Source: Oscillospiraceae bacterium
Lineage (GTDB): Bacteria > Bacillota > Clostridia > Oscillospirales > Oscillospiraceae
DNA length: 64,000 bases
Assembly: GCA_902778665.1 (NCBI GenBank)
Contig: CACYYN010000002.1
Span: 1-64,000 of the forward strand
Direction of reading: 5' to 3'
The notes below the pieces were generated by a model. It had not been told where the DNA came from. It saw only the letters and a program-made list of their open reading frames with translations, and did no database searches. The stretch's first letter is position 1. Each line of letters opens with the position of its first letter. Positions 1-64,000 of this stretch are shown piece after piece. Made by a program: the position numbers and the translations under genes.

Positions 1-53
1 TCAATTTTCAAGGTACATTGTCTCTCGTTTTTGTTGTCCCTCTCGGCGACAGC
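1..53 (-). other. probable rRNA operon leader, running off the left edge
   Basis: Read on the minus strand, the sequence after the promoter at 60-88 ends in CTTGAAAATTGA at the window edge. This CTTTGAAAA-type block is a familiar part of 16S leaders and 16S-23S spacers in Firmicutes. The rRNA gene itself would lie beyond base 1 and cannot be seen, so the assignment rests on this block and on the strong promoter. Confidence 0.5.
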
Positions 54-59
54 TTGGTT

Positions 60-130
60 AATATACCACACCATCCCACTCTTGTCAACACTTTTTTTCA
101 GATTTTTTTGATTTTTTTCAGGATTTTTTA
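60..130 (-). promoter_or_regulatory. strong sigma-A promoter with phased A-tracts (rRNA-type)
   Basis: On the minus strand a perfect -35 TTGACA (83-88) and a -10 TATATT (60-65) are separated by 17 bases. Directly upstream, four A-tracts of 6-7 bases (92-98, 103-109, 112-118, 124-129 as T on the plus strand) repeat at about one helical turn. This is what an UP element or curved DNA upstream of an rRNA promoter looks like. Transcription would start near base 53 and leave the window. Confidence 0.65.
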
Positions 131-209
131 TTTGTACCACATATGGTGTTTTCTCTGTTTCATCACCCGCTATATACCGGATAATGTATAGGATTGCTGC
201 TTTTTTCTC

Positions 210-1139
210 TTATTGTCCTATCATAATTTTTTGAAAAGCTTTCGGGAGAAAATGAATTATGTCGGAAGGCGTGAGAGAATACTCCCCCGTCTCCTTACAG
301 GCAAGATCTCCTGCGAGGCCATGGAGATAAACTGCATTATACGCTGCGGCGTAGGGCGACATTCCCTGTGCCAGAAGGGCACACAGTATGCCGCACAGAA
401 CATCGCCCGACCCCCCCTTTGCCATGGCAGGACCGCCGGTAGGATTGACCGTCACTTCATCTCCGTAAACCGTCAGCGTGCCGTAACCTTTCAGGATCAG
501 GATAAGATCGGGAAAGGCTGAAACAAAAGACAGTGCTCCAAAAAGGCGGCCGGATGAGAGATCTCCTCCAAGGCGGGTGAATTCTCCCTCATGGGGCGTT
601 ATGATAACCGGGGAATGACTTGCTGACAGCAGATGCCGATTCCGGGCGCAGACTGTCAGTGCATCGGCATCTAGAATAAGAGGACAGTCAGCGGCACGGA
701 TCACTGCCTCCACAATTGTTGCCGATGCGTCACCGGTTCCCAAACCCGGGCCGATAACGCATGCATCCGCTTTTTTGAGCAGCGGCAGGATAACAGAGAG
801 TGACTCAGGAGAAAAGCTTCCGGAATCGGAAGCCGGGCAGGGCGTAACCACCGCACCGTCACAGCGCGAGGCGGCTATGGCGTAAATGCTTTCAGGCACT
901 ATCAGATGTGTTAAGCCGGCTCCGCTTTTTTCACAGGCATTGGCTGCGAGCACCGGGGCACCGGAATAACCGGTGGAGCCTGCAAGTATCAGTGCCCTGC
1001 CATAGGAGTATTTATGGGTGTGCACTTTTCGCTTCGGCAGGCAGACATCAGCTGCTTCCGCTAGGAAGAGGGAGCAGGAGACGTCTTCCGCCCTGTCCTC
1101 ATAGCGCTTGGCATATTCTTCGTTCGTTAACTGTGTCAT
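210..1139 (-). CDS. nnrD: ADP-dependent NAD(P)H-hydrate dehydratase
   Basis: This enzyme repairs hydrated NADH and NADPH in the cytoplasm by ATP/ADP-dependent dehydration. The protein (309 aa) is a YjeF C-terminal, ribokinase-like domain: GPGLG near the middle, DADAL, a TPHEGEF segment, and the glycine-rich NPTGGPAMAKGGSGDVL active-site region near the C terminus. The N-terminal epimerase domain of bifunctional Nnr proteins is absent, so an epimerase should be encoded elsewhere. I chose the ATG at 1139 (MTQLTNEEY) because GGAG lies 7 bases upstream; an in-frame ATG at 1166 has no binding site. It follows thrS after a terminator, so it probably has its own promoter in the short gap. Confidence 0.88.
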   Translation of the reverse strand: MTQLTNEEYAKRYEDRAEDVSCSLFLAEAADVCLPKRKVHTHKYSYGRALILAGSTGYSGAPVLAANACEKSGAGLTHLIVPESIYAIAASRCDGAVVTPCPASDSGSFSPESLSVILPLLKKADACVIGPGLGTGDASATIVEAVIRAADCPLILDADALTVCARNRHLLSASHSPVIITPHEGEFTRLGGDLSSGRLFGALSFVSAFPDLILILKGYGTLTVYGDEVTVNPTGGPAMAKGGSGDVLCGILCALLAQGMSPYAAAYNAVYLHGLAGDLACKETGEYSLTPSDIIHFLPKAFQKIMIGQ

Positions 1140-1182
1140 CAGATTGCTCCATATTTTATGAACCATTTATTCATCAGACTAC

Positions 1183-1223
1183 AAAAATCACGACTACGAA
1201 ATGGTGATTTCGTAATCGTGATT
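1183..1223 (-). terminator. intrinsic terminator of thrS
   Basis: A 17-bp stem with one mismatch (arms 1186-1202 and 1207-1223, loop of 4) is followed on the minus strand by TTTTT (1183-1187). It lies 34 bases after the thrS stop and before nnrD. Confidence 0.85.
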
Positions 1224-1256
1224 ATATGGTAAGATTCGGTTTTCGTCAAGAAGGGG

Positions 1257-3014
1257 TCAGTTGGCCATGGTATCGACTTCTTCGCGAAGTTTGGCAATAA
1301 AGTCATCCAGAGGCATGGCCCCGAGATCGACACCGCTGCGGGTACGAACGGCAACAGCACCTGCTTCCTTTTCCTTATCGCCGACAACCAGCATATACGG
1401 TGTCTTCTGAAGCTGAGCTTCACGGATTTTATAGCCGATCTTTTCGTTGCGTAGGTCAGACTCCACACGGAAGCCCAGATCATTGAGCTTAGCAGTGACT
1501 TCTTCGGCATATTCATTCACACGGTCGGTAATGGGCATAACGACAGCCTGCACCGGAGAGAGCCACACCGGGAATGCACCCGCATAATGCTCGGTAATAA
1601 CACCGATAAAACGCTCAATGGAACCGAAGACCACGCGGTGAATCATGACGGGGCAATGCTTCTCGCCGTCAGCGCCCACATACTCCAGATTGAAACGCCC
1701 GGGCAGCTGATAGTCCAGCTGGATGGTGCCGCACTGCCAGGTTCTGCCGAGGGAATCTTCAATATGGAAGTCAAGCTTCGGGCCATAGAAGGCGCCGTCG
1801 CCCGGATTGACAACATAGGTTTTGCCGATGCTGGTGAGGGCACTGGCAAGGGCGTTGGTGGCAATATCCCAGTCTTCCACGGTGCCGATGTGATCCTCCG
1901 GCATGGTGGAGAGCTCAATGGTGTAGGGCAGGCCGAAGACGGAATAGACCTCGTCAAAGAGCTTGACAATACGGACAACCTCATCGGTGATCTGCTCCTT
2001 GGCCAGGAGAATATGAGCATCGTCCTGGGTAAAGCAGCGGACACGGAACATGCCGTGGAGAGCGCCGGAGAGCTCATGGCGGTGGACAATGCCGAGCTCA
2101 GCACAACGCATGGGCAGATCCTTATAGGAATGGGGCTCGAGATCATACACCAGGATGGTGCCGGGGCAGTTCATGGGCTTGATGGCGAAATCTTCCCCGT
2201 CAATAACGGTGGTGTACATGTTTTCTTTATAATGATCCCAGTGACCGGAGGTCTCCCAGAGGGAGCGCTTCATAATCTGAGGGGTCATGATTTCAACATA
2301 GTCCCACTTCTTATGGACGCGGCGCCAATAGTCAATGAGGGTATTGCGAAGGACCATGCCCTTGGGGAGATAGAAGGGGAAGCCGGGTGCCTCATCACGG
2401 AAGGCAAAAAGCCCCAGCTCACGACCGAGACGACGATGGTCACGGCGCTTGGCCTCTTCAATGCGGGCGAGATAGGCATCCAGCTCTTCCTTCTTCGGGA
2501 AGGCAATGCCGTAGATTCTCTGCAGGGTCTGCCGAGAGGAATCCCCTCTCCAGTAGGCGGAGTTGCAGGCAGTGAGTTTGATACCGTTGCCCTTGATGCG
2601 CCCGGTGGAATCCAGGTGCGGACCGGCACAAAGATCGGTGAACTCTCCCTGACGGTAGAAACTGATGGGAACATCATCCGGCAGGTCGTTGATGAGCTCT
2701 ACTTTATAGGGCTCATTACGCTCTTCCATAAAGCGGATGGCCTCTTCCCGCGGGAGTTCAAAGCGCTCTATCTTCAGCTTCTCTTTGCAGATCTTGCGCA
2801 TCTCGGCTTCGATTTTCTCCATAATCTCCGGCGTAAAGGCGAAGGGCGAATCCATATCGTAGTAAAAACCGTTATCAATGGACGGGCCGATGGCAAGCTT
2901 TACTTCCGGATAGAGGCGCTTGACCGCCTGTGCCAGAACATGCGAGCAGGAATGCCAGTAGGTATGCCGGTACTCTTCGTTTTCAAAGGTAAATCTGTTT
3001 TCGTTTTCTTCCAT
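1257..3014 (-). CDS. thrS: threonyl-tRNA synthetase lacking the TGS domain
   Basis: Charges tRNA-Thr with threonine. The 585-aa protein begins almost directly in the editing domain (HSCSHVLAQAV motif near residue 20) and continues into the class II catalytic core, with MNCPGTILVY, the motif 2 region RCAELGIVHRHE, and a C-terminal anticodon-binding domain (PVQAVVMPITD onward). The family is usually 635-645 aa with an N-terminal TGS domain, which is missing here; some clostridial ThrS proteins share this form. The ATG at 3014 has GGAGG nine bases upstream; the longer reading to 3083 runs through the leader terminator and is not credible. Expression is controlled by the T-box leader at 3043-3262. 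Confidence 0.96.
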   Translation of the reverse strand: MEENENRFTFENEEYRHTYWHSCSHVLAQAVKRLYPEVKLAIGPSIDNGFYYDMDSPFAFTPEIMEKIEAEMRKICKEKLKIERFELPREEAIRFMEERNEPYKVELINDLPDDVPISFYRQGEFTDLCAGPHLDSTGRIKGNGIKLTACNSAYWRGDSSRQTLQRIYGIAFPKKEELDAYLARIEEAKRRDHRRLGRELGLFAFRDEAPGFPFYLPKGMVLRNTLIDYWRRVHKKWDYVEIMTPQIMKRSLWETSGHWDHYKENMYTTVIDGEDFAIKPMNCPGTILVYDLEPHSYKDLPMRCAELGIVHRHELSGALHGMFRVRCFTQDDAHILLAKEQITDEVVRIVKLFDEVYSVFGLPYTIELSTMPEDHIGTVEDWDIATNALASALTSIGKTYVVNPGDGAFYGPKLDFHIEDSLGRTWQCGTIQLDYQLPGRFNLEYVGADGEKHCPVMIHRVVFGSIERFIGVITEHYAGAFPVWLSPVQAVVMPITDRVNEYAEEVTAKLNDLGFRVESDLRNEKIGYKIREAQLQKTPYMLVVGDKEKEAGAVAVRTRSGVDLGAMPLDDFIAKLREEVDTMAN

Positions 3015-3036
3015 TTTCTTTTCCTCCCTGATCAAT

Positions 3037-3070
3037 AAAAACGCACCCTCGGCATAATAGCCAAGGGTGC
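3037..3070 (-). terminator. T-box attenuator terminator
   Basis: On the minus strand GCACCCTTGGC pairs with GCCGAGGGTGC (3043-3070, loop of 6), followed by GTTTTT. It sits between the T-box sequence and the thrS binding site and is the OFF conformation of the leader. Confidence 0.9.
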
Positions 3071-3262
3071 GCAGGTTATGCACACGGTTCCACCTTGTGT
3101 TTCACTCTTAAAAGCGATAACGCACGCTGTACGGGAAGGCATTTCCTCCTTCCGGCTCGGGAGCGGTCATTCATCTGCTTCAACGCGGGGCAGCTTTCAG
3201 CCGCAGGCTACCCTCTCTGAACGGTCAAACGCAGAGATGTTCTCCGTCATTGCCTTTGAACG
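3043..3262 (-). promoter_or_regulatory. T-box riboswitch of thrS (specifier ACC, Thr)
   Basis: The leader contains the conserved T-box AGGTGGAACCGTG (about 3083-3096), which pairs with the acceptor end of uncharged tRNA, then the terminator hairpin. Upstream are Stem I hallmarks: AGAGAGGGTAGCC, then GGCTGAAAGC, then GAATGACC. The ACC at 3165-3167 is a threonine codon in the expected specifier place. Uncharged tRNA-Thr should stabilise the antiterminator and switch thrS on. Confidence 0.93.
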
Positions 3263-3268
3263 TGGGGT

Positions 3269-3297
3269 ATCATAACACCCACGGTTGGTTTTGTCAA
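3269..3297 (-). promoter_or_regulatory. sigma-A promoter of the thrS leader
   Basis: Perfect -35 TTGACA (3292-3297), 17-base spacer, -10 TATGAT (3269-3274) on the minus strand, placing the start near 3262. Confidence 0.85.
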
Positions 3298-3318
3298 TCA
3301 TTAATTTAAATGCACTGC

Positions 3319-5358
3319 CTACAATATTTTCTTGGTCAGGGTCAGAATATTCTTCCCGTCCAGGTAAGCATACTGCACGTTATCCATGCTCTTTTTCACC
3401 ATGAAAATACCCAGACCGCCGATCTGACGCTCAGAGGCAGGGAGACTCACGTCCGGATCCTCCTTCTCCAGCGGATTGAAGGGAACGCCGCTGTCAAGGA
3501 AGGTAATGCGTATTTCGGAGGCAGATTTTTCAACCTTCAATGTGACGGGCCCTGTACCGGGCGAATAGGCATAGCTGGCAACATTGACATAAGCCTCCTC
3601 CACGGCAACATCAATCTGCAGCTGGGTTTTCATCGGACAGCCCATTTCCTCCAGATGCTCATCGACAAAGGAGATCACCTGTTGCAGATTATCCAGTTTT
3701 GCTTCCACAGTTAATTCAGACATGTTCCTGTCCTCCGATCCGAAGTAATAAAAACTCAGCATCGTGATATCGTCAAACTGGGTTGTGTTTCCTTCAAAGG
3801 CATCCACATCCTGCAGGACATCATTTAAAAGCTGCTCCGGCGTGCTGCCCGGACTGCTGTTCAGGGAAGAGAGCATCCTTTCCGTCCCGTAGAGTGTTTC
3901 TTTATCATCGGTGGCTTCCGGCACACCGTCAGTATAGACAAAAAGCTTATCCCCTCTCTCAAGCCGGAAGGTGTGCTCCCGGAAGCGGAGATCCTCCAGT
4001 GTGGCCACCGCAGGAGAATGGCGGTAGACAACCAGCTCATAGCTGCCGTTTTTTCTGCAGATCACAGGGTGCTCATGCCCGGCGTTGGCAGCAATGCCCT
4101 CCCCCGTGGAGAGATCAATAATCGCAAGCCAGACCGTAACAAACAGCTCAGCCTTGTTGCCTTCACACAGCTGGTTGTTAACATAATACAAGATTTCAGA
4201 GGGTGATGCTCCCATCTGGGCCCGGGTTTTGATGAGCGTTTTGGCAATGACCATGAATAGCGCCGCCGGAACCCCCTTGCCGGACACATCCGCCATGACA
4301 AGGCAGAGGTGCTGATCGTCAATGAGGAAGAAATCATAAAAGTCTCCCCCCACTTCCTTTGCGGGACGCATGATGGCATAAATGTCAAAATCGTGCCTGT
4401 CGGGGAAAGCCGGAAAAACGCTGGGGAGCATATCCGCCTGAATCTGCCGGGCAACATTCAGCTCGGTGCTGATCCGTTCCTTTTCAGCGGTGACTCTGGT
4501 CAGGTTGGAAACATAGCTCTCAATCTGTTCCTCCATCCGGTCGATGGAGCCGGCCAGAAGGCCGATTTCATCCTCATTCCGGATAACAGACGTCAGCTTC
4601 TGACAGGAGGCAACATTTTCGCGGGCAAAGCGGGTGGCTTCGTCACTGATCTTCCGGATCGGCTGGAGCAGGACAAAATGCAGAAGCATCCCCTGCCCGA
4701 CAATCACCACGGCAACACTCAGGATCAGGACGAGGATAATTTTGCGGATATAATCACGCCGGATAGCCGAGAGAATATCCAGCTGACGCTGCACGCAGAG
4801 AATAGCCTTGGTCTGATGATCCGTGCCCTTCAGAGGGACCATTGCCGTGATATGGTGGGTTGAAGCAGCAAACTGCTCGCTCTCGAGAATCATCAGGGCT
4901 CTGTCGGCCTTGCCCTCGTAGAGCTCCCGGTATCTCAGGCGGTATTCATCATTGGTGGTTGGGCGGACATAGCCGAGTTCATAAGGGGTGTAGACACTGT
5001 TCCAGTTGACAGTAGAGAAGACAAATGTGATATGGCCGTAATCTGTCCGGTCCGGCTGGATGACGTAGATAAACGTCATGTCAGTGGCATTGCAGAGTTT
5101 ATCCAGCGCGTCCCAGGCTTTCTGATAATCCGCCGTGGCACCGCGACTTGAGACAAAGTCCTCCATCAGATCGGCATCCACGTCTTTTGCCGCAGCATCC
5201 GCAATACGGAAGGCTTCATCCGTATACTGTCTGAATATCTCATCTGCAAAGCCGCGGTAACCCACCCTGCTGATCATCCCTGTAAAAAGAACCAACAGGA
5301 AGACAATGCCGGAGATGCTTTTAAACGCAATGCTGCGCCCGAGTTTTCTGAAGATCAT
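3319..5358 (-). CDS. membrane-bound SpoIIE-type PP2C phosphatase with C-terminal HATPase domain
   Basis: A 679-aa predicted signalling protein. An N-terminal membrane segment (about 13-31) and a second one (about 205-230) enclose an extracytoplasmic sensor of about 170 residues; a HAMP-like stretch (QPIRKISDEATRFA) follows. The phosphatase domain starts near RQIQADMLP, with GGDFYDFF and MADVSGKGVPAALFM carrying the metal-binding aspartates. The last 130 residues form a RsbW/SpoIIAB-like ATPase (DVAVEEAYVNVASYAY; GGLGIFMVKKSMD). By family knowledge it would dephosphorylate an anti-sigma-factor antagonist in a partner-switching pathway, and the kinase domain may phosphorylate the same partner. 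No antagonist or sigma factor lies nearby. The start at 5358 is forced by an upstream stop but its binding site is weak (GGAG 18 bases away). Confidence 0.9.
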   Translation of the reverse strand: MIFRKLGRSIAFKSISGIVFLLVLFTGMISRVGYRGFADEIFRQYTDEAFRIADAAAKDVDADLMEDFVSSRGATADYQKAWDALDKLCNATDMTFIYVIQPDRTDYGHITFVFSTVNWNSVYTPYELGYVRPTTNDEYRLRYRELYEGKADRALMILESEQFAASTHHITAMVPLKGTDHQTKAILCVQRQLDILSAIRRDYIRKIILVLILSVAVVIVGQGMLLHFVLLQPIRKISDEATRFARENVASCQKLTSVIRNEDEIGLLAGSIDRMEEQIESYVSNLTRVTAEKERISTELNVARQIQADMLPSVFPAFPDRHDFDIYAIMRPAKEVGGDFYDFFLIDDQHLCLVMADVSGKGVPAALFMVIAKTLIKTRAQMGASPSEILYYVNNQLCEGNKAELFVTVWLAIIDLSTGEGIAANAGHEHPVICRKNGSYELVVYRHSPAVATLEDLRFREHTFRLERGDKLFVYTDGVPEATDDKETLYGTERMLSSLNSSPGSTPEQLLNDVLQDVDAFEGNTTQFDDITMLSFYYFGSEDRNMSELTVEAKLDNLQQVISFVDEHLEEMGCPMKTQLQIDVAVEEAYVNVASYAYSPGTGPVTLKVEKSASEIRITFLDSGVPFNPLEKEDPDVSLPASERQIGGLGIFMVKKSMDNVQYAYLDGKNILTLTKKIL

Positions 5359-5394
5359 AGGCCGCTGTCATTCTCTCCTGCAATACTTTTCTTT

Positions 5395-5424
5395 ATTATA
5401 ATAGGTCCCTCGCCCCTTTGTCAA
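5395..5424 (-). promoter_or_regulatory. sigma-A promoter of the phosphatase gene
   Basis: On the minus strand TTGACA (5419-5424), 18-base spacer, TATAAT (5395-5400), about 30 bases upstream of the start codon at 5358. Confidence 0.8.
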
Positions 5425-5602
5425 CAACACTCTTATCTCCATCGTCAGAACCGGCAGGCATCTTCTTGCATCTGCCGAATGAGAGTTGCTTCAATAGGCA
5501 TTTTGCACAAAAAGAGGAGGTAAAAACTGTGCAACCCGACAAAAATGTGTGTTTCGGCAAATCAGCCTATGATAAGGAGTAAAAATGTGATAAAATATGA
5601 AT

Positions 5603-5626
5603 AAACAGTAAACAGTTTGACTGTTT
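5603..5626 (+). promoter_or_regulatory. direct and inverted AAACAGT repeats, possible operator
   Basis: AAACAGT occurs twice head to tail (5603-5609, 5610-5616), and the second copy forms a perfect 7-bp inverted repeat with ACTGTTT (5620-5626) around a 3-base centre. It lies 40-63 bases before the binding-protein start, overlapping the only plausible promoter region (TGTGATAAAAT at about 5587-5597, TTGACT at 5617-5622). I infer a regulator binding site. The rest of the 307-base gap (5359-5665) shows no gene. Confidence 0.4.
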
Positions 5627-5665
5627 CTGAAAAACAATACTATTACTATAGGAGGACACTAAAAA

Positions 5666-6682
5666 ATGAAGAAATTGGTCGCACTGCTTTTGACCCTATG
5701 TATGGTATTCACACTATGCGCAGTATCTGCCTCAGCCGAAGCAACAGACCCGCATGACGTAACGGGCTCGGTCATGCTCTATGCAACGCTGAAAGAGAAG
5801 CAGCTTACTGCTCTGAAGGAAGCCTTTTCCAAAGAGTTCCCCAACATTTCCTTTGACTATTATGCAGCCGGTGCAGGCACAGTCATGACAAAGATTGCGA
5901 CCGAAGCTCAGGCCGGTCAGAATCTCTGTGATGTTGTCTGGGTCGGTGAGCCGACAAACATTATGACGCTTAAGGATCAGGGTATTCTTCTGCCGTACGA
6001 ATCTCCCGAGGCAGCTGCTATTGCTGACGAATACAAAGATCCTGACCACACCTACATTGGTGCCCGTCTTGTCGTGATGGGAATTGCCTATAATACTCAG
6101 TTGGTTGATGAAGAGCATATCCCCACCAAATGGGAGGATCTTCTTGATGACTACTTCACCGATCAGATTATTCTGACTGACGCCGTGGAATCCGGTACGA
6201 TGGCTTATGCACTCGGCGCTCTTGTTCAGAATGAAAAGTATGGATGGAATTTCTTTGAGCAGCTTTCTGAGAAACAGCATGCAGAACTCAACAGCTCTGC
6301 TTCCGGCACACACAACGATATTGCCGCAGGCGGTTACCTTGCAACAATTGGTGTTGACTATGTGACACAGACTCTTACCAACTCCGGCTCTCCCATTGAG
6401 TTCGTCTATCCGGAAGAGGACACCGTTGTTATTTACGGACCGATGGCAATCATGAAAGATACCAAGAATGAAGCCGCTGCCAAGGTATTCTTTGACTGGG
6501 TTCTCTCAAAGGAAGGCCAGCAGGTTCTTGCTGATGCCAGTGCGACCCCGATTCGCAATGATGTAGTTCGTGAAGGCGCAAAGCCTGTTTCTGAAATCCA
6601 TCAGATGGAAGGCATCGATGATATTCTTATGAACGAGAACACTGATGCCTACTTCGATAAGTTTGATGAGCTCTTCAAATAA
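5666..6682 (+). CDS. ABC transporter substrate-binding protein (Fe3+/AfuA-type family)
   Basis: A 338-aa secreted or surface binding protein. A signal peptide of about 25 residues ends at ASA-EA; no lipobox cysteine follows, although C12 and C18 lie inside the hydrophobic stretch. The fold is the periplasmic-binding type of ferric, AfuA and 2-aminoethylphosphonate transporters (MLYATLKEKQLTALKEAF; VWVGEPTNIMTLKDQG; VYPEEDTVVIYGPMAI near the C terminus). The paired tyrosines that bind iron in FbpA are not evident, so iron is not secure as substrate; a phosphorylated organic ligand is at least as likely. AGGAGG precedes the ATG. First gene of an operon with two ATPases, a fused permease and a pyruvate-kinase-like gene. 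Confidence 0.85.
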   Translation: MKKLVALLLTLCMVFTLCAVSASAEATDPHDVTGSVMLYATLKEKQLTALKEAFSKEFPNISFDYYAAGAGTVMTKIATEAQAGQNLCDVVWVGEPTNIMTLKDQGILLPYESPEAAAIADEYKDPDHTYIGARLVVMGIAYNTQLVDEEHIPTKWEDLLDDYFTDQIILTDAVESGTMAYALGALVQNEKYGWNFFEQLSEKQHAELNSSASGTHNDIAAGGYLATIGVDYVTQTLTNSGSPIEFVYPEEDTVVIYGPMAIMKDTKNEAAAKVFFDWVLSKEGQQVLADASATPIRNDVVREGAKPVSEIHQMEGIDDILMNENTDAYFDKFDELFK

Positions 6683-6725
6683 GAACCTCACAGTGAAGAA
6701 CAGCGAGTAACTGTTTCCTGTACAA

Positions 6726-6752
6726 GGGCAGTAATGGGTTTCCTTACTGCCC
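6726..6752 (+). terminator. partial terminator or mRNA-stabilising hairpin after the binding protein
   Basis: GGGCAGTAA pairs with TTACTGCCC around a 9-base loop, followed by TTCTTTCT, in the 97-base gap between binding protein and ATPase. Such a hairpin usually lets the binding protein be made in excess over the downstream membrane genes. Confidence 0.6.
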
Positions 6753-6779
6753 TTCTTTCTATGAAAAAGGGGGAAAAAT

Positions 6780-7859
6780 ATGGCGGGTGTAAGATTTGAG
6801 AATATCACTTGCAGATATGGTAATCATGTAGTCCTGAAGAACTTTTCGTTGGAGGTAAAGGAAAGCGAAATCATGGGCATCGTAGGCCCATCAGGATGCG
6901 GAAAAACGACTCTGATGCGTGCGCTCTGCGGCTTTATGAAGCCGGAAACAGGGAACATTTATCTTGACAACAGGCTTGTTTACAGTGCTTCCAAACGTGT
7001 AAATATTGCTCCGGAGCTCCGTGGCATCGGTGTTGTATTTCAGGATTATGCGGTCTGGCCGCATCTCTCCGTCTGGGATAATGTCTGCTATCCGTTAAAG
7101 CGGCACAAGGTTCCGAAAGCGGAGATGGAGAAGCGGGCTGCGCATGCACTGGAACAGGTTCATATGACCGGATATGAAAAGCATCTCCCGTCACAGCTTT
7201 CCGGCGGCCAGCAGCAGCGTGTTGCCATTGCACGTGCACTTGTTTCATCCGATGAGCTGATCGTTCTTGACGAACCGATTACAAACCTGGATGCGAAACT
7301 GCGTGAGGAGATGCTGGCGGAAATTCAGCGCATACAGAAAGACATCGGCACCACTATTATTTATATCACACATGATCAGGCTGCAGCCCTGCGTCTGTGC
7401 GACAATATTGCTGTTATGGCCCCGGATGGGCATATCTGTCAGATTGGTGTGGACGAAGACATTATTCGGCGCCCGGCTGACCGTTTTGTGTTTACATTTG
7501 TTGGCGTTTCCAATTTTATTCCGGTAATATGCCGTTCCGGCAAGGTCTTCACGGAAAACGGAGAATATCCGGTGGACACTGCTCTGTCTGATATGCAGGA
7601 AGGCGGCCGATATGATCTCGGCGTCCGTCCGATGGACATCGTTTTTGATGAGAAGAGTGAACTGAAGGTTACGATAAAATCAGTTACCTTCCTTGGCGAT
7701 CAGTATGATTATTTTGTAGATTTCAATGGGCAGGAACTGCGCATCGAATGTAACGCTCTCGATGCGTTGAGTCACCGTGTCTATGAAGAGGGCGAAAAGA
7801 TAGGGGTCAAGTTTCTGAACGTACGCTACTATCCCAGAGAGGAGGGAACCGCATCATGA
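6780..7859 (+). CDS. ABC transporter ATP-binding protein (FbpC/PotA-type), first copy
   Basis: A 359-aa cytoplasmic ATPase energising the importer. Walker A GPSGCGKTT (about residue 38), Q-loop FQDYAVWPHL, signature QLSGGQQQRVAIARAL, Walker B LIVLDEP and the H-loop YITHDQ are all present; a TOBE-type domain occupies the last 110 residues. GGGGG lies six bases before the ATG. It overlaps the permease gene by ATGA, so translation is coupled. A second, clearly different ATPase gene follows the permease (9589), suggesting a heterodimer of ATPases around the single fused permease. Confidence 0.93.
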   Translation: MAGVRFENITCRYGNHVVLKNFSLEVKESEIMGIVGPSGCGKTTLMRALCGFMKPETGNIYLDNRLVYSASKRVNIAPELRGIGVVFQDYAVWPHLSVWDNVCYPLKRHKVPKAEMEKRAAHALEQVHMTGYEKHLPSQLSGGQQQRVAIARALVSSDELIVLDEPITNLDAKLREEMLAEIQRIQKDIGTTIIYITHDQAAALRLCDNIAVMAPDGHICQIGVDEDIIRRPADRFVFTFVGVSNFIPVICRSGKVFTENGEYPVDTALSDMQEGGRYDLGVRPMDIVFDEKSELKVTIKSVTFLGDQYDYFVDFNGQELRIECNALDALSHRVYEEGEKIGVKFLNVRYYPREEGTAS

Positions 7860-9583
7860 GTCAATATACGCGAAAAGGTGTCAACAAAGATATGGCGGCA
7901 CTTGACGGCAAACATTTTGGCCTTGACAAAGTGCTCACCATCATCTGCTTTGTGATTTTATTTATTATCGTTTTCGTTCCGGTAGCCATGATCTTCTATG
8001 TCACATTTATCAGTGACGGCAAATTAGACACACATCTTTTTACTGAAGTCATTGCCGATAAAGGTAATATCGGGGCAATGTGGAACACCATCAAGGTTGC
8101 TCTCGGCGCCACGCTGATCGGTACCGTCATGGGCGTGTTTTTCGCGTGGCTGGTAGGCCGGAGTGATATCCCGACAAAGGGCTTTATGAAGGTTATGTTC
8201 GATATTCCCTACATGTTCCCTCCGTTTTTCGGGGCAATGGCCTGGGATCTGATGCTGAACCGCCGATCCGGTTATATCAACAAATGGATCGTTGCCACAT
8301 TCGGCATCAAGAGATCGCCTCTGAACATCAACAGCGTCTGGGGCATCATATTTGTGGAATGCTGTTATTACTTTCCGTTTGTTTACAAACAGGTTGTCAA
8401 CGCCTTTGAACGCATGGATCCGACTCTTGAGGAATCTGCTCGGATTGCCGGTGCAAGCCAAGGCTATGTAATCCGTAAAATCACTCTGCCTCTGGTAAAG
8501 CCTGCTATTTCAGCCGGTGCCCTGCTGATTCTGACGTCTTCTCTGGCACATTTCGGTGTGCCCGGTATGCTTGGTTTTTCAGCTAAGATTTACACGCTGC
8601 CGACAAAGATCTATCAGCTTTTCTATCGCACAACCGGCAGCTTCGAAGGAATCCGTGAAGGCTCTGCCCTCTCCATTCTGCTTATCCTTGTTGTGGTGGC
8701 AGCCCTGATTCTGCAGAAATATCTTCTGCGTGCCGGCAGTTATGATATTATTAAAGGTAAGGCTACCCGTCCCATGCTGATCAAGCTTCGCGGCGCCAAG
8801 GTCCCATTGCTGATTCTTGCCTACATTATTCTTTTCATCATCGTGGTAATGCCTCTGGCAATGATCATCCTTGTCGGCTTCCTCAAAGCCTATGGCCTGC
8901 CCATTACGCTTGCAAACATGACCCTGGACAACTACAAACAGGTCCTGTTCAATAACACGATGGTTGCTGACTCTATCAAGAACTCCATCTTCCTTTCCAT
9001 CTCGGCAGGTATCATATGTATGTTCCTTGGCGTGATGGTGGCTTACGTGATTGTGAAAGTCAAACCGAAGGGAGCAATTGTGCTTGAACTGCTGTCCCTG
9101 CTTCCGTATGCGATTCCGGGAATCGTGATGGCCATCGGTGTTATCCTCACATGGAGCGGACGCTTCAAGGTCAATCTGTACAACACGATCTGGATCATCC
9201 TCGTGGCTTATCTGGCGAGATATCTTTCGTTCTCCATGAAGTCCGCGTCCGCATCTCTGCAACAGGTGCACCCCTCATTGGAAGAGGCAGCCCGATCCTG
9301 CGGCGCATCTCACTTCGGCTCTCTGAAGGATATTACAATTCCGCTGATCAAGCCTGCTATGGTGGCCGGATTCTTCCTGATCTTTCTCCCTGCCATGCGC
9401 GAACTCACGACATCCGTTCTGCTCTACGGGCCGAACAGCCGTACACTCGGTGTGGCGATCTTCTCTCTGCGCAACGACGGCTATATCACCACAGCCTCCG
9501 CTCTGGCTGCCATTGCAATTCTGCTGATCGTCATCCTCAATTCCATCGTAAACGCAATCCTCAAAGATAGAAAGAAGGGTTAA
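7856..9583 (+). CDS. ABC transporter permease, fused two-domain (FbpB-type)
   Basis: A 575-aa membrane protein with about 12 membrane segments made of two homologous halves. Each half has an EAA-type loop that contacts an ATPase: LEESARIAGASQGYVIRKI (about 195-215) and LEEAARSCGASHFGSLKDI (about 480-500). FbpB and related permeases carry both halves in one chain, which fits with no second permease gene here. With two ATPases encoded on either side, each half may dock a different ATPase; that is inference. The ATG overlaps the stop of the first ATPase gene. Confidence 0.92.
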   Translation: MSQYTRKGVNKDMAALDGKHFGLDKVLTIICFVILFIIVFVPVAMIFYVTFISDGKLDTHLFTEVIADKGNIGAMWNTIKVALGATLIGTVMGVFFAWLVGRSDIPTKGFMKVMFDIPYMFPPFFGAMAWDLMLNRRSGYINKWIVATFGIKRSPLNINSVWGIIFVECCYYFPFVYKQVVNAFERMDPTLEESARIAGASQGYVIRKITLPLVKPAISAGALLILTSSLAHFGVPGMLGFSAKIYTLPTKIYQLFYRTTGSFEGIREGSALSILLILVVVAALILQKYLLRAGSYDIIKGKATRPMLIKLRGAKVPLLILAYIILFIIVVMPLAMIILVGFLKAYGLPITLANMTLDNYKQVLFNNTMVADSIKNSIFLSISAGIICMFLGVMVAYVIVKVKPKGAIVLELLSLLPYAIPGIVMAIGVILTWSGRFKVNLYNTIWIILVAYLARYLSFSMKSASASLQQVHPSLEEAARSCGASHFGSLKDITIPLIKPAMVAGFFLIFLPAMRELTTSVLLYGPNSRTLGVAIFSLRNDGYITTASALAAIAILLIVILNSIVNAILKDRKKG

Positions 9584-9588
9584 GCTTT

Positions 9589-10692
9589 ATGGATCAGGTT
9601 GTATTGAGAAATGTCCGCAAGGACTTTACCACCAAACTTCTTGGTACTGTCACAGCTGTTGAAAATTTCAATCTGAATGTGGCCGAAGGGGAATGCTTTT
9701 CATTTTTAGGCCCATCGGGATGCGGGAAAACCACAACCCTTCGCATGATTGCCGGATTTGAAGATCTTTCGGATGGTGAAATTGAGCTGTGCGGAAAGCC
9801 CGTTTCCATCAAAGCGAAAAATCTGTATGTTCCGCCGGAAAAACGGGATCTGGGAATGGTTTTCCAGGCTTTTGCGGTTTGGCCTCACATGAACATCTTT
9901 GATAACGTTGCCTTTCCGTTGAATGTACGTAAAGTTCCCCGGGCAGAAATGAAGGAGCGCGTAGAGAAAGCGCTGAAGCACTGCAGCCTTGACGGGATGG
10001 AAAAAGAGTATCCCGGCAATCTCTCCGGCGGACAGCAGCAACGGATTGCTCTGGCACGTGCGATAGTTACCAACCCGAAAGTCATGCTCCTTGATGAGCC
10101 TCTCTCTAATCTGGACCCCAAGCTTCGTGAGAGTATGCGATTCGAAATTAAAAAACTGCAGAAGGAATTCGGCTTTACCATTATATTTGTCACGCATGAC
10201 CAGAGCGAAGCCATGGCTATTTCAGAGCGTATGCTGGTGATGGATATGGGCCGTCAGGTGCAGATCGGGACACCGACAGAACTGTACAACAAACCCAACA
10301 GCCGTTTTGTGCATAAATTTCTCGGTCAATCCACCTTCACAAACTGTGTCATTGAAAATGGGAAAGCGTATGCGAAAGGCAACCTGCAGCAGCTTCTTCC
10401 GGTGGATCCGCCCAAGGGCTGTGACCATGAAATGATTCTTGCAACCAGACCGAACCAGATTGATATCAACAAGGAATCGGGTTATGAAAGTGTTGTAGAG
10501 AACCGCATCTTCCTCACAGACTATACGGAATATCAGGTAAAGGTCGGAGATACACTCGTTCAGGTGCAGACACCTCACCGTGTAGAATTTTCAGTCGGTG
10601 AAAAATGCTTCCTCCGCTTCCCCAATGCCATGTGGTATCCAATGGAAGACGAGGCGGCTGAGGCTGAAAGGAACCGCAGGCAGCTCGTATAA
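9589..10692 (+). CDS. ABC transporter ATP-binding protein, second copy
   Basis: A 367-aa ATPase with Walker A GPSGCGKTTTLRM, Q-loop FQAFAVWPHM, signature NLSGGQQQRIALARAI, Walker B VMLLDEPLSNLDPKLR, H-loop FVTHDQSEAMA and a C-terminal TOBE-like region. It starts 5 bases after the permease stop, with AGAAGGG upstream. It resembles the first ATPase (6780-7859) in plan but differs throughout, so it is an old paralogue rather than a recent duplicate. One base separates its stop codon from the ATG of the pyruvate-kinase-like gene. Confidence 0.93.
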   Translation: MDQVVLRNVRKDFTTKLLGTVTAVENFNLNVAEGECFSFLGPSGCGKTTTLRMIAGFEDLSDGEIELCGKPVSIKAKNLYVPPEKRDLGMVFQAFAVWPHMNIFDNVAFPLNVRKVPRAEMKERVEKALKHCSLDGMEKEYPGNLSGGQQQRIALARAIVTNPKVMLLDEPLSNLDPKLRESMRFEIKKLQKEFGFTIIFVTHDQSEAMAISERMLVMDMGRQVQIGTPTELYNKPNSRFVHKFLGQSTFTNCVIENGKAYAKGNLQQLLPVDPPKGCDHEMILATRPNQIDINKESGYESVVENRIFLTDYTEYQVKVGDTLVQVQTPHRVEFSVGEKCFLRFPNAMWYPMEDEAAEAERNRRQLV

Positions 10693-10693
10693 A

Positions 10694-11683
10694 ATGGTTG
10701 ATATTTACGGAACTCTGGGGCCAAAGTGCTCCGACAAAGATACTCTTGTTCAGATGTTTGACGCCGGCATGACCGGCGTCAGACTGAATCTATCTCATAT
10801 AACACTGCATCATGCAGCTGATCAAATCGAAACACTCCATTGTGCTGCAGCATGCTGCGGGAAAAAAGCACAGCTGCTGATCGACATGCAGGGACCGGAG
10901 CTGCGGATCGGCACGCTGGCATCTCCTCTCACGCTGAAAGAGGGAGAGGAAATACTTCTGGGTGAGAAGGGTGTTCCTGTACCGGCCGATATTTTCCCTG
11001 AGCTGTCTCCCGGACAGCAGCTTTTGCTGGATGACGGGAAAATTCTTGCGGAGGTCATCTCTCACAGCAGAGAAAACGTTTGTGCCCGGGTAATTCGCGG
11101 AGGAATCCTCAGAAGCAGAAAAAGCATAGCGCTTCCGGGAACCGCTCTCCATCCTCCGACCATGACGGACGTTGATTGCGAGAATATTTCCATTGCCTCT
11201 CAATACGGCGTCACAGCTGTTATGCAGCCGTTCGTGCGTGACAGACAGGATCTGGAAACTGTCCGGGCTGCTCTGAACACGTCCGGCGCCAGTTCGATCC
11301 GTCTCTTCGCAAAAATTGAAAACACGGAAGGTGTTCACAATCTGGACGATCTCATCCCCGCCTGTGACGAAATTGTTATAGCACGCGGTGACCTCGGCAA
11401 TGCCATGCCCCTCTGGGAACTTCCCAGGGTTCAGAAGGTAATTTCAGAAAGATGCCGTAGAGCGCAAAAACCTTTTATGGTTGTAACGCAGATGCTGGCG
11501 AGTATGGAACACAATCCTGTACCGACACGCGCAGAGGTCAGCGATATATTCAATGCGGTGTGTGACGGTGCAGCATCAGTAATGGTTACGGGAGAAACCG
11601 CAATTGGGAATTACCCGGTAGAAGTCATCCGCTACCTGGCAAACACAGTCCGGGAAGCGGAAAAATACCGAAGTGAACTATAA
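10694..11683 (+). CDS. pyruvate-kinase-like protein lacking the C-terminal domain
   Basis: A 329-aa protein matching the barrel of pyruvate kinase: GTLGPKCSD start, VRLNLSH, DMQGPELRIG, AKIENTEGVHNLDDL with the catalytic lysine, ARGDLG, and TQMLASM...PTRAEVSD with the substrate threonine and GETA. True pyruvate kinases are about 470 aa or more; the C-terminal allosteric domain is absent, and the usual lysine of the DTKGPEIR segment is glutamine here. Active-site residues mostly persist, so it may act on PEP or a relative. The ATG at 10694 lies one base after the previous stop; the open frame reaching back to 10598 overlaps the ATPase gene and is not used. Operon position ties it to the importer, but its reaction is unproven. 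Confidence 0.8.
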   Translation: MVDIYGTLGPKCSDKDTLVQMFDAGMTGVRLNLSHITLHHAADQIETLHCAAACCGKKAQLLIDMQGPELRIGTLASPLTLKEGEEILLGEKGVPVPADIFPELSPGQQLLLDDGKILAEVISHSRENVCARVIRGGILRSRKSIALPGTALHPPTMTDVDCENISIASQYGVTAVMQPFVRDRQDLETVRAALNTSGASSIRLFAKIENTEGVHNLDDLIPACDEIVIARGDLGNAMPLWELPRVQKVISERCRRAQKPFMVVTQMLASMEHNPVPTRAEVSDIFNAVCDGAASVMVTGETAIGNYPVEVIRYLANTVREAEKYRSEL

Positions 11684-11697
11684 TCTTCTAAATGCAC

Positions 11698-11726
11698 AAA
11701 ACCCGGCAGGCTTTTGCCTGCCGGGT
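11698..11726 (-). terminator. terminator-like hairpin downstream of glmM
   Basis: A perfect 11-bp GC-rich stem (11701-11711 with 11716-11726, loop TTTT/AAAA) is followed on the minus strand by TTTTG. It lies between the convergent pyruvate-kinase-like gene and glmM. The hairpin could serve both directions, though the plus side lacks a T-run. Confidence 0.65.
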
Positions 11727-11794
11727 CAGACTGTAGACAAAGTACCCATAGAAAGTACTTTCGCACTCCCTATGGGTACTTTGTCTACAGTCTG
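11727..11794. repeat. perfect 25-bp inverted repeat between convergent genes
   Basis: Arms 11727-11751 and 11770-11794 are exact reverse complements (starting CAGACTGTAGACAAAGT), around an 18-base loop. It abuts the hairpin at 11698-11726 and ends 9 bases from the glmM stop. Neither strand has a T-run straight after it. It could be a bidirectional transcription block or a copy of a palindromic intergenic repeat. Confidence 0.9.
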
Positions 11795-11803
11795 AGGGAC
11801 ACG

Positions 11804-13153
11804 TCAGGAAATGACGTGTCCTTTGGATTGGAGGACAGCGATGACGCTGTCGACATACTGCTGGCAAAGAGCTTCAGTGTCAGCCTCGACCATGACACGG
11901 ATGAGAGGCTCGGTGCCGGACTCACGAACAAGAATGCGGCCAGAATCACCCAGCTGCTGTGCAACCGCATTGACTGCTGCCTGAACATCAGGGTCATTCT
12001 GCGCTTCGGGCTTGCTTTTGACGCGGACATTTTTGAGCACCTGGGGATAGAAGACGACAGGAGCAGCGAGCTCACTGAGGGGCTTTTCTTTGGCAAGCAT
12101 GACTTCCATGAGTTTGAGGGATGTGAGAATGCCGTCGCCGGTGGTTTCATACTTGGAGAAGATGATGTGCCCGCTCTGTTCCCCACCGATCCGGTTGCCG
12201 GTTTGGACCATATTCTCATAAACATATTTATCGCCGACTTTGGTTTTGTCGTACTCGATGCCGACTTTATCCAGGGCTTTGTAAAGGCCGAAGTTGCTCA
12301 TGACGGTGGTGACAACCTTGTTATTGAGAAGTTTGCCCCGCTCCTTCATATAAAGACCGTAGATATAGAGGATATGGTCGCCGGTGATGAGGTTACCCTT
12401 TTCGTCCACGGCAAGGCAGCGATCGGCATCGCCATCGTAAGCAAAGCCGACATCAAGGCCCTTTTCCACAACGAACTGCTGAAGATGCTCGATGTGAGTG
12501 CTTCCACAGTCAGTGTTGATGTTATAGCCGTCAGGGCTGTCATTGATGACATAGGTTTTTGCACCGAGGGCATCAAAGACACCTTTGGCGATCTGCCAGG
12601 CGGCACCGTTGGCCACATCAAGGCCCACCTTTTTGTTTTTGAAGCTGTATTTGCTCATGGAAATGAGGTAGCCGATGTAGCGGTTGCGGCCGGCGACATA
12701 GTCAACAGTACGGCCGATGTCCTTACGCTCGGAAACGGGGATTTCAAACTCACCGTCAAGATAAGACTCAACCTTGAGGATGGTCTCCTCATCCATTTTT
12801 TCCCCGTTGCCGTTGAGGAGCTTGATGCCGTTATCATAGTAAGGATTGTGAGAGGCGGAGATCATAATGCCGCAGTCAAAATCGTCCACACGGGTGATGT
12901 AGGCAACAGAGGGCGTGGTGGTGACATGCATGATATAGGCATCTGCCCCACTGGCCATGAGGCCGGTGCAGAGGGCATACTCAAACATATAGGAGGAACG
13001 GCGGGTATCTTTGCCGATGACGATTTTTGCTTTTTTATTCTGATTCATGCCGTAATACCAGCCGAGAAAGCGGCCGATTTTGATGGCATGCTCAAAAGTG
13101 AGGTTTTTGTTGGCTTCACCACGGAAGCCGTCGGTGCCGAAGTATTTTCCCAT
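11804..13153 (-). CDS. glmM: phosphoglucosamine mutase
   Basis: Converts glucosamine-6-phosphate to glucosamine-1-phosphate for UDP-GlcNAc and peptidoglycan synthesis. The 449-aa protein has the GlmM start KYFGTDGFRG, the phosphoserine loop MISASHNP (about residue 100), the metal-binding DGDADR and the phosphate-binding RESGTEPLIRVMVE near the end. The length fits GlmM (about 450) and not the longer PgcA found at 30961. The ATG at 13153 has AAGGAG about ten bases upstream; the frame extends to 13189 without a better site. It follows the dTDP-glucose dehydratase gene by 62 bases, probably in one transcript. Confidence 0.92.
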   Translation of the reverse strand: MGKYFGTDGFRGEANKNLTFEHAIKIGRFLGWYYGMNQNKKAKIVIGKDTRRSSYMFEYALCTGLMASGADAYIMHVTTTPSVAYITRVDDFDCGIMISASHNPYYDNGIKLLNGNGEKMDEETILKVESYLDGEFEIPVSERKDIGRTVDYVAGRNRYIGYLISMSKYSFKNKKVGLDVANGAAWQIAKGVFDALGAKTYVINDSPDGYNINTDCGSTHIEHLQQFVVEKGLDVGFAYDGDADRCLAVDEKGNLITGDHILYIYGLYMKERGKLLNNKVVTTVMSNFGLYKALDKVGIEYDKTKVGDKYVYENMVQTGNRIGGEQSGHIIFSKYETTGDGILTSLKLMEVMLAKEKPLSELAAPVVFYPQVLKNVRVKSKPEAQNDPDVQAAVNAVAQQLGDSGRILVRESGTEPLIRVMVEADTEALCQQYVDSVIAVLQSKGHVIS

Positions 13154-13215
13154 TTGAGAAATTCTCCTTTTATTTGGATTACGTCGCACAGAAAAACAGT
13201 CGGTAAAGGTGCTAA

Positions 13216-14235
13216 TCAGCGATTGCCGTACATTTTTTCGTAGTAATTAAGGTATTCGCCGGTGACAATGGGCTGCCACCAGGCTTCGTTATCGAGATAC
13301 CAGCGGATGGTTTTTTTGATGCCGTCGGCAAACTTTGTCTCCGGGAGCCAGCCGAGCTCGTTATGGATTTTGGTGGGATCGATGGCGTAGCGGAGATCGT
13401 GGCCTTTGCGGTCGGTAACGTAGGTGATGAGGTCTTCACTCTTACCGAGCTCATGGACGATGAGCTTGACAATGTCGATATTCTTCATTTCGTTATGGCC
13501 GCCGATGTTATAGACCTCCCCTATTCTGCCGTTTTGGAGGACAAGATCGATAGCTTTGCAATGATCTTCAACATAGAGCCAGTCACGAACGTTGAGACCC
13601 TGCCCGTAGACCGGGAGAGGTTTGTTGTGGAGGCAGTTGATGATCATGAGAGGGATGAGCTTTTCGGGGAAATGATAAGGGCCATAGTTGTTGCTGCAAC
13701 GGGAAATGGTCGTCGGGAGGCCGTAGGTACGATGGTAGGCCTGGACGAGAAGGTCGGCCCCGGCTTTGGAGGAAGAATAGGGCGAAGAGGTGTGGATGGG
13801 GGTGGTCTCGGTGAAGAAAAGATCAGGGCGGTTTAAGGGAAGATCACCGTAGACCTCATCGGTGCTGACCTGGTGGTAACGGGTATTGCCGTAGCGACGG
13901 CAGGCATCCATGAGGACGGAGGTGCCGATGATGTTGGTATGGAGGAAGATGGAGGGATCTTCAATGCTGCGGTCAACATGGCTTTCGGCAGCAAAGTTGA
14001 TGACAGCATCGGGGTGCTCTTCTTCAAAGAGGCCGTAAACCCCGTCACGGTCACAGATGTCCAGCTTGACAAAACGGAAGTTGGGATTGTCCATAACCGG
14101 CTGAAGAGTAGAAAGGTTGCCGGCATAGGTGAGCTTATCCAGGCAAATGATGCGATAATCAGGATGTGCGGAAAGCATGTGGAAGATGAAGTTGGAGCCG
14201 ATGAAACCGGCACCACCGGTGACAATGATGGTCAT
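13216..14235 (-). CDS. rfbB: dTDP-glucose 4,6-dehydratase
   Basis: Makes dTDP-4-keto-6-deoxyglucose, first step toward dTDP-rhamnose and other deoxysugars of surface glycans. The 339-aa short-chain dehydrogenase has the NAD motif TGGAGFIGSNF at the N terminus, DKLTYAGN, FAAESHVDRS, STDEVYGDL and the catalytic YSSSKAGAD (Tyr-x-x-x-Lys). The ATG at 14235 is preceded by GGAGG; the open frame upstream to 14469 runs through a low-complexity repeat. The other rhamnose genes (rfbA, C, D) are not in the window. Downstream glmM feeds another nucleotide-sugar route. Confidence 0.93.
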   Translation of the reverse strand: MTIIVTGGAGFIGSNFIFHMLSAHPDYRIICLDKLTYAGNLSTLQPVMDNPNFRFVKLDICDRDGVYGLFEEEHPDAVINFAAESHVDRSIEDPSIFLHTNIIGTSVLMDACRRYGNTRYHQVSTDEVYGDLPLNRPDLFFTETTPIHTSSPYSSSKAGADLLVQAYHRTYGLPTTISRCSNNYGPYHFPEKLIPLMIINCLHNKPLPVYGQGLNVRDWLYVEDHCKAIDLVLQNGRIGEVYNIGGHNEMKNIDIVKLIVHELGKSEDLITYVTDRKGHDLRYAIDPTKIHNELGWLPETKFADGIKKTIRWYLDNEAWWQPIVTGEYLNYYEKMYGNR

Positions 14236-14252
14236 ATTGGTACCTCCGGGAG

Positions 14253-14304
14253 AGTTGGTAGATGGTAGTTGGTAGTTCTTAGTTGGTAGTAAATAGTGGG
14301 TAGA
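14253..14304. repeat. short imperfect repeats of AGTTGGTAG
   Basis: On the plus strand AGTTGGTAG or close variants recur about five times, spaced irregularly (GTTGGTAGATGGTAGTTGG and similar). It lies between the lipoprotein stop and the binding site of the dehydratase gene. It is low-complexity, possibly slippage-prone DNA; I see no coding role. Confidence 0.75.
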
Positions 14305-14323
14305 TGTGAATATAGAGATTGTG

Positions 14324-14857
14324 TCATTCACCGTCGGTATTGCCGAGGGTGAAGGTGTGGCTGATGAGGGTTGACCAGCAGGCTTTTGCATCTTCATTGG
14401 ACACAAGGGCAGACATGGCATCGTGCACACCCGCATCTTCAAAACGGCCGGAAACGGAGGAATAGTCACTGAAGGCGGTTTCGATGAGCTCGCGCAGGGT
14501 GTTGAACATCATGTTGTCAAAAGCGTGCTGCTGATCGGGCGTGAGGCTCTCCCATGCGGAGAGCATGTTTGCACGAAGAGCAGGAATATCTGCAGTGCTG
14601 AGATGCTGGTCAAGTGCGAAGGTGACAACATCACAGACAGTGACAGCCTGCTTGAGGCTTGCGCCGGCTGTGCCGAACTCTGTTTCAGCAACACGGAGGA
14701 AGTAGCTATCTCTCAGGGCTTCGACAGATGGGGCTGATGCAGGGGTTGCGGTAGGAGCAGGGGTTGGAGCAGGAGTAGAAACTGGGGTCTTCCCTGCTGA
14801 GCAGGCTGAAAAAACAAGAAGCATAATGAGAGAAAGAGAAAGAATAACTTTTTTCAT
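14324..14857 (-). CDS. hypothetical lipoprotein
   Basis: A 177-aa protein with a signal peptide ending in the lipobox VFSAC (cysteine at about residue 19), so it should be lipidated by Lgt and held outside the membrane. A proline/threonine-rich spacer (TPAPTPAPTATPA) follows. The remaining 130 residues look helical and match nothing I recognise. It is 88 bases upstream of the dehydratase gene on the same strand, with the AGTTGGTAG repeats between them. A TATAAT-like box lies in the upstream gap, without a clear -35. Confidence 0.75.
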   Translation of the reverse strand: MKKVILSLSLIMLLVFSACSAGKTPVSTPAPTPAPTATPASAPSVEALRDSYFLRVAETEFGTAGASLKQAVTVCDVVTFALDQHLSTADIPALRANMLSAWESLTPDQQHAFDNMMFNTLRELIETAFSDYSSVSGRFEDAGVHDAMSALVSNEDAKACWSTLISHTFTLGNTDGE

Positions 14858-14997
14858 AAATGACCTTTCTTTGAAAAGTGCCTATTTTTAGGCATCTATT
14901 ATAATGACGGTTCATAAAATACCAGTGAAGATTGTATAACAAAAAGGCATATAATGCAAGGAATAAATTATGTTAATCAGTGAAGGGAAAGTTTTTC

Positions 14998-15026
14998 TTG
15001 CTTTTACGGCGAGATCATGATATAGT
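14998..15026 (+). promoter_or_regulatory. promoter of queT
   Basis: TTGCTT (14998-15003), 17-base spacer, TATAGT (15021-15026), about 20 bases before the preQ1 aptamer. Confidence 0.65.
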
Positions 15027-15046
15027 GACTGCCGTTTTCTAAGATC

Positions 15047-15088
15047 CGTGAGTTCGTAACCATCCTCACGTAAAACAAAACTAAGGAG
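15047..15088 (+). promoter_or_regulatory. preQ1-I riboswitch (translational)
   Basis: P1 stem CGTGAG/CTCACG (15047-15052 with 15065-15070) encloses a loop TTCGTAACCATC like the preQ1-I loop, followed by an A-rich tail ending in ACTAAGGAG. In this class the tail pairs into the loop as an H-type pseudoknot. Here the tail contains the GGAG binding site (15085-15088) of queT, so bound preQ1 should hide it and block translation. No terminator is seen. Confidence 0.88.
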
Positions 15089-15098
15089 AAAAAAGAAT

Positions 15099-15593
15099 AT
15101 GAGAGACAAAAAAGTCCTGTTCATGGCGCAGGCCGCCATGATCGCAGCACTGTACGTTGCACTGACGTATGTGTTTGCACCGATTTCATTCAGCGAGATT
15201 CAGGTGCGGATTGCAGAGGCACTGACAATTTTGCCGGTATTCACCCCTGCTGCAATACCCGGGCTGTTTATCGGATGCCTGCTCGGCAACATTATGGGCG
15301 GAGCACTGGTACCTGACATTTTGCTGGGGAGTCTGGCAACACTGATCGGTGCTTTTTTTACCTGGAAGCTGCGGAAAGCAAACCCGTTTCTTGCACCGGT
15401 GCCGCCGATTGTCGCCAACACACTGATTGTGCCGTTTGTGCTGAAATATGCCTACGGTGTGGATCTGCCGATTCCGTTTATGATGCTGACGGTTGGTGCA
15501 GGCGAAGTGCTGTCTTGCGGAGTGCTGGGAATGCTGCTGTATTTTGCGCTGAAGAAAAACAGCGAAAAGATTTTCAGGACCGCCTGCTATTGA
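15099..15593 (+). CDS. queT: queuosine precursor ECF transporter S component QueT
   Basis: A 164-aa membrane protein with five to six hydrophobic segments (AMIAALYVALTYVFAPISF, ... PGLFIGCLLGNIMGG, ... MLTVGAGEVLSCGVLG). QueT proteins bind a queuine precursor such as preQ1 or preQ0 and use a shared ECF energising module for uptake. The preQ1-I riboswitch just upstream supports the substrate strongly. The ECF ATPases and EcfT it would use are encoded at 22004-24492. It stands alone as a single gene, followed five bases later by repeat element A. Confidence 0.92.
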   Translation: MRDKKVLFMAQAAMIAALYVALTYVFAPISFSEIQVRIAEALTILPVFTPAAIPGLFIGCLLGNIMGGALVPDILLGSLATLIGAFFTWKLRKANPFLAPVPPIVANTLIVPFVLKYAYGVDLPIPFMMLTVGAGEVLSCGVLGMLLYFALKKNSEKIFRTACY

Positions 15594-15597
15594 TTTA

Positions 15598-15675
15598 AGC
15601 TCGTTTAAAGTGCATAGGAAGTGCTCGGGAGACAACATACACCGTCGTAAGAAGTTGTCTATCCGAGCTCTTTTT
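15598..15675 (+). repeat. structured intergenic element, copy A
   Basis: One of five related elements (others at 17967, 18086, 56181, 60419). The 38-nt core 15627-15664 begins GGGAGACAACAT and ends TCTATCC. The outer stem GCTCGG/CCGAGC (15623-15628 with 15663-15668) and inner stem AGACAAC/GTTGTCT (15630-15636 with 15654-15660) leave an AT bulge on the 3' side. CTTTTTATA follows the stem, so this copy could terminate queT. An upstream GCTCG sits at 15599. Confidence 0.8.
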
Positions 15676-15701
15676 ATATAGTGTAAGATATTGCCAAGCG
15701 C

Positions 15702-15750
15702 AAAAGAGAGCCTCAGATTAACTCTTGGAAGAAGGAGAAAATCTGAGGCT
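15702..15750 (-). terminator. terminator of the DUF896 gene
   Basis: An 11-bp stem AGCCTCAGATT/AATCTGAGGCT (15709-15719 with 15740-15750) is followed on the minus strand by CTCTTTTG. It begins 4 bases after the DUF896 stop. Confidence 0.8.
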
Positions 15751-15754
15751 TTTC

Positions 15755-15958
15755 TTATTGCTTTTTCTGAAGCTTCCGCTTTGTGCCGTCGGGTGTAATG
15801 ATGTAGGTGTTTTCGAGAACCTGCTCGGCACCGCGACGCCACTCGGCTATATATTCCTTACGGAGGACATCACGCTCGGCAAGCTCTTCCTCGGTGAGGA
15901 AACGCTCTTTGGTTAAGCGGGCGAGCTCATTGATACGGTCTAGTTTTGCTGATTCCAT
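15755..15958 (-). CDS. DUF896 (YnzC-like) small protein
   Basis: A 67-aa protein with the DUF896 layout: a helical hairpin (KLDRINELARLTKER, then LTEEELAERDVLRKEYI), then YIITPDGTKRKL. Relatives are small cytoplasmic proteins widespread in Firmicutes whose function is not settled; some are linked to the SOS-response operon. Here it is last in a minus-strand group after deoC and the LRR gene, not next to lexA. AGGAG lies seven bases upstream of the ATG. Confidence 0.88.
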   Translation of the reverse strand: MESAKLDRINELARLTKERFLTEEELAERDVLRKEYIAEWRRGAEQVLENTYIITPDGTKRKLQKKQ

Positions 15959-16004
15959 GTACGACTCCTGAAAATAGATTTACGCAGTCGGAAAAGGGAG
16001 TGAG

Positions 16005-17246
16005 TTAGAAGAGAAGGCGGGGCTGAGCCGTGATGCCGTCATCATAGCGGAAGATTTCGCGGATGCGGCGATAAGGCTCGGTAAAGGTGCCGCCGTTGAA
16101 GCCATCGGTATAGCGCCAACGCCCGTTCAGGGAACCGAGGCCCATGTATGTTTTGCTGAAGTCCATTTCAACACCTGGAAGAAGAGAACGGAAGATTGCC
16201 TCTTCCTTTTCCATATCCAGCTGCATATTGCGCATGTTGGGCGCATAGAAACGTTTGAGATTTTTGCACTCCACAAGGCTGTGGAGGCATGAAATGTCTG
16301 AAACCGTCAGATCGCCCACGTTGAGATGCTCCAGATTCTTCAGCTCGGAGATGGGAGACAGATCAGTAAGGCGGAAGCACTCACACACCTCAAGGTATTT
16401 GAGGTTTTTGCAGCTTGCCACATGGGAAATGTCTTCAAAATCGCTGCAGGCAATGATGAGAACCTCGAGATCGGGCATATAGTCCAGGAAGGAAAGGTCA
16501 GTCATGGCTGAGTGGCCGATATCAAGATGCTTCACTTTGGTGCAATATTTCAGAGCTTCACAGGTTTCATCCCGCAGGTCAACAGATGCCCAGATGGTTT
16601 CAATGTCGGTCATGCAGGAGAAGGGTGAGAAGAAAACACGCCAAACGATTTCGGTATCGGGGAAGTCATCACGGAGGGAGGCACAGGCACGATCTGTGGT
16701 ATCGCACCGGTCAAAGGAGAGATAGGAGAGGTGACGGAGGTAAGGAAGAAGATTGCGGAAGGTTTTGAGGCCGTCATCCCCTATGGGGGTTTGCAGATAA
16801 TCAAGACGGGTTGTGGTGCGGGTGTTGAGGCGCTGCCCGAAAAGATCGAACTCACATTCAATGTCGGCATCGGGGACTGCACGGGCGAGCTTGAGATAAT
16901 CATCCAACGTGAGAAGGGGGATGGAGTCATCCTGCGAAATTGTCACGGAATGAAGAGCAACAAGCTGCTTCAATGCAGAGGCGATGGCTGAAACATCAGA
17001 GGAGGTGACATTTTGCAGAGTGAGTGAAACCGTATCAGAGGGGTAAAGGGTGCCAAGAATTGAGACGGGAGGAAGCGTGGGCTCCGGCGTAGGCACCGGT
17101 GTGGGAAGCGGTGTGGATTCAGGCGCAGGAGTTGCATTACCACGAAAAATGGAGAGTGGGAGGGATCCAACGGAAAGGCCAGAAAAGACACAGCAAAGAA
17201 TCACCAGAAGGAAGACTAATCCGGTATGCTTTTTGCGGGATCTCAT
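16005..17246 (-). CDS. secreted or membrane-anchored leucine-rich repeat protein
   Basis: A 413-aa protein with an N-terminal hydrophobic segment (about 9-29) after a basic RSRKKH start, then a proline/threonine-rich spacer (about 40-60), then leucine-rich repeats between about 180 and 340 (LDIGHSAMTDLSFLDYM, LEVLIIACSDFEDISHV, LEHLNVGDLTVSDISCL). The repeats resemble the internalin-like 20-22-residue type. No lipobox or sortase motif is evident, so it is probably held by the N-terminal segment. The start overlaps the deoC stop by ATGA, an odd partnership with a cytoplasmic aldolase. Function unknown. Confidence 0.75.
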   Translation of the reverse strand: MRSRKKHTGLVFLLVILCCVFSGLSVGSLPLSIFRGNATPAPESTPLPTPVPTPEPTLPPVSILGTLYPSDTVSLTLQNVTSSDVSAIASALKQLVALHSVTISQDDSIPLLTLDDYLKLARAVPDADIECEFDLFGQRLNTRTTTRLDYLQTPIGDDGLKTFRNLLPYLRHLSYLSFDRCDTTDRACASLRDDFPDTEIVWRVFFSPFSCMTDIETIWASVDLRDETCEALKYCTKVKHLDIGHSAMTDLSFLDYMPDLEVLIIACSDFEDISHVASCKNLKYLEVCECFRLTDLSPISELKNLEHLNVGDLTVSDISCLHSLVECKNLKRFYAPNMRNMQLDMEKEEAIFRSLLPGVEMDFSKTYMGLGSLNGRWRYTDGFNGGTFTEPYRRIREIFRYDDGITAQPRLLF

Positions 17247-17926
17247 GATTGGGTTTCTTTCTCCATAGCCATAGCGATTTTGACAATGCGGCTGGTGCCG
17301 AGACGGGTTGCACCGAGGGCTATGAACTTTTCAGCATCTTCAATGGAGGAAATGCCGCCGGCAGCCTTAACCTGAACAGAGGGAGGGCAATTGGCACGCA
17401 TGAGCTCGACATCGGCAAAGGTGGCGCCGCCGGTAGAGAAGCCGGTAGAGGTTTTAATGAAGTCAGCACCGCTGTCAGAGACGATCTGGCACATTCTAAT
17501 CTTTTCCTCCTCGGTGAGGAGGCAGCACTCAATGATGACTTTGAGGATGACGCCACGGGTTGCTTCGCGGACGGCTTTGATGTCATCGGCGACAGAATCC
17601 CAGCAGCCGTCTTTCACCATGGAGAGGTTAATGACCATGTCGACCTCATCGGCGCCGTTGCGAACGGCATCGGCAGCTTCAAAGGCTTTGGCGGCAGTGG
17701 TCATGTAACCGTTGGGGAAGCCGACAACGGTGCAGATTTTGAGGCGGTCGCCCACATAGCGTTTTGCCCCGGCAACATGGCAGGGAGGGATGCAGACGGA
17801 AGCGCAGTGATATTTGATGCCCTGGTCGCAAAGGGTGCGGATTTCAGCTGAGGTGCAATCGGTGCGAAGAAGGGTATGGTCACAGAGGGAGAGAATGTCG
17901 GCAAGGGTGGGTTTCTGTTCAGACAT
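17243..17926 (-). CDS. deoC: deoxyribose-phosphate aldolase
   Basis: Cleaves 2-deoxyribose-5-phosphate to glyceraldehyde-3-phosphate and acetaldehyde in deoxynucleoside catabolism. The 227-aa TIM barrel shows DHTLLRTD at the start, VVGFPNGYMTTAAK, EVDMVINLSMV, LKVIIECCLL and the Schiff-base lysine in DFIKTSTGFSTGGAT (about residue 160). The ATG at 17926 (MSEQKPT) has GGAG nine bases upstream and is preferred over the ATG at 17947. It begins a minus-strand group with the LRR and DUF896 genes. A nucleoside phosphorylase that could feed the same pathway is at 29218. Confidence 0.94.
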   Translation of the reverse strand: MSEQKPTLADILSLCDHTLLRTDCTSAEIRTLCDQGIKYHCASVCIPPCHVAGAKRYVGDRLKICTVVGFPNGYMTTAAKAFEAADAVRNGADEVDMVINLSMVKDGCWDSVADDIKAVREATRGVILKVIIECCLLTEEEKIRMCQIVSDSGADFIKTSTGFSTGGATFADVELMRANCPPSVQVKAAGGISSIEDAEKFIALGATRLGTSRIVKIAMAMEKETQS

Positions 17927-17966
17927 GATGGTTTTCTCCTTTTTCATTAATTTTTATAATTAAAAG

Positions 17967-18037
17967 TCGTAATGAGTGCTAAGCATGTTTCGCGGGAGAC
18001 AACATGGTACGTCGATTTCAAAGCTCTATCCCGCGAA
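17967..18037 (+). repeat. structured intergenic element, copy B
   Basis: Core 17994-18031 begins GGGAGACAACAT and ends CTCTATCC, aligning without gaps to the other four copies. The outer stem TTCGCGGG/CCCGCGAA (17989-17996 with 18030-18037) has 8 perfect pairs; sequence differs from copies A and E but pairing is kept. It is antisense to the flanking genes deoC and clpE, in the 297-base gap between them. Confidence 0.78.
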
Positions 18038-18085
18038 CTGGAAAACAGGGAATAATATGATAAAGGGAATAGTACTAAATTGATC

Positions 18086-18133
18086 TTGCGTGAGATGACA
18101 TTATGCCACAATTTCAGTACTCTATCCTGCTAA
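18086..18133 (+). repeat. structured intergenic element, degenerate copy C
   Basis: Core 18090-18127 (GTGAGATGACAT ... CTCTATCC) has the same 38-nt length as the other cores, with the CCAC and TTTCAG blocks shared with copy E, but the outer stem is eroded. It lies 59 bases after copy B in the same orientation. The remainder of the gap to 18223 is AT-rich and shows no gene. Confidence 0.6.
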
Positions 18134-18223
18134 GTGAAAGAGTATAAATTATGTATACCGGATTATGGCAATTCAAATATGTCGTCTATATTGTATTGAT
18201 TACATTATGCAACTAAAATTACG

Positions 18224-20485
18224 TCAACTGATTTGGATTTGGATCTGATCGTCGGCAGTGGAGAGAGAGACGGCAGAAGCCGGGGTATCAGGATTGGATG
18301 CAGTGAAGGCGATGACGGCTTCGGCTGCAGGGTCTTCAATCTCCTTCTGAATCAGACGGCGAAGATTGCGTGCACCGTAGACGGCGGAATAGCCCTTCTT
18401 CACGAGAAGAGCGGGCACATCTTCAGCCCAGGTGAGAGAGATATTACGGGCAGCAAGAGCATCTTTCAGCTCGCCCAGCATGAGGACGGAAATGGCAGCG
18501 AAATTCTCTTCGGTCAGCTGGTTGAAGCAGATGATTTCGTCCACACGGTTCATGAACTCGGGACGGAGGAACTCGCTGAGGGCCTTCATGCTGCGGTCTT
18601 TGGAAAGGTCACTGAGGGTGCCGCCGAAGCCGATGCCGCCGGATTTGGTGCTGCTGCCGGCATTGGTGGTCATGACGATGACGGTATTTTCAAAGTTAAC
18701 GGTGCGGCCCTGCGCATCGGTGATACGGCCATCATCAAGAATCTGGAGAAGGATGTTCATGACATCCGGGTGGGCCTTCTCGATTTCATCAAAGAGGATA
18801 ACCGAATAGGGTTTACGGCGGATCTTCTCGGTGAGCTGGCCGGCCTCGTCATAACCCACGTAGCCCGGAGGAGAGCCGATGATACGGGAGACGGCAAACT
18901 TTTCCATAAACTCGGACATGTCGAGACGGATGAGGGATTCGGGGGTGTCAAACATATCCTCCGCGAGTCGCTTGACCAGCTCGGTTTTGCCAACGCCTGT
19001 GCTGCCGGTAAAGATGAAGCTGACAGGTTTGCGCTTGGCTTTGAGGCCGACACGGGAACGCTTGATAGCAGAGCAGACGGCATCGACCGCTTCATCCTGC
19101 CCGATGATATGGGCTTTGAGACGGGCATTCATACCGGCAAGACGCTCCAACTCCCCTTCTTTCACGCTGGAGGCTGGAATCTTCGTCCAGAGCTCGATGA
19201 TGCGGGCGAGGTTATCCACGGTGAGCTGAGGCTTTCCTTCTGCTTCGATACGCTTGAGCTGCTGATCGAGCTGCATCTCCTTTGTGCGGAGCTCGGCAAT
19301 GCGGGCATAGCGCTTGTCAAGATATTCCTGCGAGTTTTCCACATTGTCAGGAATGGACTCGGTCATGAGGGCGTTGCGCTCAAAACGGACATTTTCGAGG
19401 TCTCGCGTGATGAGCATGGATGAATTGATATTTTTATCTTTGAGGTTGACGTCGGAACAGGCTTCATCGAGGAGGTCGATAGCCTTGTCGGGAAGGAAAC
19501 GGTCGGTAATGTAACGCTCGCTCATGGTGACAGCGAGACGGCACATCTCTTTCGGGATAACGACACCGTGAAAGTCTTCATAATAATGGGCAATGCCTTC
19601 GATGATTTTTACACTGTCTTCAATGGAGGGCTCCTCCACCGTGACAGGCTGGAAACGACGCTCAAGAGCTGAATCTTTTTCGATATGCTTGCGGTATTCC
19701 ATAAAGGTGGTGGCACCGATGACCTGAATTTCACCACGGGAAAGAGCAGGCTTGAGGATGTTGGCAGCATTCATGCTGCCTTCGGCATCACCTGCACCGA
19801 CAATGGTGTGAATTTCATCAATGACGAGAATGATGTTGCCCTGACGACGGATTTCTTCAATGAGACCCTTCATGCGGCTTTCAAACTGACCGCGAAACTG
19901 GGTGCCTGCCACAAGGGATGTAAGGTCCAGCAGGAAAACCTGCTTATCCTGCAGCTTAACGGGAACACTGCCCTGAGCGATGCGCTGGGCAAGCCCCTCG
20001 GCAATGGCCGTTTTGCCAACGCCCGGCTGACCGATGAGACAGGGATTGTTCTTCTGGCGGCGATTGAGAATCTGAATGACACGCTCCAGCTCTTCCTCAC
20101 GGCCGATCATGGCATCGAGCTTACCCTCGGAGGCACGGGCTGTGAGGTCAATGCAGTAATTATCCAGATACTTATGTTTCGCAGGGCGGGAAGAATCCTT
20201 CTGCGGTTTTGAGGATTGGTCAGGTCGGGAGTCTTTATTCTGCTCTCCCCCACGGCCCATATTGCCGAAGAGCCGGCCGAAAAACGGGAAGGTGGCAGTT
20301 TTGCCTTCATCCTCGGAAGAAGAGGAACCGAAGCGATTCATGATATCATCAACGGGTTTAATATGGAGCTCACGGGCACATTTGAGGCAAAGGCCTTCGT
20401 TTTTGGTCTGGCCGTTGCCTTCGATTTTTGTAATAAAGATGACCGCTACGTTTTTGCCGCAACGGGAACACATGGTTGTCTGCAT
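18224..20485 (-). CDS. clpE: ATP-dependent Clp protease ATPase, ClpE type
   Basis: A 753-aa Hsp100 unfoldase expected to work with ClpP in degrading damaged proteins. The N terminus has a four-cysteine zinc finger (C6, C9, C33, C36) in place of the double Clp-N domain of ClpC, which is the ClpE signature. Two AAA+ modules follow: Walker A GQPGVGKT at about 152-159 with DEIHT, then GSTGVGKT near 490 with LFDEIEKAH and the conserved GSPPGYVGY. A UVR-like middle stretch lies at about 400-435. AGGAG precedes the ATG. It ends a run of ecf, truA and cvpA genes; ctsR, mcsA and mcsB are not nearby, and no clear terminator follows. Confidence 0.92.
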   Translation of the reverse strand: MQTTMCSRCGKNVAVIFITKIEGNGQTKNEGLCLKCARELHIKPVDDIMNRFGSSSSEDEGKTATFPFFGRLFGNMGRGGEQNKDSRPDQSSKPQKDSSRPAKHKYLDNYCIDLTARASEGKLDAMIGREEELERVIQILNRRQKNNPCLIGQPGVGKTAIAEGLAQRIAQGSVPVKLQDKQVFLLDLTSLVAGTQFRGQFESRMKGLIEEIRRQGNIILVIDEIHTIVGAGDAEGSMNAANILKPALSRGEIQVIGATTFMEYRKHIEKDSALERRFQPVTVEEPSIEDSVKIIEGIAHYYEDFHGVVIPKEMCRLAVTMSERYITDRFLPDKAIDLLDEACSDVNLKDKNINSSMLITRDLENVRFERNALMTESIPDNVENSQEYLDKRYARIAELRTKEMQLDQQLKRIEAEGKPQLTVDNLARIIELWTKIPASSVKEGELERLAGMNARLKAHIIGQDEAVDAVCSAIKRSRVGLKAKRKPVSFIFTGSTGVGKTELVKRLAEDMFDTPESLIRLDMSEFMEKFAVSRIIGSPPGYVGYDEAGQLTEKIRRKPYSVILFDEIEKAHPDVMNILLQILDDGRITDAQGRTVNFENTVIVMTTNAGSSTKSGGIGFGGTLSDLSKDRSMKALSEFLRPEFMNRVDEIICFNQLTEENFAAISVLMLGELKDALAARNISLTWAEDVPALLVKKGYSAVYGARNLRRLIQKEIEDPAAEAVIAFTASNPDTPASAVSLSTADDQIQIQIS

Positions 20486-20501
20486 AGTATCTCCTGTAAG
20501 G

Positions 20502-21221
20502 TCAGATCAGAGATCTGGTAATAAAGCGAAATGCCTGGAAGAAGCTGATGAGAGGGGTGGTGTCACAGGTATCTCTGCCGATGAGCATGCCTAGGAAACC
20601 TAAGACCCAGCATGCCAGCACACAGTAGAGGAATCCCCGGACAAAGCCCATTGCCGCACCGGCAACCTCATCGAGGACTTCAACATTTGGCAGGTGAAAA
20701 TCAACATTGAGAATGTCCATAGCGGCAGTAATCAGGATAAGAATCATGATAAAGGCAATAACAAAAAGCCCAACATAAGCTATGGTGTTACAGGCCATGG
20801 TGATGACAGCCTCGGTAACGGTGATGCCCATACGATTGGCATAGCCAACGGACTCATTGGCCTGCTCTTCCGCAATGACACGACAGAAGCCGATGGAGCG
20901 GAGACTCTCGTAGGCATAGTCGTAACGAAGGGAGGTATCCTGGGTGAGAATGTCATCAAGGGAGAGGTCAGTGCCGCCGTAACCGATGGAGGTGAGAATC
21001 TGATCGGTAGTCGTCTCGGAATCGATGTAACCGCCGACGAACGGGCTTAAAGCAGGAACAAGCTCACGGGAGTAGGCAGAAGAGATAGCATTGGCACCGA
21101 CGATTGCGATAAGCGCAGCGAGAAAGCCGGCAACGCCCCCGATGAGGCCCCGCTTGAAACCACCCCAGATACAAAGGGCAAGGATGACCAGCAGTGCAAG
21201 GTTGAGAATGAGTTTTAACAT
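20502..21221 (-). CDS. cvpA: CvpA family membrane protein
   Basis: A 239-aa protein with four to five membrane segments (LILNLALLVILALCIWGGF; VAGFLAALIAIVGANAI; about 130-160; AMGFVRGFLYCVLACWVLGFL). The family is named for colicin V production in Escherichia coli, but its role in Firmicutes is not established; roles in envelope stress or transport are proposed. An extracytoplasmic loop of about 80 residues separates segments two and three. GAGG precedes the ATG, 9 bases after the truA stop. Confidence 0.8.
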   Translation of the reverse strand: MLKLILNLALLVILALCIWGGFKRGLIGGVAGFLAALIAIVGANAISSAYSRELVPALSPFVGGYIDSETTTDQILTSIGYGGTDLSLDDILTQDTSLRYDYAYESLRSIGFCRVIAEEQANESVGYANRMGITVTEAVITMACNTIAYVGLFVIAFIMILILITAAMDILNVDFHLPNVEVLDEVAGAAMGFVRGFLYCVLACWVLGFLGMLIGRDTCDTTPLISFFQAFRFITRSLI

Positions 21222-21230
21222 GATAACACC

Positions 21231-22001
21231 TCAATCTGTCATGAACATTTCGCCGACCGGGCCATCATACCAGACACGGTTGAGATAGAGCCCCTGAGGA
21301 GGCATTGTAGGGCCAGTCAGGCGTCTGTCCCCCTTTTCAAGGAGAGCAGGAATATCTTCGGGCAGGAGCTTACCGTAGGCAGCATAAACCATGGTGCCCA
21401 CCATAGCCCTGCACATGTTATAGAGAAAGCCATCGGCACAGACGGCTATGGAGATAATGTCTCCGCTTTTTTCGGCATGGCAGGAAAAGACCGTGCGAAC
21501 GGTGGTTCTGGTCTCGGTGCCGACACTGCGAACGGCACGGAAATCATGGGTGCCGATGAAAGCAGAGGCCGCACGGGAGATGAGATCCATATCCAGCTGT
21601 TGCGGCCAGAAACAGACACGGTCTGCCAGGAAGGGATCGCGAATGCGACTGTTCAGAATTTTATAAACATACTCCTTTTTGACACAGGAGGAGATTGCAT
21701 TGAATTCAGACGGGGCATCGCAGGCAGAAACCACGGCGATATCCGCCGGGAGGCGAGAATTGACCGCAAGAGGAACCTTGTCGATGGGGATGGACGTATC
21801 CGCCCGGAAATTGGCACAATAGCGCAGGGCGTGTACGCCTGCATCGGTACGGCCGCAGCCGGTGACTTTAACAGGCTGACCGAAGACCTTTTCGAGGGCT
21901 TCCTCCATGGTCTGTGCAACGGTAATGTCTTTTTTCTGCACCTGCCAGCCATGATATCGGCTGCCGTCATAACGGAGGCGAAGAGCGATATTTCTCACCA
22001 T
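21231..22001 (-). CDS. truA: tRNA pseudouridine(38-40) synthase
   Basis: Makes pseudouridine at positions 38-40 of the tRNA anticodon stem-loop. The 256-aa protein has the family start LRLRYDGSRYHGWQVQ, the catalytic aspartate in GRTDAGVHAL (about residue 55), and the C-terminal FLYNMCRAMVGT block. The ATG at 22001 lies 2 bases after the ecfT stop; the longer open frame to 22139 overlaps ecfT fully. The ecfA1-ecfA2-ecfT-truA order is conserved across Firmicutes, usually after ribosomal genes; here a methyltransferase gene precedes instead. Confidence 0.95.
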   Translation of the reverse strand: MVRNIALRLRYDGSRYHGWQVQKKDITVAQTMEEALEKVFGQPVKVTGCGRTDAGVHALRYCANFRADTSIPIDKVPLAVNSRLPADIAVVSACDAPSEFNAISSCVKKEYVYKILNSRIRDPFLADRVCFWPQQLDMDLISRAASAFIGTHDFRAVRSVGTETRTTVRTVFSCHAEKSGDIISIAVCADGFLYNMCRAMVGTMVYAAYGKLLPEDIPALLEKGDRRLTGPTMPPQGLYLNRVWYDGPVGEMFMTD

Positions 22002-22003
22002 GG

Positions 22004-22801
22004 TCAGAACCCGAGCCTTCTGATGACAATGACAGCAGCAAGAAAAACTGCGCCAAGAATGAGCGCCGTGATATCTGCAGAGGTCATTTTCAACTGCTTC
22101 ATGCGCGTTCTGCCCTCGCCGCCGTGATAGCAACGGCACTCCATGGCAACGGCAAGCTCATCCGCACGCCGGAAGGATGAGACGAAGAGAGGCACGAGAA
22201 CGGGAATGAGAGCCTTGGCACGCCGGACAAGACTGCCGGTTTCAAAGTCAGCCCCCCTCGCCCGCTGGGCGGACATGATTTTATCTGTCTCTTCAATGAG
22301 GGTGGGGATGAAGCGAAGGGCCATGCTCATCATCATGGTCATCTCATGGATTGGAACCTTCAGCTTTTTAAGGGGGTTGAGGAGAATTTCCAGCCCGTCC
22401 GTAAGGGCTATGGGACTGGTGGTGTAGGTGAGAAGAAATGTGCCTGTGATGAGCAGCACAATGCGAAGAACCATTTTGATTGCCCTGGCAATGCCCTCCC
22501 AGGTGATAATCCAGCCGGGAAGCACAGGGGTGCCCGTCGTATAGAAAATATTCAGAACCGCAGTGAGCGTGATGATGACCAGCATGGGTTTAAGACCTTT
22601 GAAGAGGTTCTTTGCCCGGATGCGGGAAAGGCTCTGACAGATGACAGAAACCACCAGAACCAAACCGTAGGAAACCCAACTGTCAGCCGTGAATAGCGCA
22701 ATAATGTAAAACAGAACCAGAATAATCTTTGTGCGGGGATCCAGCCGGTGAACAATAGTATCGCCGGGAAAATACTGGCCGAGCGTAATATCCTTCAGCA
22801 T
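22004..22801 (-). CDS. ecfT: ECF transporter transmembrane component EcfT
   Basis: The 265-aa membrane scaffold of group II energy-coupling-factor vitamin transporters. Membrane segments lie at about 25-60, 65-85, 105-135 and the C-terminal end. The two short coupling-helix motifs that dock the ATPases are visible as AQRARGADF (about residue 180) and AMECRCYHG (about 225). S components such as QueT (15099) would share it. GGAGG lies upstream of the ATG, and the gene overlaps ecfA2 by 7 bases. Confidence 0.95.
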   Translation of the reverse strand: MLKDITLGQYFPGDTIVHRLDPRTKIILVLFYIIALFTADSWVSYGLVLVVSVICQSLSRIRAKNLFKGLKPMLVIITLTAVLNIFYTTGTPVLPGWIITWEGIARAIKMVLRIVLLITGTFLLTYTTSPIALTDGLEILLNPLKKLKVPIHEMTMMMSMALRFIPTLIEETDKIMSAQRARGADFETGSLVRRAKALIPVLVPLFVSSFRRADELAVAMECRCYHGGEGRTRMKQLKMTSADITALILGAVFLAAVIVIRRLGF

Positions 22802-23655
22802 GTGACCCCTCCTCTGTAATTGAGAATGGCAGAGAGAAGCCCCTCATGGGTGAAGACAGGCTGCCGGAGGTCAACCCCCAGCTTTTTCAATGCAAGGGCG
22901 ATGCGGGTGGACTGAGGGACATCCAGGCTGAGGCTCTGGATCTTTTCGGGATCAGAAAAAATCTGCTCAGGAGTGCCATCCATGGCAACGGTGCCGTGGG
23001 AGAGAACGATAATGCGGTCAGCCAGGGATGCCATATCGTCCATATTATGACTGACGATGATGACGGTGGAACCGGTGGCCTGCCGGTAGGCAGTGACGTT
23101 GGAGAGAATGCGGCGGCTGCCCTCGGGATCAAGACCGGCTGTGGGCTCGTCGAGAATGAGGACGGAGGGACGCATGGCAAGGACACCGGCAATAGCGATA
23201 CGACGCTTCTGCCCGCCGGAGAGCTCCAAAGGAGACTTATCAAAAAGATCTTCCCCAACGCCGGTGAAGCCGGCAGCTTCGCGAACACGTTCGTCAATTT
23301 CCGAAGCGGAGAGCTGCATATTCTGGGGACCAAAAGAAATGTCTTTATAAACCGTTTCTTCAAAAAGCTGATATTCCGGGTACTGAAAGACAAGCCCAAC
23401 CTGAAACTTCACATCGCGCCGGGTGATTTTGGATGCGTTGATATCGTTGCCGTCCAGAAGAATCTGACCGGAGGTGGGCTGAATGAGGGCATTGAGATGC
23501 TGGACAAGGCTGGATTTGCCGGAGCCCGTATGACCGATGAGGCCAACCATCTGCCCCTGAGGAATTTCAAGACTGATATGATCAAGGGCCTTCTTTTCAA
23601 AAGGAGTGCCCATGCTGTAAATATGCGTGAGATCAACAATACTGATGTGTGCCAT
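22795..23655 (-). CDS. ecfA2: ECF transporter ATPase EcfA2
   Basis: A 286-aa ATPase of the ECF module. Walker A GHTGSGKSS, Q-loop FQYPEYQLFE, signature ELSGGQKRRIAIAGVL, Walker B VLILDEPTAGLDPEG and switch histidine IIVSHNMDD are intact. The FQYPEYQLFEETV segment is typical of EcfA2 rather than EcfA1. GGGGAAG precedes the ATG, which lies 3 bases after the ecfA1 stop. Pairs with EcfA1 and EcfT. Confidence 0.95.
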   Translation of the reverse strand: MAHISIVDLTHIYSMGTPFEKKALDHISLEIPQGQMVGLIGHTGSGKSSLVQHLNALIQPTSGQILLDGNDINASKITRRDVKFQVGLVFQYPEYQLFEETVYKDISFGPQNMQLSASEIDERVREAAGFTGVGEDLFDKSPLELSGGQKRRIAIAGVLAMRPSVLILDEPTAGLDPEGSRRILSNVTAYRQATGSTVIIVSHNMDDMASLADRIIVLSHGTVAMDGTPEQIFSDPEKIQSLSLDVPQSTRIALALKKLGVDLRQPVFTHEGLLSAILNYRGGVTC

Positions 23656-23658
23656 CTG

Positions 23659-24492
23659 TCACTTCCCCAAAGCTTCGGCTATTTTTTCTGCGCAGGTTTG
23701 CACGTCAAGCGTGGTAAGCGAAAAAGAATAACCGGAACGGTTTAAGTCATAAAGGATTTTAACAGTCTCCGGTGCTGAGAGGCCGTGCTTTTCCATAGTG
23801 TCAACGTCAGAGAAGACGGATTGCGGGGTACCGTCCTTCACAACAGAACCATCTGCCATGACGATAACCCGGTCGGCATTGACGCACTCATCCATATGAT
23901 GGGTGATGAGAATGACCGTCATGCCGTTTTCGCGGCAAAGAGCGGTGACGGTAGAGATCACATCACGGCGGCCCTGAGGATCCAACATGGCAGTGGGCTC
24001 ATCCAGAACTATGATTTTAGGTCGCATGGCAAGGACACCGGCAATGGCAACACGCTGCTTCTGCCCGCCGGAAAGAAGATGGGGTGCATGGGTTTTAAAA
24101 TTGAACATATCAACAAGGGTAAGAGCATCATCGACACGCCTGCGGATCTGATCGGAAGGAACACCGAGATTTTCAGGTGCGAAGGCAACGTCGTCCTCCA
24201 CCACATTGGCAACAATCTGGTTATCCGGATTCTGGAAGACCATGCCGACATTTCTGCGAATGTCAAGAATTCTGTCTTCATCAGCAGTATCCATGCCGCA
24301 GACCGTAACCCTGCCGGAAGAAGGCAGGAGAATGGCATTCATATGCTTGGCAAGACTGCTCTTCCCCGAGCCGTTACGGCCGAGGACAGCGACAAAAGTT
24401 CCCTCCTCTACGGAGAGAGAAATGCCGCGGAGCGTTTCCTTCTCACTGCCGGGATATTTAAAATGAACGTTATCAAAACGAATAATTTCCAT
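23659..24492 (-). CDS. ecfA1: ECF transporter ATPase EcfA1
   Basis: A 277-aa ATPase, partner of EcfA2. Walker A GRNGSGKSSLAKH, Q-loop FQNPDNQIVANVVEDDVAF (the EcfA1 hallmark), signature LLSGGQKQRVAIAGVL, Walker B IIVLDEPTAMLDPQG and switch histidine LITHHMDE. I place the start at 24492 (MEIIRFDNV), where the family homology begins, 7 bases after the methyltransferase stop; the binding site is weak (AGG 13 bases upstream), suggesting translational coupling. The open frame to 24582 overlaps the upstream gene. Confidence 0.93.
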   Translation of the reverse strand: MEIIRFDNVHFKYPGSEKETLRGISLSVEEGTFVAVLGRNGSGKSSLAKHMNAILLPSSGRVTVCGMDTADEDRILDIRRNVGMVFQNPDNQIVANVVEDDVAFAPENLGVPSDQIRRRVDDALTLVDMFNFKTHAPHLLSGGQKQRVAIAGVLAMRPKIIVLDEPTAMLDPQGRRDVISTVTALCRENGMTVILITHHMDECVNADRVIVMADGSVVKDGTPQSVFSDVDTMEKHGLSAPETVKILYDLNRSGYSFSLTTLDVQTCAEKIAEALGK

Positions 24493-24499
24493 ACAGGAA

Positions 24500-25363
24500 T
24501 TAATCCTTTGTCCATCGGCAGGAGGCACCGCAAGGAAGCACCAACCCGTTGCAGGAAACGGGAAGGCCGAGCTCCTGTGCATCGCTGTGCCCGCCGAATT
24601 TTTTTGTTACAGTGCTCTCCGTGATGTAGGTGAGCACAGATGGTGAAAGCCCCGTGGTATAGGAATTGATGAGAATGAACAGCGGATCATCCGACAAGAC
24701 ACCCAGGCAGAGTGTAAAGAACGGCCAGAGATTCTGCTCCAGCTTCCATACTTCGCCGCCGGGGCCCCGACCGTAGGAGGGTGGGTCCATGATGATGGCA
24801 TCATAACGACGGCCACGACGGATTTCACGCTCGACAAACTTGGCACAGTCATCAACGATCCAGCGGATGGGAGCATCCTTCAGGCCGGAAGAGGCAGCAT
24901 TTTCCTTGCCCCAGGCAACCATGCCCTTTGCCGCATCCACATGACAGACGGAAGCACCGGCTTTGGCACAGGCGAGTGTTGCAGCCCCCGTATAGGCAAA
25001 GAGATTGAGCACACTCACCGGACGACCGGCTGAACGGATCTGCTGTGCTGCCCAGTCCCAGTTGGTGGCCTGCTCCGGAAAAATGCCGGTGTGTTTAAAA
25101 TTCATGGGCTTGACGTTGAAGACCAGCTCACGATAGCGAATGGACCAGGATTCGGGCAGTTTTGCCTTACTCCAGCTGCCACCACCGGTTTCACTGCGCC
25201 GGTAACGGGCATTGCAGGAATGCCAGCGTTCATCAAGCTTCGGTGTGGCCCAGATTGCCTGAGGATCGGGGCGAACGAGGAAATAATCTCCCCAACGCTC
25301 CAGCTTCTCCCCTTCTGAGCAGTCAATGAGTTCAAAATCTTGCCATTTATCTGAAATCCACAT
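24500..25363 (-). CDS. SAM-dependent methyltransferase, RlmI/PF10672-like
   Basis: A 287-aa class I methyltransferase. The SAM-binding region is LNLFAYTGAATLACAKAGA (about residue 130), followed by HVDAAKGMV and the catalytic-side DPPSYGRG motif (about 207). This combination is typical of the RlmI/RlmL-K type rRNA cytosine or guanine methyltransferases; the PUA domain of RlmI is absent, so the exact target is unclear. The ATG at 25363 (MWISDKW) has GGAG nine bases upstream. It leads the ecf-truA-cvpA-clpE run from the promoter at 25449-25477. Confidence 0.82.
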   Translation of the reverse strand: MWISDKWQDFELIDCSEGEKLERWGDYFLVRPDPQAIWATPKLDERWHSCNARYRRSETGGGSWSKAKLPESWSIRYRELVFNVKPMNFKHTGIFPEQATNWDWAAQQIRSAGRPVSVLNLFAYTGAATLACAKAGASVCHVDAAKGMVAWGKENAASSGLKDAPIRWIVDDCAKFVEREIRRGRRYDAIIMDPPSYGRGPGGEVWKLEQNLWPFFTLCLGVLSDDPLFILINSYTTGLSPSVLTYITESTVTKKFGGHSDAQELGLPVSCNGLVLPCGASCRWTKD

Positions 25364-25448
25364 ATCTGTTTTTCTCCGGAAAGGCACAACTCTTACGGAG
25401 CAAGACCCGTGCCGTTAAAGCCCATGTTAATACCTATAGAATCAAAGT

Positions 25449-25477
25449 ATTTTAACATGAAGGGATTCATTTGACAA
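25449..25477 (-). promoter_or_regulatory. promoter of the methyltransferase-ecf-truA-cvpA-clpE run
   Basis: On the minus strand TTGTCA (25472-25477), 17-base spacer, TAAAAT (25449-25454), about 85 bases before the methyltransferase start. Confidence 0.65.
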
Positions 25478-25529
25478 TGAAAAATGTGTGAACATATTCG
25501 GAAAGTTCAGGGGGATGCAGCAGGGAAAT

Positions 25530-25563
25530 AAAAACAAAAAATCTGCACTTTGCAGTGCAGATT
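25530..25563 (-). terminator. terminator after tRNA-Val
   Basis: AATCTGCAC/GTGCAGATT (25540-25548 with 25555-25563) followed on the minus strand by TTTTTGTTTTTA, 8 bases after the tRNA end. Confidence 0.85.
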
Positions 25564-25570
25564 AAAAAAG

Positions 25571-25643
25571 TGGACGATACAAGACTCGAACTTGTGACCT
25601 CCCGCACGTCAAGCGGATGCGCTACCAGCTGCGCTAATCGTCC
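25571..25643 (-). tRNA. tRNA-Val(GAC)
   Basis: A 73-nt cloverleaf. Acceptor GGACGAT/ATCGTCC, D-arm AGCGCAGCTGGTAGCGC, anticodon loop TTGACGT giving anticodon GAC, T-arm with GTTCGAGTC. Discriminator A; CCA is not encoded. Reads GUC and GUU. Confidence 0.95.
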
Positions 25644-25724
25644 ATTGCTCTCTCAAGCAAGGGGTATTCTACACGCTTTTGGGCACGATGTCAAGAACAA
25701 TTTTTCAATTCTCCGATTTTTCCG

Positions 25725-25758
25725 AAAAACGCACCGAAGGCTTGAGCCCCCGGTGCGT
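25725..25758 (-). terminator. terminator of htrA
   Basis: ACGCACCG/CGGTGCGT (25729-25736 with 25751-25758) followed on the minus strand by TTTTTCGG, 41 bases after the htrA stop. Confidence 0.8.
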
Positions 25759-25799
25759 TCGGTGTCAAGGCAGCTATAGTTGCTGACAGTTTGCTGAAA

Positions 25800-27059
25800 T
25801 CAGTATCCGAAGAAGTAACGGAAGAAATCTTCCATGGAGTTTCCGCCCCAGTAATTGCCGTTTCCGTTACCGTCACCGTACTCGTAATAGTAAGGATTCT
25901 GACCGGGAGCCTGCTGGCCACGCTGACCATCCTGAGGAGCCTGATTTGCGCTTTCGTCGGCAGCGGCTGCAGCTTCATCTTCGTGCTTGGTGGCGGACTC
26001 GGTTTTGGATTCAACCGTGACGTCGATTTCCATCTCTTTGCCCTGACGGTAAACGTGGAAACGAAGGACGGAACCGGGCTCGGTATCGGAGATCACCTTG
26101 ACAAGGTCTTCAGAGCTGGAGATGACGGTATCATCTACCTTGGTGATGACATCATGGGCCTTGATGCCTGCACGGGCTGCAGGAGCATCTTCGGTAACTT
26201 CGTGAACGACAGCGCCGGACTTGATGCCGGTGATGTTGGCGGTTTCTTCAGACATGGAGGAAACCGTGACACCGATATACGGCTTCAGGATGTAGCCGTT
26301 TTCAATGATGCTGGTGACAATGCGGTTGACGCTGTTGATCGGAATTGCAAAGCCGATGTTATCGATAGAAGCTTCGCCGGAATAGCCGGAAGAAGAGTAC
26401 TTTGCGTTGGTGATGCCGATGACTTCGCCATATTCATTGAAGAGAGCACCGCCGGAGTTGCCGGAGTTGATGGCGCAGTCGGTCTGGATGAGACTCATGG
26501 TGGAGCCGGAGCTCATAGCGACGCTGCGGCTGAGTGCGCTGACAATGCCGCGTGTAAGGGAGAAGGTCAGCTCGCCGAGCGGGTTGCCGATGGCGAGAAC
26601 CGTATCGCCGACGCGAAGGGAATTGGAATCACCCAGGGTGACTGGCTTCAGGCCTTCAGCATCAATTTTAAGAACCGCGATATCGTTGCTCTCATCATAG
26701 CCGATGACTTTGGCATCGTAGGTTTCGTTGTCATAGGTGGCAACGGTGACCTTTTCGGAATCTGCTATGACGTGGTAGTTGGTGAGAATGTAACCGTCAG
26801 AGGTGATGATGAAACCGGAGCCGGCAGCCTGGAAAGTGTAACCGTAGCCGTAACGGCTGGTGGTCTGACCGCTGATGGTGATACCGACGGTGGAGTTGAC
26901 ATTCTGCTCATAAACTTCGGCAGGAGTGAGCGGCTGCCTGTCTTCTGCGAGAGCAGTGCTATTGCTGCCGGCTGCTGCAAAGCCGCCGACGAGGCAGCAC
27001 AGAAGCACAACTGCAATGATTTTGCCGAACAAGCCGGCGGAAACTGTTGATTTTTTCAT
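25800..27059 (-). CDS. htrA: HtrA/DegP-type serine protease
   Basis: A 419-aa envelope quality-control protease. An N-terminal membrane anchor lies at about 10-35. The trypsin-like domain has the full triad: His in LTNYHVIAD, Asp in SNDIAVLKID, Ser in SGNSGGALF. One PDZ domain follows (about 265-360, LKPYIGVTV ... SVLRFHVYRQG). The C-terminal tail is unusual: acidic and alanine-rich, then Q/G/N-rich (QDGQRGQQAPGQNPYYYEYG) ending in aromatic residues FFRYFFGY, which might be a recognition tail. The ATG at 27059 has GGAGG upstream; the open frame to 27122 lacks a site. A TATAAT box lies at 27155-27160 on the minus strand. Confidence 0.94.
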   Translation of the reverse strand: MKKSTVSAGLFGKIIAVVLLCCLVGGFAAAGSNSTALAEDRQPLTPAEVYEQNVNSTVGITISGQTTSRYGYGYTFQAAGSGFIITSDGYILTNYHVIADSEKVTVATYDNETYDAKVIGYDESNDIAVLKIDAEGLKPVTLGDSNSLRVGDTVLAIGNPLGELTFSLTRGIVSALSRSVAMSSGSTMSLIQTDCAINSGNSGGALFNEYGEVIGITNAKYSSSGYSGEASIDNIGFAIPINSVNRIVTSIIENGYILKPYIGVTVSSMSEETANITGIKSGAVVHEVTEDAPAARAGIKAHDVITKVDDTVISSSEDLVKVISDTEPGSVLRFHVYRQGKEMEIDVTVESKTESATKHEDEAAAAADESANQAPQDGQRGQQAPGQNPYYYEYGDGNGNGNYWGGNSMEDFFRYFFGY

Positions 27060-27276
27060 GTGGAATCCTCCTTTGTTGCTGCGATGATTTGCTATTTCAA
27101 AATTTTTTTCAGACATATTCAAGGAACTCCTTCCCTTTTCTCTTTTCGATGAGTATTATAGCGCTTTTTGTCTTTGAAAAAACCGAATTATATGTACATT
27201 TTATGAAAAAAATGTGAACGTAAACGACTTCGCCCTGTGCGAATATACAAAATATCCAACGCTTTCATGAAAATTA

Positions 27277-27305
27277 TTGCATTATAAAGCATGCTATGGT
27301 ATATT
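27277..27305 (+). promoter_or_regulatory. promoter of the glycine riboswitch and agcS
   Basis: TTGCAT (27277-27282), 17-base spacer, TATATT (27300-27305), about 65 bases before the aptamer. Confidence 0.7.
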
Positions 27306-27372
27306 TTCTTCAACATCATACATAACCGATGAAGCATACGGGATCCGGGAGAAAGGAGACCGTGTGTTGAGG

Positions 27373-27448
27373 AACTCTGGAGAACCCCGCATGGGCGGGT
27401 GCCGAAGGTGCAAGGCGAGAGCCGAATCTCTCAGGCAAAAGGACAGAG
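27373..27448 (+). promoter_or_regulatory. single-aptamer glycine riboswitch
   Basis: P1 CTCTG/CAGAG (27375-27379 with 27444-27448) closes an aptamer with the conserved blocks GCCGAAGGTGCAAGG and TCTCTCAGGCAAAAGGACAGAG. Only one aptamer is present. The 5' strand AACTCTGGAG (27373-27382) can also pair with CTCCGGAGTT (27481-27490), which contains the 5' part of the terminator at 27486-27514. Glycine binding would hold P1 closed and free the terminator, predicting an OFF switch. Confidence 0.9.
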
Positions 27449-27485
27449 CGGAAGGATACGGCATTGCTGTACCGAAGAAACTCCG

Positions 27486-27514
27486 GAGTTGCTCAGAAAG
27501 AGCAGCTCTTTTTT
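27486..27514 (+). terminator. riboswitch-controlled terminator before agcS
   Basis: GAGTTGCTC/GAGCAGCTC (27486-27494 with 27500-27508, one G-U pair) followed by TTTTTT, 46 bases before the agcS start. Confidence 0.9.
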
Positions 27515-27559
27515 GTTGCCGGCATGTATGGAGATTTTGCAAAGGAAAGAAGGATTCTC

Positions 27560-28966
27560 ATGGAAAATTTCGTTTCAAAAGTGGAAGCCGTCAACAGTGC
27601 GGTTAACAACTTTGCATGGGGCCCGCTGATGCTTCTGCTGCTGGTGGGCACGGGCATCTACCTGACGATTCGCGTGAACTGGCTGCAGGTAACGCACTTC
27701 GGCAGAATCATTAAAAACACGGTCGGAACACTGTTCAGCAAAGGCGATAAGAAAACAGATCACGGCGCAAACATCTCCCCCTTCCAGGCTGTGACAACAG
27801 CACTGGCAGGCACCGTGGGAACGGGAAACATTGCAGGCGTGACCGGAGCTATCTTCACGGGCGGTGCAGGCGCAGTATTCTGGATGTGGGTAGCAGCCTT
27901 CTTTGGGATGATCACAAAGTATGCTGAGATTCTGCTGGCGATGAAATACCGTGTGAAGGATGAAAAAGGCACCTATCACGGCGGACCGATGTATTACATT
28001 GAGAACGGCATCGGTAAGAGCTGGAAATGGCTGGCAATTGTATTCTGCCTGCTGGGCGGCTTTGCCTCCTTCGGCATCGGCAACATTGCGCAGAGCAGTG
28101 AGATCTCCGGCGCACTGCTGGATCTGTTCCATCTGCCTCCGATCGCCTCCGGCATACTTATTGCTGTTGTCGTAGCACTGGTAACCCTGGGCGGCATCAA
28201 GAGAATCGGCAAGGTGACTTCTTTGCTGGTGCCGTTTATGTCTGTATTCTATATTCTGGCAGGACTTATCGTGATTATTATGAGAATCGGCGACATCCCG
28301 GGTGTGTTCGGACATATTTTCAGCGGAGCATTCTCCTTCAAGAGTGTAGGCGGCGGCTTATTCGGCTACACCATTATGATGGCAATGCGCCAGGGATTTG
28401 CACGCGGTGTATTTTCCAATGAAGCCGGTCTCGGCTCGGCACCGATTGCGCACGCAGCTTCCTCCATAGAGGAGCCCTGCGAGCAGGCGATCTGGGGCGT
28501 GTTTGAGGTGTTTATTGACACGATTGTCATCTGCAGCATCACGGCTTTTGCGGTGCTGCTCTCGGGCATACTGAATGCGGAGGGCGGATTGTCAGCCTAT
28601 GCTTCAAAAGGCGCCGCTGCAGCTGCAGCATTCAACACGATTCTGCCGGGAACACTGGGCGGCAAGATCATTGAGCTGAGTTTGCTGTTTTTTGCACTTT
28701 CCACCATTCTCTCCTGGGCCTATTACGGTGAGAACTGCTGGCTGTATCTGACAAACAGCAACACGGTTGTATTGATTTACAAGATTCTCTTCTCTCTGGT
28801 GTGCATTGTGGGTGCAATGGGATCCGGCACACTGATGTGGGACATTGCGGACACGCTGAACGGTCTGATGGCGATACCGAACCTGATTGCACTGCTGATG
28901 CTGTCCGGCACGGTAGCAGCCCTGACGAAAAAGTACTTCTCCGAGAATATGCTCAAGGGTAAGTAA
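27560..28966 (+). CDS. agcS: sodium:alanine/glycine symporter (AgcS family)
   Basis: A 468-aa inner-membrane symporter taking up glycine or alanine with sodium. About 11 hydrophobic segments; family blocks FQAVTTALAGTVGTGNIAGV (about residue 70), FWMWVAAFFGMITKYAE, and the GLGSAPIAHA region (near 290). The open frame reaches back to 27464 through the terminator, but the ATG at 27560 (MENFVSKVE) has AAGGA upstream and matches family starts. The glycine riboswitch supports glycine as a substrate. Monocistronic, with its own terminator. Confidence 0.94.
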   Translation: MENFVSKVEAVNSAVNNFAWGPLMLLLLVGTGIYLTIRVNWLQVTHFGRIIKNTVGTLFSKGDKKTDHGANISPFQAVTTALAGTVGTGNIAGVTGAIFTGGAGAVFWMWVAAFFGMITKYAEILLAMKYRVKDEKGTYHGGPMYYIENGIGKSWKWLAIVFCLLGGFASFGIGNIAQSSEISGALLDLFHLPPIASGILIAVVVALVTLGGIKRIGKVTSLLVPFMSVFYILAGLIVIIMRIGDIPGVFGHIFSGAFSFKSVGGGLFGYTIMMAMRQGFARGVFSNEAGLGSAPIAHAASSIEEPCEQAIWGVFEVFIDTIVICSITAFAVLLSGILNAEGGLSAYASKGAAAAAAFNTILPGTLGGKIIELSLLFFALSTILSWAYYGENCWLYLTNSNTVVLIYKILFSLVCIVGAMGSGTLMWDIADTLNGLMAIPNLIALLMLSGTVAALTKKYFSENMLKGK

Positions 28967-28978
28967 GACGTTGTTTAT

Positions 28979-29025
28979 AAATTTCCGGCATCTGCAGAAA
29001 AGAAGCAGATGCCGGAAATTTATTA
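28979..29025 (+). terminator. terminator of agcS
   Basis: A 17-bp perfect stem (28979-28995 with 29005-29021) followed by TTAT; the T-run is short but the stem is strong. Confidence 0.8.
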
Positions 29026-29054
29026 TGGACAAGGGAAAAATGTTGTGATATAAT
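29026..29054 (+). promoter_or_regulatory. promoter of tRNA-Gly
   Basis: TGGACA (29026-29031), 17-base spacer, perfect TATAAT (29049-29054), 13 bases before the tRNA. Confidence 0.75.
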
Positions 29055-29067
29055 GCCATTTGCTGAT

Positions 29068-29141
29068 GCAGGGTTGGTATATCGGTATTACTCCAGCTTC
29101 CCAAGCTGGCTAGGCGGGTTCGACTCCCGTACCCTGCTCCA
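29068..29141 (+). tRNA. tRNA-Gly(CCC)
   Basis: A 74-nt cloverleaf including encoded CCA. Acceptor GCAGGGT/ACCCTGC, anticodon stem CCAGC/GCTGG with loop TTCCCAA giving anticodon CCC, T-arm GGTTCGACTCC. Reads GGG. Unlike the Val and Arg tRNAs in this window, CCA is encoded. Confidence 0.95.
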
Positions 29142-29150
29142 TCGGACAAA

Positions 29151-29188
29151 AAATCGGATTCCCTGCGGGATCCGATTTCTTTTTCTTT
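29151..29188 (+). terminator. terminator after tRNA-Gly
   Basis: AAATCGGAT/ATCCGATTT (29151-29159 with 29170-29178) extended by CCC/GGG past a one-base bulge, followed by CTTTTTCTTT. Confidence 0.8.
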
Positions 29189-29217
29189 CCAAGAATTGAA
29201 ACAAGGAGGCTGAAGCC

Positions 29218-29997
29218 ATGCAGAAACTGGAAAAACAGTATCACATTCAATGCGTTAAAGGCGATGTGGGCCGATATGTGATTCTGCCCGGCGATCCGGG
29301 AAGATGCGTATCGATTGCAGCACTTTTCGACGATGCGTATCATGTAGGGCAGAACCGGGAATTTAACATTTATACCGGCACACTGCTGGGTGAGAAAGTA
29401 AGCGTATGTTCCACCGGGATCGGCGGGCCGTCAGCTGCAATAGCGATGGAGGAGCTGCACAATATCGGTGCAGACACCTTTATACGAACCGGAACCTGCG
29501 GAGGGATTGACCTGGACGTGCAGTCGGGCGACGTTGTGATTGCCACAGGAGCCATCCGCTTTGAGCACACCAGCAGCGAGTACGCCCCCATTGAGTATCC
29601 CGCTGTGCCGGACTTTGGCATTACACACGCATTGTGGGAGGCATCCACAGCATTGGGCTACCGCACGCACACAGGTGTTGTGCAGTGCAAGGACAGCTTC
29701 TACGGACAGCACTGCCCGGGGCGTATGCCGGTTTCTTACGAGCTGCTGCAGAAGTGGGAGGCCTGGAAACGGCTGGGCGTAAAGGCATCGGAAATGGAGT
29801 CGGCTGCATTGTTTGTGGTGGCTGACGCATTGAGATGCAGATGCGGATCCTGCTTCCACGTGGTGTGGAATCAGGAACGGGAAGCTGCGGGCCTTGACCA
29901 GAAAATGAGTGAAGACACGACCTCAGCCGTCAAGGTAGCTGTAGAGGCCATGAAAATTATTATCAAGAGAGACAGAGAACAGGAACAAAACGGCTAA
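29218..29997 (+). CDS. udp: uridine phosphorylase-type nucleoside phosphorylase
   Basis: A 259-aa cytoplasmic enzyme that splits a nucleoside with phosphate into base and ribose-1-phosphate. Family blocks: LPGDPGRC near the start, [24 protein letters not shown], and the ribose-binding SEMESAALF (about residue 190). The length and GDPGR start fit uridine phosphorylase better than purine nucleoside phosphorylase; exact base preference is not proven. AAGGAGG precedes the ATG. prmA follows 2 bases after the stop. deoC (17243) works in the neighbouring deoxynucleoside pathway. Confidence 0.87.
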
Positions 29998-29999
29998 AA

Positions 30000-30923
30000 A
30001 TGAAATACTATGAAGCAGCGCTGAACACGCCGAGCGCAGAAATTGACATACGCTGCAGCGAGCTGGAAGAGCTGGGCGTGAACGGTTTTATCATCGAGGA
30101 TGAGGAAGACTTCCGGAATTTTCTGGAGAACAACAAACAATACTGGGACTATGTGGATGAAGATCTCAACGCAAAGTACGCCGGAGTGAGCAGAATCCGC
30201 TTTTACTTCACGGACGATGAAGAAGGCGAACGGCAGCTGAAGACGGTGTTGGCACGATATCCGGAATGTGTGGTCTCCACCGTGCAGGACAGCGACTGGG
30301 AAAACAACTGGCGCGAGTATTACAAACCGATCGAGATCGGGAAAAAACTGGTTGTTGTGCCGGAATGGGAAACAGTGCCGGAAGACGGAAGACTGCCGCT
30401 GATTCTGGATCCGGGGCTGATATTCGGCACGGGAAGCCACGCCACGACGAAAATGTGCCTGCGGGCATTGGAAAAGGTTGCCGGACCGAGCATGCAGGTG
30501 CTGGATCTGGGATGCGGAAGCGGGATACTGGGAATCGGAGCACTGGTGCTGGGATGTGAGAAATGCACAGGTGTGGATATTGACCCGAAGGCTCCGGATG
30601 TGGCATGCGGCAACGCCGCTTTGAACGGCATTGGAAAAGACCGATTCATCGTATACGCCGGAGACATCCTGAGGGACACAGCACTTGTAAAACGGCTCGG
30701 TGCAGGATATGACCTGGTGCTGGCAAACATTGTGGCAGACGTGATTATCCCGCTGGCCCCGAAAGCGAAGGAATTTCTGAAGGAAGACGGAAGATTCATC
30801 TGCTCAGGCATTATCGACGGGCGGGAAAATGAAGTGGCCTCAGCATTGAAAAATGCCGGTTTTGCCATAGAAGAACACATGCATGAAGAAGAATGGAACG
30901 CCTTTATATGCAAAACGGTGTGA
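30000..30923 (+). CDS. prmA: ribosomal protein L11 methyltransferase
   Basis: Trimethylates ribosomal protein L11. The 307-aa protein has an N-terminal substrate-binding domain (about 1-120, acidic) with the linker WENNWREYYKPIEIG, then a class I methyltransferase domain: GTGSHATTKMCLRALE, LDLGCGSGILGIGA, GVDIDP and LANIVADV. The length matches the family. It follows udp almost directly rather than dnaK/dnaJ, its frequent neighbours. Its stop codon lies inside the terminator stem. Confidence 0.95.
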   Translation: MKYYEAALNTPSAEIDIRCSELEELGVNGFIIEDEEDFRNFLENNKQYWDYVDEDLNAKYAGVSRIRFYFTDDEEGERQLKTVLARYPECVVSTVQDSDWENNWREYYKPIEIGKKLVVVPEWETVPEDGRLPLILDPGLIFGTGSHATTKMCLRALEKVAGPSMQVLDLGCGSGILGIGALVLGCEKCTGVDIDPKAPDVACGNAALNGIGKDRFIVYAGDILRDTALVKRLGAGYDLVLANIVADVIIPLAPKAKEFLKEDGRFICSGIIDGRENEVASALKNAGFAIEEHMHEEEWNAFICKTV

Positions 30924-30946
30924 GGAAAAACCTCACACCGTTTTTT
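30914..30946 (+). terminator. terminator of udp-prmA, probably bidirectional
   Basis: AACGGTGTGAGG/CCTCACACCGTT (30914-30925 with 30931-30942) followed by TTTTTT. The minus strand also has a short T-run (TTTTG), so it can serve the convergent pgcA. Confidence 0.9.
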
Positions 30947-30960
30947 ATTTGGAATCAGCT

Positions 30961-32640
30961 TTAATCCCGGGTGCTGAACAGAATGTTTTCCACATCATGT
31001 GCAATCAATTCTTCCAGAGCGGAAGCCTGCGAGGCATCGGGGGCCGTGACAGAAATGTAGAGCTTCAGCTTTGGTTCCGTTCCGCTGGGACGGATGACCA
31101 GACTTGAGCCGCCGGAGAGACGATATTTCAGAACATCAGAAGCAGGAAGGCCGTCAAGAGAGGTGCTGTAATCAAGGCACTGCTCCACCGAGAGCGGACC
31201 GAAAGCCTGCACCCCTTTGCGGAAAGATGCCATGACCGCCTGCATTTTCGCAAAGCCGGCACTGCCTTCAAACTCGTAGGAGCGAAGACTGTTTTTGCAG
31301 AAGCCGTAAGACCGGAAGATTTCTTCCAGCTTTTCAAGAAGACTGATGCCCCGTGTTTTGTAAAAGGCAAACATTTCGCAGATCAGGAGAGCTGCATCCA
31401 CAGCGTCTTTATCGCGAACATAGGAACCGGAGAGATAGCCGTAGGACTCTTCAAAGCCAAGGATGAAGCTGTCTGCCCTCCCCTGCTCTGCCAGACGGCC
31501 GATCACCTCACCGATGAACTTGAAACCGGTAAGGACATTGACGGTTTTCACACCGTAATGCGCGGCAATTTTCTCGGCGAGATCCATGGTGACAATGGTT
31601 TTGACAAACACAGGGTCTGCAGGCATTCTGCCGTGGCGAATGCGTTGAGCACAGACAAAATCAAGCAGGAGGAGACCCACCTCATTGCCGGTCAGAAGAC
31701 GGTAGCCCTCGGGAGCTTTGACGGCGATGCCGCATCGGTCACAGTCAGGATCGGTGGCAAGAAGGAGATCGGCACCCGTCTCCTCACAGAGCTTCAATCC
31801 CAGTTCCATGGCCTCACGGATTTCGGGATTGGGATAGGGGCAGGTGGGAAAATGCCCATCCGGCTGCTCCTGCTCGGGCACAAGGCGAACGTCTGTAAAG
31901 CCGGCCTCTCGCAAAGCACGGGTGACAGGCTTCAGACCTGTGCCGTTGAGAGGCGAATAGATGATGGTAAGATTGCGGTCAATTTCATCCCCAAAGAGGA
32001 CCGACTGACCTTTCACGGCTTCGATAAATGAGGTGTAAACATCCTCCGGAATATAACTGACGGCACCGGATTTCACGGCAGCGTCAAAGTCAGCAAGGCG
32101 GACATCGGCAAACAGATCCAGCCGGTTGATCTCGGCAGAGACAGCTTTTGCGGCTTCGGTAGTGATCTGGCAGCCATCAGGCCCGTACACCTTATAGCCG
32201 TTGTAGCGGGATGGGTTATGGGAAGCGGTGATCATGACACCGGCACTGCATCGAAGCTGGCGGACCGCGAAGCTGACACAGGGTGTAGGCATGAGGCATG
32301 GGTATAGCCAGACCCGGACACCGTTTGCCGCAAAAACGGCGGCGGTGGTTTTGCTGAATGCATCGCTCTTCAGGCGACTGTCATAACCGATAGCAACGGA
32401 GGGCTCCGAGAAACGGCCGGTGAGATAGTTTGCAAGCCCCTGGGTTGCCTTGCGGACCGTATAGACATTCATACGGTTGGTGCCGGCACCGAGAACACCC
32501 CTCAATCCGCCCGTGCCGAACGCGAGATCACAATAAAAGGCATCTTCCGCAGCGGCCTCATCCATAGAGCGAAGCTGAGCTAATATTTCAGCATCCTCGG
32601 CATTTTCAATCCATCTTTCATATTCTTTCCGGTAATCCAT
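30961..32640 (-). CDS. pgcA: alpha-phosphoglucomutase
   Basis: Interconverts glucose-6-phosphate and glucose-1-phosphate, linking glycolysis to UDP-glucose and glycan synthesis. The 559-aa protein has the phosphoserine loop MITASHNPSRYNGYK (about residue 140), the metal loop DPDCDRCGI (about 295) and the sugar-selecting GFEESYGYL (about 375), then RPSGTEPKLK near the end. The length fits PgcA. GGGGGAG precedes the ATG. Together with galT (56343) and the mgl genes it could complete galactose use. Confidence 0.93.
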   Translation of the reverse strand: MDYRKEYERWIENAEDAEILAQLRSMDEAAAEDAFYCDLAFGTGGLRGVLGAGTNRMNVYTVRKATQGLANYLTGRFSEPSVAIGYDSRLKSDAFSKTTAAVFAANGVRVWLYPCLMPTPCVSFAVRQLRCSAGVMITASHNPSRYNGYKVYGPDGCQITTEAAKAVSAEINRLDLFADVRLADFDAAVKSGAVSYIPEDVYTSFIEAVKGQSVLFGDEIDRNLTIIYSPLNGTGLKPVTRALREAGFTDVRLVPEQEQPDGHFPTCPYPNPEIREAMELGLKLCEETGADLLLATDPDCDRCGIAVKAPEGYRLLTGNEVGLLLLDFVCAQRIRHGRMPADPVFVKTIVTMDLAEKIAAHYGVKTVNVLTGFKFIGEVIGRLAEQGRADSFILGFEESYGYLSGSYVRDKDAVDAALLICEMFAFYKTRGISLLEKLEEIFRSYGFCKNSLRSYEFEGSAGFAKMQAVMASFRKGVQAFGPLSVEQCLDYSTSLDGLPASDVLKYRLSGGSSLVIRPSGTEPKLKLYISVTAPDASQASALEELIAHDVENILFSTRD

Positions 32641-32719
32641 TGTCTTCTCCCCCAGGACATATAATTCTGCTCAAACAGGGTTATAGATTACTATTTTTTC
32701 ATGATTGTGTCAATTGGAT

Positions 32720-32747
32720 TTGCATCTTGGATGAATTGTGTTATAAT
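32720..32747 (+). promoter_or_regulatory. promoter of the M16-lgt-glycosyltransferase run
   Basis: TTGCAT (32720-32725), 16-base spacer, perfect TATAAT (32742-32747), 45 bases before the ATG at 32793. Confidence 0.75.
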
Positions 32748-32792
32748 AGTTTAATTTCAGAATACAGAACCCGCAAGAACGGAGGGCAACGC

Positions 32793-34136
32793 ATGAAACA
32801 GACTCGCACAGAGATCATGCCCGGTGTAAATCTCAACCATATTCAGACCGATAAGTTTAAAATAGCGGTAATGAGCATTTCGCTGCTCACACAGCTCAAT
32901 CGCGAAACCGCAGCGATGAACGCACTGATCCCCTATGTTCTGCGGCGAGGCACAGCTCATTACGGCGACATGGAAAAGATCAGCAACAGGCTGGATGAAC
33001 TGTATTACTCTACCCTTGACCCGATTGTAAGACGCATCGGGGAGATTCAGTGTGTGGGACTGCTTGCTTCCTATCCGGAGGATGACTATCTGCCGGAGGG
33101 GGAAACCGTTGCGAAAGACGCCATCGGCCTGATGTGTGAAATGCTGATTAACCCGCTGACGCGAGGCGGTCTGCTGATGCGCAGCTATGTGGAAAGTGAA
33201 CGGGACAAGCTGGCGGATACGATACGCAGCAGGATCAATGAGAAGGGATCATACGCAGTGTCAAGGTGCATCGAAGAGATGTGCTGCTTTGAGGACTTTT
33301 CAGTTGGCAGATACGGAAGCGCAGAAGACTGCGAAAGCATCCGCTATAAAAAGCTGACACAGCAGTATCACAAGCTGCTGGAGACATCACCGGTGGAGAT
33401 TTTCTACTGCGGGAATGACTCCTGCAAAAGAATCGCCGGAATGCTGAAGGATGCGCTATGCACTATGCCCCGGGGTGAGATTGACTATGAAATTGGAACC
33501 GACGTACGCATGAACGCAGTTGAAGATGAGCCGCGAATTTACACGGAGACTCTGGACGTGACACAGGGAAGGCTGGTGATCGGCTTCCGCCTCGGAGAGT
33601 GCATGGAGGATCCGGACAAGGCATCACTTTCCATGTTCAACACAATATTCGGTGCCGGGGTGACATCCAAACTGTTCACCAATGTGCGGGAAAAGATGCA
33701 GTTATGCTACTACGCCTCTTCTTTTGCAGATTCACACAAGGGGCTGCTGATTGCATCGGCAGGCATTGATTTTGATAAATATGACCTGGCAAAAGATGAG
33801 ATTCTGCATCAGCTGGATGAGATCCGCAACGGGAACATCACGGATGATGAAATGGAAACAGCCCGAAAAGGGATCTGCTCAGACCTCTCTTCCATGCAGG
33901 ACAGCCAGGGCACGATGGAGAGTTATACCATCGGCAATGTGCTGGACGGTTGGAACGTAACGCCGGAAGAGTATATTGAGCTGGTAAAGGCAGTGACCAA
34001 GGAAGATGTGATTGCCATAGCGCAGAGCACCGTTTGCGATATGATTTACTTCCTCCGCGGTGAGGAAAAGGGCGAAGCCCCGGAAGATGAAGAGGGCGAG
34101 CCGAACCTTGAAAGCACGGAGGATGAGAGCGAATGA
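32793..34136 (+). CDS. M16 family peptidase-like protein, no zinc motif (YmfF-like)
   Basis: A 447-aa protein with the two-domain M16 fold pattern (ETAAMNALIPYVLRRGT at the N terminus, EDPDKASLSMFNTIFGAG and VREKMQLCYYASSF in the second half) but no HxxEH zinc motif. Its partner at 34133 has it. Such inactive/active pairs, as in Bacillus YmfF and YmfH, are expected to form one heterodimeric protease. The C terminus is very acidic (EEKGEAPEDEEGEP). The ATG at 32793 has GGAGGG upstream; the frame to 32640 lies in the promoter region. The stop overlaps the next start by ATGA. Confidence 0.85.
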   Translation: MKQTRTEIMPGVNLNHIQTDKFKIAVMSISLLTQLNRETAAMNALIPYVLRRGTAHYGDMEKISNRLDELYYSTLDPIVRRIGEIQCVGLLASYPEDDYLPEGETVAKDAIGLMCEMLINPLTRGGLLMRSYVESERDKLADTIRSRINEKGSYAVSRCIEEMCCFEDFSVGRYGSAEDCESIRYKKLTQQYHKLLETSPVEIFYCGNDSCKRIAGMLKDALCTMPRGEIDYEIGTDVRMNAVEDEPRIYTETLDVTQGRLVIGFRLGECMEDPDKASLSMFNTIFGAGVTSKLFTNVREKMQLCYYASSFADSHKGLLIASAGIDFDKYDLAKDEILHQLDEIRNGNITDDEMETARKGICSDLSSMQDSQGTMESYTIGNVLDGWNVTPEEYIELVKAVTKEDVIAIAQSTVCDMIYFLRGEEKGEAPEDEEGEPNLESTEDESE

Positions 34137-35440
34137 CGCCGATGAAAAAAACGGAATACCGAAGCATTGGAGAGACGCTGTACAGCGGTGAGCTGGAAAA
34201 CGGACTGAAGATATTCGTCATCCCTAAAAAAGGATTCAACTCCTTCTATGCCGTTTTCGGCACACATTACGGCGGATCTATGCGCCGGTTTGAAATAAAC
34301 GGAGAGACAATCGACACGCCGGCAGGGGTGGCACATTTTCTGGAACACAAAATGTTCGACATGCCGGACGGTAGCAATGCACTGAACTCTCTTTCTGAAA
34401 GCGGAGCGGATGCCAACGCTTTTACCAGCACAGACATGACCTGCTACCACTTCAGCTGCACAGAGCGGTTTGAAGAAAACCTGCGCAAGCTGCTCACTTT
34501 TGTATCTACCCCATATTACACGGAGGAGACCGTGCAGAAGGAGCAGGGAATTATCGGGCAGGAGATTCAGATGGGAGATGACTCCCCCGGACGGCAGATT
34601 TATTACGACCTGCTCTCACTGCTGTATGAACATCACCCGATCAGAGATGCAGTTGTAGGCACAAAAGAAAGCATTGCAGAGATCACGGCAAAGACACTTT
34701 ATGACTGCCACAGCGTCTTTTATGCGCCGAGCAACATGGTGTTGTGTGTGGAAGGCGATGTGGAACCGGAGCGTATTGCCGCCATAGCAGAGGAAATACT
34801 CCCGAAGGACAAAAAGAGCATTCCCCATGCAGACTTCGGTGAGAGCGAAGCTCTTGTACCCGCTGAGAAACGGAAGGAACGGGAAATGCCCGTCGCCATG
34901 CCGGAATTCCTGATCGGCGGAAAACTGAAATCTGAGGCAGTGGGCATGGCCCCCAAGGACAGCGCGACACTAATCCGGGAAAGATTGATAGCCGGGATGG
35001 CACTCCGGCTGCTGGCAGGAGCTTCTTCATCATTCTTTACACGGCTCTATGCAGACGGAACCCTGACAAGAGATTTTGACTATGAAGCAGACTTCACCGC
35101 CGGCACTGGCACGACTATCATCGGCGGACAGAGCCCGGACCCGGAACGGGTTATGACAGAGCTTCTGGCAGAAGCTAAACTAATCGCCGAGAAAGGATTC
35201 GACAAAGCCTACTTCTCCCGCATCAGAAAAGCAATGATTGGCGGAAGACTGAGAGGACTGGAGGACTTTGACGGAATATGTGTGTCACTGATCGGGGATT
35301 GGTTTGACGGCTACTGCACCTTTGACACATTGGACATTCTCCCGGATATCCGGAAAGAAGAATGCGAGGCCTGGATTGCGGAGAACATCACGGAAGAGAA
35401 ACTCGCCATGGCGGTAATCCGCCCGGTACGCGAAGCCTGA
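34133..35440 (+). CDS. M16 family zinc protease, active partner (YmfH-like)
   Basis: A 435-aa cytoplasmic peptidase with the inverted zinc motif HFLEH (about residue 65) and the downstream glutamate in EQGIIGQEIQMGDDSP; the second M16 domain follows (KDSATLIRERLIAGMALRLL ... VMTELLAEAKLIAEKGF). It is expected to form the catalytic half with the preceding protein. The substrate is unknown. Its stop overlaps the next ATG as TGATG, tying it to lgt. Confidence 0.88.
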   Translation: MTPMKKTEYRSIGETLYSGELENGLKIFVIPKKGFNSFYAVFGTHYGGSMRRFEINGETIDTPAGVAHFLEHKMFDMPDGSNALNSLSESGADANAFTSTDMTCYHFSCTERFEENLRKLLTFVSTPYYTEETVQKEQGIIGQEIQMGDDSPGRQIYYDLLSLLYEHHPIRDAVVGTKESIAEITAKTLYDCHSVFYAPSNMVLCVEGDVEPERIAAIAEEILPKDKKSIPHADFGESEALVPAEKRKEREMPVAMPEFLIGGKLKSEAVGMAPKDSATLIRERLIAGMALRLLAGASSSFFTRLYADGTLTRDFDYEADFTAGTGTTIIGGQSPDPERVMTELLAEAKLIAEKGFDKAYFSRIRKAMIGGRLRGLEDFDGICVSLIGDWFDGYCTFDTLDILPDIRKEECEAWIAENITEEKLAMAVIRPVREA

Positions 35441-36306
35441 TGCAAAGCGCAGAAATCGCAGCGGAAATGTGCCTGGCAACAGACATAATACCGGAAATGA
35501 TCGGGCGAGAGAGCCCAATATCTTTCCCCTTTCTCGGTGGGCTGACTGTCAACCCACCCGCCTCATTCACATTATTCGGAAGGACAATCTACTTTTACGG
35601 TGTAATTATAGCACTGGCATTTCTCGCAGGGATGCTCTGGAGCACAAGACGGGCAAAGCATGTGGGGATCAGTGAGGATGACCTGACTGACGTCTTCCTT
35701 TGGGTGCTGCCGATGGCAATTCTCGGAGCGAGAGCATATTATGTTCTTTTCCGGCTGGACTATTATCTGGATAACCCTTGGGAGATCCCTGCGGTGTGGG
35801 AAGGCGGACTCGCTATATACGGCGGAGTAATTGCCGGTGCAGTCACAACCCTGCTGGTATGCAGAAGGAAAAAGATTTCGCCGCTTGCCATGCTGGATTT
35901 GCTTGCCCCGGCGTGTATGCTCGGGCAGGCCATAGGCCGCTGGGGGAACTTTATGAACCGGGAAGCTTTTGGCCGGGAAACCGGGATTTTCTGCCGGATG
36001 GGGCTGATGACCATCACCGGGGAAACTGTATACGTCCACCCGACGTTTCTTTATGAGAGCGTATGGAATCTGATCGGATTTCTGTTTCTGGACCGGATGA
36101 TTCGTAGGGGGAAACGGCAATTTGACGGTGAGTGCCTGTGTCTGTATCTCTTATGGTACGGTGCCGGCAGGGCATGGATTGAGGGACTGCGGACAGACAG
36201 CCTGACCCTCGGCGGAACAGGCATACGCGTATCTCAGGTATTGTCGGTGGTGGTGGCTGCTGTTTCTGCAGGCATACTGTTATGGAGGAGAAGACAGCAA
36301 AATTGA
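35440..36306 (+). CDS. lgt: prolipoprotein diacylglyceryl transferase
   Basis: Attaches diacylglycerol to the lipobox cysteine of prolipoproteins, such as those at 14324, 53803 and 55023. A 288-aa membrane protein with about seven segments; family blocks FGRTIYFYGVIIALAF, GARAYYVLF, WEGGLAIYGGVIAG and the signature GRWGNFMNREAFG (about residue 170), then PTFLYESVWNLI. I use the ATG at 35440, coupled to the M16 stop (TGATG). An ATG at 35497, closer to usual Lgt starts, is a fair alternative; neither has a strong binding site. Confidence 0.92.
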   Translation: MQSAEIAAEMCLATDIIPEMIGRESPISFPFLGGLTVNPPASFTLFGRTIYFYGVIIALAFLAGMLWSTRRAKHVGISEDDLTDVFLWVLPMAILGARAYYVLFRLDYYLDNPWEIPAVWEGGLAIYGGVIAGAVTTLLVCRRKKISPLAMLDLLAPACMLGQAIGRWGNFMNREAFGRETGIFCRMGLMTITGETVYVHPTFLYESVWNLIGFLFLDRMIRRGKRQFDGECLCLYLLWYGAGRAWIEGLRTDSLTLGGTGIRVSQVLSVVVAAVSAGILLWRRRQQN

Positions 36307-37928
36307 AAGCAGCAGTTAAAAAATACGGACTGATCGCTCTGGCACTGGTGATGACTGCCGGTGTCTGCCTTCTTTTCTGCATGCGCAAACAGGGCTTTTT
36401 TATCGATGAAGTCTACACTTACGGACTGTCCAACAGCATGAAAGGGCCGTATCTCACTGACATCAGGAATGGAAACCTGATTGACAGCGTGATAAGCCGG
36501 GAAGAGATTGCAGACTACCTCTCTGCTGGAAGTGAGGATGCTTTTCGCTTTGGTTTTGTCACGAAGAATCTGGAGAGGGATGTGCATCCCCCACTGTATT
36601 ACTGGATATTTCATGCCGTGTCATCTTTTTTCCCGGGCAGTGCTTCCAAATGGATCGGACTTGGGATCAATGCGGTGCTGTTTCTGCTCACGACAGGCGT
36701 TTTGTGTGCACTGTGCACGGAGCTTTACGGGAGCACGGAGGTGGCAGCTGCAGCTGCAGGGCTGTACGGGTTGAGTGTGCTGGGTTTATCCACAGTGATG
36801 ATGATCAGGATGTATATGCTCCTAACCTTCTTCACCGTGCTGCTGGCATGGACAGTTGCCCGCATTGTGCATCGGCCGCAAAAAAAGGGCAGCTATGCCC
36901 TTTTAACAGCAGTTATATTTTGCGGGATGATGACGCAGTATTATTTCGTTTTCTACGCATTTTTCATCTGCGCTGCATATGACATTTATGCCCTGGCACA
37001 AAAGCGCTACCGGAGTTTTGTATGGTTTTCGCTCTGTGCATTGGCAGGAGTAGGACTGATGATCTGTGCATTTCCCGCATGCCTGAAGCAGATGTTTGAG
37101 GGGAACGGACAGGCGGTTGGCGGAATGAGCGTTGCGGATGCTCTGCTGGATTTTGCCACCTACGGGGAGCGCCTGGACCACTTCACGGAAAAAGCAAGAC
37201 TCATGCTCAGAGGAATGACATGGACGGCTGCAGCAGCCTGCATATGCCTGCTGCTTTGCCTGCCAAAGGCGGTGAGGGCCTTGCGAGAAAGGAAAATCCC
37301 GCTCGAGGCGCTGGTAGTCCTCTTACCGCTGCCGGCAACGTACATTCTGACGGTATTGATTGCCCCTCTGCAGGCGCAGGAACTGCGATATATCTATAAT
37401 CTCACACCGATTGCGGCTGCAGGCACAGGCTTTTTGCTGTGCATCTGTGAGAAAAGCACAGGAAGCTTCCGGTTTGAGCAATGGGTGAAAAAAGGAGCCG
37501 TGCTGCTTATTTTAGCCGCTGCACTTTGGAACGCGAGAGCAATGCCGCCCGCCACGCTGTTCACTGCCCAGCGTGAGTATGAAGCCGCAACGGAGGCGTA
37601 TGCAGACGTCCCCTGTGTATACCTGGCAGACGGACCGCGAATTTACGGACCGCTGACACAGGATCTGCCGGAGCTGAAGAACTTCCGGAACTTCTTTGTG
37701 ACAAACAATACTGCCTCCCCCGCTCTGAAGGAATACTTGGGAAATGCAGACAGAGCAGTGCTGTACATCAGCACAAATGATTACTGGACGGACGGTTACG
37801 GATTCGATGCAGATGCAGCAACGGAAGCTTTCGGAAAAGACACCGGACTGACAGCCTGCGAACCTCTATACATTTATGATTTTGAAGGTCAGGGCGGGCT
37901 CTCTGCCGTCTATCTGATGAAAGGGTGA
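36282..37928 (+). CDS. GT-C superfamily membrane glycosyltransferase (GT39/PMT-like)
   Basis: A 548-aa protein with about 11 membrane segments. The first extracytoplasmic loop carries the GT-C acidic motif FFIDEVYTYG (about residue 40) and NLERDVHPPLYYW (about 95), as in dolichol-phosphate-mannose-dependent and lipid-linked sugar transferases. A soluble C-terminal part of about 120 residues follows the last segment. It overlaps lgt by 25 bases. The ATG at 36282 lacks a binding site; a TTG at 36303, 12 bases after GGAGGAG and touching the lgt stop, may be the true start. With the next two genes it suggests polyprenyl-phosphate-sugar-dependent glycosylation outside the membrane. Confidence 0.82.
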   Translation: MEEKTAKLKAAVKKYGLIALALVMTAGVCLLFCMRKQGFFIDEVYTYGLSNSMKGPYLTDIRNGNLIDSVISREEIADYLSAGSEDAFRFGFVTKNLERDVHPPLYYWIFHAVSSFFPGSASKWIGLGINAVLFLLTTGVLCALCTELYGSTEVAAAAAGLYGLSVLGLSTVMMIRMYMLLTFFTVLLAWTVARIVHRPQKKGSYALLTAVIFCGMMTQYYFVFYAFFICAAYDIYALAQKRYRSFVWFSLCALAGVGLMICAFPACLKQMFEGNGQAVGGMSVADALLDFATYGERLDHFTEKARLMLRGMTWTAAAACICLLLCLPKAVRALRERKIPLEALVVLLPLPATYILTVLIAPLQAQELRYIYNLTPIAAAGTGFLLCICEKSTGSFRFEQWVKKGAVLLILAAALWNARAMPPATLFTAQREYEAATEAYADVPCVYLADGPRIYGPLTQDLPELKNFRNFFVTNNTASPALKEYLGNADRAVLYISTNDYWTDGYGFDADAATEAFGKDTGLTACEPLYIYDFEGQGGLSAVYLMKG

Positions 37929-37938
37929 AATCAGAAAC

Positions 37939-38862
37939 ATGTTATCGGTTATTATCCCGGCATTTAACGAGGAAAAAATGATCTCCCGCACGGCTGAGAC
38001 ACTCCTTGAGATTCTGCAGAAAGAAAACATCCCCTGTGAACTGCTGTTTGTGGACGACGGATCAACAGATGCAACTTGGGCAGAGATCCGGCAGGCTGCC
38101 AATAAAAGCGCAGCAGTAAGAGGGATTCATTTCAGCAGGAACTTCGGAAAAGAATCTGCCATGTTCGCAGGTCTGGAGAAAGCAAAAGGCAGCTGCTGCG
38201 TAGTGATTGACTGTGACCTGCAGCATCCGCCGGAAAAGATTGTAGAAATGTACCGCCTGTGGGAGCAGGGTTACGAGGTTGTGGAAGGAATCAAAGAAGA
38301 CAGAGGAAACGAAAACGGGGCCTATCGGTTTGCAGCAAAGTCATTCTATGCGCTGATCAGCAAAGCTGTGGGAATGGATATGTCGTCCTCGTCTGACTTC
38401 AAACTGCTGGACCGCAAAGTGGTGGACACGCTGAACCGGATGCCGGAGAGAAACGTATTTTTCCGTGCCCTCTCCTACTGGGTGGGATTCAAAAAAGCAG
38501 AAGTTTCCTACTGCGTACAGGATCGCACTGCAGGAGAAAGCAAATGGTCTACCCGTTCATTGATCCGGTATGCCGTCAAGAATATTACCTCTTTCTCCTC
38601 TGCCCCGCTGCACTGCATCACCGGCATGGGTGCTCTGATGCTGGTGATTGCCATTGTTTTTACCGTGATCTCTCTGATACAGAAGATTAACGGCACAGCC
38701 GCAGAAGGCTTCACAACAGTGATTATTCTGCTGCTGATTACCGGCAGCCTGATCATGCTCAGCCTCGGTGTAATCGGATATTACATCTCCAAAATGTACG
38801 AAGAGCTGAAGGGGCGGCCAAGATATATTATCTCAGAAGAATGCGGAGGAAAGCATGATTGA
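37939..38862 (+). CDS. polyprenyl-phosphate glycosyltransferase (GtrB/DPM1-like)
   Basis: A 307-aa GT2 enzyme that would move a sugar from a nucleotide donor to undecaprenyl phosphate on the cytoplasmic face. N-terminal SVIIPAFNEE, LFVDDGSTD, FSRNFGKESAM, and the metal-binding DCDLQHPP; two C-terminal membrane segments (about 230-250 and 265-290). This is the layout of GtrB and ArnC. It lies between a GT-C transferase and a GtrA-like protein, the classic three-part system. It overlaps the gtrA-like gene by 8 bases. Confidence 0.9.
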   Translation: MLSVIIPAFNEEKMISRTAETLLEILQKENIPCELLFVDDGSTDATWAEIRQAANKSAAVRGIHFSRNFGKESAMFAGLEKAKGSCCVVIDCDLQHPPEKIVEMYRLWEQGYEVVEGIKEDRGNENGAYRFAAKSFYALISKAVGMDMSSSSDFKLLDRKVVDTLNRMPERNVFFRALSYWVGFKKAEVSYCVQDRTAGESKWSTRSLIRYAVKNITSFSSAPLHCITGMGALMLVIAIVFTVISLIQKINGTAAEGFTTVIILLLITGSLIMLSLGVIGYYISKMYEELKGRPRYIISEECGGKHD

Positions 38863-39295
38863 AACCATAAAAAAGCTCCTTGTAAAATACAGGGAGCTGA
38901 TCGTATATGTGATTGTGGGGGTGCTCACGACCATTGTGGCCTGGGGGGCAAAATTCCTTTGGAATTTTCTCTTCTACGGCAACACAGCCCATCCCACCCA
39001 CATGCAGAATCTGATACTCAGCACAGTAAACTGGGTGGCAGGCGTGGCTTTTGCCTATCCTGCAAACCGAAAATGGGTTTTCCGGAGCAAGAACCCGGAT
39101 ATTCTGAAAGAGTGCACGGGCTTTGTTGCATCAAGAATTGCCACATGGATTATGGACATTCTGCTGATGCAACTGCTGTGCAACGTGCTGGGGCTCACGC
39201 TGCTGACCGGAACCCTCATTACAGCCGTTGCCGTAACCGTTGGAAACTATGTTTTCAGCAAACTCCTGGTATTTAAGAAAGGCCAGACTCAATAA
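38855..39295 (+). CDS. GtrA-like membrane protein
   Basis: A 146-aa protein with four membrane segments (about 14-32, 42-62, 84-104, 112-132) and the family block AGVAFAYPANRKWVFRS. GtrA proteins are thought to flip or assist flipping of polyprenyl-phosphate sugars. Last gene of the plus-strand run that starts at 32793. It converges on the glycosidase gene with a 7-base overlap. Confidence 0.88.
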   Translation: MIETIKKLLVKYRELIVYVIVGVLTTIVAWGAKFLWNFLFYGNTAHPTHMQNLILSTVNWVAGVAFAYPANRKWVFRSKNPDILKECTGFVASRIATWIMDILLMQLLCNVLGLTLLTGTLITAVAVTVGNYVFSKLLVFKKGQTQ

Positions 39296-40602
39296 AACCG
39301 CATGGAATCTGCAACCAGCTTGCCGTTTAAGCGAATGACGGTGAGCTGGATCTTTTTTTCTTCAACAGCGGTTCTTCTGCCGATGCTTTCGGTACGGTAT
39401 ACATACCCGGTGCTGTAAGTGCCGTCTTCATTTTCTGTGCAGAAGTCTTCTTCGACGGAAAGAAGCCTGACCGATTTTACCGAAGCATAGCCGAAGCTTC
39501 CGAAGGCTCCGTGGAGACGATGCAACAGATCCCCATCGGGAACGACAAGATCACGAAGACTGTAGTAATGGACGGTGCTCATACCGCCTGCGTCCGCAGA
39601 GAAGTTAACATAATTTTCAATATACTTTCTGGCAAATGCCTCAAGCTCCGCTTTTTCTTCCGCAGAGCAGTTATCTTCCATTTTGGCAGGATCCGGCAGA
39701 AGAGCTTCCATCTCGCCGCGAGTCAGGCCGGTTCTTTGAGATTCCGTTATCTCCGAAACGGAAAACTTAGAATCAGAATTCTGCGGGAGAACAAGAAAGC
39801 TGGTGGGAATGGGGCGTATATCAAACGTCCCCGCAGGGTTGTTGAGATAGCTGCCGTTAAGCCACAGCATGGAGGAATTGCCGCCATCCAGATTGGCAGC
39901 ATTCACTGCCCCGAAACGCAGCATTATCTCAGTTTCGTCTTCGAAAGAGGCTCCAAGGCTGTTGGGCTGTCGGCCGTCAAAAACAAGGAGGAGAATCGCG
40001 CCGTCAGATCGCTGCCCGATTGCCGTACGAGGATTGAGCGTATCAATCCAATAAGAGAAAACGCTGGTAGAAGGGTCAACACGCTGACCGTCCTGAATCA
40101 GAACGGGGCCGTAGCCGGCACCTTCTTTGATATTTTTTGCTGTGAGCTCCTCCACATGCTGAAAGCCCAAGTGAAGAACTCCCTCTGCATCAATCCCGGC
40201 AAAACCCTCGCCCACACCGGACCAGCCGCAGTAAACTTCACCGTTGCTGACGATGGCATGCTCCGGAACACTGCCGTTTCCTGTGCCGCCCTCATCCACG
40301 AAGCCTCCCCCATTGACGCCGGCAACAGCGCCGAACTGCTCAGCATACTCTGCGACGCTATAACCTCTGGAATAGAGCCGATCCGGGCGGCAGCCAAGAA
40401 CAACACGGGTAGGATCGAGCACGATGAGCATATAAGCTGTACATGTTTCCCAAGGAACGGTAACGAGAATAAGCCCATCCCCATCATCATCTGTATATCC
40501 CCAGGCATCCGTATAAGCCTCAGCAGACACCGTTGAAGGGAGAACCGAGGCAAGAAGCAGGGTAACACAGAGAAGGGCAACCAAGCTACGCCTTACTGCC
40601 AT
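39289..40602 (-). CDS. secreted phosphodiester glycosidase (NAGPA domain)
   Basis: A 437-aa protein with a signal peptide (about 1-27, VSA-EA). The NAGPA/PF09992 domain covers about 40-280: GVNGGGFVDEGG, AIVSNGEVY, NPRTAIGQRSDGAILLLVFDGR and NLDGGNSSMLWLNG. The family cleaves GlcNAc-phosphodiesters from sugars or polymers; bacterial members may act on teichoic acid or exopolysaccharide linkages. A C-terminal region of about 150 residues is of unknown fold. The gene overlaps the upstream membrane-protein gene by 17 bases, so the two are coupled. Confidence 0.85.
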   Translation of the reverse strand: MAVRRSLVALLCVTLLLASVLPSTVSAEAYTDAWGYTDDDGDGLILVTVPWETCTAYMLIVLDPTRVVLGCRPDRLYSRGYSVAEYAEQFGAVAGVNGGGFVDEGGTGNGSVPEHAIVSNGEVYCGWSGVGEGFAGIDAEGVLHLGFQHVEELTAKNIKEGAGYGPVLIQDGQRVDPSTSVFSYWIDTLNPRTAIGQRSDGAILLLVFDGRQPNSLGASFEDETEIMLRFGAVNAANLDGGNSSMLWLNGSYLNNPAGTFDIRPIPTSFLVLPQNSDSKFSVSEITESQRTGLTRGEMEALLPDPAKMEDNCSAEEKAELEAFARKYIENYVNFSADAGGMSTVHYYSLRDLVVPDGDLLHRLHGAFGSFGYASVKSVRLLSVEEDFCTENEDGTYSTGYVYRTESIGRRTAVEEKKIQLTVIRLNGKLVADSMRFY

Positions 40603-41416
40603 CTGCCATCTCCTCTCTTCCCGACTCTCTCCTACGCGGGAGGAAGTCCACTTCCGAATTCATCAGGATTTTTGCAATCCAGACGAAAAACACCATGACT
40701 AAAATCGGGATCAGACAGGATGTGACCAGCATTACTGCCAAAGCATTAATAAAATTGTTCAAAATGCGCTTGATATGATCACCGGTATTGGAAACGGTAT
40801 CCTTCACACCAGTGAAGAACCCTTTCAGCCCACCGGCTGTCTCCGCTTCCTGTATTTCTTCTGCGGCTTCCTCCTCGGAAATCTCCTCCGTTGTCTGGAT
40901 GGCAGCATTGATCGTGGAATGGATCGAGGAAGCATAGGTCTCATCGATGATATCCGAAACCCGAACGCTGGCAGGAATCACCAGGGCAACCGCAAGAGCA
41001 AAAACGATCAGCTTCCAGGCAATACGCCTCAGCTGATGCCTCCTTGCAAAGGCATTGACAGAGAGAAGAAGGCAGGCCGCCGGAATGAGAATTACGAAGG
41101 CGGCATAGCCTGTTATTGTGGTCAGATACTTTTCCAGATAGATCGCACTGATCACAATAAGAAAATATGAGCTCAGCTCGGCAAGCTTGTCGGCTATGGG
41201 GGTGGCCGTGTCCCCGGGCAGAAGGGTAATTGCAGCAGAAGCTGCAGTAGATGCAGCTGTAAGCTCCAGAACCGTGCCGGTTTTCTCATCCAGCGACGCA
41301 ATTGTTGCAGCATGAAACTCAGGTGAGGCTGCATAGCCTGCAATCACAAAGATAGAGGCAAGCGCGACAAGAATCGGAACCACCGCTTTCAGGAAAGTTG
41401 CAAGTTTAGGATTCAT
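40586..41416 (-). CDS. hypothetical four-segment membrane protein
   Basis: A 276-aa protein with hydrophobic segments at about 8-28, 82-118 (probably two), 128-148 and 230-255. Two extracytoplasmic or loop regions are rich in threonine/alanine (LTAASTAASAAITLL) and glutamate (EEISEEEAAEEIQEAE). I do not recognise the family. GGAG lies upstream of the ATG. It is coupled to the NAGPA-type glycosidase by a 17-base overlap, suggesting a joint role at the cell surface. Confidence 0.72.
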   Translation of the reverse strand: MNPKLATFLKAVVPILVALASIFVIAGYAASPEFHAATIASLDEKTGTVLELTAASTAASAAITLLPGDTATPIADKLAELSSYFLIVISAIYLEKYLTTITGYAAFVILIPAACLLLSVNAFARRHQLRRIAWKLIVFALAVALVIPASVRVSDIIDETYASSIHSTINAAIQTTEEISEEEAAEEIQEAETAGGLKGFFTGVKDTVSNTGDHIKRILNNFINALAVMLVTSCLIPILVMVFFVWIAKILMNSEVDFLPRRRESGREEMADGSKA

Positions 41417-41442
41417 GAATGGTTTCTTCCTTTCTCCTTAAG

Positions 41443-41477
41443 GAAAAGAACCGATCTGAGGGTGACCGGTTCTTTTT
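41443..41477 (-). terminator. terminator after the sortase-anchored protein gene
   Basis: AGAACCG/CGGTTCT (41447-41453 with 41467-41473) followed on the minus strand by TTTCCTT. It lies 16 bases after the stop at 41493; T5 on the plus side would allow bidirectional action. Confidence 0.7.
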
Positions 41478-41492
41478 ATGATAAGTTGCGTA

Positions 41493-42986
41493 TTATTTCT
41501 TCTTTCTCTTTGCTACCAGCAGCACCCCGAGACAGACGACAGAACAGGCACCAAGAACAGCCCAGAGAGCAATGTTGGAATCGTCACCGGTTTTCGGTCT
41601 GCAATAGATCGACTCAAAACGAATCAGAAGGGTCTGATTTCTGCCTTGCAGCATGTCATAGGTGATGGTGTAACCATAGGCCGTATTGACCTCCCTGTAT
41701 CTGTTGCCCAAGAGGACACTGTAAACATAGTTGCCGTAAGACGGATACAAACCAAAGGTGAGAGAGTCACCTTCGCGCAGTGTGAAGACTTCTCCGTTAT
41801 AAACATAGCGGCCATTGACCTGAACTGCTCCGCTGCCGGAATAGCCGACGGAGAGAGTGACAGGCCCTTTAACGGGTTCCCAGTAAGGATAGACGATGAT
41901 ATCTCTGGGCGGCATAGCAAAAACGGAAAAGACATCTGCATTTTTCTCTTTGCCGTCATAATACCACGACCAGCCTGTCTGTGCATAGCCGGCGCGAGTG
42001 AACGTTGGCCCGAGAAGCCAGCCCGGTCCGGGTGCCATGGTAAATGCCTGAGGAGTACCCTGCCCGTAGGCACCGGGATGATAGGTGATGGTATATTCCG
42101 TGTACGGTCCCGGAGGAGTGGGAGGCCCGGGAAGGGACGGGTCAACCGGTGCAGGAGCGGGATCTACCGGAGTTGGCGCCGCTCCGTCTGATCCAGAACA
42201 ACCGGAGGGAGTGGAGGGTTCATCGGGTTTTACAGATGACTCCAGAATAAAACGAGCAACAATTGTTCTATCTCTATTAATATCAAAGATCTCATCTGCT
42301 GTTGAACTGATTTTGGTGCCACCCTCATACCAGCCATCAAACAAATAGCCCGTAACCGGCTGTGCCTTTACACTAACGACTTTACCATTGCTGTAGGTTT
42401 CAGTTGTAGTAAAGGAGGCGAGGGCATTCACATATCCGCTGCCAGAAGGATCAACAGAAGCAATAAGAGTGTGCTTCTGACCTTTAAAATGTGCCACTGC
42501 ATTGATATCGGTATTCACTGTTACTGATTGAGTAGAGGGAGTGGGTGGCACATTACCTGTCCAACCGTCAAAATCATAACCGGTGTTAGGGACTGCGGAG
42601 ATCGTTGCAGAATCACCATAATGGAATGAGCCGCCCCCAGATACATTGCCCCCTTCAGCAGGATCACAGCTTACACTGACAGAATAAGTATTAGCTTCAA
42701 AAACTGCTGCAACATAACGATCATGGTCAGTAGTAAAATCTATATTGGGAGAATCCGGATAAAAAGATGTTTCTGTCCGCCAGCCTTTAAACGTATAACC
42801 TGGATTTGCTGAGGCAGTGTATGAATGATTTCCAGAATCCGAATAATGTTCAGATAATCCCGGTGTTATTGTTCCAGCTGCAGCAGACGGTTCAACGGTC
42901 ACATAAACTGTACCGTCAGCAAATGCTGCAACACACAAACATAAAGTAAAAACAAGAACAAATAAAATAGCTATTATTCTTTTCAT
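41493..42986 (-). CDS. cell-wall anchored repeat protein with sortase motif
   Basis: A 497-aa surface protein. Signal peptide about 1-23. Three repeats of the InlB-B or Flg_new_2 type with the tell-tale GYTFKGW, GYDFDGW and GYLFDGW blocks (about 45-245), a proline-rich spacer (PVDPAPAPVDPSLPGPPTPP, about 265-290), another such repeat (ITYHPGAYGQGTPQ ... RAGYAQTGW), then a C-terminal sorting signal: RPKTGD, a hydrophobic stretch, and AKRKKK. The sortase motif deviates from LPxTG at the first residue. No sortase gene lies in the window. Likely a host- or matrix-facing protein. Confidence 0.85.
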   Translation of the reverse strand: MKRIIAILFVLVFTLCLCVAAFADGTVYVTVEPSAAAGTITPGLSEHYSDSGNHSYTASANPGYTFKGWRTETSFYPDSPNIDFTTDHDRYVAAVFEANTYSVSVSCDPAEGGNVSGGGSFHYGDSATISAVPNTGYDFDGWTGNVPPTPSTQSVTVNTDINAVAHFKGQKHTLIASVDPSGSGYVNALASFTTTETYSNGKVVSVKAQPVTGYLFDGWYEGGTKISSTADEIFDINRDRTIVARFILESSVKPDEPSTPSGCSGSDGAAPTPVDPAPAPVDPSLPGPPTPPGPYTEYTITYHPGAYGQGTPQAFTMAPGPGWLLGPTFTRAGYAQTGWSWYYDGKEKNADVFSVFAMPPRDIIVYPYWEPVKGPVTLSVGYSGSGAVQVNGRYVYNGEVFTLREGDSLTFGLYPSYGNYVYSVLLGNRYREVNTAYGYTITYDMLQGRNQTLLIRFESIYCRPKTGDDSNIALWAVLGACSVVCLGVLLVAKRKKK

Positions 42987-43109
42987 GGAGAAGACCTCCT
43001 GTCAGGTAGTCAACATAACAATGAATCAGTATACAGGAATTCTCTCTATTTTGCAACAAGTATTTTCGTTTTTCTTACAAATTGTTCACAGAAAAATATA
43101 CAGAAACTG

Positions 43110-43135
43110 AAAAAGGAGGGCCGAAGCCCTCCTTT
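43110..43135 (-). terminator. terminator of the NSS transporter gene
   Basis: AAAGGAGGGC/GCCCTCCTTT (43112-43121 with 43126-43135, TTCG loop on the minus strand) followed by TT. It begins 18 bases after the stop. Confidence 0.85.
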
Positions 43136-43153
43136 GAAAGAAGCGAAAAAGTT

Positions 43154-44701
43154 TTAACTCTGTTTTTTGCCGTTGGCTGCAAAGACCCAGAAGATAACCA
43201 GCAGACCGAATGCAACAACATACCAGAGGATCTGTGAGCCGCCGAAGAAGCCGATCATCTGCCCCGCCAGAACAAAAGCCATGACGATGGGCACAACAAA
43301 GCGGACACAGACAGTATAGAATTTGCCGAAGAACGGAGAGTGGTTGCCGTGGCCAACTTCTTCGAGAATCAGGTTCGGCGTGAGTTCCCAGCCTATCATA
43401 AGAGCCATCAGCATAGCACCAAGCGGCATGGCAATGCCTTCAGACCAGCAGTCCATAAAGTCGAGCCAGTCGGCAATAAAATCAGGCACAGGCCCCTGAA
43501 TGCCCAGAAGAGCTGCAGGATGGATGCCGTTGGAACCAAGGCCGTCAACTGCAACGAGAAGAGCTTCCACGGTGATGAGAAGAGAAACGATGAGCGTGAT
43601 TCCCTTGCGGGTATCCCCCTTCCCTGCCTGAAGATCTTTATCAATCCAGTGGGCACCGACAGCTTCCATCAGGGAAATTGCGGAAGAAATGGCGGCGAGG
43701 AGCACCAGCAGGTAGAAGATAACACCGAAGAGCGGACCGGCTTTGCCCATGTTGGTGAAAACATCCTGCAGGGTAACGAAGAGAAGTTTCGGACCGTTGA
43801 GGCTGATTTCATTCACGGGGATGCCGTTGTTGATGCCGTTTGCAACAGCAGCAGGGATAACGGCAATGCCGGCAAGAATAGCGATGAGCGTATCGGCAAC
43901 GACGATGGTGATAGAGTTGGAAACAAGGTTTTCTTCCTTGCTAAGGTAGGAGCCGTAAGTCAGGATAGCGCCCATAGCCAATGACAGAGAGAAGAACATC
44001 TGACCGCCGGCGGTACCGAGAACTGTGATAAGGTCCGGTGAGGATTCAATAAATCCACCCTTCACTGCGTAGCCCGGCACGAACATGAACTTCAGGCCTT
44101 CCACCGCATTGGGGAGCGTAAGGGAACGGACAATGACAATGAGCAGCATAACTGCAAGAGCCGGCATACCGATTTTGTTGAATTTTTCAATACCGCCGGA
44201 TACACCGCCCATAACGATAACCATGCAGATAATCATGAACAGCAGTGTAAAGAAGAAGCAGCCGAACTGGTTGGTGAGCATGGCACCGAAGGTCGCCGAA
44301 CCGGAAATGGCCTGACCGAAAATGCCGCTGAGACCGAAGCTGAGCTCCGCCAGGTTGAGGGACATATACTGAAGGACATAGCCACCCAGGACGGAGTAGA
44401 AGCTCATGATAAGGAACGGAGCTATAATAGCAAGCCAGCCGATCCATGCAAACTTTTTGGACACGACTTTGTAGGCATCAATGGGGCTGAGCTTTGTTTT
44501 GCGGCCGAGGGCAAGCTCACTGGTCATGATGATGAGGCCGACAAACATAGCCAGCAGCAGATAGACAATGAGGAATGTGAAGCCGCCGCTCTTGCCCATC
44601 TTGTACGGGAAGCCCCAGATGTTACCCAGACCGACTGCTGAGCCGATAGCTGCCATGAGGAAGCCAAAGTTAGAGGCAAAAGAACTTCGATTGTTTTCCA
44701 T
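43154..44701 (-). CDS. sodium-dependent amino-acid transporter (NSS/SNF family)
   Basis: A 515-aa symporter with about 11-12 membrane segments. The first segment has the NSS sodium and substrate site GSAVGLGNIWGFPYKMGKSGG. Bacterial relatives (LeuT, TnaT, MhsT) import hydrophobic or aromatic amino acids with sodium; this protein's substrate cannot be read from sequence. The length fits the family. AGGGAG lies upstream of the ATG. It stands alone with its own terminator. Confidence 0.93.
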   Translation of the reverse strand: MENNRSSFASNFGFLMAAIGSAVGLGNIWGFPYKMGKSGGFTFLIVYLLLAMFVGLIIMTSELALGRKTKLSPIDAYKVVSKKFAWIGWLAIIAPFLIMSFYSVLGGYVLQYMSLNLAELSFGLSGIFGQAISGSATFGAMLTNQFGCFFFTLLFMIICMVIVMGGVSGGIEKFNKIGMPALAVMLLIVIVRSLTLPNAVEGLKFMFVPGYAVKGGFIESSPDLITVLGTAGGQMFFSLSLAMGAILTYGSYLSKEENLVSNSITIVVADTLIAILAGIAVIPAAVANGINNGIPVNEISLNGPKLLFVTLQDVFTNMGKAGPLFGVIFYLLVLLAAISSAISLMEAVGAHWIDKDLQAGKGDTRKGITLIVSLLITVEALLVAVDGLGSNGIHPAALLGIQGPVPDFIADWLDFMDCWSEGIAMPLGAMLMALMIGWELTPNLILEEVGHGNHSPFFGKFYTVCVRFVVPIVMAFVLAGQMIGFFGGSQILWYVVAFGLLVIFWVFAANGKKQS

Positions 44702-44833
44702 AAAAGATCTCCCTTTCTGTTTATTTTTCGTTTTTGAAAAACGTTAATCTTATTTTAGCACGTTATCGGCAATTTGCATAATGAAAATGATAATGCTATT
44801 CATGAAATTTCTGCATAGATAGTTATATTTGAC

Positions 44834-44860
44834 AAAAAAAGCTGCCGGATGGCAGCTTTT
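44834..44860 (-). terminator. terminator of the D,D-carboxypeptidase gene
   Basis: AAAGCTGCC/GGCAGCTTT (44838-44846 with 44851-44859, loop of 4) followed on the minus strand by TTTT. Plus-strand T5 also allows the opposite direction. The rest of the gap 44702-44940 shows nothing else. Confidence 0.85.
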
Positions 44861-44940
44861 TAAATGAATAGCACAAGAGAGAATATTTATAATTGCTTTT
44901 CCGTATTGCAACGATTGGCAAACACTATCCTGCTAAACTG

Positions 44941-46314
44941 TCAGGGCACGGGAAACCCATTGTGCTCATAATACCGGACGGCAAAGCGGAGAAGGATTTC
45001 TGCAGCCTGTCCCCTCTCCGACGCATCTTCGGCTCCGAGAAGGCAGAGGATGATCCGGTGCGTCTCACCTCCGGCGGTAACCGGAACAGACGCTGCCAGG
45101 CAGTAACCGGCACGGTTTGTAGAGCCGGTTTTCAGCCCGTTAACCCCGGGCATGTTGAAAAGAAGCGGGTTGGAATTTGCCGTGGTATATTCCAGTGTGG
45201 GCATGGAAGCATATGTTTTGGACGTGATCTCGGTGATTTCCGGGAAATTCTGCATAATATAAGCGCAGAGGAGGAAGAGGTCATAGGCATTCATGCGATT
45301 CTGCAGTTTCCCGGGAATCGAAGAGTCTGAATAGATCGGAAGACCGTTTGGTGTGAAAAACTCAGCAGAGGTGAGACCAAGCTCATTAGCACGAAGATTC
45401 ATCTTTTCGACGAATTTCTCCTGCGAGCCGGCAACATATTCCGCAATGGCAGAAGCTGCCTCATTGCTGGAGGCAACAAGCATTGCATCCAGCAGTTCCG
45501 AAACCGGGACAGACTGCCCCGCCTCCATAGGGATGAGCCCGTCTCCTGCTTTTGAAACAGCTTCTACCGCAGGAGAGATGGTGACGGATGCAGATGCGCT
45601 CACCTCTCCTCTCTGCTCAGCCTCTTTAAAGAGAAGATAGGTCATAAGCTTGCTGATGCTGGCAATGGAAACCTTATCGCCGTGGTTCAGGGCACACAAA
45701 AGCACACCTGTGTCTGCATCCCCCAGGACAAAACTGTTGATGTAGGCAAAATAGCCTTCTGACTCCAGGGAGAGATAATCAGGCTCAAAAGGCATATCGG
45801 GAAAGATGCGGATAGAATTATCCCCTGTCTTCTCGATGGTGAAATCCAGCATCAGCTGAAGATCAATAAGACTCATATAGAGGTCGTGCCCGCCTTCGCG
45901 GATGGTATAATACTTGCGGTCGGCACCGTCCACAAAAATACGGTTTCTCTCAATTGCCAGCCAGACATCCGTCCGCTCGGCAAGAGGCGTCTGCGAGATG
46001 CCTGCTCCGCCGGATGACGCAGGCTGACCCGTACGAACAGCGTGATATTCCCCATCCTGGGTGCTGCTGCCATACACGATACTGTACTGCTTTTCAGATC
46101 CGTCCAACGCATACGCAAGATCACCCAGCGAAAGATAAATATTATTGGGGTAACCCACATGATAGGCGCGAACTCCCGAAGCCGTATCTCCCACATAGAC
46201 CGTTATGAGAAAGGGCTGAAGAAAATGATATTCCACTGCGAAAGCACCGCCTCCTCCAGCAACCAGAACTGCCAGGCACAGAGTTACCGAGAGCAGTATC
46301 CGTATCGTCTTCAT
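44941..46314 (-). CDS. D-alanyl-D-alanine carboxypeptidase (S11, DacA-like)
   Basis: A 457-aa exported penicillin-binding protein that trims the peptidoglycan stem peptide. Signal peptide about 1-26. An extra N-terminal region of about 150 residues resembles copper-amine-oxidase N-domain repeats (VGYPNNIYLSLGDLAYAL; HDLYMSLIDLQLML). The S11 domain has the active site SISK (about residue 216), SSN (about 280) and KTG (in GLKTGSTNRAGYC, about 395). No C-terminal amphipathic anchor is obvious. It is 14 bases after the FAH-family gene on the same strand with a weak binding site, suggesting cotranscription. Confidence 0.9.
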   Translation of the reverse strand: MKTIRILLSVTLCLAVLVAGGGGAFAVEYHFLQPFLITVYVGDTASGVRAYHVGYPNNIYLSLGDLAYALDGSEKQYSIVYGSSTQDGEYHAVRTGQPASSGGAGISQTPLAERTDVWLAIERNRIFVDGADRKYYTIREGGHDLYMSLIDLQLMLDFTIEKTGDNSIRIFPDMPFEPDYLSLESEGYFAYINSFVLGDADTGVLLCALNHGDKVSIASISKLMTYLLFKEAEQRGEVSASASVTISPAVEAVSKAGDGLIPMEAGQSVPVSELLDAMLVASSNEAASAIAEYVAGSQEKFVEKMNLRANELGLTSAEFFTPNGLPIYSDSSIPGKLQNRMNAYDLFLLCAYIMQNFPEITEITSKTYASMPTLEYTTANSNPLLFNMPGVNGLKTGSTNRAGYCLAASVPVTAGGETHRIILCLLGAEDASERGQAAEILLRFAVRYYEHNGFPVP

Positions 46315-46328
46315 AGCGCCAATTTCAT

Positions 46329-47156
46329 TTAAACCATTGTGTTGGTTAGGCGGCCGATGCCCTCAATTTCGACATCAACAACATCGCCCTTCTTCAGCCA
46401 GGTCTTACCGCCTTCCAGAGCAACCCCGCTGGGCGTACCGGTGAAGATCAGATCACCGGGCTGCAGTGCAATATAGTGGGAAGCATAGCTTACGATCTCT
46501 CTGCAGGGGAAAATCATATCTGCGGTTGAACCGTTCTGACGGAGTTCTCCGTTTACATAACTCTTAATGTTTTTGCCCGCGTAAGGATCATAGTCGTCAG
46601 CTGTAACAATAAACGGTCCGCAAGGACCAAACCCGGGCATGGTTTTGCCGATGAGCCACTGGCCGGAGCGCATCTGAGCGTCACGGCAGGAAAAGTCATT
46701 GCCGCAGGTATAGCCGAAGATATAATCCTGCGCCTGCTCCACAGGGACCCCCCATGCCTTTCTACCAATGACAATGACAAGCTCCGCCTCATAGTCATAA
46801 GTAGTTTCCCAGGGCGGAAGCTCAACAGCTGTTCCGGCCGGTACAAGAGCATCAGAGAATTTTGAAAAAAGAGCAGGAGCATCATAGGTCTTCATATGGG
46901 CATTTTCCGCATGCTTGCGGTAGTTGAGCCCCACGCAGACAATCTTCCCCGGGTTGTTCACCACATTGGCAAAGACGGGATCTGCAACAGAAGGGAGATC
47001 CGGTTGAAGGAAAGATGCAGCCTCATCCGCAGCATTGCGTGCTATAACCTCATCCATGGTGAGGGGGAACCCTGCTGCTGTGAGATCCTTAAGACCCGTG
47101 GCCGTATCACATGCGAGATGGCAGGCACCGTCAACAAGAATATTACAGAGTTTCAT
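46329..47156 (-). CDS. fumarylacetoacetate hydrolase (FAH) family protein
   Basis: A 275-aa metal-dependent enzyme of the FAH fold, including acylpyruvases, oxaloacetate decarboxylases and hydratases. The core starts at VCVGLNYRKHAENA (about residue 75), with the metal ligands in YDYEAELVIVIGR, GNDFSCRDAQ and the closing GDLIFTGTPSGVAL. The exact substrate cannot be given. It lies 48 bases after the rhomboid-like gene and 14 bases before the carboxypeptidase gene, an unusual mixture. GGAG lies 13 bases before the ATG. Confidence 0.87.
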   Translation of the reverse strand: MKLCNILVDGACHLACDTATGLKDLTAAGFPLTMDEVIARNAADEAASFLQPDLPSVADPVFANVVNNPGKIVCVGLNYRKHAENAHMKTYDAPALFSKFSDALVPAGTAVELPPWETTYDYEAELVIVIGRKAWGVPVEQAQDYIFGYTCGNDFSCRDAQMRSGQWLIGKTMPGFGPCGPFIVTADDYDPYAGKNIKSYVNGELRQNGSTADMIFPCREIVSYASHYIALQPGDLIFTGTPSGVALEGGKTWLKKGDVVDVEIEGIGRLTNTMV

Positions 47157-47204
47157 AGTGTGGTTTTACTCCTTTATAGTGGATTTAATCCGTTTTTGAA
47201 AAAA

Positions 47205-48029
47205 TTACTCGGTAAAATGAATGTGTGAATTGATATGATCTTCGCAAAAGCAATGGTACCCGACACATTTGGAGCAATAGCGGAATTCAAGGTCGGGATA
47301 GTCCGTGTCTGTTCGTCCGCAGACTGCACACTTATGGTGATAAAGATTGGACGCCTGCTCGCGGCGAACCTTCTTCGCGGCACGCTGGAAATTAATGGTG
47401 GAAGAGCTTCTTTTCAACCCTCCGAACATGCGGAGAAGGTCTTCCCCGCAGAAGATAACAAAGTTCAGCACTGCCACAACCGGGAGAAGATTTGCCGGAA
47501 AAGGAATTGAGAAAATGCCGAAGATAAAGAAGACAGCATCCACAATAGCAAGCCACTTCATCTTGATGGGAATGATGAAAAAAAGCAGCACCTGCATATC
47601 CGGAAAAAGAGCGGCAAAAGAGAAGAACATAGAAAGATAGATGTATTGCGCCGTCAGACTGACAGCCATGCCGCTCAGAAAATACACAATAAAACCGTAC
47701 AGCACGGTAAGGATAATGCCCGAGAAGAAGTAAATATTAAAGCGGGCTGTACCCCACTGCTGTTCCAGCGTGGTGCCGATAAAATAATAGAAATAAAAAG
47801 CAATGATCGCCAGGAAGCCTGTGCTGGGCGGAATAAAGACAAAGGAAATCAGCCGCCAGATCTGCCCGTGAAGAATATAATAGGGGTTGAACATCATGTA
47901 GGGCAGGATGCGGGGATTGACCGCATTGAGAATCCACATGGCGACATTCGCGATGGTGAGATACCGGATCAGATTCGGGATACCGAAATCCGGGTGCTTC
48001 AGGCAGAACAAATCTATCCTTTTTTTCAT
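47205..48029 (-). CDS. rhomboid-like membrane protein with C-terminal cysteine/histidine zinc-binding tail
   Basis: A 274-aa protein with six hydrophobic segments (about 25-205) in a rhomboid-like pattern: HGQIWRLISFVFIPPS and YYFIGTTLEQQWGTARF resemble the rhomboid loop-1 region. The catalytic GxSG serine is not seen, so proteolysis is doubtful. The C-terminal 50 residues hold CAVCGRTD, YCSKCVGYHCFCEDH and a final HIH, enough cysteines and histidines for one or two zinc sites. Divergent from rlmB. AGGAG-like GGAGTG precedes the ATG. Confidence 0.75.
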   Translation of the reverse strand: MKKRIDLFCLKHPDFGIPNLIRYLTIANVAMWILNAVNPRILPYMMFNPYYILHGQIWRLISFVFIPPSTGFLAIIAFYFYYFIGTTLEQQWGTARFNIYFFSGIILTVLYGFIVYFLSGMAVSLTAQYIYLSMFFSFAALFPDMQVLLFFIIPIKMKWLAIVDAVFFIFGIFSIPFPANLLPVVAVLNFVIFCGEDLLRMFGGLKRSSSTINFQRAAKKVRREQASNLYHHKCAVCGRTDTDYPDLEFRYCSKCVGYHCFCEDHINSHIHFTE

Positions 48030-48159
48030 AAATGGTTCACTCCTTCATTTACTGAAGTCTATCATACTATCTTCAGCGGAATTTTTCCATAAAATATTTG
48101 TAAATTAGGAAAAAATAGTCCTTTCTTTCCCATGCAACATGTGCTAATATTAACCTGTT

Positions 48160-48924
48160 ATGGAAAAAAACAATCAGGAAATTAAAAATGAAATAATAGA
48201 AGGCAGAAATGCCGTGATAGAAGCACTGCGTGCGGAGAGAGCGATTGACAAAATCTACATAAACAAAGGAGATGTGGATAAAACGCTCGGACATATCGCT
48301 TCCAAGGCACGAGACGCAGGCATTGTGGTGGTAGAATGCGACAGGCGAAAGCTCGACTTTATGTCTGTCACCAAAGCCCACCAGGGTGTAATTGCCGTCT
48401 GTGCCGTACGGGATTACTGCACGGTGGAAGATATCCTCGCGTCTGCTGAGGAACGGGGTGAAGCGCCTTTCGTTGTAGTCTGCGATGAGATCAGCGATCC
48501 GCATAATCTCGGCGCTATCATCCGCAGCGCAGAGTGTGCAGGTGCCCATGGGTTGATTATTCCAAAGCGGCGAAGTGCGGGGCTCACTGCAATCGTGGAC
48601 AAATCTTCTGCGGGAGCCGCTGAACACGCACTGATCGCACGGGTGCCAAATATTCCTGCTGCATTGAAAGATCTCAAAGCCAAAGGGCTCTGGGTATACG
48701 GCACGGCAGCAGACGGGCAGAATGATCTCTGGCATACAGACTTTTCTGGTCCGGTGGCACTGGTAATCGGCTCTGAGGGGGACGGCATGGGCCGTCTCGT
48801 ACGGGAAAGCTGTGATTTTATTGTAAGCCTCCCCATGAAGGGGCAGATCAGCTCTCTGAATGCAGCTGCAGCGGCAGCGATCACCATGTATGAGATTTTG
48901 AGACAGAGGATGGGCAACACCTGA
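48160..48924 (+). CDS. rlmB: 23S rRNA (guanosine-2'-O-)-methyltransferase, RlmB/SpoU family
   Basis: A 254-aa SPOUT methyltransferase, probably acting on a 23S rRNA guanosine or a tRNA. The N-terminal substrate-binding domain begins with IIEGRNAVIEAL; the knotted domain has DEISDPHNLGAIIRSAECAG, LVIGSEGDGM and SLPMKGQISSLNAAAAAAI, the three SpoU motifs. No Shine-Dalgarno sequence is seen before the ATG, and an extended -10-like TGCTAATATT sits only 6-15 bases upstream, so the mRNA may be nearly leaderless. The stop overlaps the next start as TGATG. Confidence 0.92.
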   Translation: MEKNNQEIKNEIIEGRNAVIEALRAERAIDKIYINKGDVDKTLGHIASKARDAGIVVVECDRRKLDFMSVTKAHQGVIAVCAVRDYCTVEDILASAEERGEAPFVVVCDEISDPHNLGAIIRSAECAGAHGLIIPKRRSAGLTAIVDKSSAGAAEHALIARVPNIPAALKDLKAKGLWVYGTAADGQNDLWHTDFSGPVALVIGSEGDGMGRLVRESCDFIVSLPMKGQISSLNAAAAAAITMYEILRQRMGNT

Positions 48925-51515
48925 TGGACAGCGACAAGTTCGACAGTCTGCTGGACCTGGAGGATTTCAGCGATATCTATGCTTCGATCTACGGAGATAC
49001 GGACAAAGATAAAACTGAAGCAACGGAGCAGCAGCCAAAAACTGAATATAATAACGCTGCAACAGCTGATAAGACTGCTTCCGGTGCAGACGAACTCTTC
49101 AGCATGACATCCGATGCTCCGGATCATTCTGCTGAGAAGCCCGCAGTTGAAGAAAAGAAGCCTCCCGAGCCGCCGGCAGCAGAAGAGATCAGCTTTGATC
49201 CGCGATTCAATATAGACCGGAATGCAGACGGCAAACGCCGGCGGGAATATACTTACGGCGGGAAGAGCATCAGCTCTGAGCGGGATGCCCATTATATGCC
49301 CCATGTCAACCCGCAGTATGAAGAACTCAGTTCCTCCTACACAGGGTATGACGACTCATCTGACCGGTATTTCACCGATGAAAGTGCAGCAGACGCATCG
49401 TCTGCCGAGCAGCCTGTGAAGAAGAAATTCAGTTTCTTCCGCCGAAAGGAAAAACAGCCCTCTGCGCCTGAGTTCACAGGTGTTGATATGCCGGAGCAGA
49501 CCGAAGACGCTGCGACAGGCGGACTTTCGTCAGATCCCGCAATAGACCTGACTGACTTTACTGACGAAACGGAGGGACAAGCCCCTTCAGACGGCAGTGA
49601 TACGGATTTGAAGGAATTGAAGGAAGAGGAAGCTTCTGACGCATCAGGCGGCAAAAAAAGCAGGAAGCTGCACTTCAACTTTCAGCATTTTACAAAGGAA
49701 AATGATGCCCTCACACCTGAAGAAGAACGTATTCTTGCCTCAGAAGACAGCGATGAAGAATCGCCCGCCACATTCGGCAAATTTCTCTCCTCACGCATTG
49801 CGGCTCTTGCGCTGAGACTGCGGGGTAATGTACCGCTTAACTCCCCCACCGGTTCCATAGCGATGGAAGAGGAGGAAGATCTCGGGGAAGAAGTCACTCC
49901 GATGGAGGCTTCAAAGTATTACTCGGGGCAGATCTATTCCCTGAGGCTGAGGACACGCCTGTCAGCCATTCTCTGGGTGATTCTGCTGTATTTCGGGTTG
50001 GATCTTCCGGTGCCCGGCATGCTGGGCTATCTGCCTGTGGCCGTGGCGGCATGTCTCGCAATGCAGCTGACAATACTGTTCCTGTCGCTGGATGTGGTGA
50101 CCAATGCTATCACCAACCTGTTCCGCAGAAAGTTTGGTGCAGACACATTGGCAGTGCTCTCTTGTGTTTTCACATCGCTGGATGCACTGGCAGTGCTGAA
50201 TGCCGGAAATGTATATCGGCATATGCCGCTTTTCGCAGTGTCTTCTCTCTCTCTGATTGGTGTGCTTCTCTCTTCTCTGCTCAGTGCAAGAGGGATGCGC
50301 AAAGCCCTCCGTGTGCCTGCCATCGGCAAAATCGTCTACTCCGTAACGGCAGAGACCAATGTGACCGGAAAAGACATCACCATTCTGAAATCTGCCAGAC
50401 CGATTTCCGGATTTGTCCGCCGTATGGAGGAAGCCCCGATCGATGAAGCCGCTTTTCAGAAGATTTCTGTCTTTGTTTTTCTGCTCTCTTTCCTGCTCAG
50501 CCTGATCTCAGCCGTCCTCTTCAGACGGTTTTCGGATATCCTTTACTTTTTCTCTTCAATTCTCGCTTCTGCCGTTCCCTTCACGGCGCTGCTGGGGTTT
50601 GCTCTCCCCTTCTTTGTGGGATCCAACCGGATTTTCAGCAGCGGGGCAGCTCTGGCAGGATGGTCCGGCATCAACGATATCGGAAACAGCAAAAATCTCA
50701 TCGTTACGGACAGGGATATCTTCCCCGCCGAAAACGTTGAGATTGAAAATGTACGTATTTTCGCGGACTATGATGCCGACAAAGTTATCACCTATGCGGG
50801 GAGCCTGATTCTCGCCTCCAAGTGCGGGCTGGCACCGGCTTTCTCCAAACTGATGACTGAAAACAATTGCAGCCCTGTCCGGATTGACAATCTCAGCTTT
50901 CTTGCCGGCGGAGGAATACGAGGTATGGCGGAAGGCCACAGCGTGCTTTGCGGAAGCAGCGATGTTATGCGCCTGATGAATGTGCGCATTCCTTACCGGC
51001 TGCTCACCCCGACGACTGCACTGCTGGCGATTGACGGGGTCCTGTACGGAATTTTCAACATCAAGTATACGGCAGACCCGAAGGTGCGAAAGGCGCTTGT
51101 AAGCCTGATGCGCTCCAATCGCCATCCGATTTTTGCCATCAGAGACTTCAACATCACGCCGGAATTCATCCGTGACTGCTTTGATGTGGCAACCGACGGA
51201 TATGATTTTCCGCCTTATACAGATCGCTTTCCGATTTCGGAGGCAAAGCCTTCGAAAGACAGCCAGATCTCTGCCGTTGTGTGCCGTGAGGGCCTGGGGC
51301 CTCTAACCGATGTGGCAGATACCGGGAGAAGCATCTATGTGGTCTCAAGACTCAACACGGTTATTTCTCTCCTTGCGTCCGTATTGGGACTGCTGATCTC
51401 TTTCATCCGAATTCTATCCACAGGCTATCTCGGCATCGGGACAACAGTGCTGCTTATGGTTCTCTTCTCTCTGCCGGTGCTGGTGCTGGGCTTGTTCACC
51501 ACCTCGGTGAACTAA
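48924..51515 (+). CDS. large membrane protein resembling a degenerate P-type ATPase
   Basis: An 863-aa protein. Residues 1-330 are acidic and low-complexity (many D, E, S, K), probably disordered and cytoplasmic. Membrane segments lie at about 345-400, 430-455, 515-580 and 810-863. Between the last two groups, residues about 585-800 follow the order of a P-type ATPase catalytic unit: a VPFTALLGFALPFFVGSN helix, then TDRDIF where DKTGT should be (about 593), GIRGMAEGHSVLCGSSDVM, and AIDGVLYGIFNIKYTADPKVRKAL without TGDxxx. Both phosphorylation motifs are lost, so pumping is unlikely. This homology is my pattern reading, not a search result. It is translationally coupled to rlmB. Confidence 0.7.
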   Translation: MDSDKFDSLLDLEDFSDIYASIYGDTDKDKTEATEQQPKTEYNNAATADKTASGADELFSMTSDAPDHSAEKPAVEEKKPPEPPAAEEISFDPRFNIDRNADGKRRREYTYGGKSISSERDAHYMPHVNPQYEELSSSYTGYDDSSDRYFTDESAADASSAEQPVKKKFSFFRRKEKQPSAPEFTGVDMPEQTEDAATGGLSSDPAIDLTDFTDETEGQAPSDGSDTDLKELKEEEASDASGGKKSRKLHFNFQHFTKENDALTPEEERILASEDSDEESPATFGKFLSSRIAALALRLRGNVPLNSPTGSIAMEEEEDLGEEVTPMEASKYYSGQIYSLRLRTRLSAILWVILLYFGLDLPVPGMLGYLPVAVAACLAMQLTILFLSLDVVTNAITNLFRRKFGADTLAVLSCVFTSLDALAVLNAGNVYRHMPLFAVSSLSLIGVLLSSLLSARGMRKALRVPAIGKIVYSVTAETNVTGKDITILKSARPISGFVRRMEEAPIDEAAFQKISVFVFLLSFLLSLISAVLFRRFSDILYFFSSILASAVPFTALLGFALPFFVGSNRIFSSGAALAGWSGINDIGNSKNLIVTDRDIFPAENVEIENVRIFADYDADKVITYAGSLILASKCGLAPAFSKLMTENNCSPVRIDNLSFLAGGGIRGMAEGHSVLCGSSDVMRLMNVRIPYRLLTPTTALLAIDGVLYGIFNIKYTADPKVRKALVSLMRSNRHPIFAIRDFNITPEFIRDCFDVATDGYDFPPYTDRFPISEAKPSKDSQISAVVCREGLGPLTDVADTGRSIYVVSRLNTVISLLASVLGLLISFIRILSTGYLGIGTTVLLMVLFSLPVLVLGLFTTSVN

Positions 51516-51561
51516 AAAAGCTTGAGCCTTCTATTTTTAGTGCGTGACAGATCTCTCCCCT

Positions 51562-51584
51562 CGTGGTGAAGTGTTGTCACCACG
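51562..51584. other. perfect hairpin between convergent genes
   Basis: CGTGGTGA/TCACCACG (51562-51569 with 51577-51584) with a 7-base loop, between the P-type-like gene and the glycosyltransferase gene. No T-run follows on either strand; it may still limit read-through in both directions. Confidence 0.55.
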
Positions 51585-51622
51585 CGCAATCGGTTGGCAT
51601 CTGAAGCGAAAGAAAACAGAAA

Positions 51623-52804
51623 CTATTCGCAGATCCTTTTGATCACTGCAATCAGTTCCTCCAGATTTCCCTGCTCCACAACATTCTCCGGGCGGCAGCT
51701 TTCAGGGCTGCCGCCTGTTCTGTATGTCACAACAGGCGTGCCGCAGGCTGTTGCCTCCAGGTTTGTGGTGGGATAATTCTCTTCATAGCTGAGATTTGCA
51801 TAAACAGAAGAAATGCTGTAAAGTTCTGCCAGCTCCTGCACATTGTTCGTCTTCGTAAGGCAGAGCAGATCCGCCGAATGATCAAAACGGTAACGGAAGA
51901 CATTTGAACTCTCCTGCACATATTCATGCTCCGGCAGGTCTTTACGGATCTGCCGGATCTGTTTTTCAAACAGACCGACAACAATCACTGCATACTCATG
52001 GCTTAGCAATTTGCTCAGGGCAATATAGTCCCGGAGGCCTTTCCGCCAGTCCCAGGAGCTGGCGACACCGAGTATAATCTTCTTCCCCTCCAGATGGTAA
52101 TCGGATAGGAAGCTCCCTTCCGTATGGGTGAAAGCCGAGAGGTCAATTTTATTATGGCGGACTTCAACAGGATATTCGGAGAGAAAGCTCTGCTTTGTAA
52201 GCTTCGCGATCCACTCAGAAGGACAGATGATGGTCATATCCTTCACACCGGTAAAAGCCGCTTTCTTCCGGGCATAATTGTTTTCACTGTTATCCAAGCC
52301 ATAACAGGAGGGATAACGCTTCAGGAGGGGGCAGTGATGGCAGCCGCTCTTCCACTTCTCACAATTCTCCGCAGAGAAATAACAGCAGTGCCCGGTGAAA
52401 GCCCAGCAGTCATGAAAGGTCCAGTATACCTTCATTTCGGGGCGCGATTTAATCCAGCGGAAGAGCATCTCGTAATTGATATAATAGCCGTGTATCACGT
52501 GCAGCCAGAGCAGGTCAGGATTATATTCATCCGCCCAGCGCAGAAAAGCCCTCGTAGCCCGCTTTGAAGCAAGCCCCTGCCTGTCAAAGAGCATGGATGC
52601 CACACCGTGAACCGCGAGATTGGCTTTATCCCCGATTCTCACAGCATACTTTCTGTACTTTTCGGGCACATCAAGGCGGCCATAGGCTATTTTGCATTCC
52701 CATCCCTGTGCTTCATAGTCCTGTGCAATTTCAGCAGCAATTCTGCCGACGCTGCGGATACCGCACACACCGCTGATCTCCAGAAGACGTTTTTTCTTCT
52801 CCAT
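51623..52804 (-). CDS. GT4-family glycosyltransferase
   Basis: A 393-aa cytoplasmic or membrane-associated transferase with the GT-B fold: N-terminal ISGVCGIRSVGRIAAEIA, VYWTFHDCWAFTGHC, and a C-terminal donor site ending in SYEENYPTTNLEATACGTPVV (about 350) with the E-x7-E nucleotide-sugar motif. A cysteine cluster (CCYF ... CEKWKSGCHHCP) near residue 155 is typical of a subgroup in exopolysaccharide and capsule clusters. The ATG at 52804 has GGGGAG upstream; the open frame to 52897 is not used. It follows the BspA-type gene on the same strand after a terminator. No other capsule genes lie nearby. Confidence 0.87.
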   Translation of the reverse strand: MEKKKRLLEISGVCGIRSVGRIAAEIAQDYEAQGWECKIAYGRLDVPEKYRKYAVRIGDKANLAVHGVASMLFDRQGLASKRATRAFLRWADEYNPDLLWLHVIHGYYINYEMLFRWIKSRPEMKVYWTFHDCWAFTGHCCYFSAENCEKWKSGCHHCPLLKRYPSCYGLDNSENNYARKKAAFTGVKDMTIICPSEWIAKLTKQSFLSEYPVEVRHNKIDLSAFTHTEGSFLSDYHLEGKKIILGVASSWDWRKGLRDYIALSKLLSHEYAVIVVGLFEKQIRQIRKDLPEHEYVQESSNVFRYRFDHSADLLCLTKTNNVQELAELYSISSVYANLSYEENYPTTNLEATACGTPVVTYRTGGSPESCRPENVVEQGNLEELIAVIKRICE

Positions 52805-52866
52805 CTTTTCTCCCCATTCAGTTTCTTTCTGCCAATTCTTTACTCTCTTCTGTCTCCCCTGAATAT

Positions 52867-52894
52867 AACAAAGCGCTGTGCCAAGCACAGCGCT
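52867..52894 (-). terminator. terminator of the BspA-type repeat gene
   Basis: AGCGCTGTGC/GCACAGCGCT (52872-52881 with 52885-52894) followed on the minus strand by TTGTTAT; the T-run is interrupted. It lies 18 bases after the stop at 52913. Confidence 0.7.
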
Positions 52895-52912
52895 CAATCA
52901 TTATGCCAGCTG

Positions 52913-53572
52913 TTATTCCACAGTATAAGGGATGCCTGCATTCTCAGCAAACTGCTCGGCATAGGAGCCATCCGCTACACATAGCGTAAGACGGTTGCAA
53001 TCTTTAAAGGCATCCTCCGCTATTTCCGAAACAGATGCGGGGATTGCAAGAGATTCAAGCGATGTGCAGAAATCAAACGCTCTGGATCCGATTTTCTCCA
53101 CCGTGGAGGGAAGAGAGACAGAGGTAAGCGCCGGGCAGAACATAAAGGTGCCGGCAGGAATCTCCGTAATACCTTCGGGAAGGGCTATAGACTCCAGATC
53201 GACACAATTCTGGAAAGCGTAACGCCCGACAGACTGAACAGAAGCCGGAATGGTAATACGCTGAAGTTCCGTGCAACCGTGAAACGCATAATCCCCGATC
53301 GCCTTGACACGGCTGGAAAGACGCACATTCACTAGATTGTCATTGAACTCAAACGCCGACGGCCCGACCTCTGTAATGAAGCGGTGCCCGATGCTGGAAT
53401 CCAGATGCAGGTCAATCCCGTCGCCGTGGAAGCCGACAACGGAAACTTCCTCATCGTTAATGATCTTGTAACGGTAGGAGCCTCCTTCGAAGACTTCATC
53501 ATCCGCAAAAACAACAATTGAAATAGACAGGATCAATGCAATCGCCATAAAAACTGCGATTATTCGTTTCAT
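52913..53572 (-). CDS. secreted BspA-type leucine-rich repeat protein
   Basis: A 219-aa protein with signal peptide (about 1-23, VFA-DD). From about residue 65 it has five BspA/LRR_5 repeats of 23 residues (GDYAFHGCTELQRITIPASV, then GRYAFQNCVDLESIALPEG, and similar). Such proteins are secreted and often bind host or other bacterial surfaces. There is no anchor motif, so it may be released. The ATG at 53572 has GGAGGGG upstream; the frame to 53644 lacks a site. Confidence 0.85.
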   Translation of the reverse strand: MKRIIAVFMAIALILSISIVVFADDEVFEGGSYRYKIINDEEVSVVGFHGDGIDLHLDSSIGHRFITEVGPSAFEFNDNLVNVRLSSRVKAIGDYAFHGCTELQRITIPASVQSVGRYAFQNCVDLESIALPEGITEIPAGTFMFCPALTSVSLPSTVEKIGSRAFDFCTSLESLAIPASVSEIAEDAFKDCNRLTLCVADGSYAEQFAENAGIPYTVE

Positions 53573-53738
53573 TTTCAACCCCTCCTTGAATCGGAAGCTA
53601 TCAATACTTATTTTAATTATATCACGCAACGGTATAATTCGCAAGGAGCTTTTCTATGCTTTTCGACAGAAAGATGCATATATACTATCCAGGAAGCTGA
53701 AATGTTGGTGCTCCGCCATTGATTTATGTTGCTAAGCG

Positions 53739-53795
53739 CCCAACATGCCCTAACTGCCCAATATACCCAAGTTGCCCTATTTACCCAAATGGCCC
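53739..53795 (-). repeat. 9-nt-period GGG array (potential G-quadruplex)
   Basis: On the minus strand seven GGG tracts recur at exactly 9-base intervals (plus-strand CCC at 53739, 53748, 53757, 53766, 53775, 53784, 53793), each loop being 6 bases, with consensus TTGGGYA or TAGGGCA. It starts 8 bases after the stop of the lipoprotein gene at 53803 and lies upstream of the BspA-type gene, both on this strand, so it would be in the RNA. Confidence 0.9.
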
Positions 53796-53802
53796 ACAAA
53801 GT

Positions 53803-54702
53803 TTAAGGCGAGGCCTGCTTCGTCAGGACGATTTTGTAGTCAAAGCCGCCGGACAGATCATTGCAGGAGCCGGTGAGACGGAGGACATCGGTTTTCGCGT
53901 TGCGGTCGACTGGTGTTTCGGAATTGTAGAAGTGACCATATTCGTAGATATCCGGATGGAAAATGACGGTATCTTCGATATCAGTGAGCTTTTCGGCGTC
54001 CAGTGAAATATCCATGCCCCATTCGGGAATCGGATAGGACATCATATAACCTGAAAGGCAGTGAACTTTGTATTCCTCCAGAGAAAAGGATGCAGAGGCC
54101 ATGGGGACAGCATCAGAATAATAGGGACTGTAGAGACGGAGAACGCCGGTGCCGTCAGGCTGAACACTAACTGAGCAGGTAACAGTAAGGGTACGGTCAC
54201 GATAATCTGCCCATTCCCCTTTCGGCTCTTCAAACCAGAGACGGCCGGACCAGTCACCACTCCAGATCAGCTGCTGGCGGGTCTGAGATAGGAGATTGGA
54301 AGCGGATGCAGACTCGTTAAGATCAGATGTGATGTCTCCCTCAGTAAAGATCAGGTCCAGATGAAGCATGTCGAGAGAAAGAGACAGGGAATCTTCTTCT
54401 CTGGTCCCGTAGGCTGTAAGAGTATTGATTGCAACAGAAAAAGATGTATTTTCCTGCTGCCAGGTAATATCTGAGGCGTCTGATCCGAGAATCAGTCGGC
54501 CGGTTCCGTCTGAGCTCAGGAGGAGATATGCACCTTCCGGATAAAGGGAAGAAGGAGACAGAGCTTCTCCATCGAGGAGAACCCCTGAGAGAATATATCG
54601 CCCCGCATCATATGACGGGTCTTGTTCACCTGTGCAGGCAGTGAGGAAGATTGTCAGCCATAAAATCAATATAAGAATATTATTTTTTGTTTTATTATTC
54701 AT
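53803..54702 (-). CDS. hypothetical lipoprotein
   Basis: A 299-aa exported protein with a hydrophobic N terminus and lipobox FLTAC (cysteine at about residue 23). The mature part is rich in beta-type stretches (GRYILSGVLLDGEALSP, TGRLILGSDASD, LIWSGDWSGRLWFEEPKGEW, TGVLRLYSPYY) and resembles small-molecule- or glycan-binding lipoproteins of Clostridia, but I cannot name the family. The ATG at 54702 has no clear binding site; a TTG at 54738 in the same frame is the alternative. The GGG array follows its stop. Confidence 0.75.
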   Translation of the reverse strand: MNNKTKNNILILILWLTIFLTACTGEQDPSYDAGRYILSGVLLDGEALSPSSLYPEGAYLLLSSDGTGRLILGSDASDITWQQENTSFSVAINTLTAYGTREEDSLSLSLDMLHLDLIFTEGDITSDLNESASASNLLSQTRQQLIWSGDWSGRLWFEEPKGEWADYRDRTLTVTCSVSVQPDGTGVLRLYSPYYSDAVPMASASFSLEEYKVHCLSGYMMSYPIPEWGMDISLDAEKLTDIEDTVIFHPDIYEYGHFYNSETPVDRNAKTDVLRLTGSCNDLSGGFDYKIVLTKQASP

Positions 54703-54767
54703 ATGTTGGAGTATATCGTGACCGGAAAGCAAAATCAAGAGGGATTTTTACCTTACACTCACATATA

Positions 54768-54804
54768 AGAAAAGGCAAGCACGCTTTGACTACGTGTTTG
54801 CCTT
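54768..54804 (-). terminator. terminator after tRNA-Arg
   Basis: AAGGCAAgCACG/CGTGtTTGCCTT (54772-54783 with 54793-54804) followed on the minus strand by TTCTTAT, 4 bases after the tRNA end. Confidence 0.8.
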
Positions 54805-54808
54805 AAAG

Positions 54809-54882
54809 TACGGCTGACGGGATTCGAACCCACGACCTCCAGAGTCGGAGTCTGGCACTCTATCCAGCTGAGCTACAGCCGC
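54809..54882 (-). tRNA. tRNA-Arg(CCG)
   Basis: A 74-nt cloverleaf. Acceptor GCGGCTG/CAGCCGT (closing G-U), D-arm TAGCTCAGCTGGATAGAG, anticodon stem CCAGA/TCTGG with loop CTCCGAC giving anticodon CCG, T-arm GTGGGTTCGAATCCC. CCA is not encoded. Reads CGG. Confidence 0.94.
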
Positions 54883-54960
54883 ATAACGGAAGTTATTATA
54901 GCAAATAAATCAATAAATGTAAAGTTCTGTTTTTTCTTTATTTTACGTTCAAACTAACTC

Positions 54961-54989
54961 TTGATTTTATCGTCCGGGCACGATATACT
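54961..54989 (+). promoter_or_regulatory. promoter of the lipoprotein gene at 55023
   Basis: TTGATT (54961-54966), 17-base spacer, TATACT (54984-54989), 33 bases before the ATG. Confidence 0.75.
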
Positions 54990-55022
54990 TGTTTTGTTAT
55001 GTAAATCAGAGGTGAAACGATC

Positions 55023-56180
55023 ATGAAACGAGCCATAGCTCTGTTTTTCATTATCTTATTATGTTTTACAATTACCGGGTGCGGAAAGCAGCAGGAGTAC
55101 ACGGATTATACCCAGTATCTGACACCCTCAGCGTCTGAAAACGGCACGAATGGCGGTCAGAGTCCGGTTCAGTCGGCACAGTTTGTGGGTGCCGATGCAG
55201 ACCAGCTGCCCCAGGGGCAGCAAATTGCCGGCGGGCAGGACGGAAACCAGAGTGCTGCCACCGGACAGGGGCAGACCAACGGACAAGTGCAGGCAACGAA
55301 TGCACCGGTAAACACCGCCTCCCCCGCAGCAACCGGAACAGGGAGCGGAAGCCCCCAGGATTCGGCATCCAGTGACTTTGCAAATGTGGTGACGATTGTT
55401 GCCACGCCTGCACCGGTTGTTACGCAGGCTCCGATGCCGGTTATTACCCCAACCCCTACTCCGTTTGCCATTCAGACGCCCGCCCCGACACCGATACCGA
55501 ACCAGATCAGAATCACAAAAAGCCCCATCTCCGAAACATTGCAGGAGGGCGGAAGCTGCTACTTCACGGCATATGCCGACAATTCGCAGGGCATCACGTG
55601 GATCACGGTGAGTCCGGACGCGAAGAACTCGTACCTGATTGGGGATGCGGTAAAGCTGTTTCCGGGGCTGAATGTTTCCGGACAAGGCACCAACACGCTG
55701 TCCCTTGCCAACGTGCCCTATGCCATGAACGGCTGGCGGATTCAGGCTTATTTTTCCGGAAACGGCGGACCCCAGTATACTGCGGGAGCGTATCTCACTG
55801 TGTTGCCCGGAATGCCTGTCTGGCCGACAGCTGCCCCCACCTACAAGCCTGTGGACCCGGCGGAATCCAACGTGGCTGAGATGGCCAAAAAGGCCTACAG
55901 CGACGTTTATTACACAGCTTCCGCAAACGGATTCAGTGTAGGAAACATTGTCAATTATATTTACAACAACGGTGTGGCGGACTTTAACATCACGGTGAGC
56001 AACTACCGATATCAGATTATCGGGGAATTCAATGCCTACTGTTATGCCGCCGGCAACTCGGGATACGGGCCGGCGCATGTGATGGTTTACGACAATTACG
56101 GGAATCTGCAGGCCAGCGTGAATCTGAGCGGGCAGGGAATGAGCGCTTATTTTGCGCTGTTAAGCGGATATTTGTACTAA
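55023..56180 (+). CDS. hypothetical lipoprotein with Ig-like domain
   Basis: A 385-aa exported protein. Signal peptide with lipobox TITGC (cysteine at about residue 20). Residues 25-160 are a long low-complexity linker rich in Q, G, T, P and S (QGQTNGQVQATNAPVNT; PTPTPFAIQTPAPTP). A beta-rich segment of about 100 residues follows (ITKSPISETLQEGGSCYFTA to AGAYLTVLP), like a bacterial Ig-type domain, then a C-terminal region of about 100 residues (MAKKAYSDVYYTAS ... MSAYFALLSGYLY) of unknown fold. Repeat element D begins directly after the stop codon. Confidence 0.78.
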   Translation: MKRAIALFFIILLCFTITGCGKQQEYTDYTQYLTPSASENGTNGGQSPVQSAQFVGADADQLPQGQQIAGGQDGNQSAATGQGQTNGQVQATNAPVNTASPAATGTGSGSPQDSASSDFANVVTIVATPAPVVTQAPMPVITPTPTPFAIQTPAPTPIPNQIRITKSPISETLQEGGSCYFTAYADNSQGITWITVSPDAKNSYLIGDAVKLFPGLNVSGQGTNTLSLANVPYAMNGWRIQAYFSGNGGPQYTAGAYLTVLPGMPVWPTAAPTYKPVDPAESNVAEMAKKAYSDVYYTASANGFSVGNIVNYIYNNGVADFNITVSNYRYQIIGEFNAYCYAAGNSGYGPAHVMVYDNYGNLQASVNLSGQGMSAYFALLSGYLY

Positions 56181-56252
56181 TGCTCGCAATGAATAAAAGC
56201 AAATTACGCGGGAGACATCTGCATGCCACGTAGTGACAGGTCTATCCCGCGT
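56181..56252 (+). repeat. structured intergenic element, copy D
   Basis: Starts at the base after the lipoprotein stop with TGCTCGC. Core 56210-56247 (GGGAGACATCTG ... GTCTATCC). Outer stem ACGCGGG/CCCGCGT (56206-56212 with 56246-56252), inner stems AGAC/GTCT and CTG/CAG with the same AT bulge on the 3' side. Upstream 32 bases align without gaps to copy E. Confidence 0.8.
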
Positions 56253-56342
56253 TTCAACTGACAGGGGCTGCAGCCTCTCATCCACCGTTGGGAGGCAACG
56301 GTCCCCCCTCTCACGAGAGAAAAGCTATGTAAGGAGAAAAAC
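56253..56342 (+). other. leader region of galT with a small hairpin
   Basis: Between element D and galT. ACCGTTG/CAACGGT (56284-56290 with 56296-56302) surrounds the loop GGAGG, a Shine-Dalgarno-like sequence not placed before any start. CTCTC/GAGAG forms a second short hairpin near 56310-56320. No promoter is clear. Role unknown. Confidence 0.4.
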
Positions 56343-57845
56343 ATGGAAAGAGTATTAAATGCGCTGCTGGACTATGCAGAAGAAAAGGAACTGATTGCAC
56401 GGGAAGATCGTGTTTGGGCTTTCAACCGGCTGCTGGAGGTCATGCAGCTGGATTCCGCCGAGGCTGCCGGAGAATATGCCCTGCCCGAGGCAGGTGCACC
56501 GATGCCTGCTGCCCTGCTGGACATTCTGACAGAGGACGCCTTAAAACGCGGAATTATTGAGAGTGGAAGCACTGCACATGACCTGTTTGACACAAAGCTG
56601 ATGGGTGTGTTGACGCCTGCCCCCCATGAGGTGAGGGCAAAATTCCGGGCACTTTACGCCGAATCTCCCCTTGCGGCGACAGACTGGTATTATCAGTTCA
56701 GCGGAGACACCAATTACATCCGCCGTGACAGACTGGCCAAAGATGAAAAGTGGCTTTATGAGGGGGAATACGGCACGCTGGAAGTGACCATCAACCTGGC
56801 AAAGCCGGAAAAGGACCCGAGAGCCATTGCCGCCGCAAGGAATGCAGCGCAGACGGGTTATCCCCTCTGCCAGCTCTGTGCAGAAAATGAGGGCTATGCA
56901 GGGCGCATGGATCATCCTGCAAGGCAGAACCACAGAGTTGTGCCTGTGACGATTAACGGCAGCGCATGGTATCTGCAGTACTCCCCCTATGTCTACTACA
57001 ATGAGCACTGCATTCTCTTCAACGGAGAGCATGTGCCGATGAAGATTGATGAAGCGGCCTTCCGTAAGCTGTTTGATTTTGTAAGGCAGTTCCCCCACTA
57101 CAACATCGGGTCTAATGCGGATTTACCCATCGTAGGCGGATCAATTTTGAGCCATGACCATTTTCAGGGCGGGCGGCATGACTTTCCTATGGCGAAGGCT
57201 GAGATTGACACACCGGTATTCTTTAAGGGCTATGAGGATGTGAAGGCCGGCATATTAAAGTGGCCGATGTCCGTCATCCGCCTGGATTGCCCGGATTATG
57301 AGCGCCTGACAGAGCTGGCAACGAAAATTCTCGCCTGCTGGCGGGGATACACCGATGAGGCGGCATTCATCTTTGCGGAGACGGAGGGCGTGCCCCACAA
57401 CACACTCAACCCGATTGTGCGCAAACGCGGAGAGGACTATGAGCTTGACCTGGTGCTGCGCAACAACATCACGACTGAAGAGCACCCGCTGGGCGTTTAT
57501 CATCCGCATGCGAAGCTGCACCACATCAAGAAGGAGAATATCGGCCTGATTGAAGTGATGGGGCTGGCCATCCTGCCCGGGCGGTTGAAGACCGAGATAG
57601 AGGCACTGAAAAAAGCGATTCTGGATGGTGCGGATCTGTATGCGGATGACACGCTGGTCAAGCATGCAGACTGGGCATATGAACTGATGAGCAGCTATGC
57701 GTTCAACGAGGAGAACACAGAACAGATTCTCCGCCGGGAGATCGGAAAAGTGTTTGAAGAGGTGCTGGAGGACGCAGGTGTATACAAGAGAGATGAGGCG
57801 GGCAAAGCTGCCTTCCTGCGGTTTATTGACACCGTTAACGGATGA
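56343..57845 (+). CDS. galT: UDP-glucose:hexose-1-phosphate uridylyltransferase (Firmicutes type)
   Basis: Second enzyme of the Leloir galactose pathway; swaps UMP between UDP-glucose and galactose-1-phosphate. A 500-aa protein of the GalT family 2 found in Firmicutes (about 490 aa, longer than the E. coli type). Blocks: WYYQFSGDTNYIRRDR, CQLCAENEGYAGR, QNHRVVPV, YNEHCILFNGEH and the catalytic His region SHDHFQGGRHD (about residue 265). AAGGAG precedes the ATG. galK and galE are not in the window. It overlaps the following GTPase-nuclease gene by 4 bases. Confidence 0.93.
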   Translation: MERVLNALLDYAEEKELIAREDRVWAFNRLLEVMQLDSAEAAGEYALPEAGAPMPAALLDILTEDALKRGIIESGSTAHDLFDTKLMGVLTPAPHEVRAKFRALYAESPLAATDWYYQFSGDTNYIRRDRLAKDEKWLYEGEYGTLEVTINLAKPEKDPRAIAAARNAAQTGYPLCQLCAENEGYAGRMDHPARQNHRVVPVTINGSAWYLQYSPYVYYNEHCILFNGEHVPMKIDEAAFRKLFDFVRQFPHYNIGSNADLPIVGGSILSHDHFQGGRHDFPMAKAEIDTPVFFKGYEDVKAGILKWPMSVIRLDCPDYERLTELATKILACWRGYTDEAAFIFAETEGVPHNTLNPIVRKRGEDYELDLVLRNNITTEEHPLGVYHPHAKLHHIKKENIGLIEVMGLAILPGRLKTEIEALKKAILDGADLYADDTLVKHADWAYELMSSYAFNEENTEQILRREIGKVFEEVLEDAGVYKRDEAGKAAFLRFIDTVNG

Positions 57846-60415
57846 AAAAGACGGTACTCGGCATTGTCGCCCATGTTGATGCCGGGAAGACAACACTGAC
57901 CGAGGCTATGCTCTACCTGTCAGGGCAGATCAGAAGCCTCGGTCGCGTTGACCACCGGAACAGTTTTCTGGACAACAATGACCAGGAACGGGAGCGGGGC
58001 ATCACAATTTTTTCCAAGCAGGCGATGCTGCAGTGGAAAAATCTGGCAGTGACGCTGCTGGATACACCGGGGCATGTAGACTTTTCGGCAGAAATGGAGC
58101 GGACACTGCAGGTGCTGGATGCGGCAGTGCTCGTGATCAGCGGGACGGACGGTGTGCAGGCACACACGGAAACGCTGTGGAGTCTGCTGGAGGACTACAA
58201 AATCCCGGTGTTTGTGTTTATCACCAAGATGGATGCCTCCAACCTGTCAAGAGAAGAGCTGATGCACGACCTGCGCACACATTTGAGCGAAGGCTGCATT
58301 GACATGTGCGGTGAGAGCGAGGAGCGTGATGAGGCAATTGCGCTTCTGGATGAAAACTGCCTGGAAGCGTATATGAAGACCGGTATAGTGGATGCCGCAA
58401 GCATCACGCGCCTGATCAAAGAGAGGAAGCTCTACCCCTGCTATTTCGGCTCCGGCTTGAAGCTCGACGGAGTGGAGGAATTTCTGGACGCACTGGAAGC
58501 CTATACGCCGGAAATTCACGCCCCCGATGTGTTTGGGGCAAAGGTATATAAAATTCTGCGTGACAGCCGTGGGAAAAGGCTGACGTGCATGCGCATCACG
58601 GGAGGAAAGCTCTCCGTTCGGGATGCGATACGGTATCTCCCCCTGCACGGCAGTGAGCCTTTGGAAGAAAAAGTTGCCGAGATCCGGCTTTATTCCGGGC
58701 AGAAGTATGAAACAGCAGAATCTGCCGAGGCGGGAACGATCTGTTCCGTAGCCGGGCTGACCGGCACATGGCCGGGACAGGGGCTTGGTATTGAACCGGA
58801 TTCAAGCGCTCCGATTCTGGAGAGCGTACTGGGGTACAGAATGATTTTCCCGAAAGGGACAGACCTTCAGGCTGTTCTGCCCCGCCTGCGGATGCTGGAG
58901 GAAGAGGACCCGACACTGCACCTGGTATGGGAGCCAACGTTAGGTGAGATTCAGCTGCAGCTGATGGGAAGTGTGCAGACAGAGATCCTGCGGAATATTA
59001 TAAGGGATCGCTTCGATCTGGATGTGCAGTTCGGCCCGGGGCGGATTCTCTACCGGGAGACGATTGCCGAGCCGGTGGAGGGTGTGGGGCATTATGAGCC
59101 ACTGCGCCATTATGCAGAAGTTCATCTGCTGCTGGAACCCGGAGAACCGGGCAGCGGTCTTACTTTTGACAGCGTTTGCAGCACTGACACACTGGACCTG
59201 AACTGGCAAAGGCTGATATTCACGCATCTGGAAGAAAAGGTCCACCGGGGCGTACTGACGGGAGCCCCCATCACAGACATGAAAATAACCCTGACGGCCG
59301 GACGTGCACACCTGAAGCACACAGAGGGTGGAGACTTTCGCCAGGCCACCTATCGGGCCGTACGGCAGGGACTGATGCGTGCAAAGAGCGTGTTATTGGA
59401 ACCATACTACCGCTTTCGTCTGGAGGTGCCGACCGAACAGATCGGGCGTGCGATTTCAGACATCCGACTGATGGGAGGCGAACATGAAGCCCCTGAAACC
59501 ATAGACGGGAAAGCAGTGCTCTGCGGGACGGCGCCGGTTGCAGCCATGGCAGAATACGGCACGGAAGTGGCAGCATACACCGGTGGGAGAGGGCGGTTTT
59601 CCTGCCGGGCAGAGGGATACAGACCCTGCATGAATGCACAGGCTGTTATTGAGCAGGCAGCATATGACCCGGAAAGCGATCTGGACAACTCGCCGGACAG
59701 CATTTTCTGCGCCCACGGTGCAGGCTTTGTTGTAAAATGGAATCAGGTGGAGGAATACATGCACCTCCCTGCCCTTTTCCCGTCAAAAGGCACCGAAGCG
59801 GAGGCAAAAACAGCCTCATCTGCTCCCTCCCGCTCCGGAAGCGGAAGCAGCATCTCCATCGATGAGAAGGAGCTGGAGGCGATTATGGAGAGGGAATTCG
59901 GCCCGATCCGGCGAAAGCAGTATGCCTCCCCTACCGTAAACGGAAAAAACGTTCAGCAGCTGCGATGGCAGCCGAGAAAAGAAAGGCTGATTGTTGACGG
60001 ATACAACCTGATATTTGCCTGGGACGAACTGAGGAAACTTGCATCGGAAAGCCTGGATTCTGCACGGGAAAAGCTGATAGACAAGATGATCAACTACAGC
60101 GGTTTCACAAACAGGGAGACCGTGCTGGTGTTTGACGCTTACAAAGTGCCCGGAGGACAGGGCGAGAAATATGACTCGGCAAACCTGCATGTAGCCTATA
60201 CACGTGAAAATGAGAGCGCCGATCTCTATATTGAGAGGCTGGCAGATGAGATTGGAAAGAATGAAGCAGTACGCGTGGTGACTTCCGACTCGCTCATCCG
60301 GCTGACTGCTCTGCGTGCAGGCGTGCTGCGGACATCTTCGAAGGAGTTTCAGGTTGAGGTAGAGGAGACTCTGAAGGAGATGCGATCGAAGGAATTTATG
60401 GTTCGTTCGGAATGA
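57842..60415 (+). CDS. TetM-like ribosome-protection GTPase fused to a YacP/Rae1-type NYN nuclease domain
   Basis: An 857-aa two-part protein. Residues 1-640 follow elongation factor G and TetM: G1 AHVDAGKTT, G2 RGITI, G3 DTPGHVDF, G4 TKMD, then ISGTDGVQAHTETLW; domain IV and V features LEPYYRFRLEVPTEQIGRA and GGRGRFSCRAEGY match TetM. A serine-rich linker (about 650-715) leads to a NYN domain at about 718-845: VDGYNLIFAWDEL, VLVFDAYKVPGG, TRENESADLYIERLADEI and VVTSDSLIRL, like YacP/Rae1 of Bacillus, a ribosome-associated endonuclease. I infer a factor that binds the A site and cuts mRNA or acts in ribosome rescue. Tetracycline resistance is possible but not shown. It overlaps galT by 4 bases (ATGA). 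Confidence 0.9.
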   Translation: MKKTVLGIVAHVDAGKTTLTEAMLYLSGQIRSLGRVDHRNSFLDNNDQERERGITIFSKQAMLQWKNLAVTLLDTPGHVDFSAEMERTLQVLDAAVLVISGTDGVQAHTETLWSLLEDYKIPVFVFITKMDASNLSREELMHDLRTHLSEGCIDMCGESEERDEAIALLDENCLEAYMKTGIVDAASITRLIKERKLYPCYFGSGLKLDGVEEFLDALEAYTPEIHAPDVFGAKVYKILRDSRGKRLTCMRITGGKLSVRDAIRYLPLHGSEPLEEKVAEIRLYSGQKYETAESAEAGTICSVAGLTGTWPGQGLGIEPDSSAPILESVLGYRMIFPKGTDLQAVLPRLRMLEEEDPTLHLVWEPTLGEIQLQLMGSVQTEILRNIIRDRFDLDVQFGPGRILYRETIAEPVEGVGHYEPLRHYAEVHLLLEPGEPGSGLTFDSVCSTDTLDLNWQRLIFTHLEEKVHRGVLTGAPITDMKITLTAGRAHLKHTEGGDFRQATYRAVRQGLMRAKSVLLEPYYRFRLEVPTEQIGRAISDIRLMGGEHEAPETIDGKAVLCGTAPVAAMAEYGTEVAAYTGGRGRFSCRAEGYRPCMNAQAVIEQAAYDPESDLDNSPDSIFCAHGAGFVVKWNQVEEYMHLPALFPSKGTEAEAKTASSAPSRSGSGSSISIDEKELEAIMEREFGPIRRKQYASPTVNGKNVQQLRWQPRKERLIVDGYNLIFAWDELRKLASESLDSAREKLIDKMINYSGFTNRETVLVFDAYKVPGGQGEKYDSANLHVAYTRENESADLYIERLADEIGKNEAVRVVTSDSLIRLTALRAGVLRTSSKEFQVEVEETLKEMRSKEFMVRSE

Positions 60416-60418
60416 GCT

Positions 60419-60489
60419 TGCTCGCTATCAATACAAATCATGTGCTCGGGAGACAACATTTCTCCACGATTTCAGAATTCTATCCGAGC
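60419..60489 (+). repeat. structured intergenic element, copy E
   Basis: Begins 4 bases after the stop of the GTPase-nuclease gene with TGCTCGC. Core 60448-60485 (GGGAGACAACAT ... TCTATCC). Outer stem GCTCGG/CCGAGC (60444-60449 with 60484-60489), identical to copy A. Inner AGA/TCT with the 3' AT bulge. No T-run follows. Confidence 0.8.
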
Positions 60490-60569
60490 TTCAATTGGGA
60501 AAATGATAAACATTACCGGTTGCAAGCTCTTATTTTATTCGTTGATGAGCACTGTTGTACAAACGCTAT

Positions 60570-60610
60570 AAAAAGACTCTCCCTTCAACGGTTTTCCGGG
60601 AAGGGAGAGT
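60570..60610 (-). terminator. terminator of the mgl operon
   Basis: ACTCTCCCTT/AAGGGAGAGT (60576-60585 with 60601-60610) followed on the minus strand by CTTTTT, 11 bases after the stop at 60621. Confidence 0.9.
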
Positions 60611-60620
60611 TCTTTGTATT

Positions 60621-60857
60621 TTACTGCTGCGGTGGTGTTGCAGTGAGAATGCCGTAAACCAGGGCTATGATAATGAGAACCGAGGTGCCGATGATCACGG
60701 CATCAATCGTCCTGAGGGAGACATTCTCCTTGATTTTATCATAGAGCCGATATCGCCTCGGCAATTTCTGTTCTCCGGGAGAAGCTTTTGTGCTCTTTTC
60801 AGCTGAAAGCTCCTTCTCTGCAAGAGCAGAAAGGGTATCTGAGTCGTTATGCATCAT
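60621..60857 (-). CDS. small single-pass membrane protein downstream of mglC
   Basis: A 78-aa protein: a charged N-terminal half (LAEKELSAEKSTKASPGEQK, RRYRLYDKIK) and one membrane segment (AVIIGTSVLIIIALVYGIL, about residues 53-71) near the C terminus. It overlaps the mglC stop (TAATG), so it is translated with the transporter. I do not recognise the family; a regulatory or assembly role for the permease is a guess. It would be easily missed as a gene, but the coupling and the terminator right after it argue that it is real. Confidence 0.65.
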   Translation of the reverse strand: MMHNDSDTLSALAEKELSAEKSTKASPGEQKLPRRYRLYDKIKENVSLRTIDAVIIGTSVLIIIALVYGILTATPPQQ

Positions 60858-62530
60858 TACTTCTTGACGATGTACTTACGCACGTCGATGGAAACAGCCA
60901 GAATGATAATCAGACCACGGATAATATACTGGATATACGGGTTGACGCCGAGGAACTGAAGTGCATAAACAATTGCCTGCAGAATGACAGCGCCTATGAC
61001 AACACCCTGGATGGTACCAACGCCTCCCGAGAAGGACACACCACCCACAACAACGGCACTGATGGCATCTGTTTCATAGTTGAGGCCCGTGTTGGCGCCG
61101 ACGGAAGTGATACGGGCAGCCTCAAGGAAGGAGGCAATGCCGTAAAGGACACCTGCCATCAGGTAAACCAGCATGATGGTTTTTGCCACGTTAACACCGG
61201 AGACTGCCGCCGCCTCGGTATTGCCGCCGACAGCAAACATGTTCTTGCCCAGCTTGGTTTTATTCCAGATGACCCATACGATCGCTGCAAGGGCCAGGAA
61301 GTAGAGCACCACCAAAGGAATGCGAATACCGCCGATGTAGATGGCACCGGCTGCCACATTCAGGAAGTTGGGGTCAAACGTGGAGAGGGCCTGAGCGGTT
61401 CCGGAGGGCTGAGACTCGATATAGAGGCAGTTGACGCCGTAGGCGATCAGCTGCGTGCCGAGAGTAACGATGAAGGCGTGGAGATTCAGCTTTGCAACGC
61501 CGAAACCGTTGATCATGCCAAAGGCAACAGCAACCGCGATAGACGCAAACAGAGGAATCAGCAATCCGAAGCTGCCGAGAGAGGAGACCATGGTGGGATA
61601 CATGCGGCTGGCATAAGTGGTCGACTGCACGAGAGACGCAGTAACCGCTGCAGAGATACCGAGCACACGACCGATGGAGAGGTCAGTACCGGCAAGGACG
61701 ATAAGGCCGGCGCAACCGAGAGCCAGGATACCCTTGGTGGAGGCATTCTGGAGAATGTTGAGAATGTTGTTCATGCTCAAGAAGTCAATCCGGATGATGG
61801 AAACCACAACCAGGATCAGACCCATGATAATAAACAGCGCATAGTTGAGCAGGAAGGTGGTGACCTTTGTAACCTTCGGGTTTGCAGCTCTCGTACGGGG
61901 GCGGGGCTTGATATCCATGGCCTGAATCAGGAAGTATGCCAGAGCCATGACAACCAGCACAACACCGATGAACTGCACCTGAACGGCATTGGTCATGTGC
62001 TTATTCTCAAGAAGCTTCGGGAGATTCTCACGATACATGGTGAGAAGCGTTTCATTGCCGGCAAGAGCTTCATACGCTGCCTCATCGGTAATGCCGAGCT
62101 CCTGCATGGCCATGTCTTTACGCATGGCGTCGCTGCGGTCACGGTCTTTAATCAGGTCGTTATAGTTTTCTTCCGTGACAGTGTCGTCCACACTCTGAGC
62201 ATAGGCAAAGAAGAGATCCCGGTTCTTTGCATTTGCCTGTGCATTTTCAAAGGCAACCCGCTCATCCACAGCTTTGTCAACTGCAGCAGGATCCAGCCCA
62301 AAGTCTTTCAGGAAGCTCTTCATCTTGTCCGCGCCGACTTTGGAGACTGCCCCCAGCTCTGTGAGCTTGTCAGGGCTCTGGATAAAGGTCATGGCAGATT
62401 TCTTGTCGCTGCCCATCATGGTCACGGCATTGACATAGATATTCGTTCCAGTAACACCATAGGCCACGCAGGCAATGCCAATGAGCAGCACAGCCAGCAT
62501 GATGATACTGACAATTCTTGTTTTACGCAT
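60857..62530 (-). CDS. mglC: galactose/methyl-galactoside ABC permease, long form
   Basis: A 557-aa permease of the ribose/galactose class. Residues about 220-557 match the usual MglC/RbsC unit (NNILNILQNASTKGILALG, AGTDLSIGRVLGISAAV, AVGGNTEAAAVSGVNVAK, VVVGGVSFSGGVGTIQG). Unlike the usual 330-350 aa, it starts with an extra membrane segment (about 8-27), then an extracytoplasmic charged helical domain of about 150 residues (GADKMKSFLKDFGLD ... LPKLLENKHM), then another segment. The extra part may interact with the binding protein; that is inference. It lies 14 bases downstream of mglA. Confidence 0.88.
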   Translation of the reverse strand: MRKTRIVSIIMLAVLLIGIACVAYGVTGTNIYVNAVTMMGSDKKSAMTFIQSPDKLTELGAVSKVGADKMKSFLKDFGLDPAAVDKAVDERVAFENAQANAKNRDLFFAYAQSVDDTVTEENYNDLIKDRDRSDAMRKDMAMQELGITDEAAYEALAGNETLLTMYRENLPKLLENKHMTNAVQVQFIGVVLVVMALAYFLIQAMDIKPRPRTRAANPKVTKVTTFLLNYALFIIMGLILVVVSIIRIDFLSMNNILNILQNASTKGILALGCAGLIVLAGTDLSIGRVLGISAAVTASLVQSTTYASRMYPTMVSSLGSFGLLIPLFASIAVAVAFGMINGFGVAKLNLHAFIVTLGTQLIAYGVNCLYIESQPSGTAQALSTFDPNFLNVAAGAIYIGGIRIPLVVLYFLALAAIVWVIWNKTKLGKNMFAVGGNTEAAAVSGVNVAKTIMLVYLMAGVLYGIASFLEAARITSVGANTGLNYETDAISAVVVGGVSFSGGVGTIQGVVIGAVILQAIVYALQFLGVNPYIQYIIRGLIIILAVSIDVRKYIVKK

Positions 62531-62544
62531 CTTCTTTCACCTCA

Positions 62545-64000
62545 TCATACATACTTGGCCGCCAGAGCCATAATGGTTTCCTGTTCGCCGGGAATATTGC
62601 CGAAATCTTTTCCCCGTTCCACAATGCCTGCAAGCCTTCCGTTGGACATAACCAGAATTCTGTCACAGATGCCGAGAAGCTCCGGCATTTCGGAGGACAC
62701 CATCATAACACCTTTGCCCTGCTCCGCCAGATTCAGAATCAGCTGATAAATCTCGTACTTGGCACCGACGTCTATGCCTCGGGTAGGCTCATCCAGAAGA
62801 AGCACGTCCGGCTCGGTAAGAAGCCAGCGCCCGATAATAACCTTCTGCTGGTTGCCGCCGGAGAGACTCTTGATATGAGTCTTCTTAGAGGGGGTTTTGA
62901 CCTTGATGGATTCAATAACCCAGTCGGTATCCTTATCCATCTTCTTGCTGTTCAGAAGCGGCTTGCCGTAGCTGTCAACATTGGCAATGATGGAGTTGAA
63001 GAGAATGGTATTCTCCCCGAAGATACCGGTAGCACGACGTTCCTCCGTAATGAGAGCAAAGCCGTTTTTCCGGGCCTCATCGGTTGTGACATTGCTGATG
63101 GGCTTGCCCTGCATGGTCAGCTCTCCCCCGCCGCTGGTATAGTAGCCAAAGAGAGAGTTGAGCAGCTCCGTCCGCCGGGAACCAACCAGACCGGCCACCC
63201 CCAGCACCTCACCTTTGTGAAGCTGGAAGGTAACATCATGACAGGTCGGCTCATATCTGCCGGAGAAATTCTTCACATCCAGAAGGACCTCCCCGATTTT
63301 ATTATTCTTCGGCGGGAACTGATTGGTCATTTCACGGCCAACCATCAGCCGGATAATCTCAGCCTTGGTGAGGCTTTTTGCATCACGGGTCGTGATCCAC
63401 TGGCCGTCACGCATGATGGTTACTTCATCGGAAATGGTCAGGATCTCATCCATCTTATGGCTGATATAGATGATCCCGACTCCTTCTGCCGTGAGGCGCT
63501 TCATGATGCGGAAGAGATGCTCCACTTCGTCCTCGGTAAGCGAGCTGGTAGGTTCATCCAGCACCAGAATTTTGGCGTTATAGGAAACAGCCTTTCCGAT
63601 TTCCACCATCTGACGCTTGGAAACAGACAGTTCACCGATGATCTGTTTGGGATCAACGTCAATTTCCAGGCGCTCAAAAACCTCTTTGGTCTCATCGTAC
63701 ATCTTTTTGCTGTCAACAATCCCGAATTTATTGGTCGGGAAGCGCCCCAGCCACACATTCTCCATGACATTGCGGCGGAGAACCTGGTTGAGTTCCTGAT
63801 GCACCATGGCAACCCCGTTGTCGAGAGCATCACGAGGGCTGGTGAAAGCCACCGGCTTGCCGTTCATGGTAACGGTGCCACCATCAAGGGTGTAAATGCC
63901 GAAGAGGCATTTCATCAATGTAGATTTGCCCGCTCCGTTTTCTCCCATAAGGGCATGCACCGTGCCCGCTTTCAGCTGCAGCCTGGCATGGTCAAGCGCC
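62545..64000 (-). CDS. mglA: galactose/methyl-galactoside ABC transporter ATP-binding protein (5' end cut by window)
   Basis: The visible part is about 485 residues of the roughly 500-aa double ATPase. First half: GENGAGKSTLMKCLFG, LSVSKRQMVEIGKA, LVLDEPTSSL. Second half: SLSGGNQQKVIIGRWL, VLLLDEPTRGIDVGAKYEIY. The degenerate Walker A of the second domain (GLVGSRRTELLNSLFG) is normal for sugar transporters of this class. The frame stays open to base 64000 (ALDHARLQLKAGTVHAL), so the start codon, and probably the binding protein gene mglB, lie beyond the right edge. Confidence 0.93.
   Translation of the reverse strand, partial: ALDHARLQLKAGTVHALMGENGAGKSTLMKCLFGIYTLDGGTVTMNGKPVAFTSPRDALDNGVAMVHQELNQVLRRNVMENVWLGRFPTNKFGIVDSKKMYDETKEVFERLEIDVDPKQIIGELSVSKRQMVEIGKAVSYNAKILVLDEPTSSLTEDEVEHLFRIMKRLTAEGVGIIYISHKMDEILTISDEVTIMRDGQWITTRDAKSLTKAEIIRLMVGREMTNQFPPKNNKIGEVLLDVKNFSGRYEPTCHDVTFQLHKGEVLGVAGLVGSRRTELLNSLFGYYTSGGGELTMQGKPISNVTTDEARKNGFALITEERRATGIFGENTILFNSIIANVDSYGKPLLNSKKMDKDTDWVIESIKVKTPSKKTHIKSLSGGNQQKVIIGRWLLTEPDVLLLDEPTRGIDVGAKYEIYQLILNLAEQGKGVMMVSSEMPELLGICDRILVMSNGRLAGIVERGKDFGNIPGEQETIMALAAKYV

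Follow-up and report, generated by a model that had tools for sequence, protein, structure and literature searches.

Short palindromes with a common core stand between genes at several places in a 64,000-nucleotide stretch of an Oscillospiraceae bacterium genome (contig CACYYN010000002.1 of assembly GCA_902778665.1, positions 1 to 64,000; hereafter the window), raising the question of whether they are an RNA signal serving the neighbouring genes or a repeat that moves. A sequence-only reading had described five copies of a dispersed RNA element, all on the plus strand, and had considered a 3'-UTR processing signal, a small-RNA family and a REP-like mobile palindrome. Our results argue for the last of these: the element is most likely a non-autonomous dispersed palindromic repeat of the REP/MITE class, which spreads, is kept at harmless sites, can be carried by phages, and is found in one uncultured Oscillospiraceae genus.

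Copies in the window and anatomy of the element

The genome from which the window comes (G000, 84% complete) was compared with a close relative, G024, and with further relatives (G020, G015, G081, G001 and G076), and copies were sought with two covariance models, R1 built from 8 copies and R2 from 37. All five copies were found again where they had been placed (Table 1), but the plus-strand rule did not hold, R2 having added a sixth copy on the minus strand. The ungapped 38-nt core, GGGAGACA-N23-TCTATCC, has four occurrences in the window, copy C being degenerate, and was absent from all 100 dinucleotide shuffles. The outer stems read as described, GCTCGG/CCGAGC in A and E and CGCGGG/CCCGCG in B and D, where they extend to 8 and 7 bp, respectively. 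The co-varying inner stem stood for the AAC/GTT extension of A and the CTG/CAG extension of D but is not general, many copies having only AGA/TCT. As single sequences, copies A and D fold better than their shuffles (z of -3.87 and -2.89), and B, C and E little or no better (-0.04, -1.22 and -1.23). The proximity of A, D and E to upstream stop codons was borne out, as was the antisense position of B and C, which lie within the clp-deoC operon. Copy E is placed before a terminator-like hairpin that is also present in G024.

Table 1. Coordinates of the element and of associated features (window positions unless a locus is named)
Feature	Position	Strand	Remarks
Copy A	15597..15674	+	starts 3 nt after the queT stop codon; R2 70.9 bits
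Copy A stem	15623-15628 / 15663-15668	+	from the sequence
Copy B	17963..18042	+	in the gap separating deoC from the Clp ATPase gene; antisense to the operon; R2 70.6 bits
Copy C	18080..18137	+	degenerate second hairpin beside B; R1 40.7 bits, R2 30.1 bits
Sixth copy	51534..51613	-	between two convergent genes; R2 38.5 bits
Copy D	56180..56258	+	begins on the final base of a 385-aa gene's stop codon; R2 59.8 bits
Neighbouring palindrome, probably another repeat family	56259..56340	.	adjoins copy D, absent in G024; assigned by eye
Copy E	60418..60495	+	2 nt after the GTPase-NYN gene stop; R2 78.8 bits
Second dispersed repeat	L063:2840-2980, L067:4045-4185, L022 near 1078, L062 near 12043
GIY-YIG nuclease genes (C50; C13)	L006:1642-2367; L063:2055-2783

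The element is about 71-80 nt long and consists of a 5' tag (CTCGnnATnAGTGC) followed by a hairpin. The hairpin stem is variable and mostly 6-8 bp long; beyond it come a small internal loop whose 3' side is AT or GT in most copies, AGA/TCT pairs, and a loop of about 30 nt. A majority consensus over 36 of the 37 rows in alignment A4 reads TTGCTCGTTATGAGTGCAAAGCAATTGCTCGGGAGACAACATTGTACCTCGATTTCAGTGCTCTATCCGAGCTTAAAA. The CTCG tag, about 20 nt 5' of the stem, appears a second time in the loop as a direct repeat, with 11 of 14 consensus positions agreeing at a distance of 44, a value reached by 28 of 20,000 shuffles. Since tag and loop are no more alike within one copy than between different copies, we regard this repetition as an old feature.

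The stems occur in several variants (GCTCGG/CCGAGC, GCTCGCG/CGCGAGC, ACGCGGG/CCCGCGT, GCGCGTG/CACGCGC and GCGCGG/CCGCGC). RNAalifold found no pairs on alignment A4, probably as a result of mixed stem registers, so the stems were tested by swapping arms between copies instead. For 67 copies from G000, G020 and G024, treated without alignment, the longest helix averaged 7.36 bp as observed and 5.36 bp after swapping, with 0 of 500 swaps as high as the observed value; a helix of at least 6 bp was formed by 58 of the 67, and narrower windows gave 5.99 observed against 4.19 swapped. Among 15 G015 copies, which are more alike, the observed value was reached in 2 of 500 exchanges. In alignment A4, for whose fitting a closely related structure had been used, paired cells make up 90% against 80% after shuffling, slid versions pair less, and double changes occur in 6 of 9 pairs. 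The hairpin stems change with compensation, and the covariance-model search returned many further copies that keep compensatory pairs, rather than chance hairpins. At the gathering threshold no Rfam family matched the window copies or the long form on C13, the only matches being unrelated or below threshold.

These tests drew on 90 R2 matches, from which one duplicate (L049:11872) and two partial rows (L073:10189 and L075:11171) were removed for the arm swap, the open-frame test and the orientation counts with both ORF callers described below. The arm-swap and open-frame tests also left out two nested long forms (C13 and C15), two type-M forms (C59) and the C5 long form, and the open-frame test additionally the copies inside genes and degenerate copy C. 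The long form, of about 141 nt, holds a second dispersed repeat nested in the region of the 5' arm; this repeat (GCGCC..GGCGC, ending GCGAGTCGCAG) also stands alone.

Distribution, insertion sites and gene ends

At a threshold of E 0.01, with up to 150 candidates scored per genome and weak matches that may include chance ones, R2 gave 39 matches in G000, 43 in G024, 9 in G020, 45 in G015 and 1 in G081. Among 40 further genus members, searched at E 0.001 with up to 118 candidates scored per genome, G076 was the only carrier, with one match; across the two thresholds, 6 of the 50 genus genomes searched have matches and 44 have none. R1 had matched in 3 of 60 relatives. Order-wide, R2 matched in 1 of 394 genomes, namely G000, a weak negative given that 12 candidates were scored per genome. 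The G015 matches form a divergent subtype, with a best E of 1.6e-6, and it is their architecture that ties them to the family. The G015 copies at L182, L184, L189 and L192 share an upstream flank ending ttttggac, and a larger composite repeat may exist there.

Orthologous sites are filled in one genome and empty in another. The neighbours of sites D and E are also present in G024, where the element is missing; its site D has a short stretch resembling a recurring 19-mer, agagaaccgtcccctgtg. Copies in the clp-deoC gap number two in G000 and one in G024, and the gap is free of them in G081 and G001; occupancy of this gap may have been common to the ancestor of G000 and G024, and losses could explain some of the empty sites. 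No target-site duplication could be defined, the filled and empty sites being too diverged to fix the ends of the element. Stretches like agagaaccgtcccctgtg also lie downstream of the copies at L050:545-620, L053:104-180 and L050:4255-4332, recurring after several copies.

The placement of the copies was analysed for 59 intergenic copies with two neighbours each (from G000, G024 and G020; edge copies, 7 in G000 and 2 in G015, were set aside), using a codon-scored ORF caller that we made. Twenty lie between convergent genes, one between divergent genes, and 38 between co-directional genes, of which 15 have the same orientation as both neighbours and 23 the opposite one. Gaps holding no copy, 224 in G000 and G024 together, comprise 156 co-directional, 27 convergent and 41 divergent ones, so that copies show a convergent excess (Fisher p 0.0003) and a divergent deficit (p 0.0007), although the copies are not independent. 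Orientation between co-directional genes is free (p 0.26): of the strand and gene-end bias sought, the 3'-end bias is there and the strand preference is not. A cruder ORF caller gave 23 copies co-oriented with both neighbours, 19 convergent, 18 antisense to both and 4 divergent, and the G015 copies, counted apart from the 59, gave 6, 5, 2 and 0 in the same order.

In G000 the nearest gene 3' end lies a median of 7 nt away (n=29), with 20 copies within 30 nt of one; in G024 the median is 40 nt (n=26). In some cases the stop codon is part of the copy itself, as on C60, where a phage gene ends inside the tag. Inside ORFs, the codon-scored caller placed 5 copies in sense and 1 in antisense (L080:5823), the latter at an ORF start that was possibly set too early. 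A T-run, as a terminator would have, often follows the G015 copies; by eye, it follows the hairpin in few copies of G000 and G024.

Copies inside prophage genes

Twelve copies were read from inside three phage gene families, encoding a virion protein, a primase and a polymerase. All 12 are in sense, and 11 have the tag in one codon register. They occupy six different positions, and where a position is shared, one event may have been passed down a phage lineage. Judging from their open frames, these copies are presumably translated. Outside genes, the sense frame is open in 56 of 60 copies against 49.2 (sd 2.5) when shuffled, and the antisense frame in 49 against 49.2; the sense excess is a mild bias.

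The prophage virion structural protein (phrog_3287) has three variable places which, among its homologues in G000 and relatives, are empty or hold this element, a shortened form of it, or another repeat family; the inserts are in frame, the one exception being the third place on C5, whose frames do not agree. In the phage primase-helicase (phrog_1883), the element sits in one linker on C48, C55 and G024 C72, and in G076. This linker has 35-52 residues in the 29 measurable viral homologues of 60 fetched, 71-128 residues in the four carriers, and 65 in the C13 homologue without the element. The family A polymerase of G024 has two inserts, one of them a few residues before motif A by alignment to DNA polymerase I, and its homologues on C55, in G020 and in G015 are without both. 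AlphaFold models of the polymerase (four sequences) were poor, with a mean pLDDT of 48.3, and were left out of the reading.

Other repeats behave similarly: another intergenic family (cttcccct...ggtggatgaggt) reads in frame in prophage proteins, in the L094 virion gene and the L301 primase, and the palindrome adjoining copy D probably belongs to it, by eye. Phage-like contigs hold about 17 of 41 G000 matches in the regions fetched, roughly two fifths by a tally made by eye. The single copy of G076, with no other detected there, is inside a phage primase, which fits phages as carriers. We put forward, more tentatively than the mobile-repeat reading itself and as something short of an even chance, that prophages are both a site of multiplication and the vehicle between species and that the element, with other repeat families, adds in-frame segments to loops of the virion protein, the primase and the DNA polymerase. 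Searches of viral sequence gave no copy: of the 14 stretches that a pattern scan of IMG/VR returned, R1 scored none at E 0.1; R2, run on 53 of 60 viral primase loci that had been fetched, matched none of these and all 3 added controls, two of which belonged to the R2 model; and copy A had no blastn match in phages.

Long virion-gene matches were seen on five G000 contigs (C5, C39, C51, C55 and C65), suggesting several related prophages. The C5 prophage region also encodes a protein of metallo-beta-lactamase fold (L048:7996-8796) with a weak, below cut-off match to the anti-Pycsar protein Apyc1.

A proposed mode of spread, competing explanations and known repeats

In the mechanism we propose, the element would spread to new sites, as occupancy between species suggests, and insertions would survive where they do little harm, that is, after stop codons, between convergent genes, and in in-frame linkers of prophage proteins. 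An enzyme supplied in trans might act on the hairpin as single-stranded DNA; by analogy with REP systems, it would probably recognise the tag and the hairpin with its internal loop. Phages could carry the element into other hosts. A candidate enzyme was sought among Y1 transposases, of which none was found in G000 (84% complete) and two in G024, with no R2 match in the regions fetched around them; a C42 virion gene carries a long-form copy some 5 kb from one of the two. Of 186 neighbouring proteins, 80 were scanned against Pfam and NCBIfam; no transposase was among the best 25 of 153 and the best 25 of 676 families, beyond which rarer transposase families could be hidden. A GIY-YIG nuclease gene of the group I intron type, below the NCBIfam cut-off, lies next to and downstream of a copy on C50, and a similar gene was seen by eye on C13.

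The main competitor takes the element as a 3'-UTR signal, a hairpin in the transcript that is bound or cut and so sets the stability or termination of the upstream gene. It would account for the short distances to gene 3' ends in G000, and the covariation of the stem, the position of copy E before a terminator-like hairpin and the T-runs after G015 copies are all in its favour. Yet orientation is free between co-directional genes, B and C are antisense in an operon, the phage genes contain in-frame copies, few G000 and G024 hairpins have a T-run, and 44 of the 50 genus members searched gave no match. We therefore consider a 3'-UTR function improbable, and with no Rfam match either, the processing signal and the small-RNA family are not favoured; the original term, dispersed RNA element, keeps its first half, given the many copies and the filled and empty orthologous sites, and is weakened in its second. 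A role of individual transcribed copies is possible, though not favoured as a general one, and the G015 copies, with the T-run at their end, could act as terminators.

Two further explanations are both very unlikely in our estimation. One holds that the copies are site-specific recombination sites, the ends of cassettes joined by a recombinase as in integrons, whose attC core sites read RYYYAAC and GTTRRRY. Placement after stop codons and clusters in prophages would follow from it, the tag is directly repeated, and further 3' halves were seen by eye 40-100 nt downstream of several copies; but the core-site motifs are absent, by eye, from the consensus ends, copies point both ways with no single-orientation array seen, and the difference from G024 at sites D and E holds no gene. 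The other holds that the copies inside genes are intron-like, removed at the RNA level or bypassed by ribosomes. Conserved enzymes are indeed interrupted, in one case just before the polymerase motif A, and the GIY-YIG genes on C50 and C13 would suit an intron, whereas removal would not require the one open register kept in 11 of the 12, no Rfam intron family matches the long form, and the same element also stands between genes.

A REP-like mobile palindrome, by comparison, is supported by copy number, filled and empty orthologous sites, location at 3' ends and copies inside genes. REPs are described as dispersed palindromes that are placed at the 3' ends of genes and in convergent gaps, provide stop codons, lie inside DNA synthesis genes including that for DNA polymerase I, and differ between species (Di Nocera 2013, PMC3733652). 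The present element shares all these features, although its copies inside genes are in prophage genes of Oscillospiraceae. Unlike the GTAG type, it has no GTAG at the foot of its hairpin, neither in the consensus nor, judged by eye, in the copies listed. GTAG REPs have an associated RAYT (Y1 transposase) gene; the two Y1 genes of G024 have no R2 match in the regions fetched around them. The CGTC type, which has no known transposase (PMC3733652), has CGTC, TGTC or CCTC at the stem, an 8-9 bp stem and a 4-5 nt loop, in contrast to the stem, the loop and the distant CTCG tag found here.

The likeness to RPEs, which PMC10969869 and PMC2229807 describe as palindromes in frame inside conserved Rickettsia proteins and also between genes, is in the in-frame copies with empty homologues. 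RPEs have 105-146 bp and a terminal inverted repeat of about 12 bp, whereas only the internal hairpin pairs in our shorter element, and its copies read inside genes are all in phage genes. Nested repeats and convergent-gap placement also recall the pneumococcal BOX, RUP and SPRITE families, which form clusters with insertions of one family into another and are enriched between convergent genes (PMC3049150); the BOX module order, in which boxA and boxC flank boxB units of variable number, has no counterpart here, the middle of the long form being a separate dispersed repeat. The terminal inverted repeats and target-site duplication of a MITE are not definable with sites so diverged. In its behaviour the element resembles a REP or an RPE, but it does not have the tag, the stem-loop or the terminal repeats expected of these families; we therefore file it as a new variant, an untagged REP/MITE-like palindrome, and not as a member of either.

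Protein-coding palindromes are described from Rickettsia and other REP-rich bacteria; here they are in prophage virion and replication genes, with filled and empty homologues partly within one genome, and our literature search found nothing on point, either for phage genes or for Oscillospiraceae. Phages could be both a vehicle and a breeding ground for short repeats, and if the phage-carried reading is true, such repeats would be a source of new phage protein sequence. The spread of REP-like elements without a dedicated transposase becomes testable.

Two other features of the window were noted. The gene upstream of copy E (57842-60415) encodes an EF-G-like GTPase fused to a YacP-type NYN domain; this protein has a match at E 1e-100 in 54 of 61 genus genomes, and its closest named relatives are from metagenome-assembled genomes of uncultured Oscillospiraceae and other Clostridia, including some from rabbit, deer, sheep and goat gut. 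A glycine riboswitch (27367-27456) precedes the gene at 27464.
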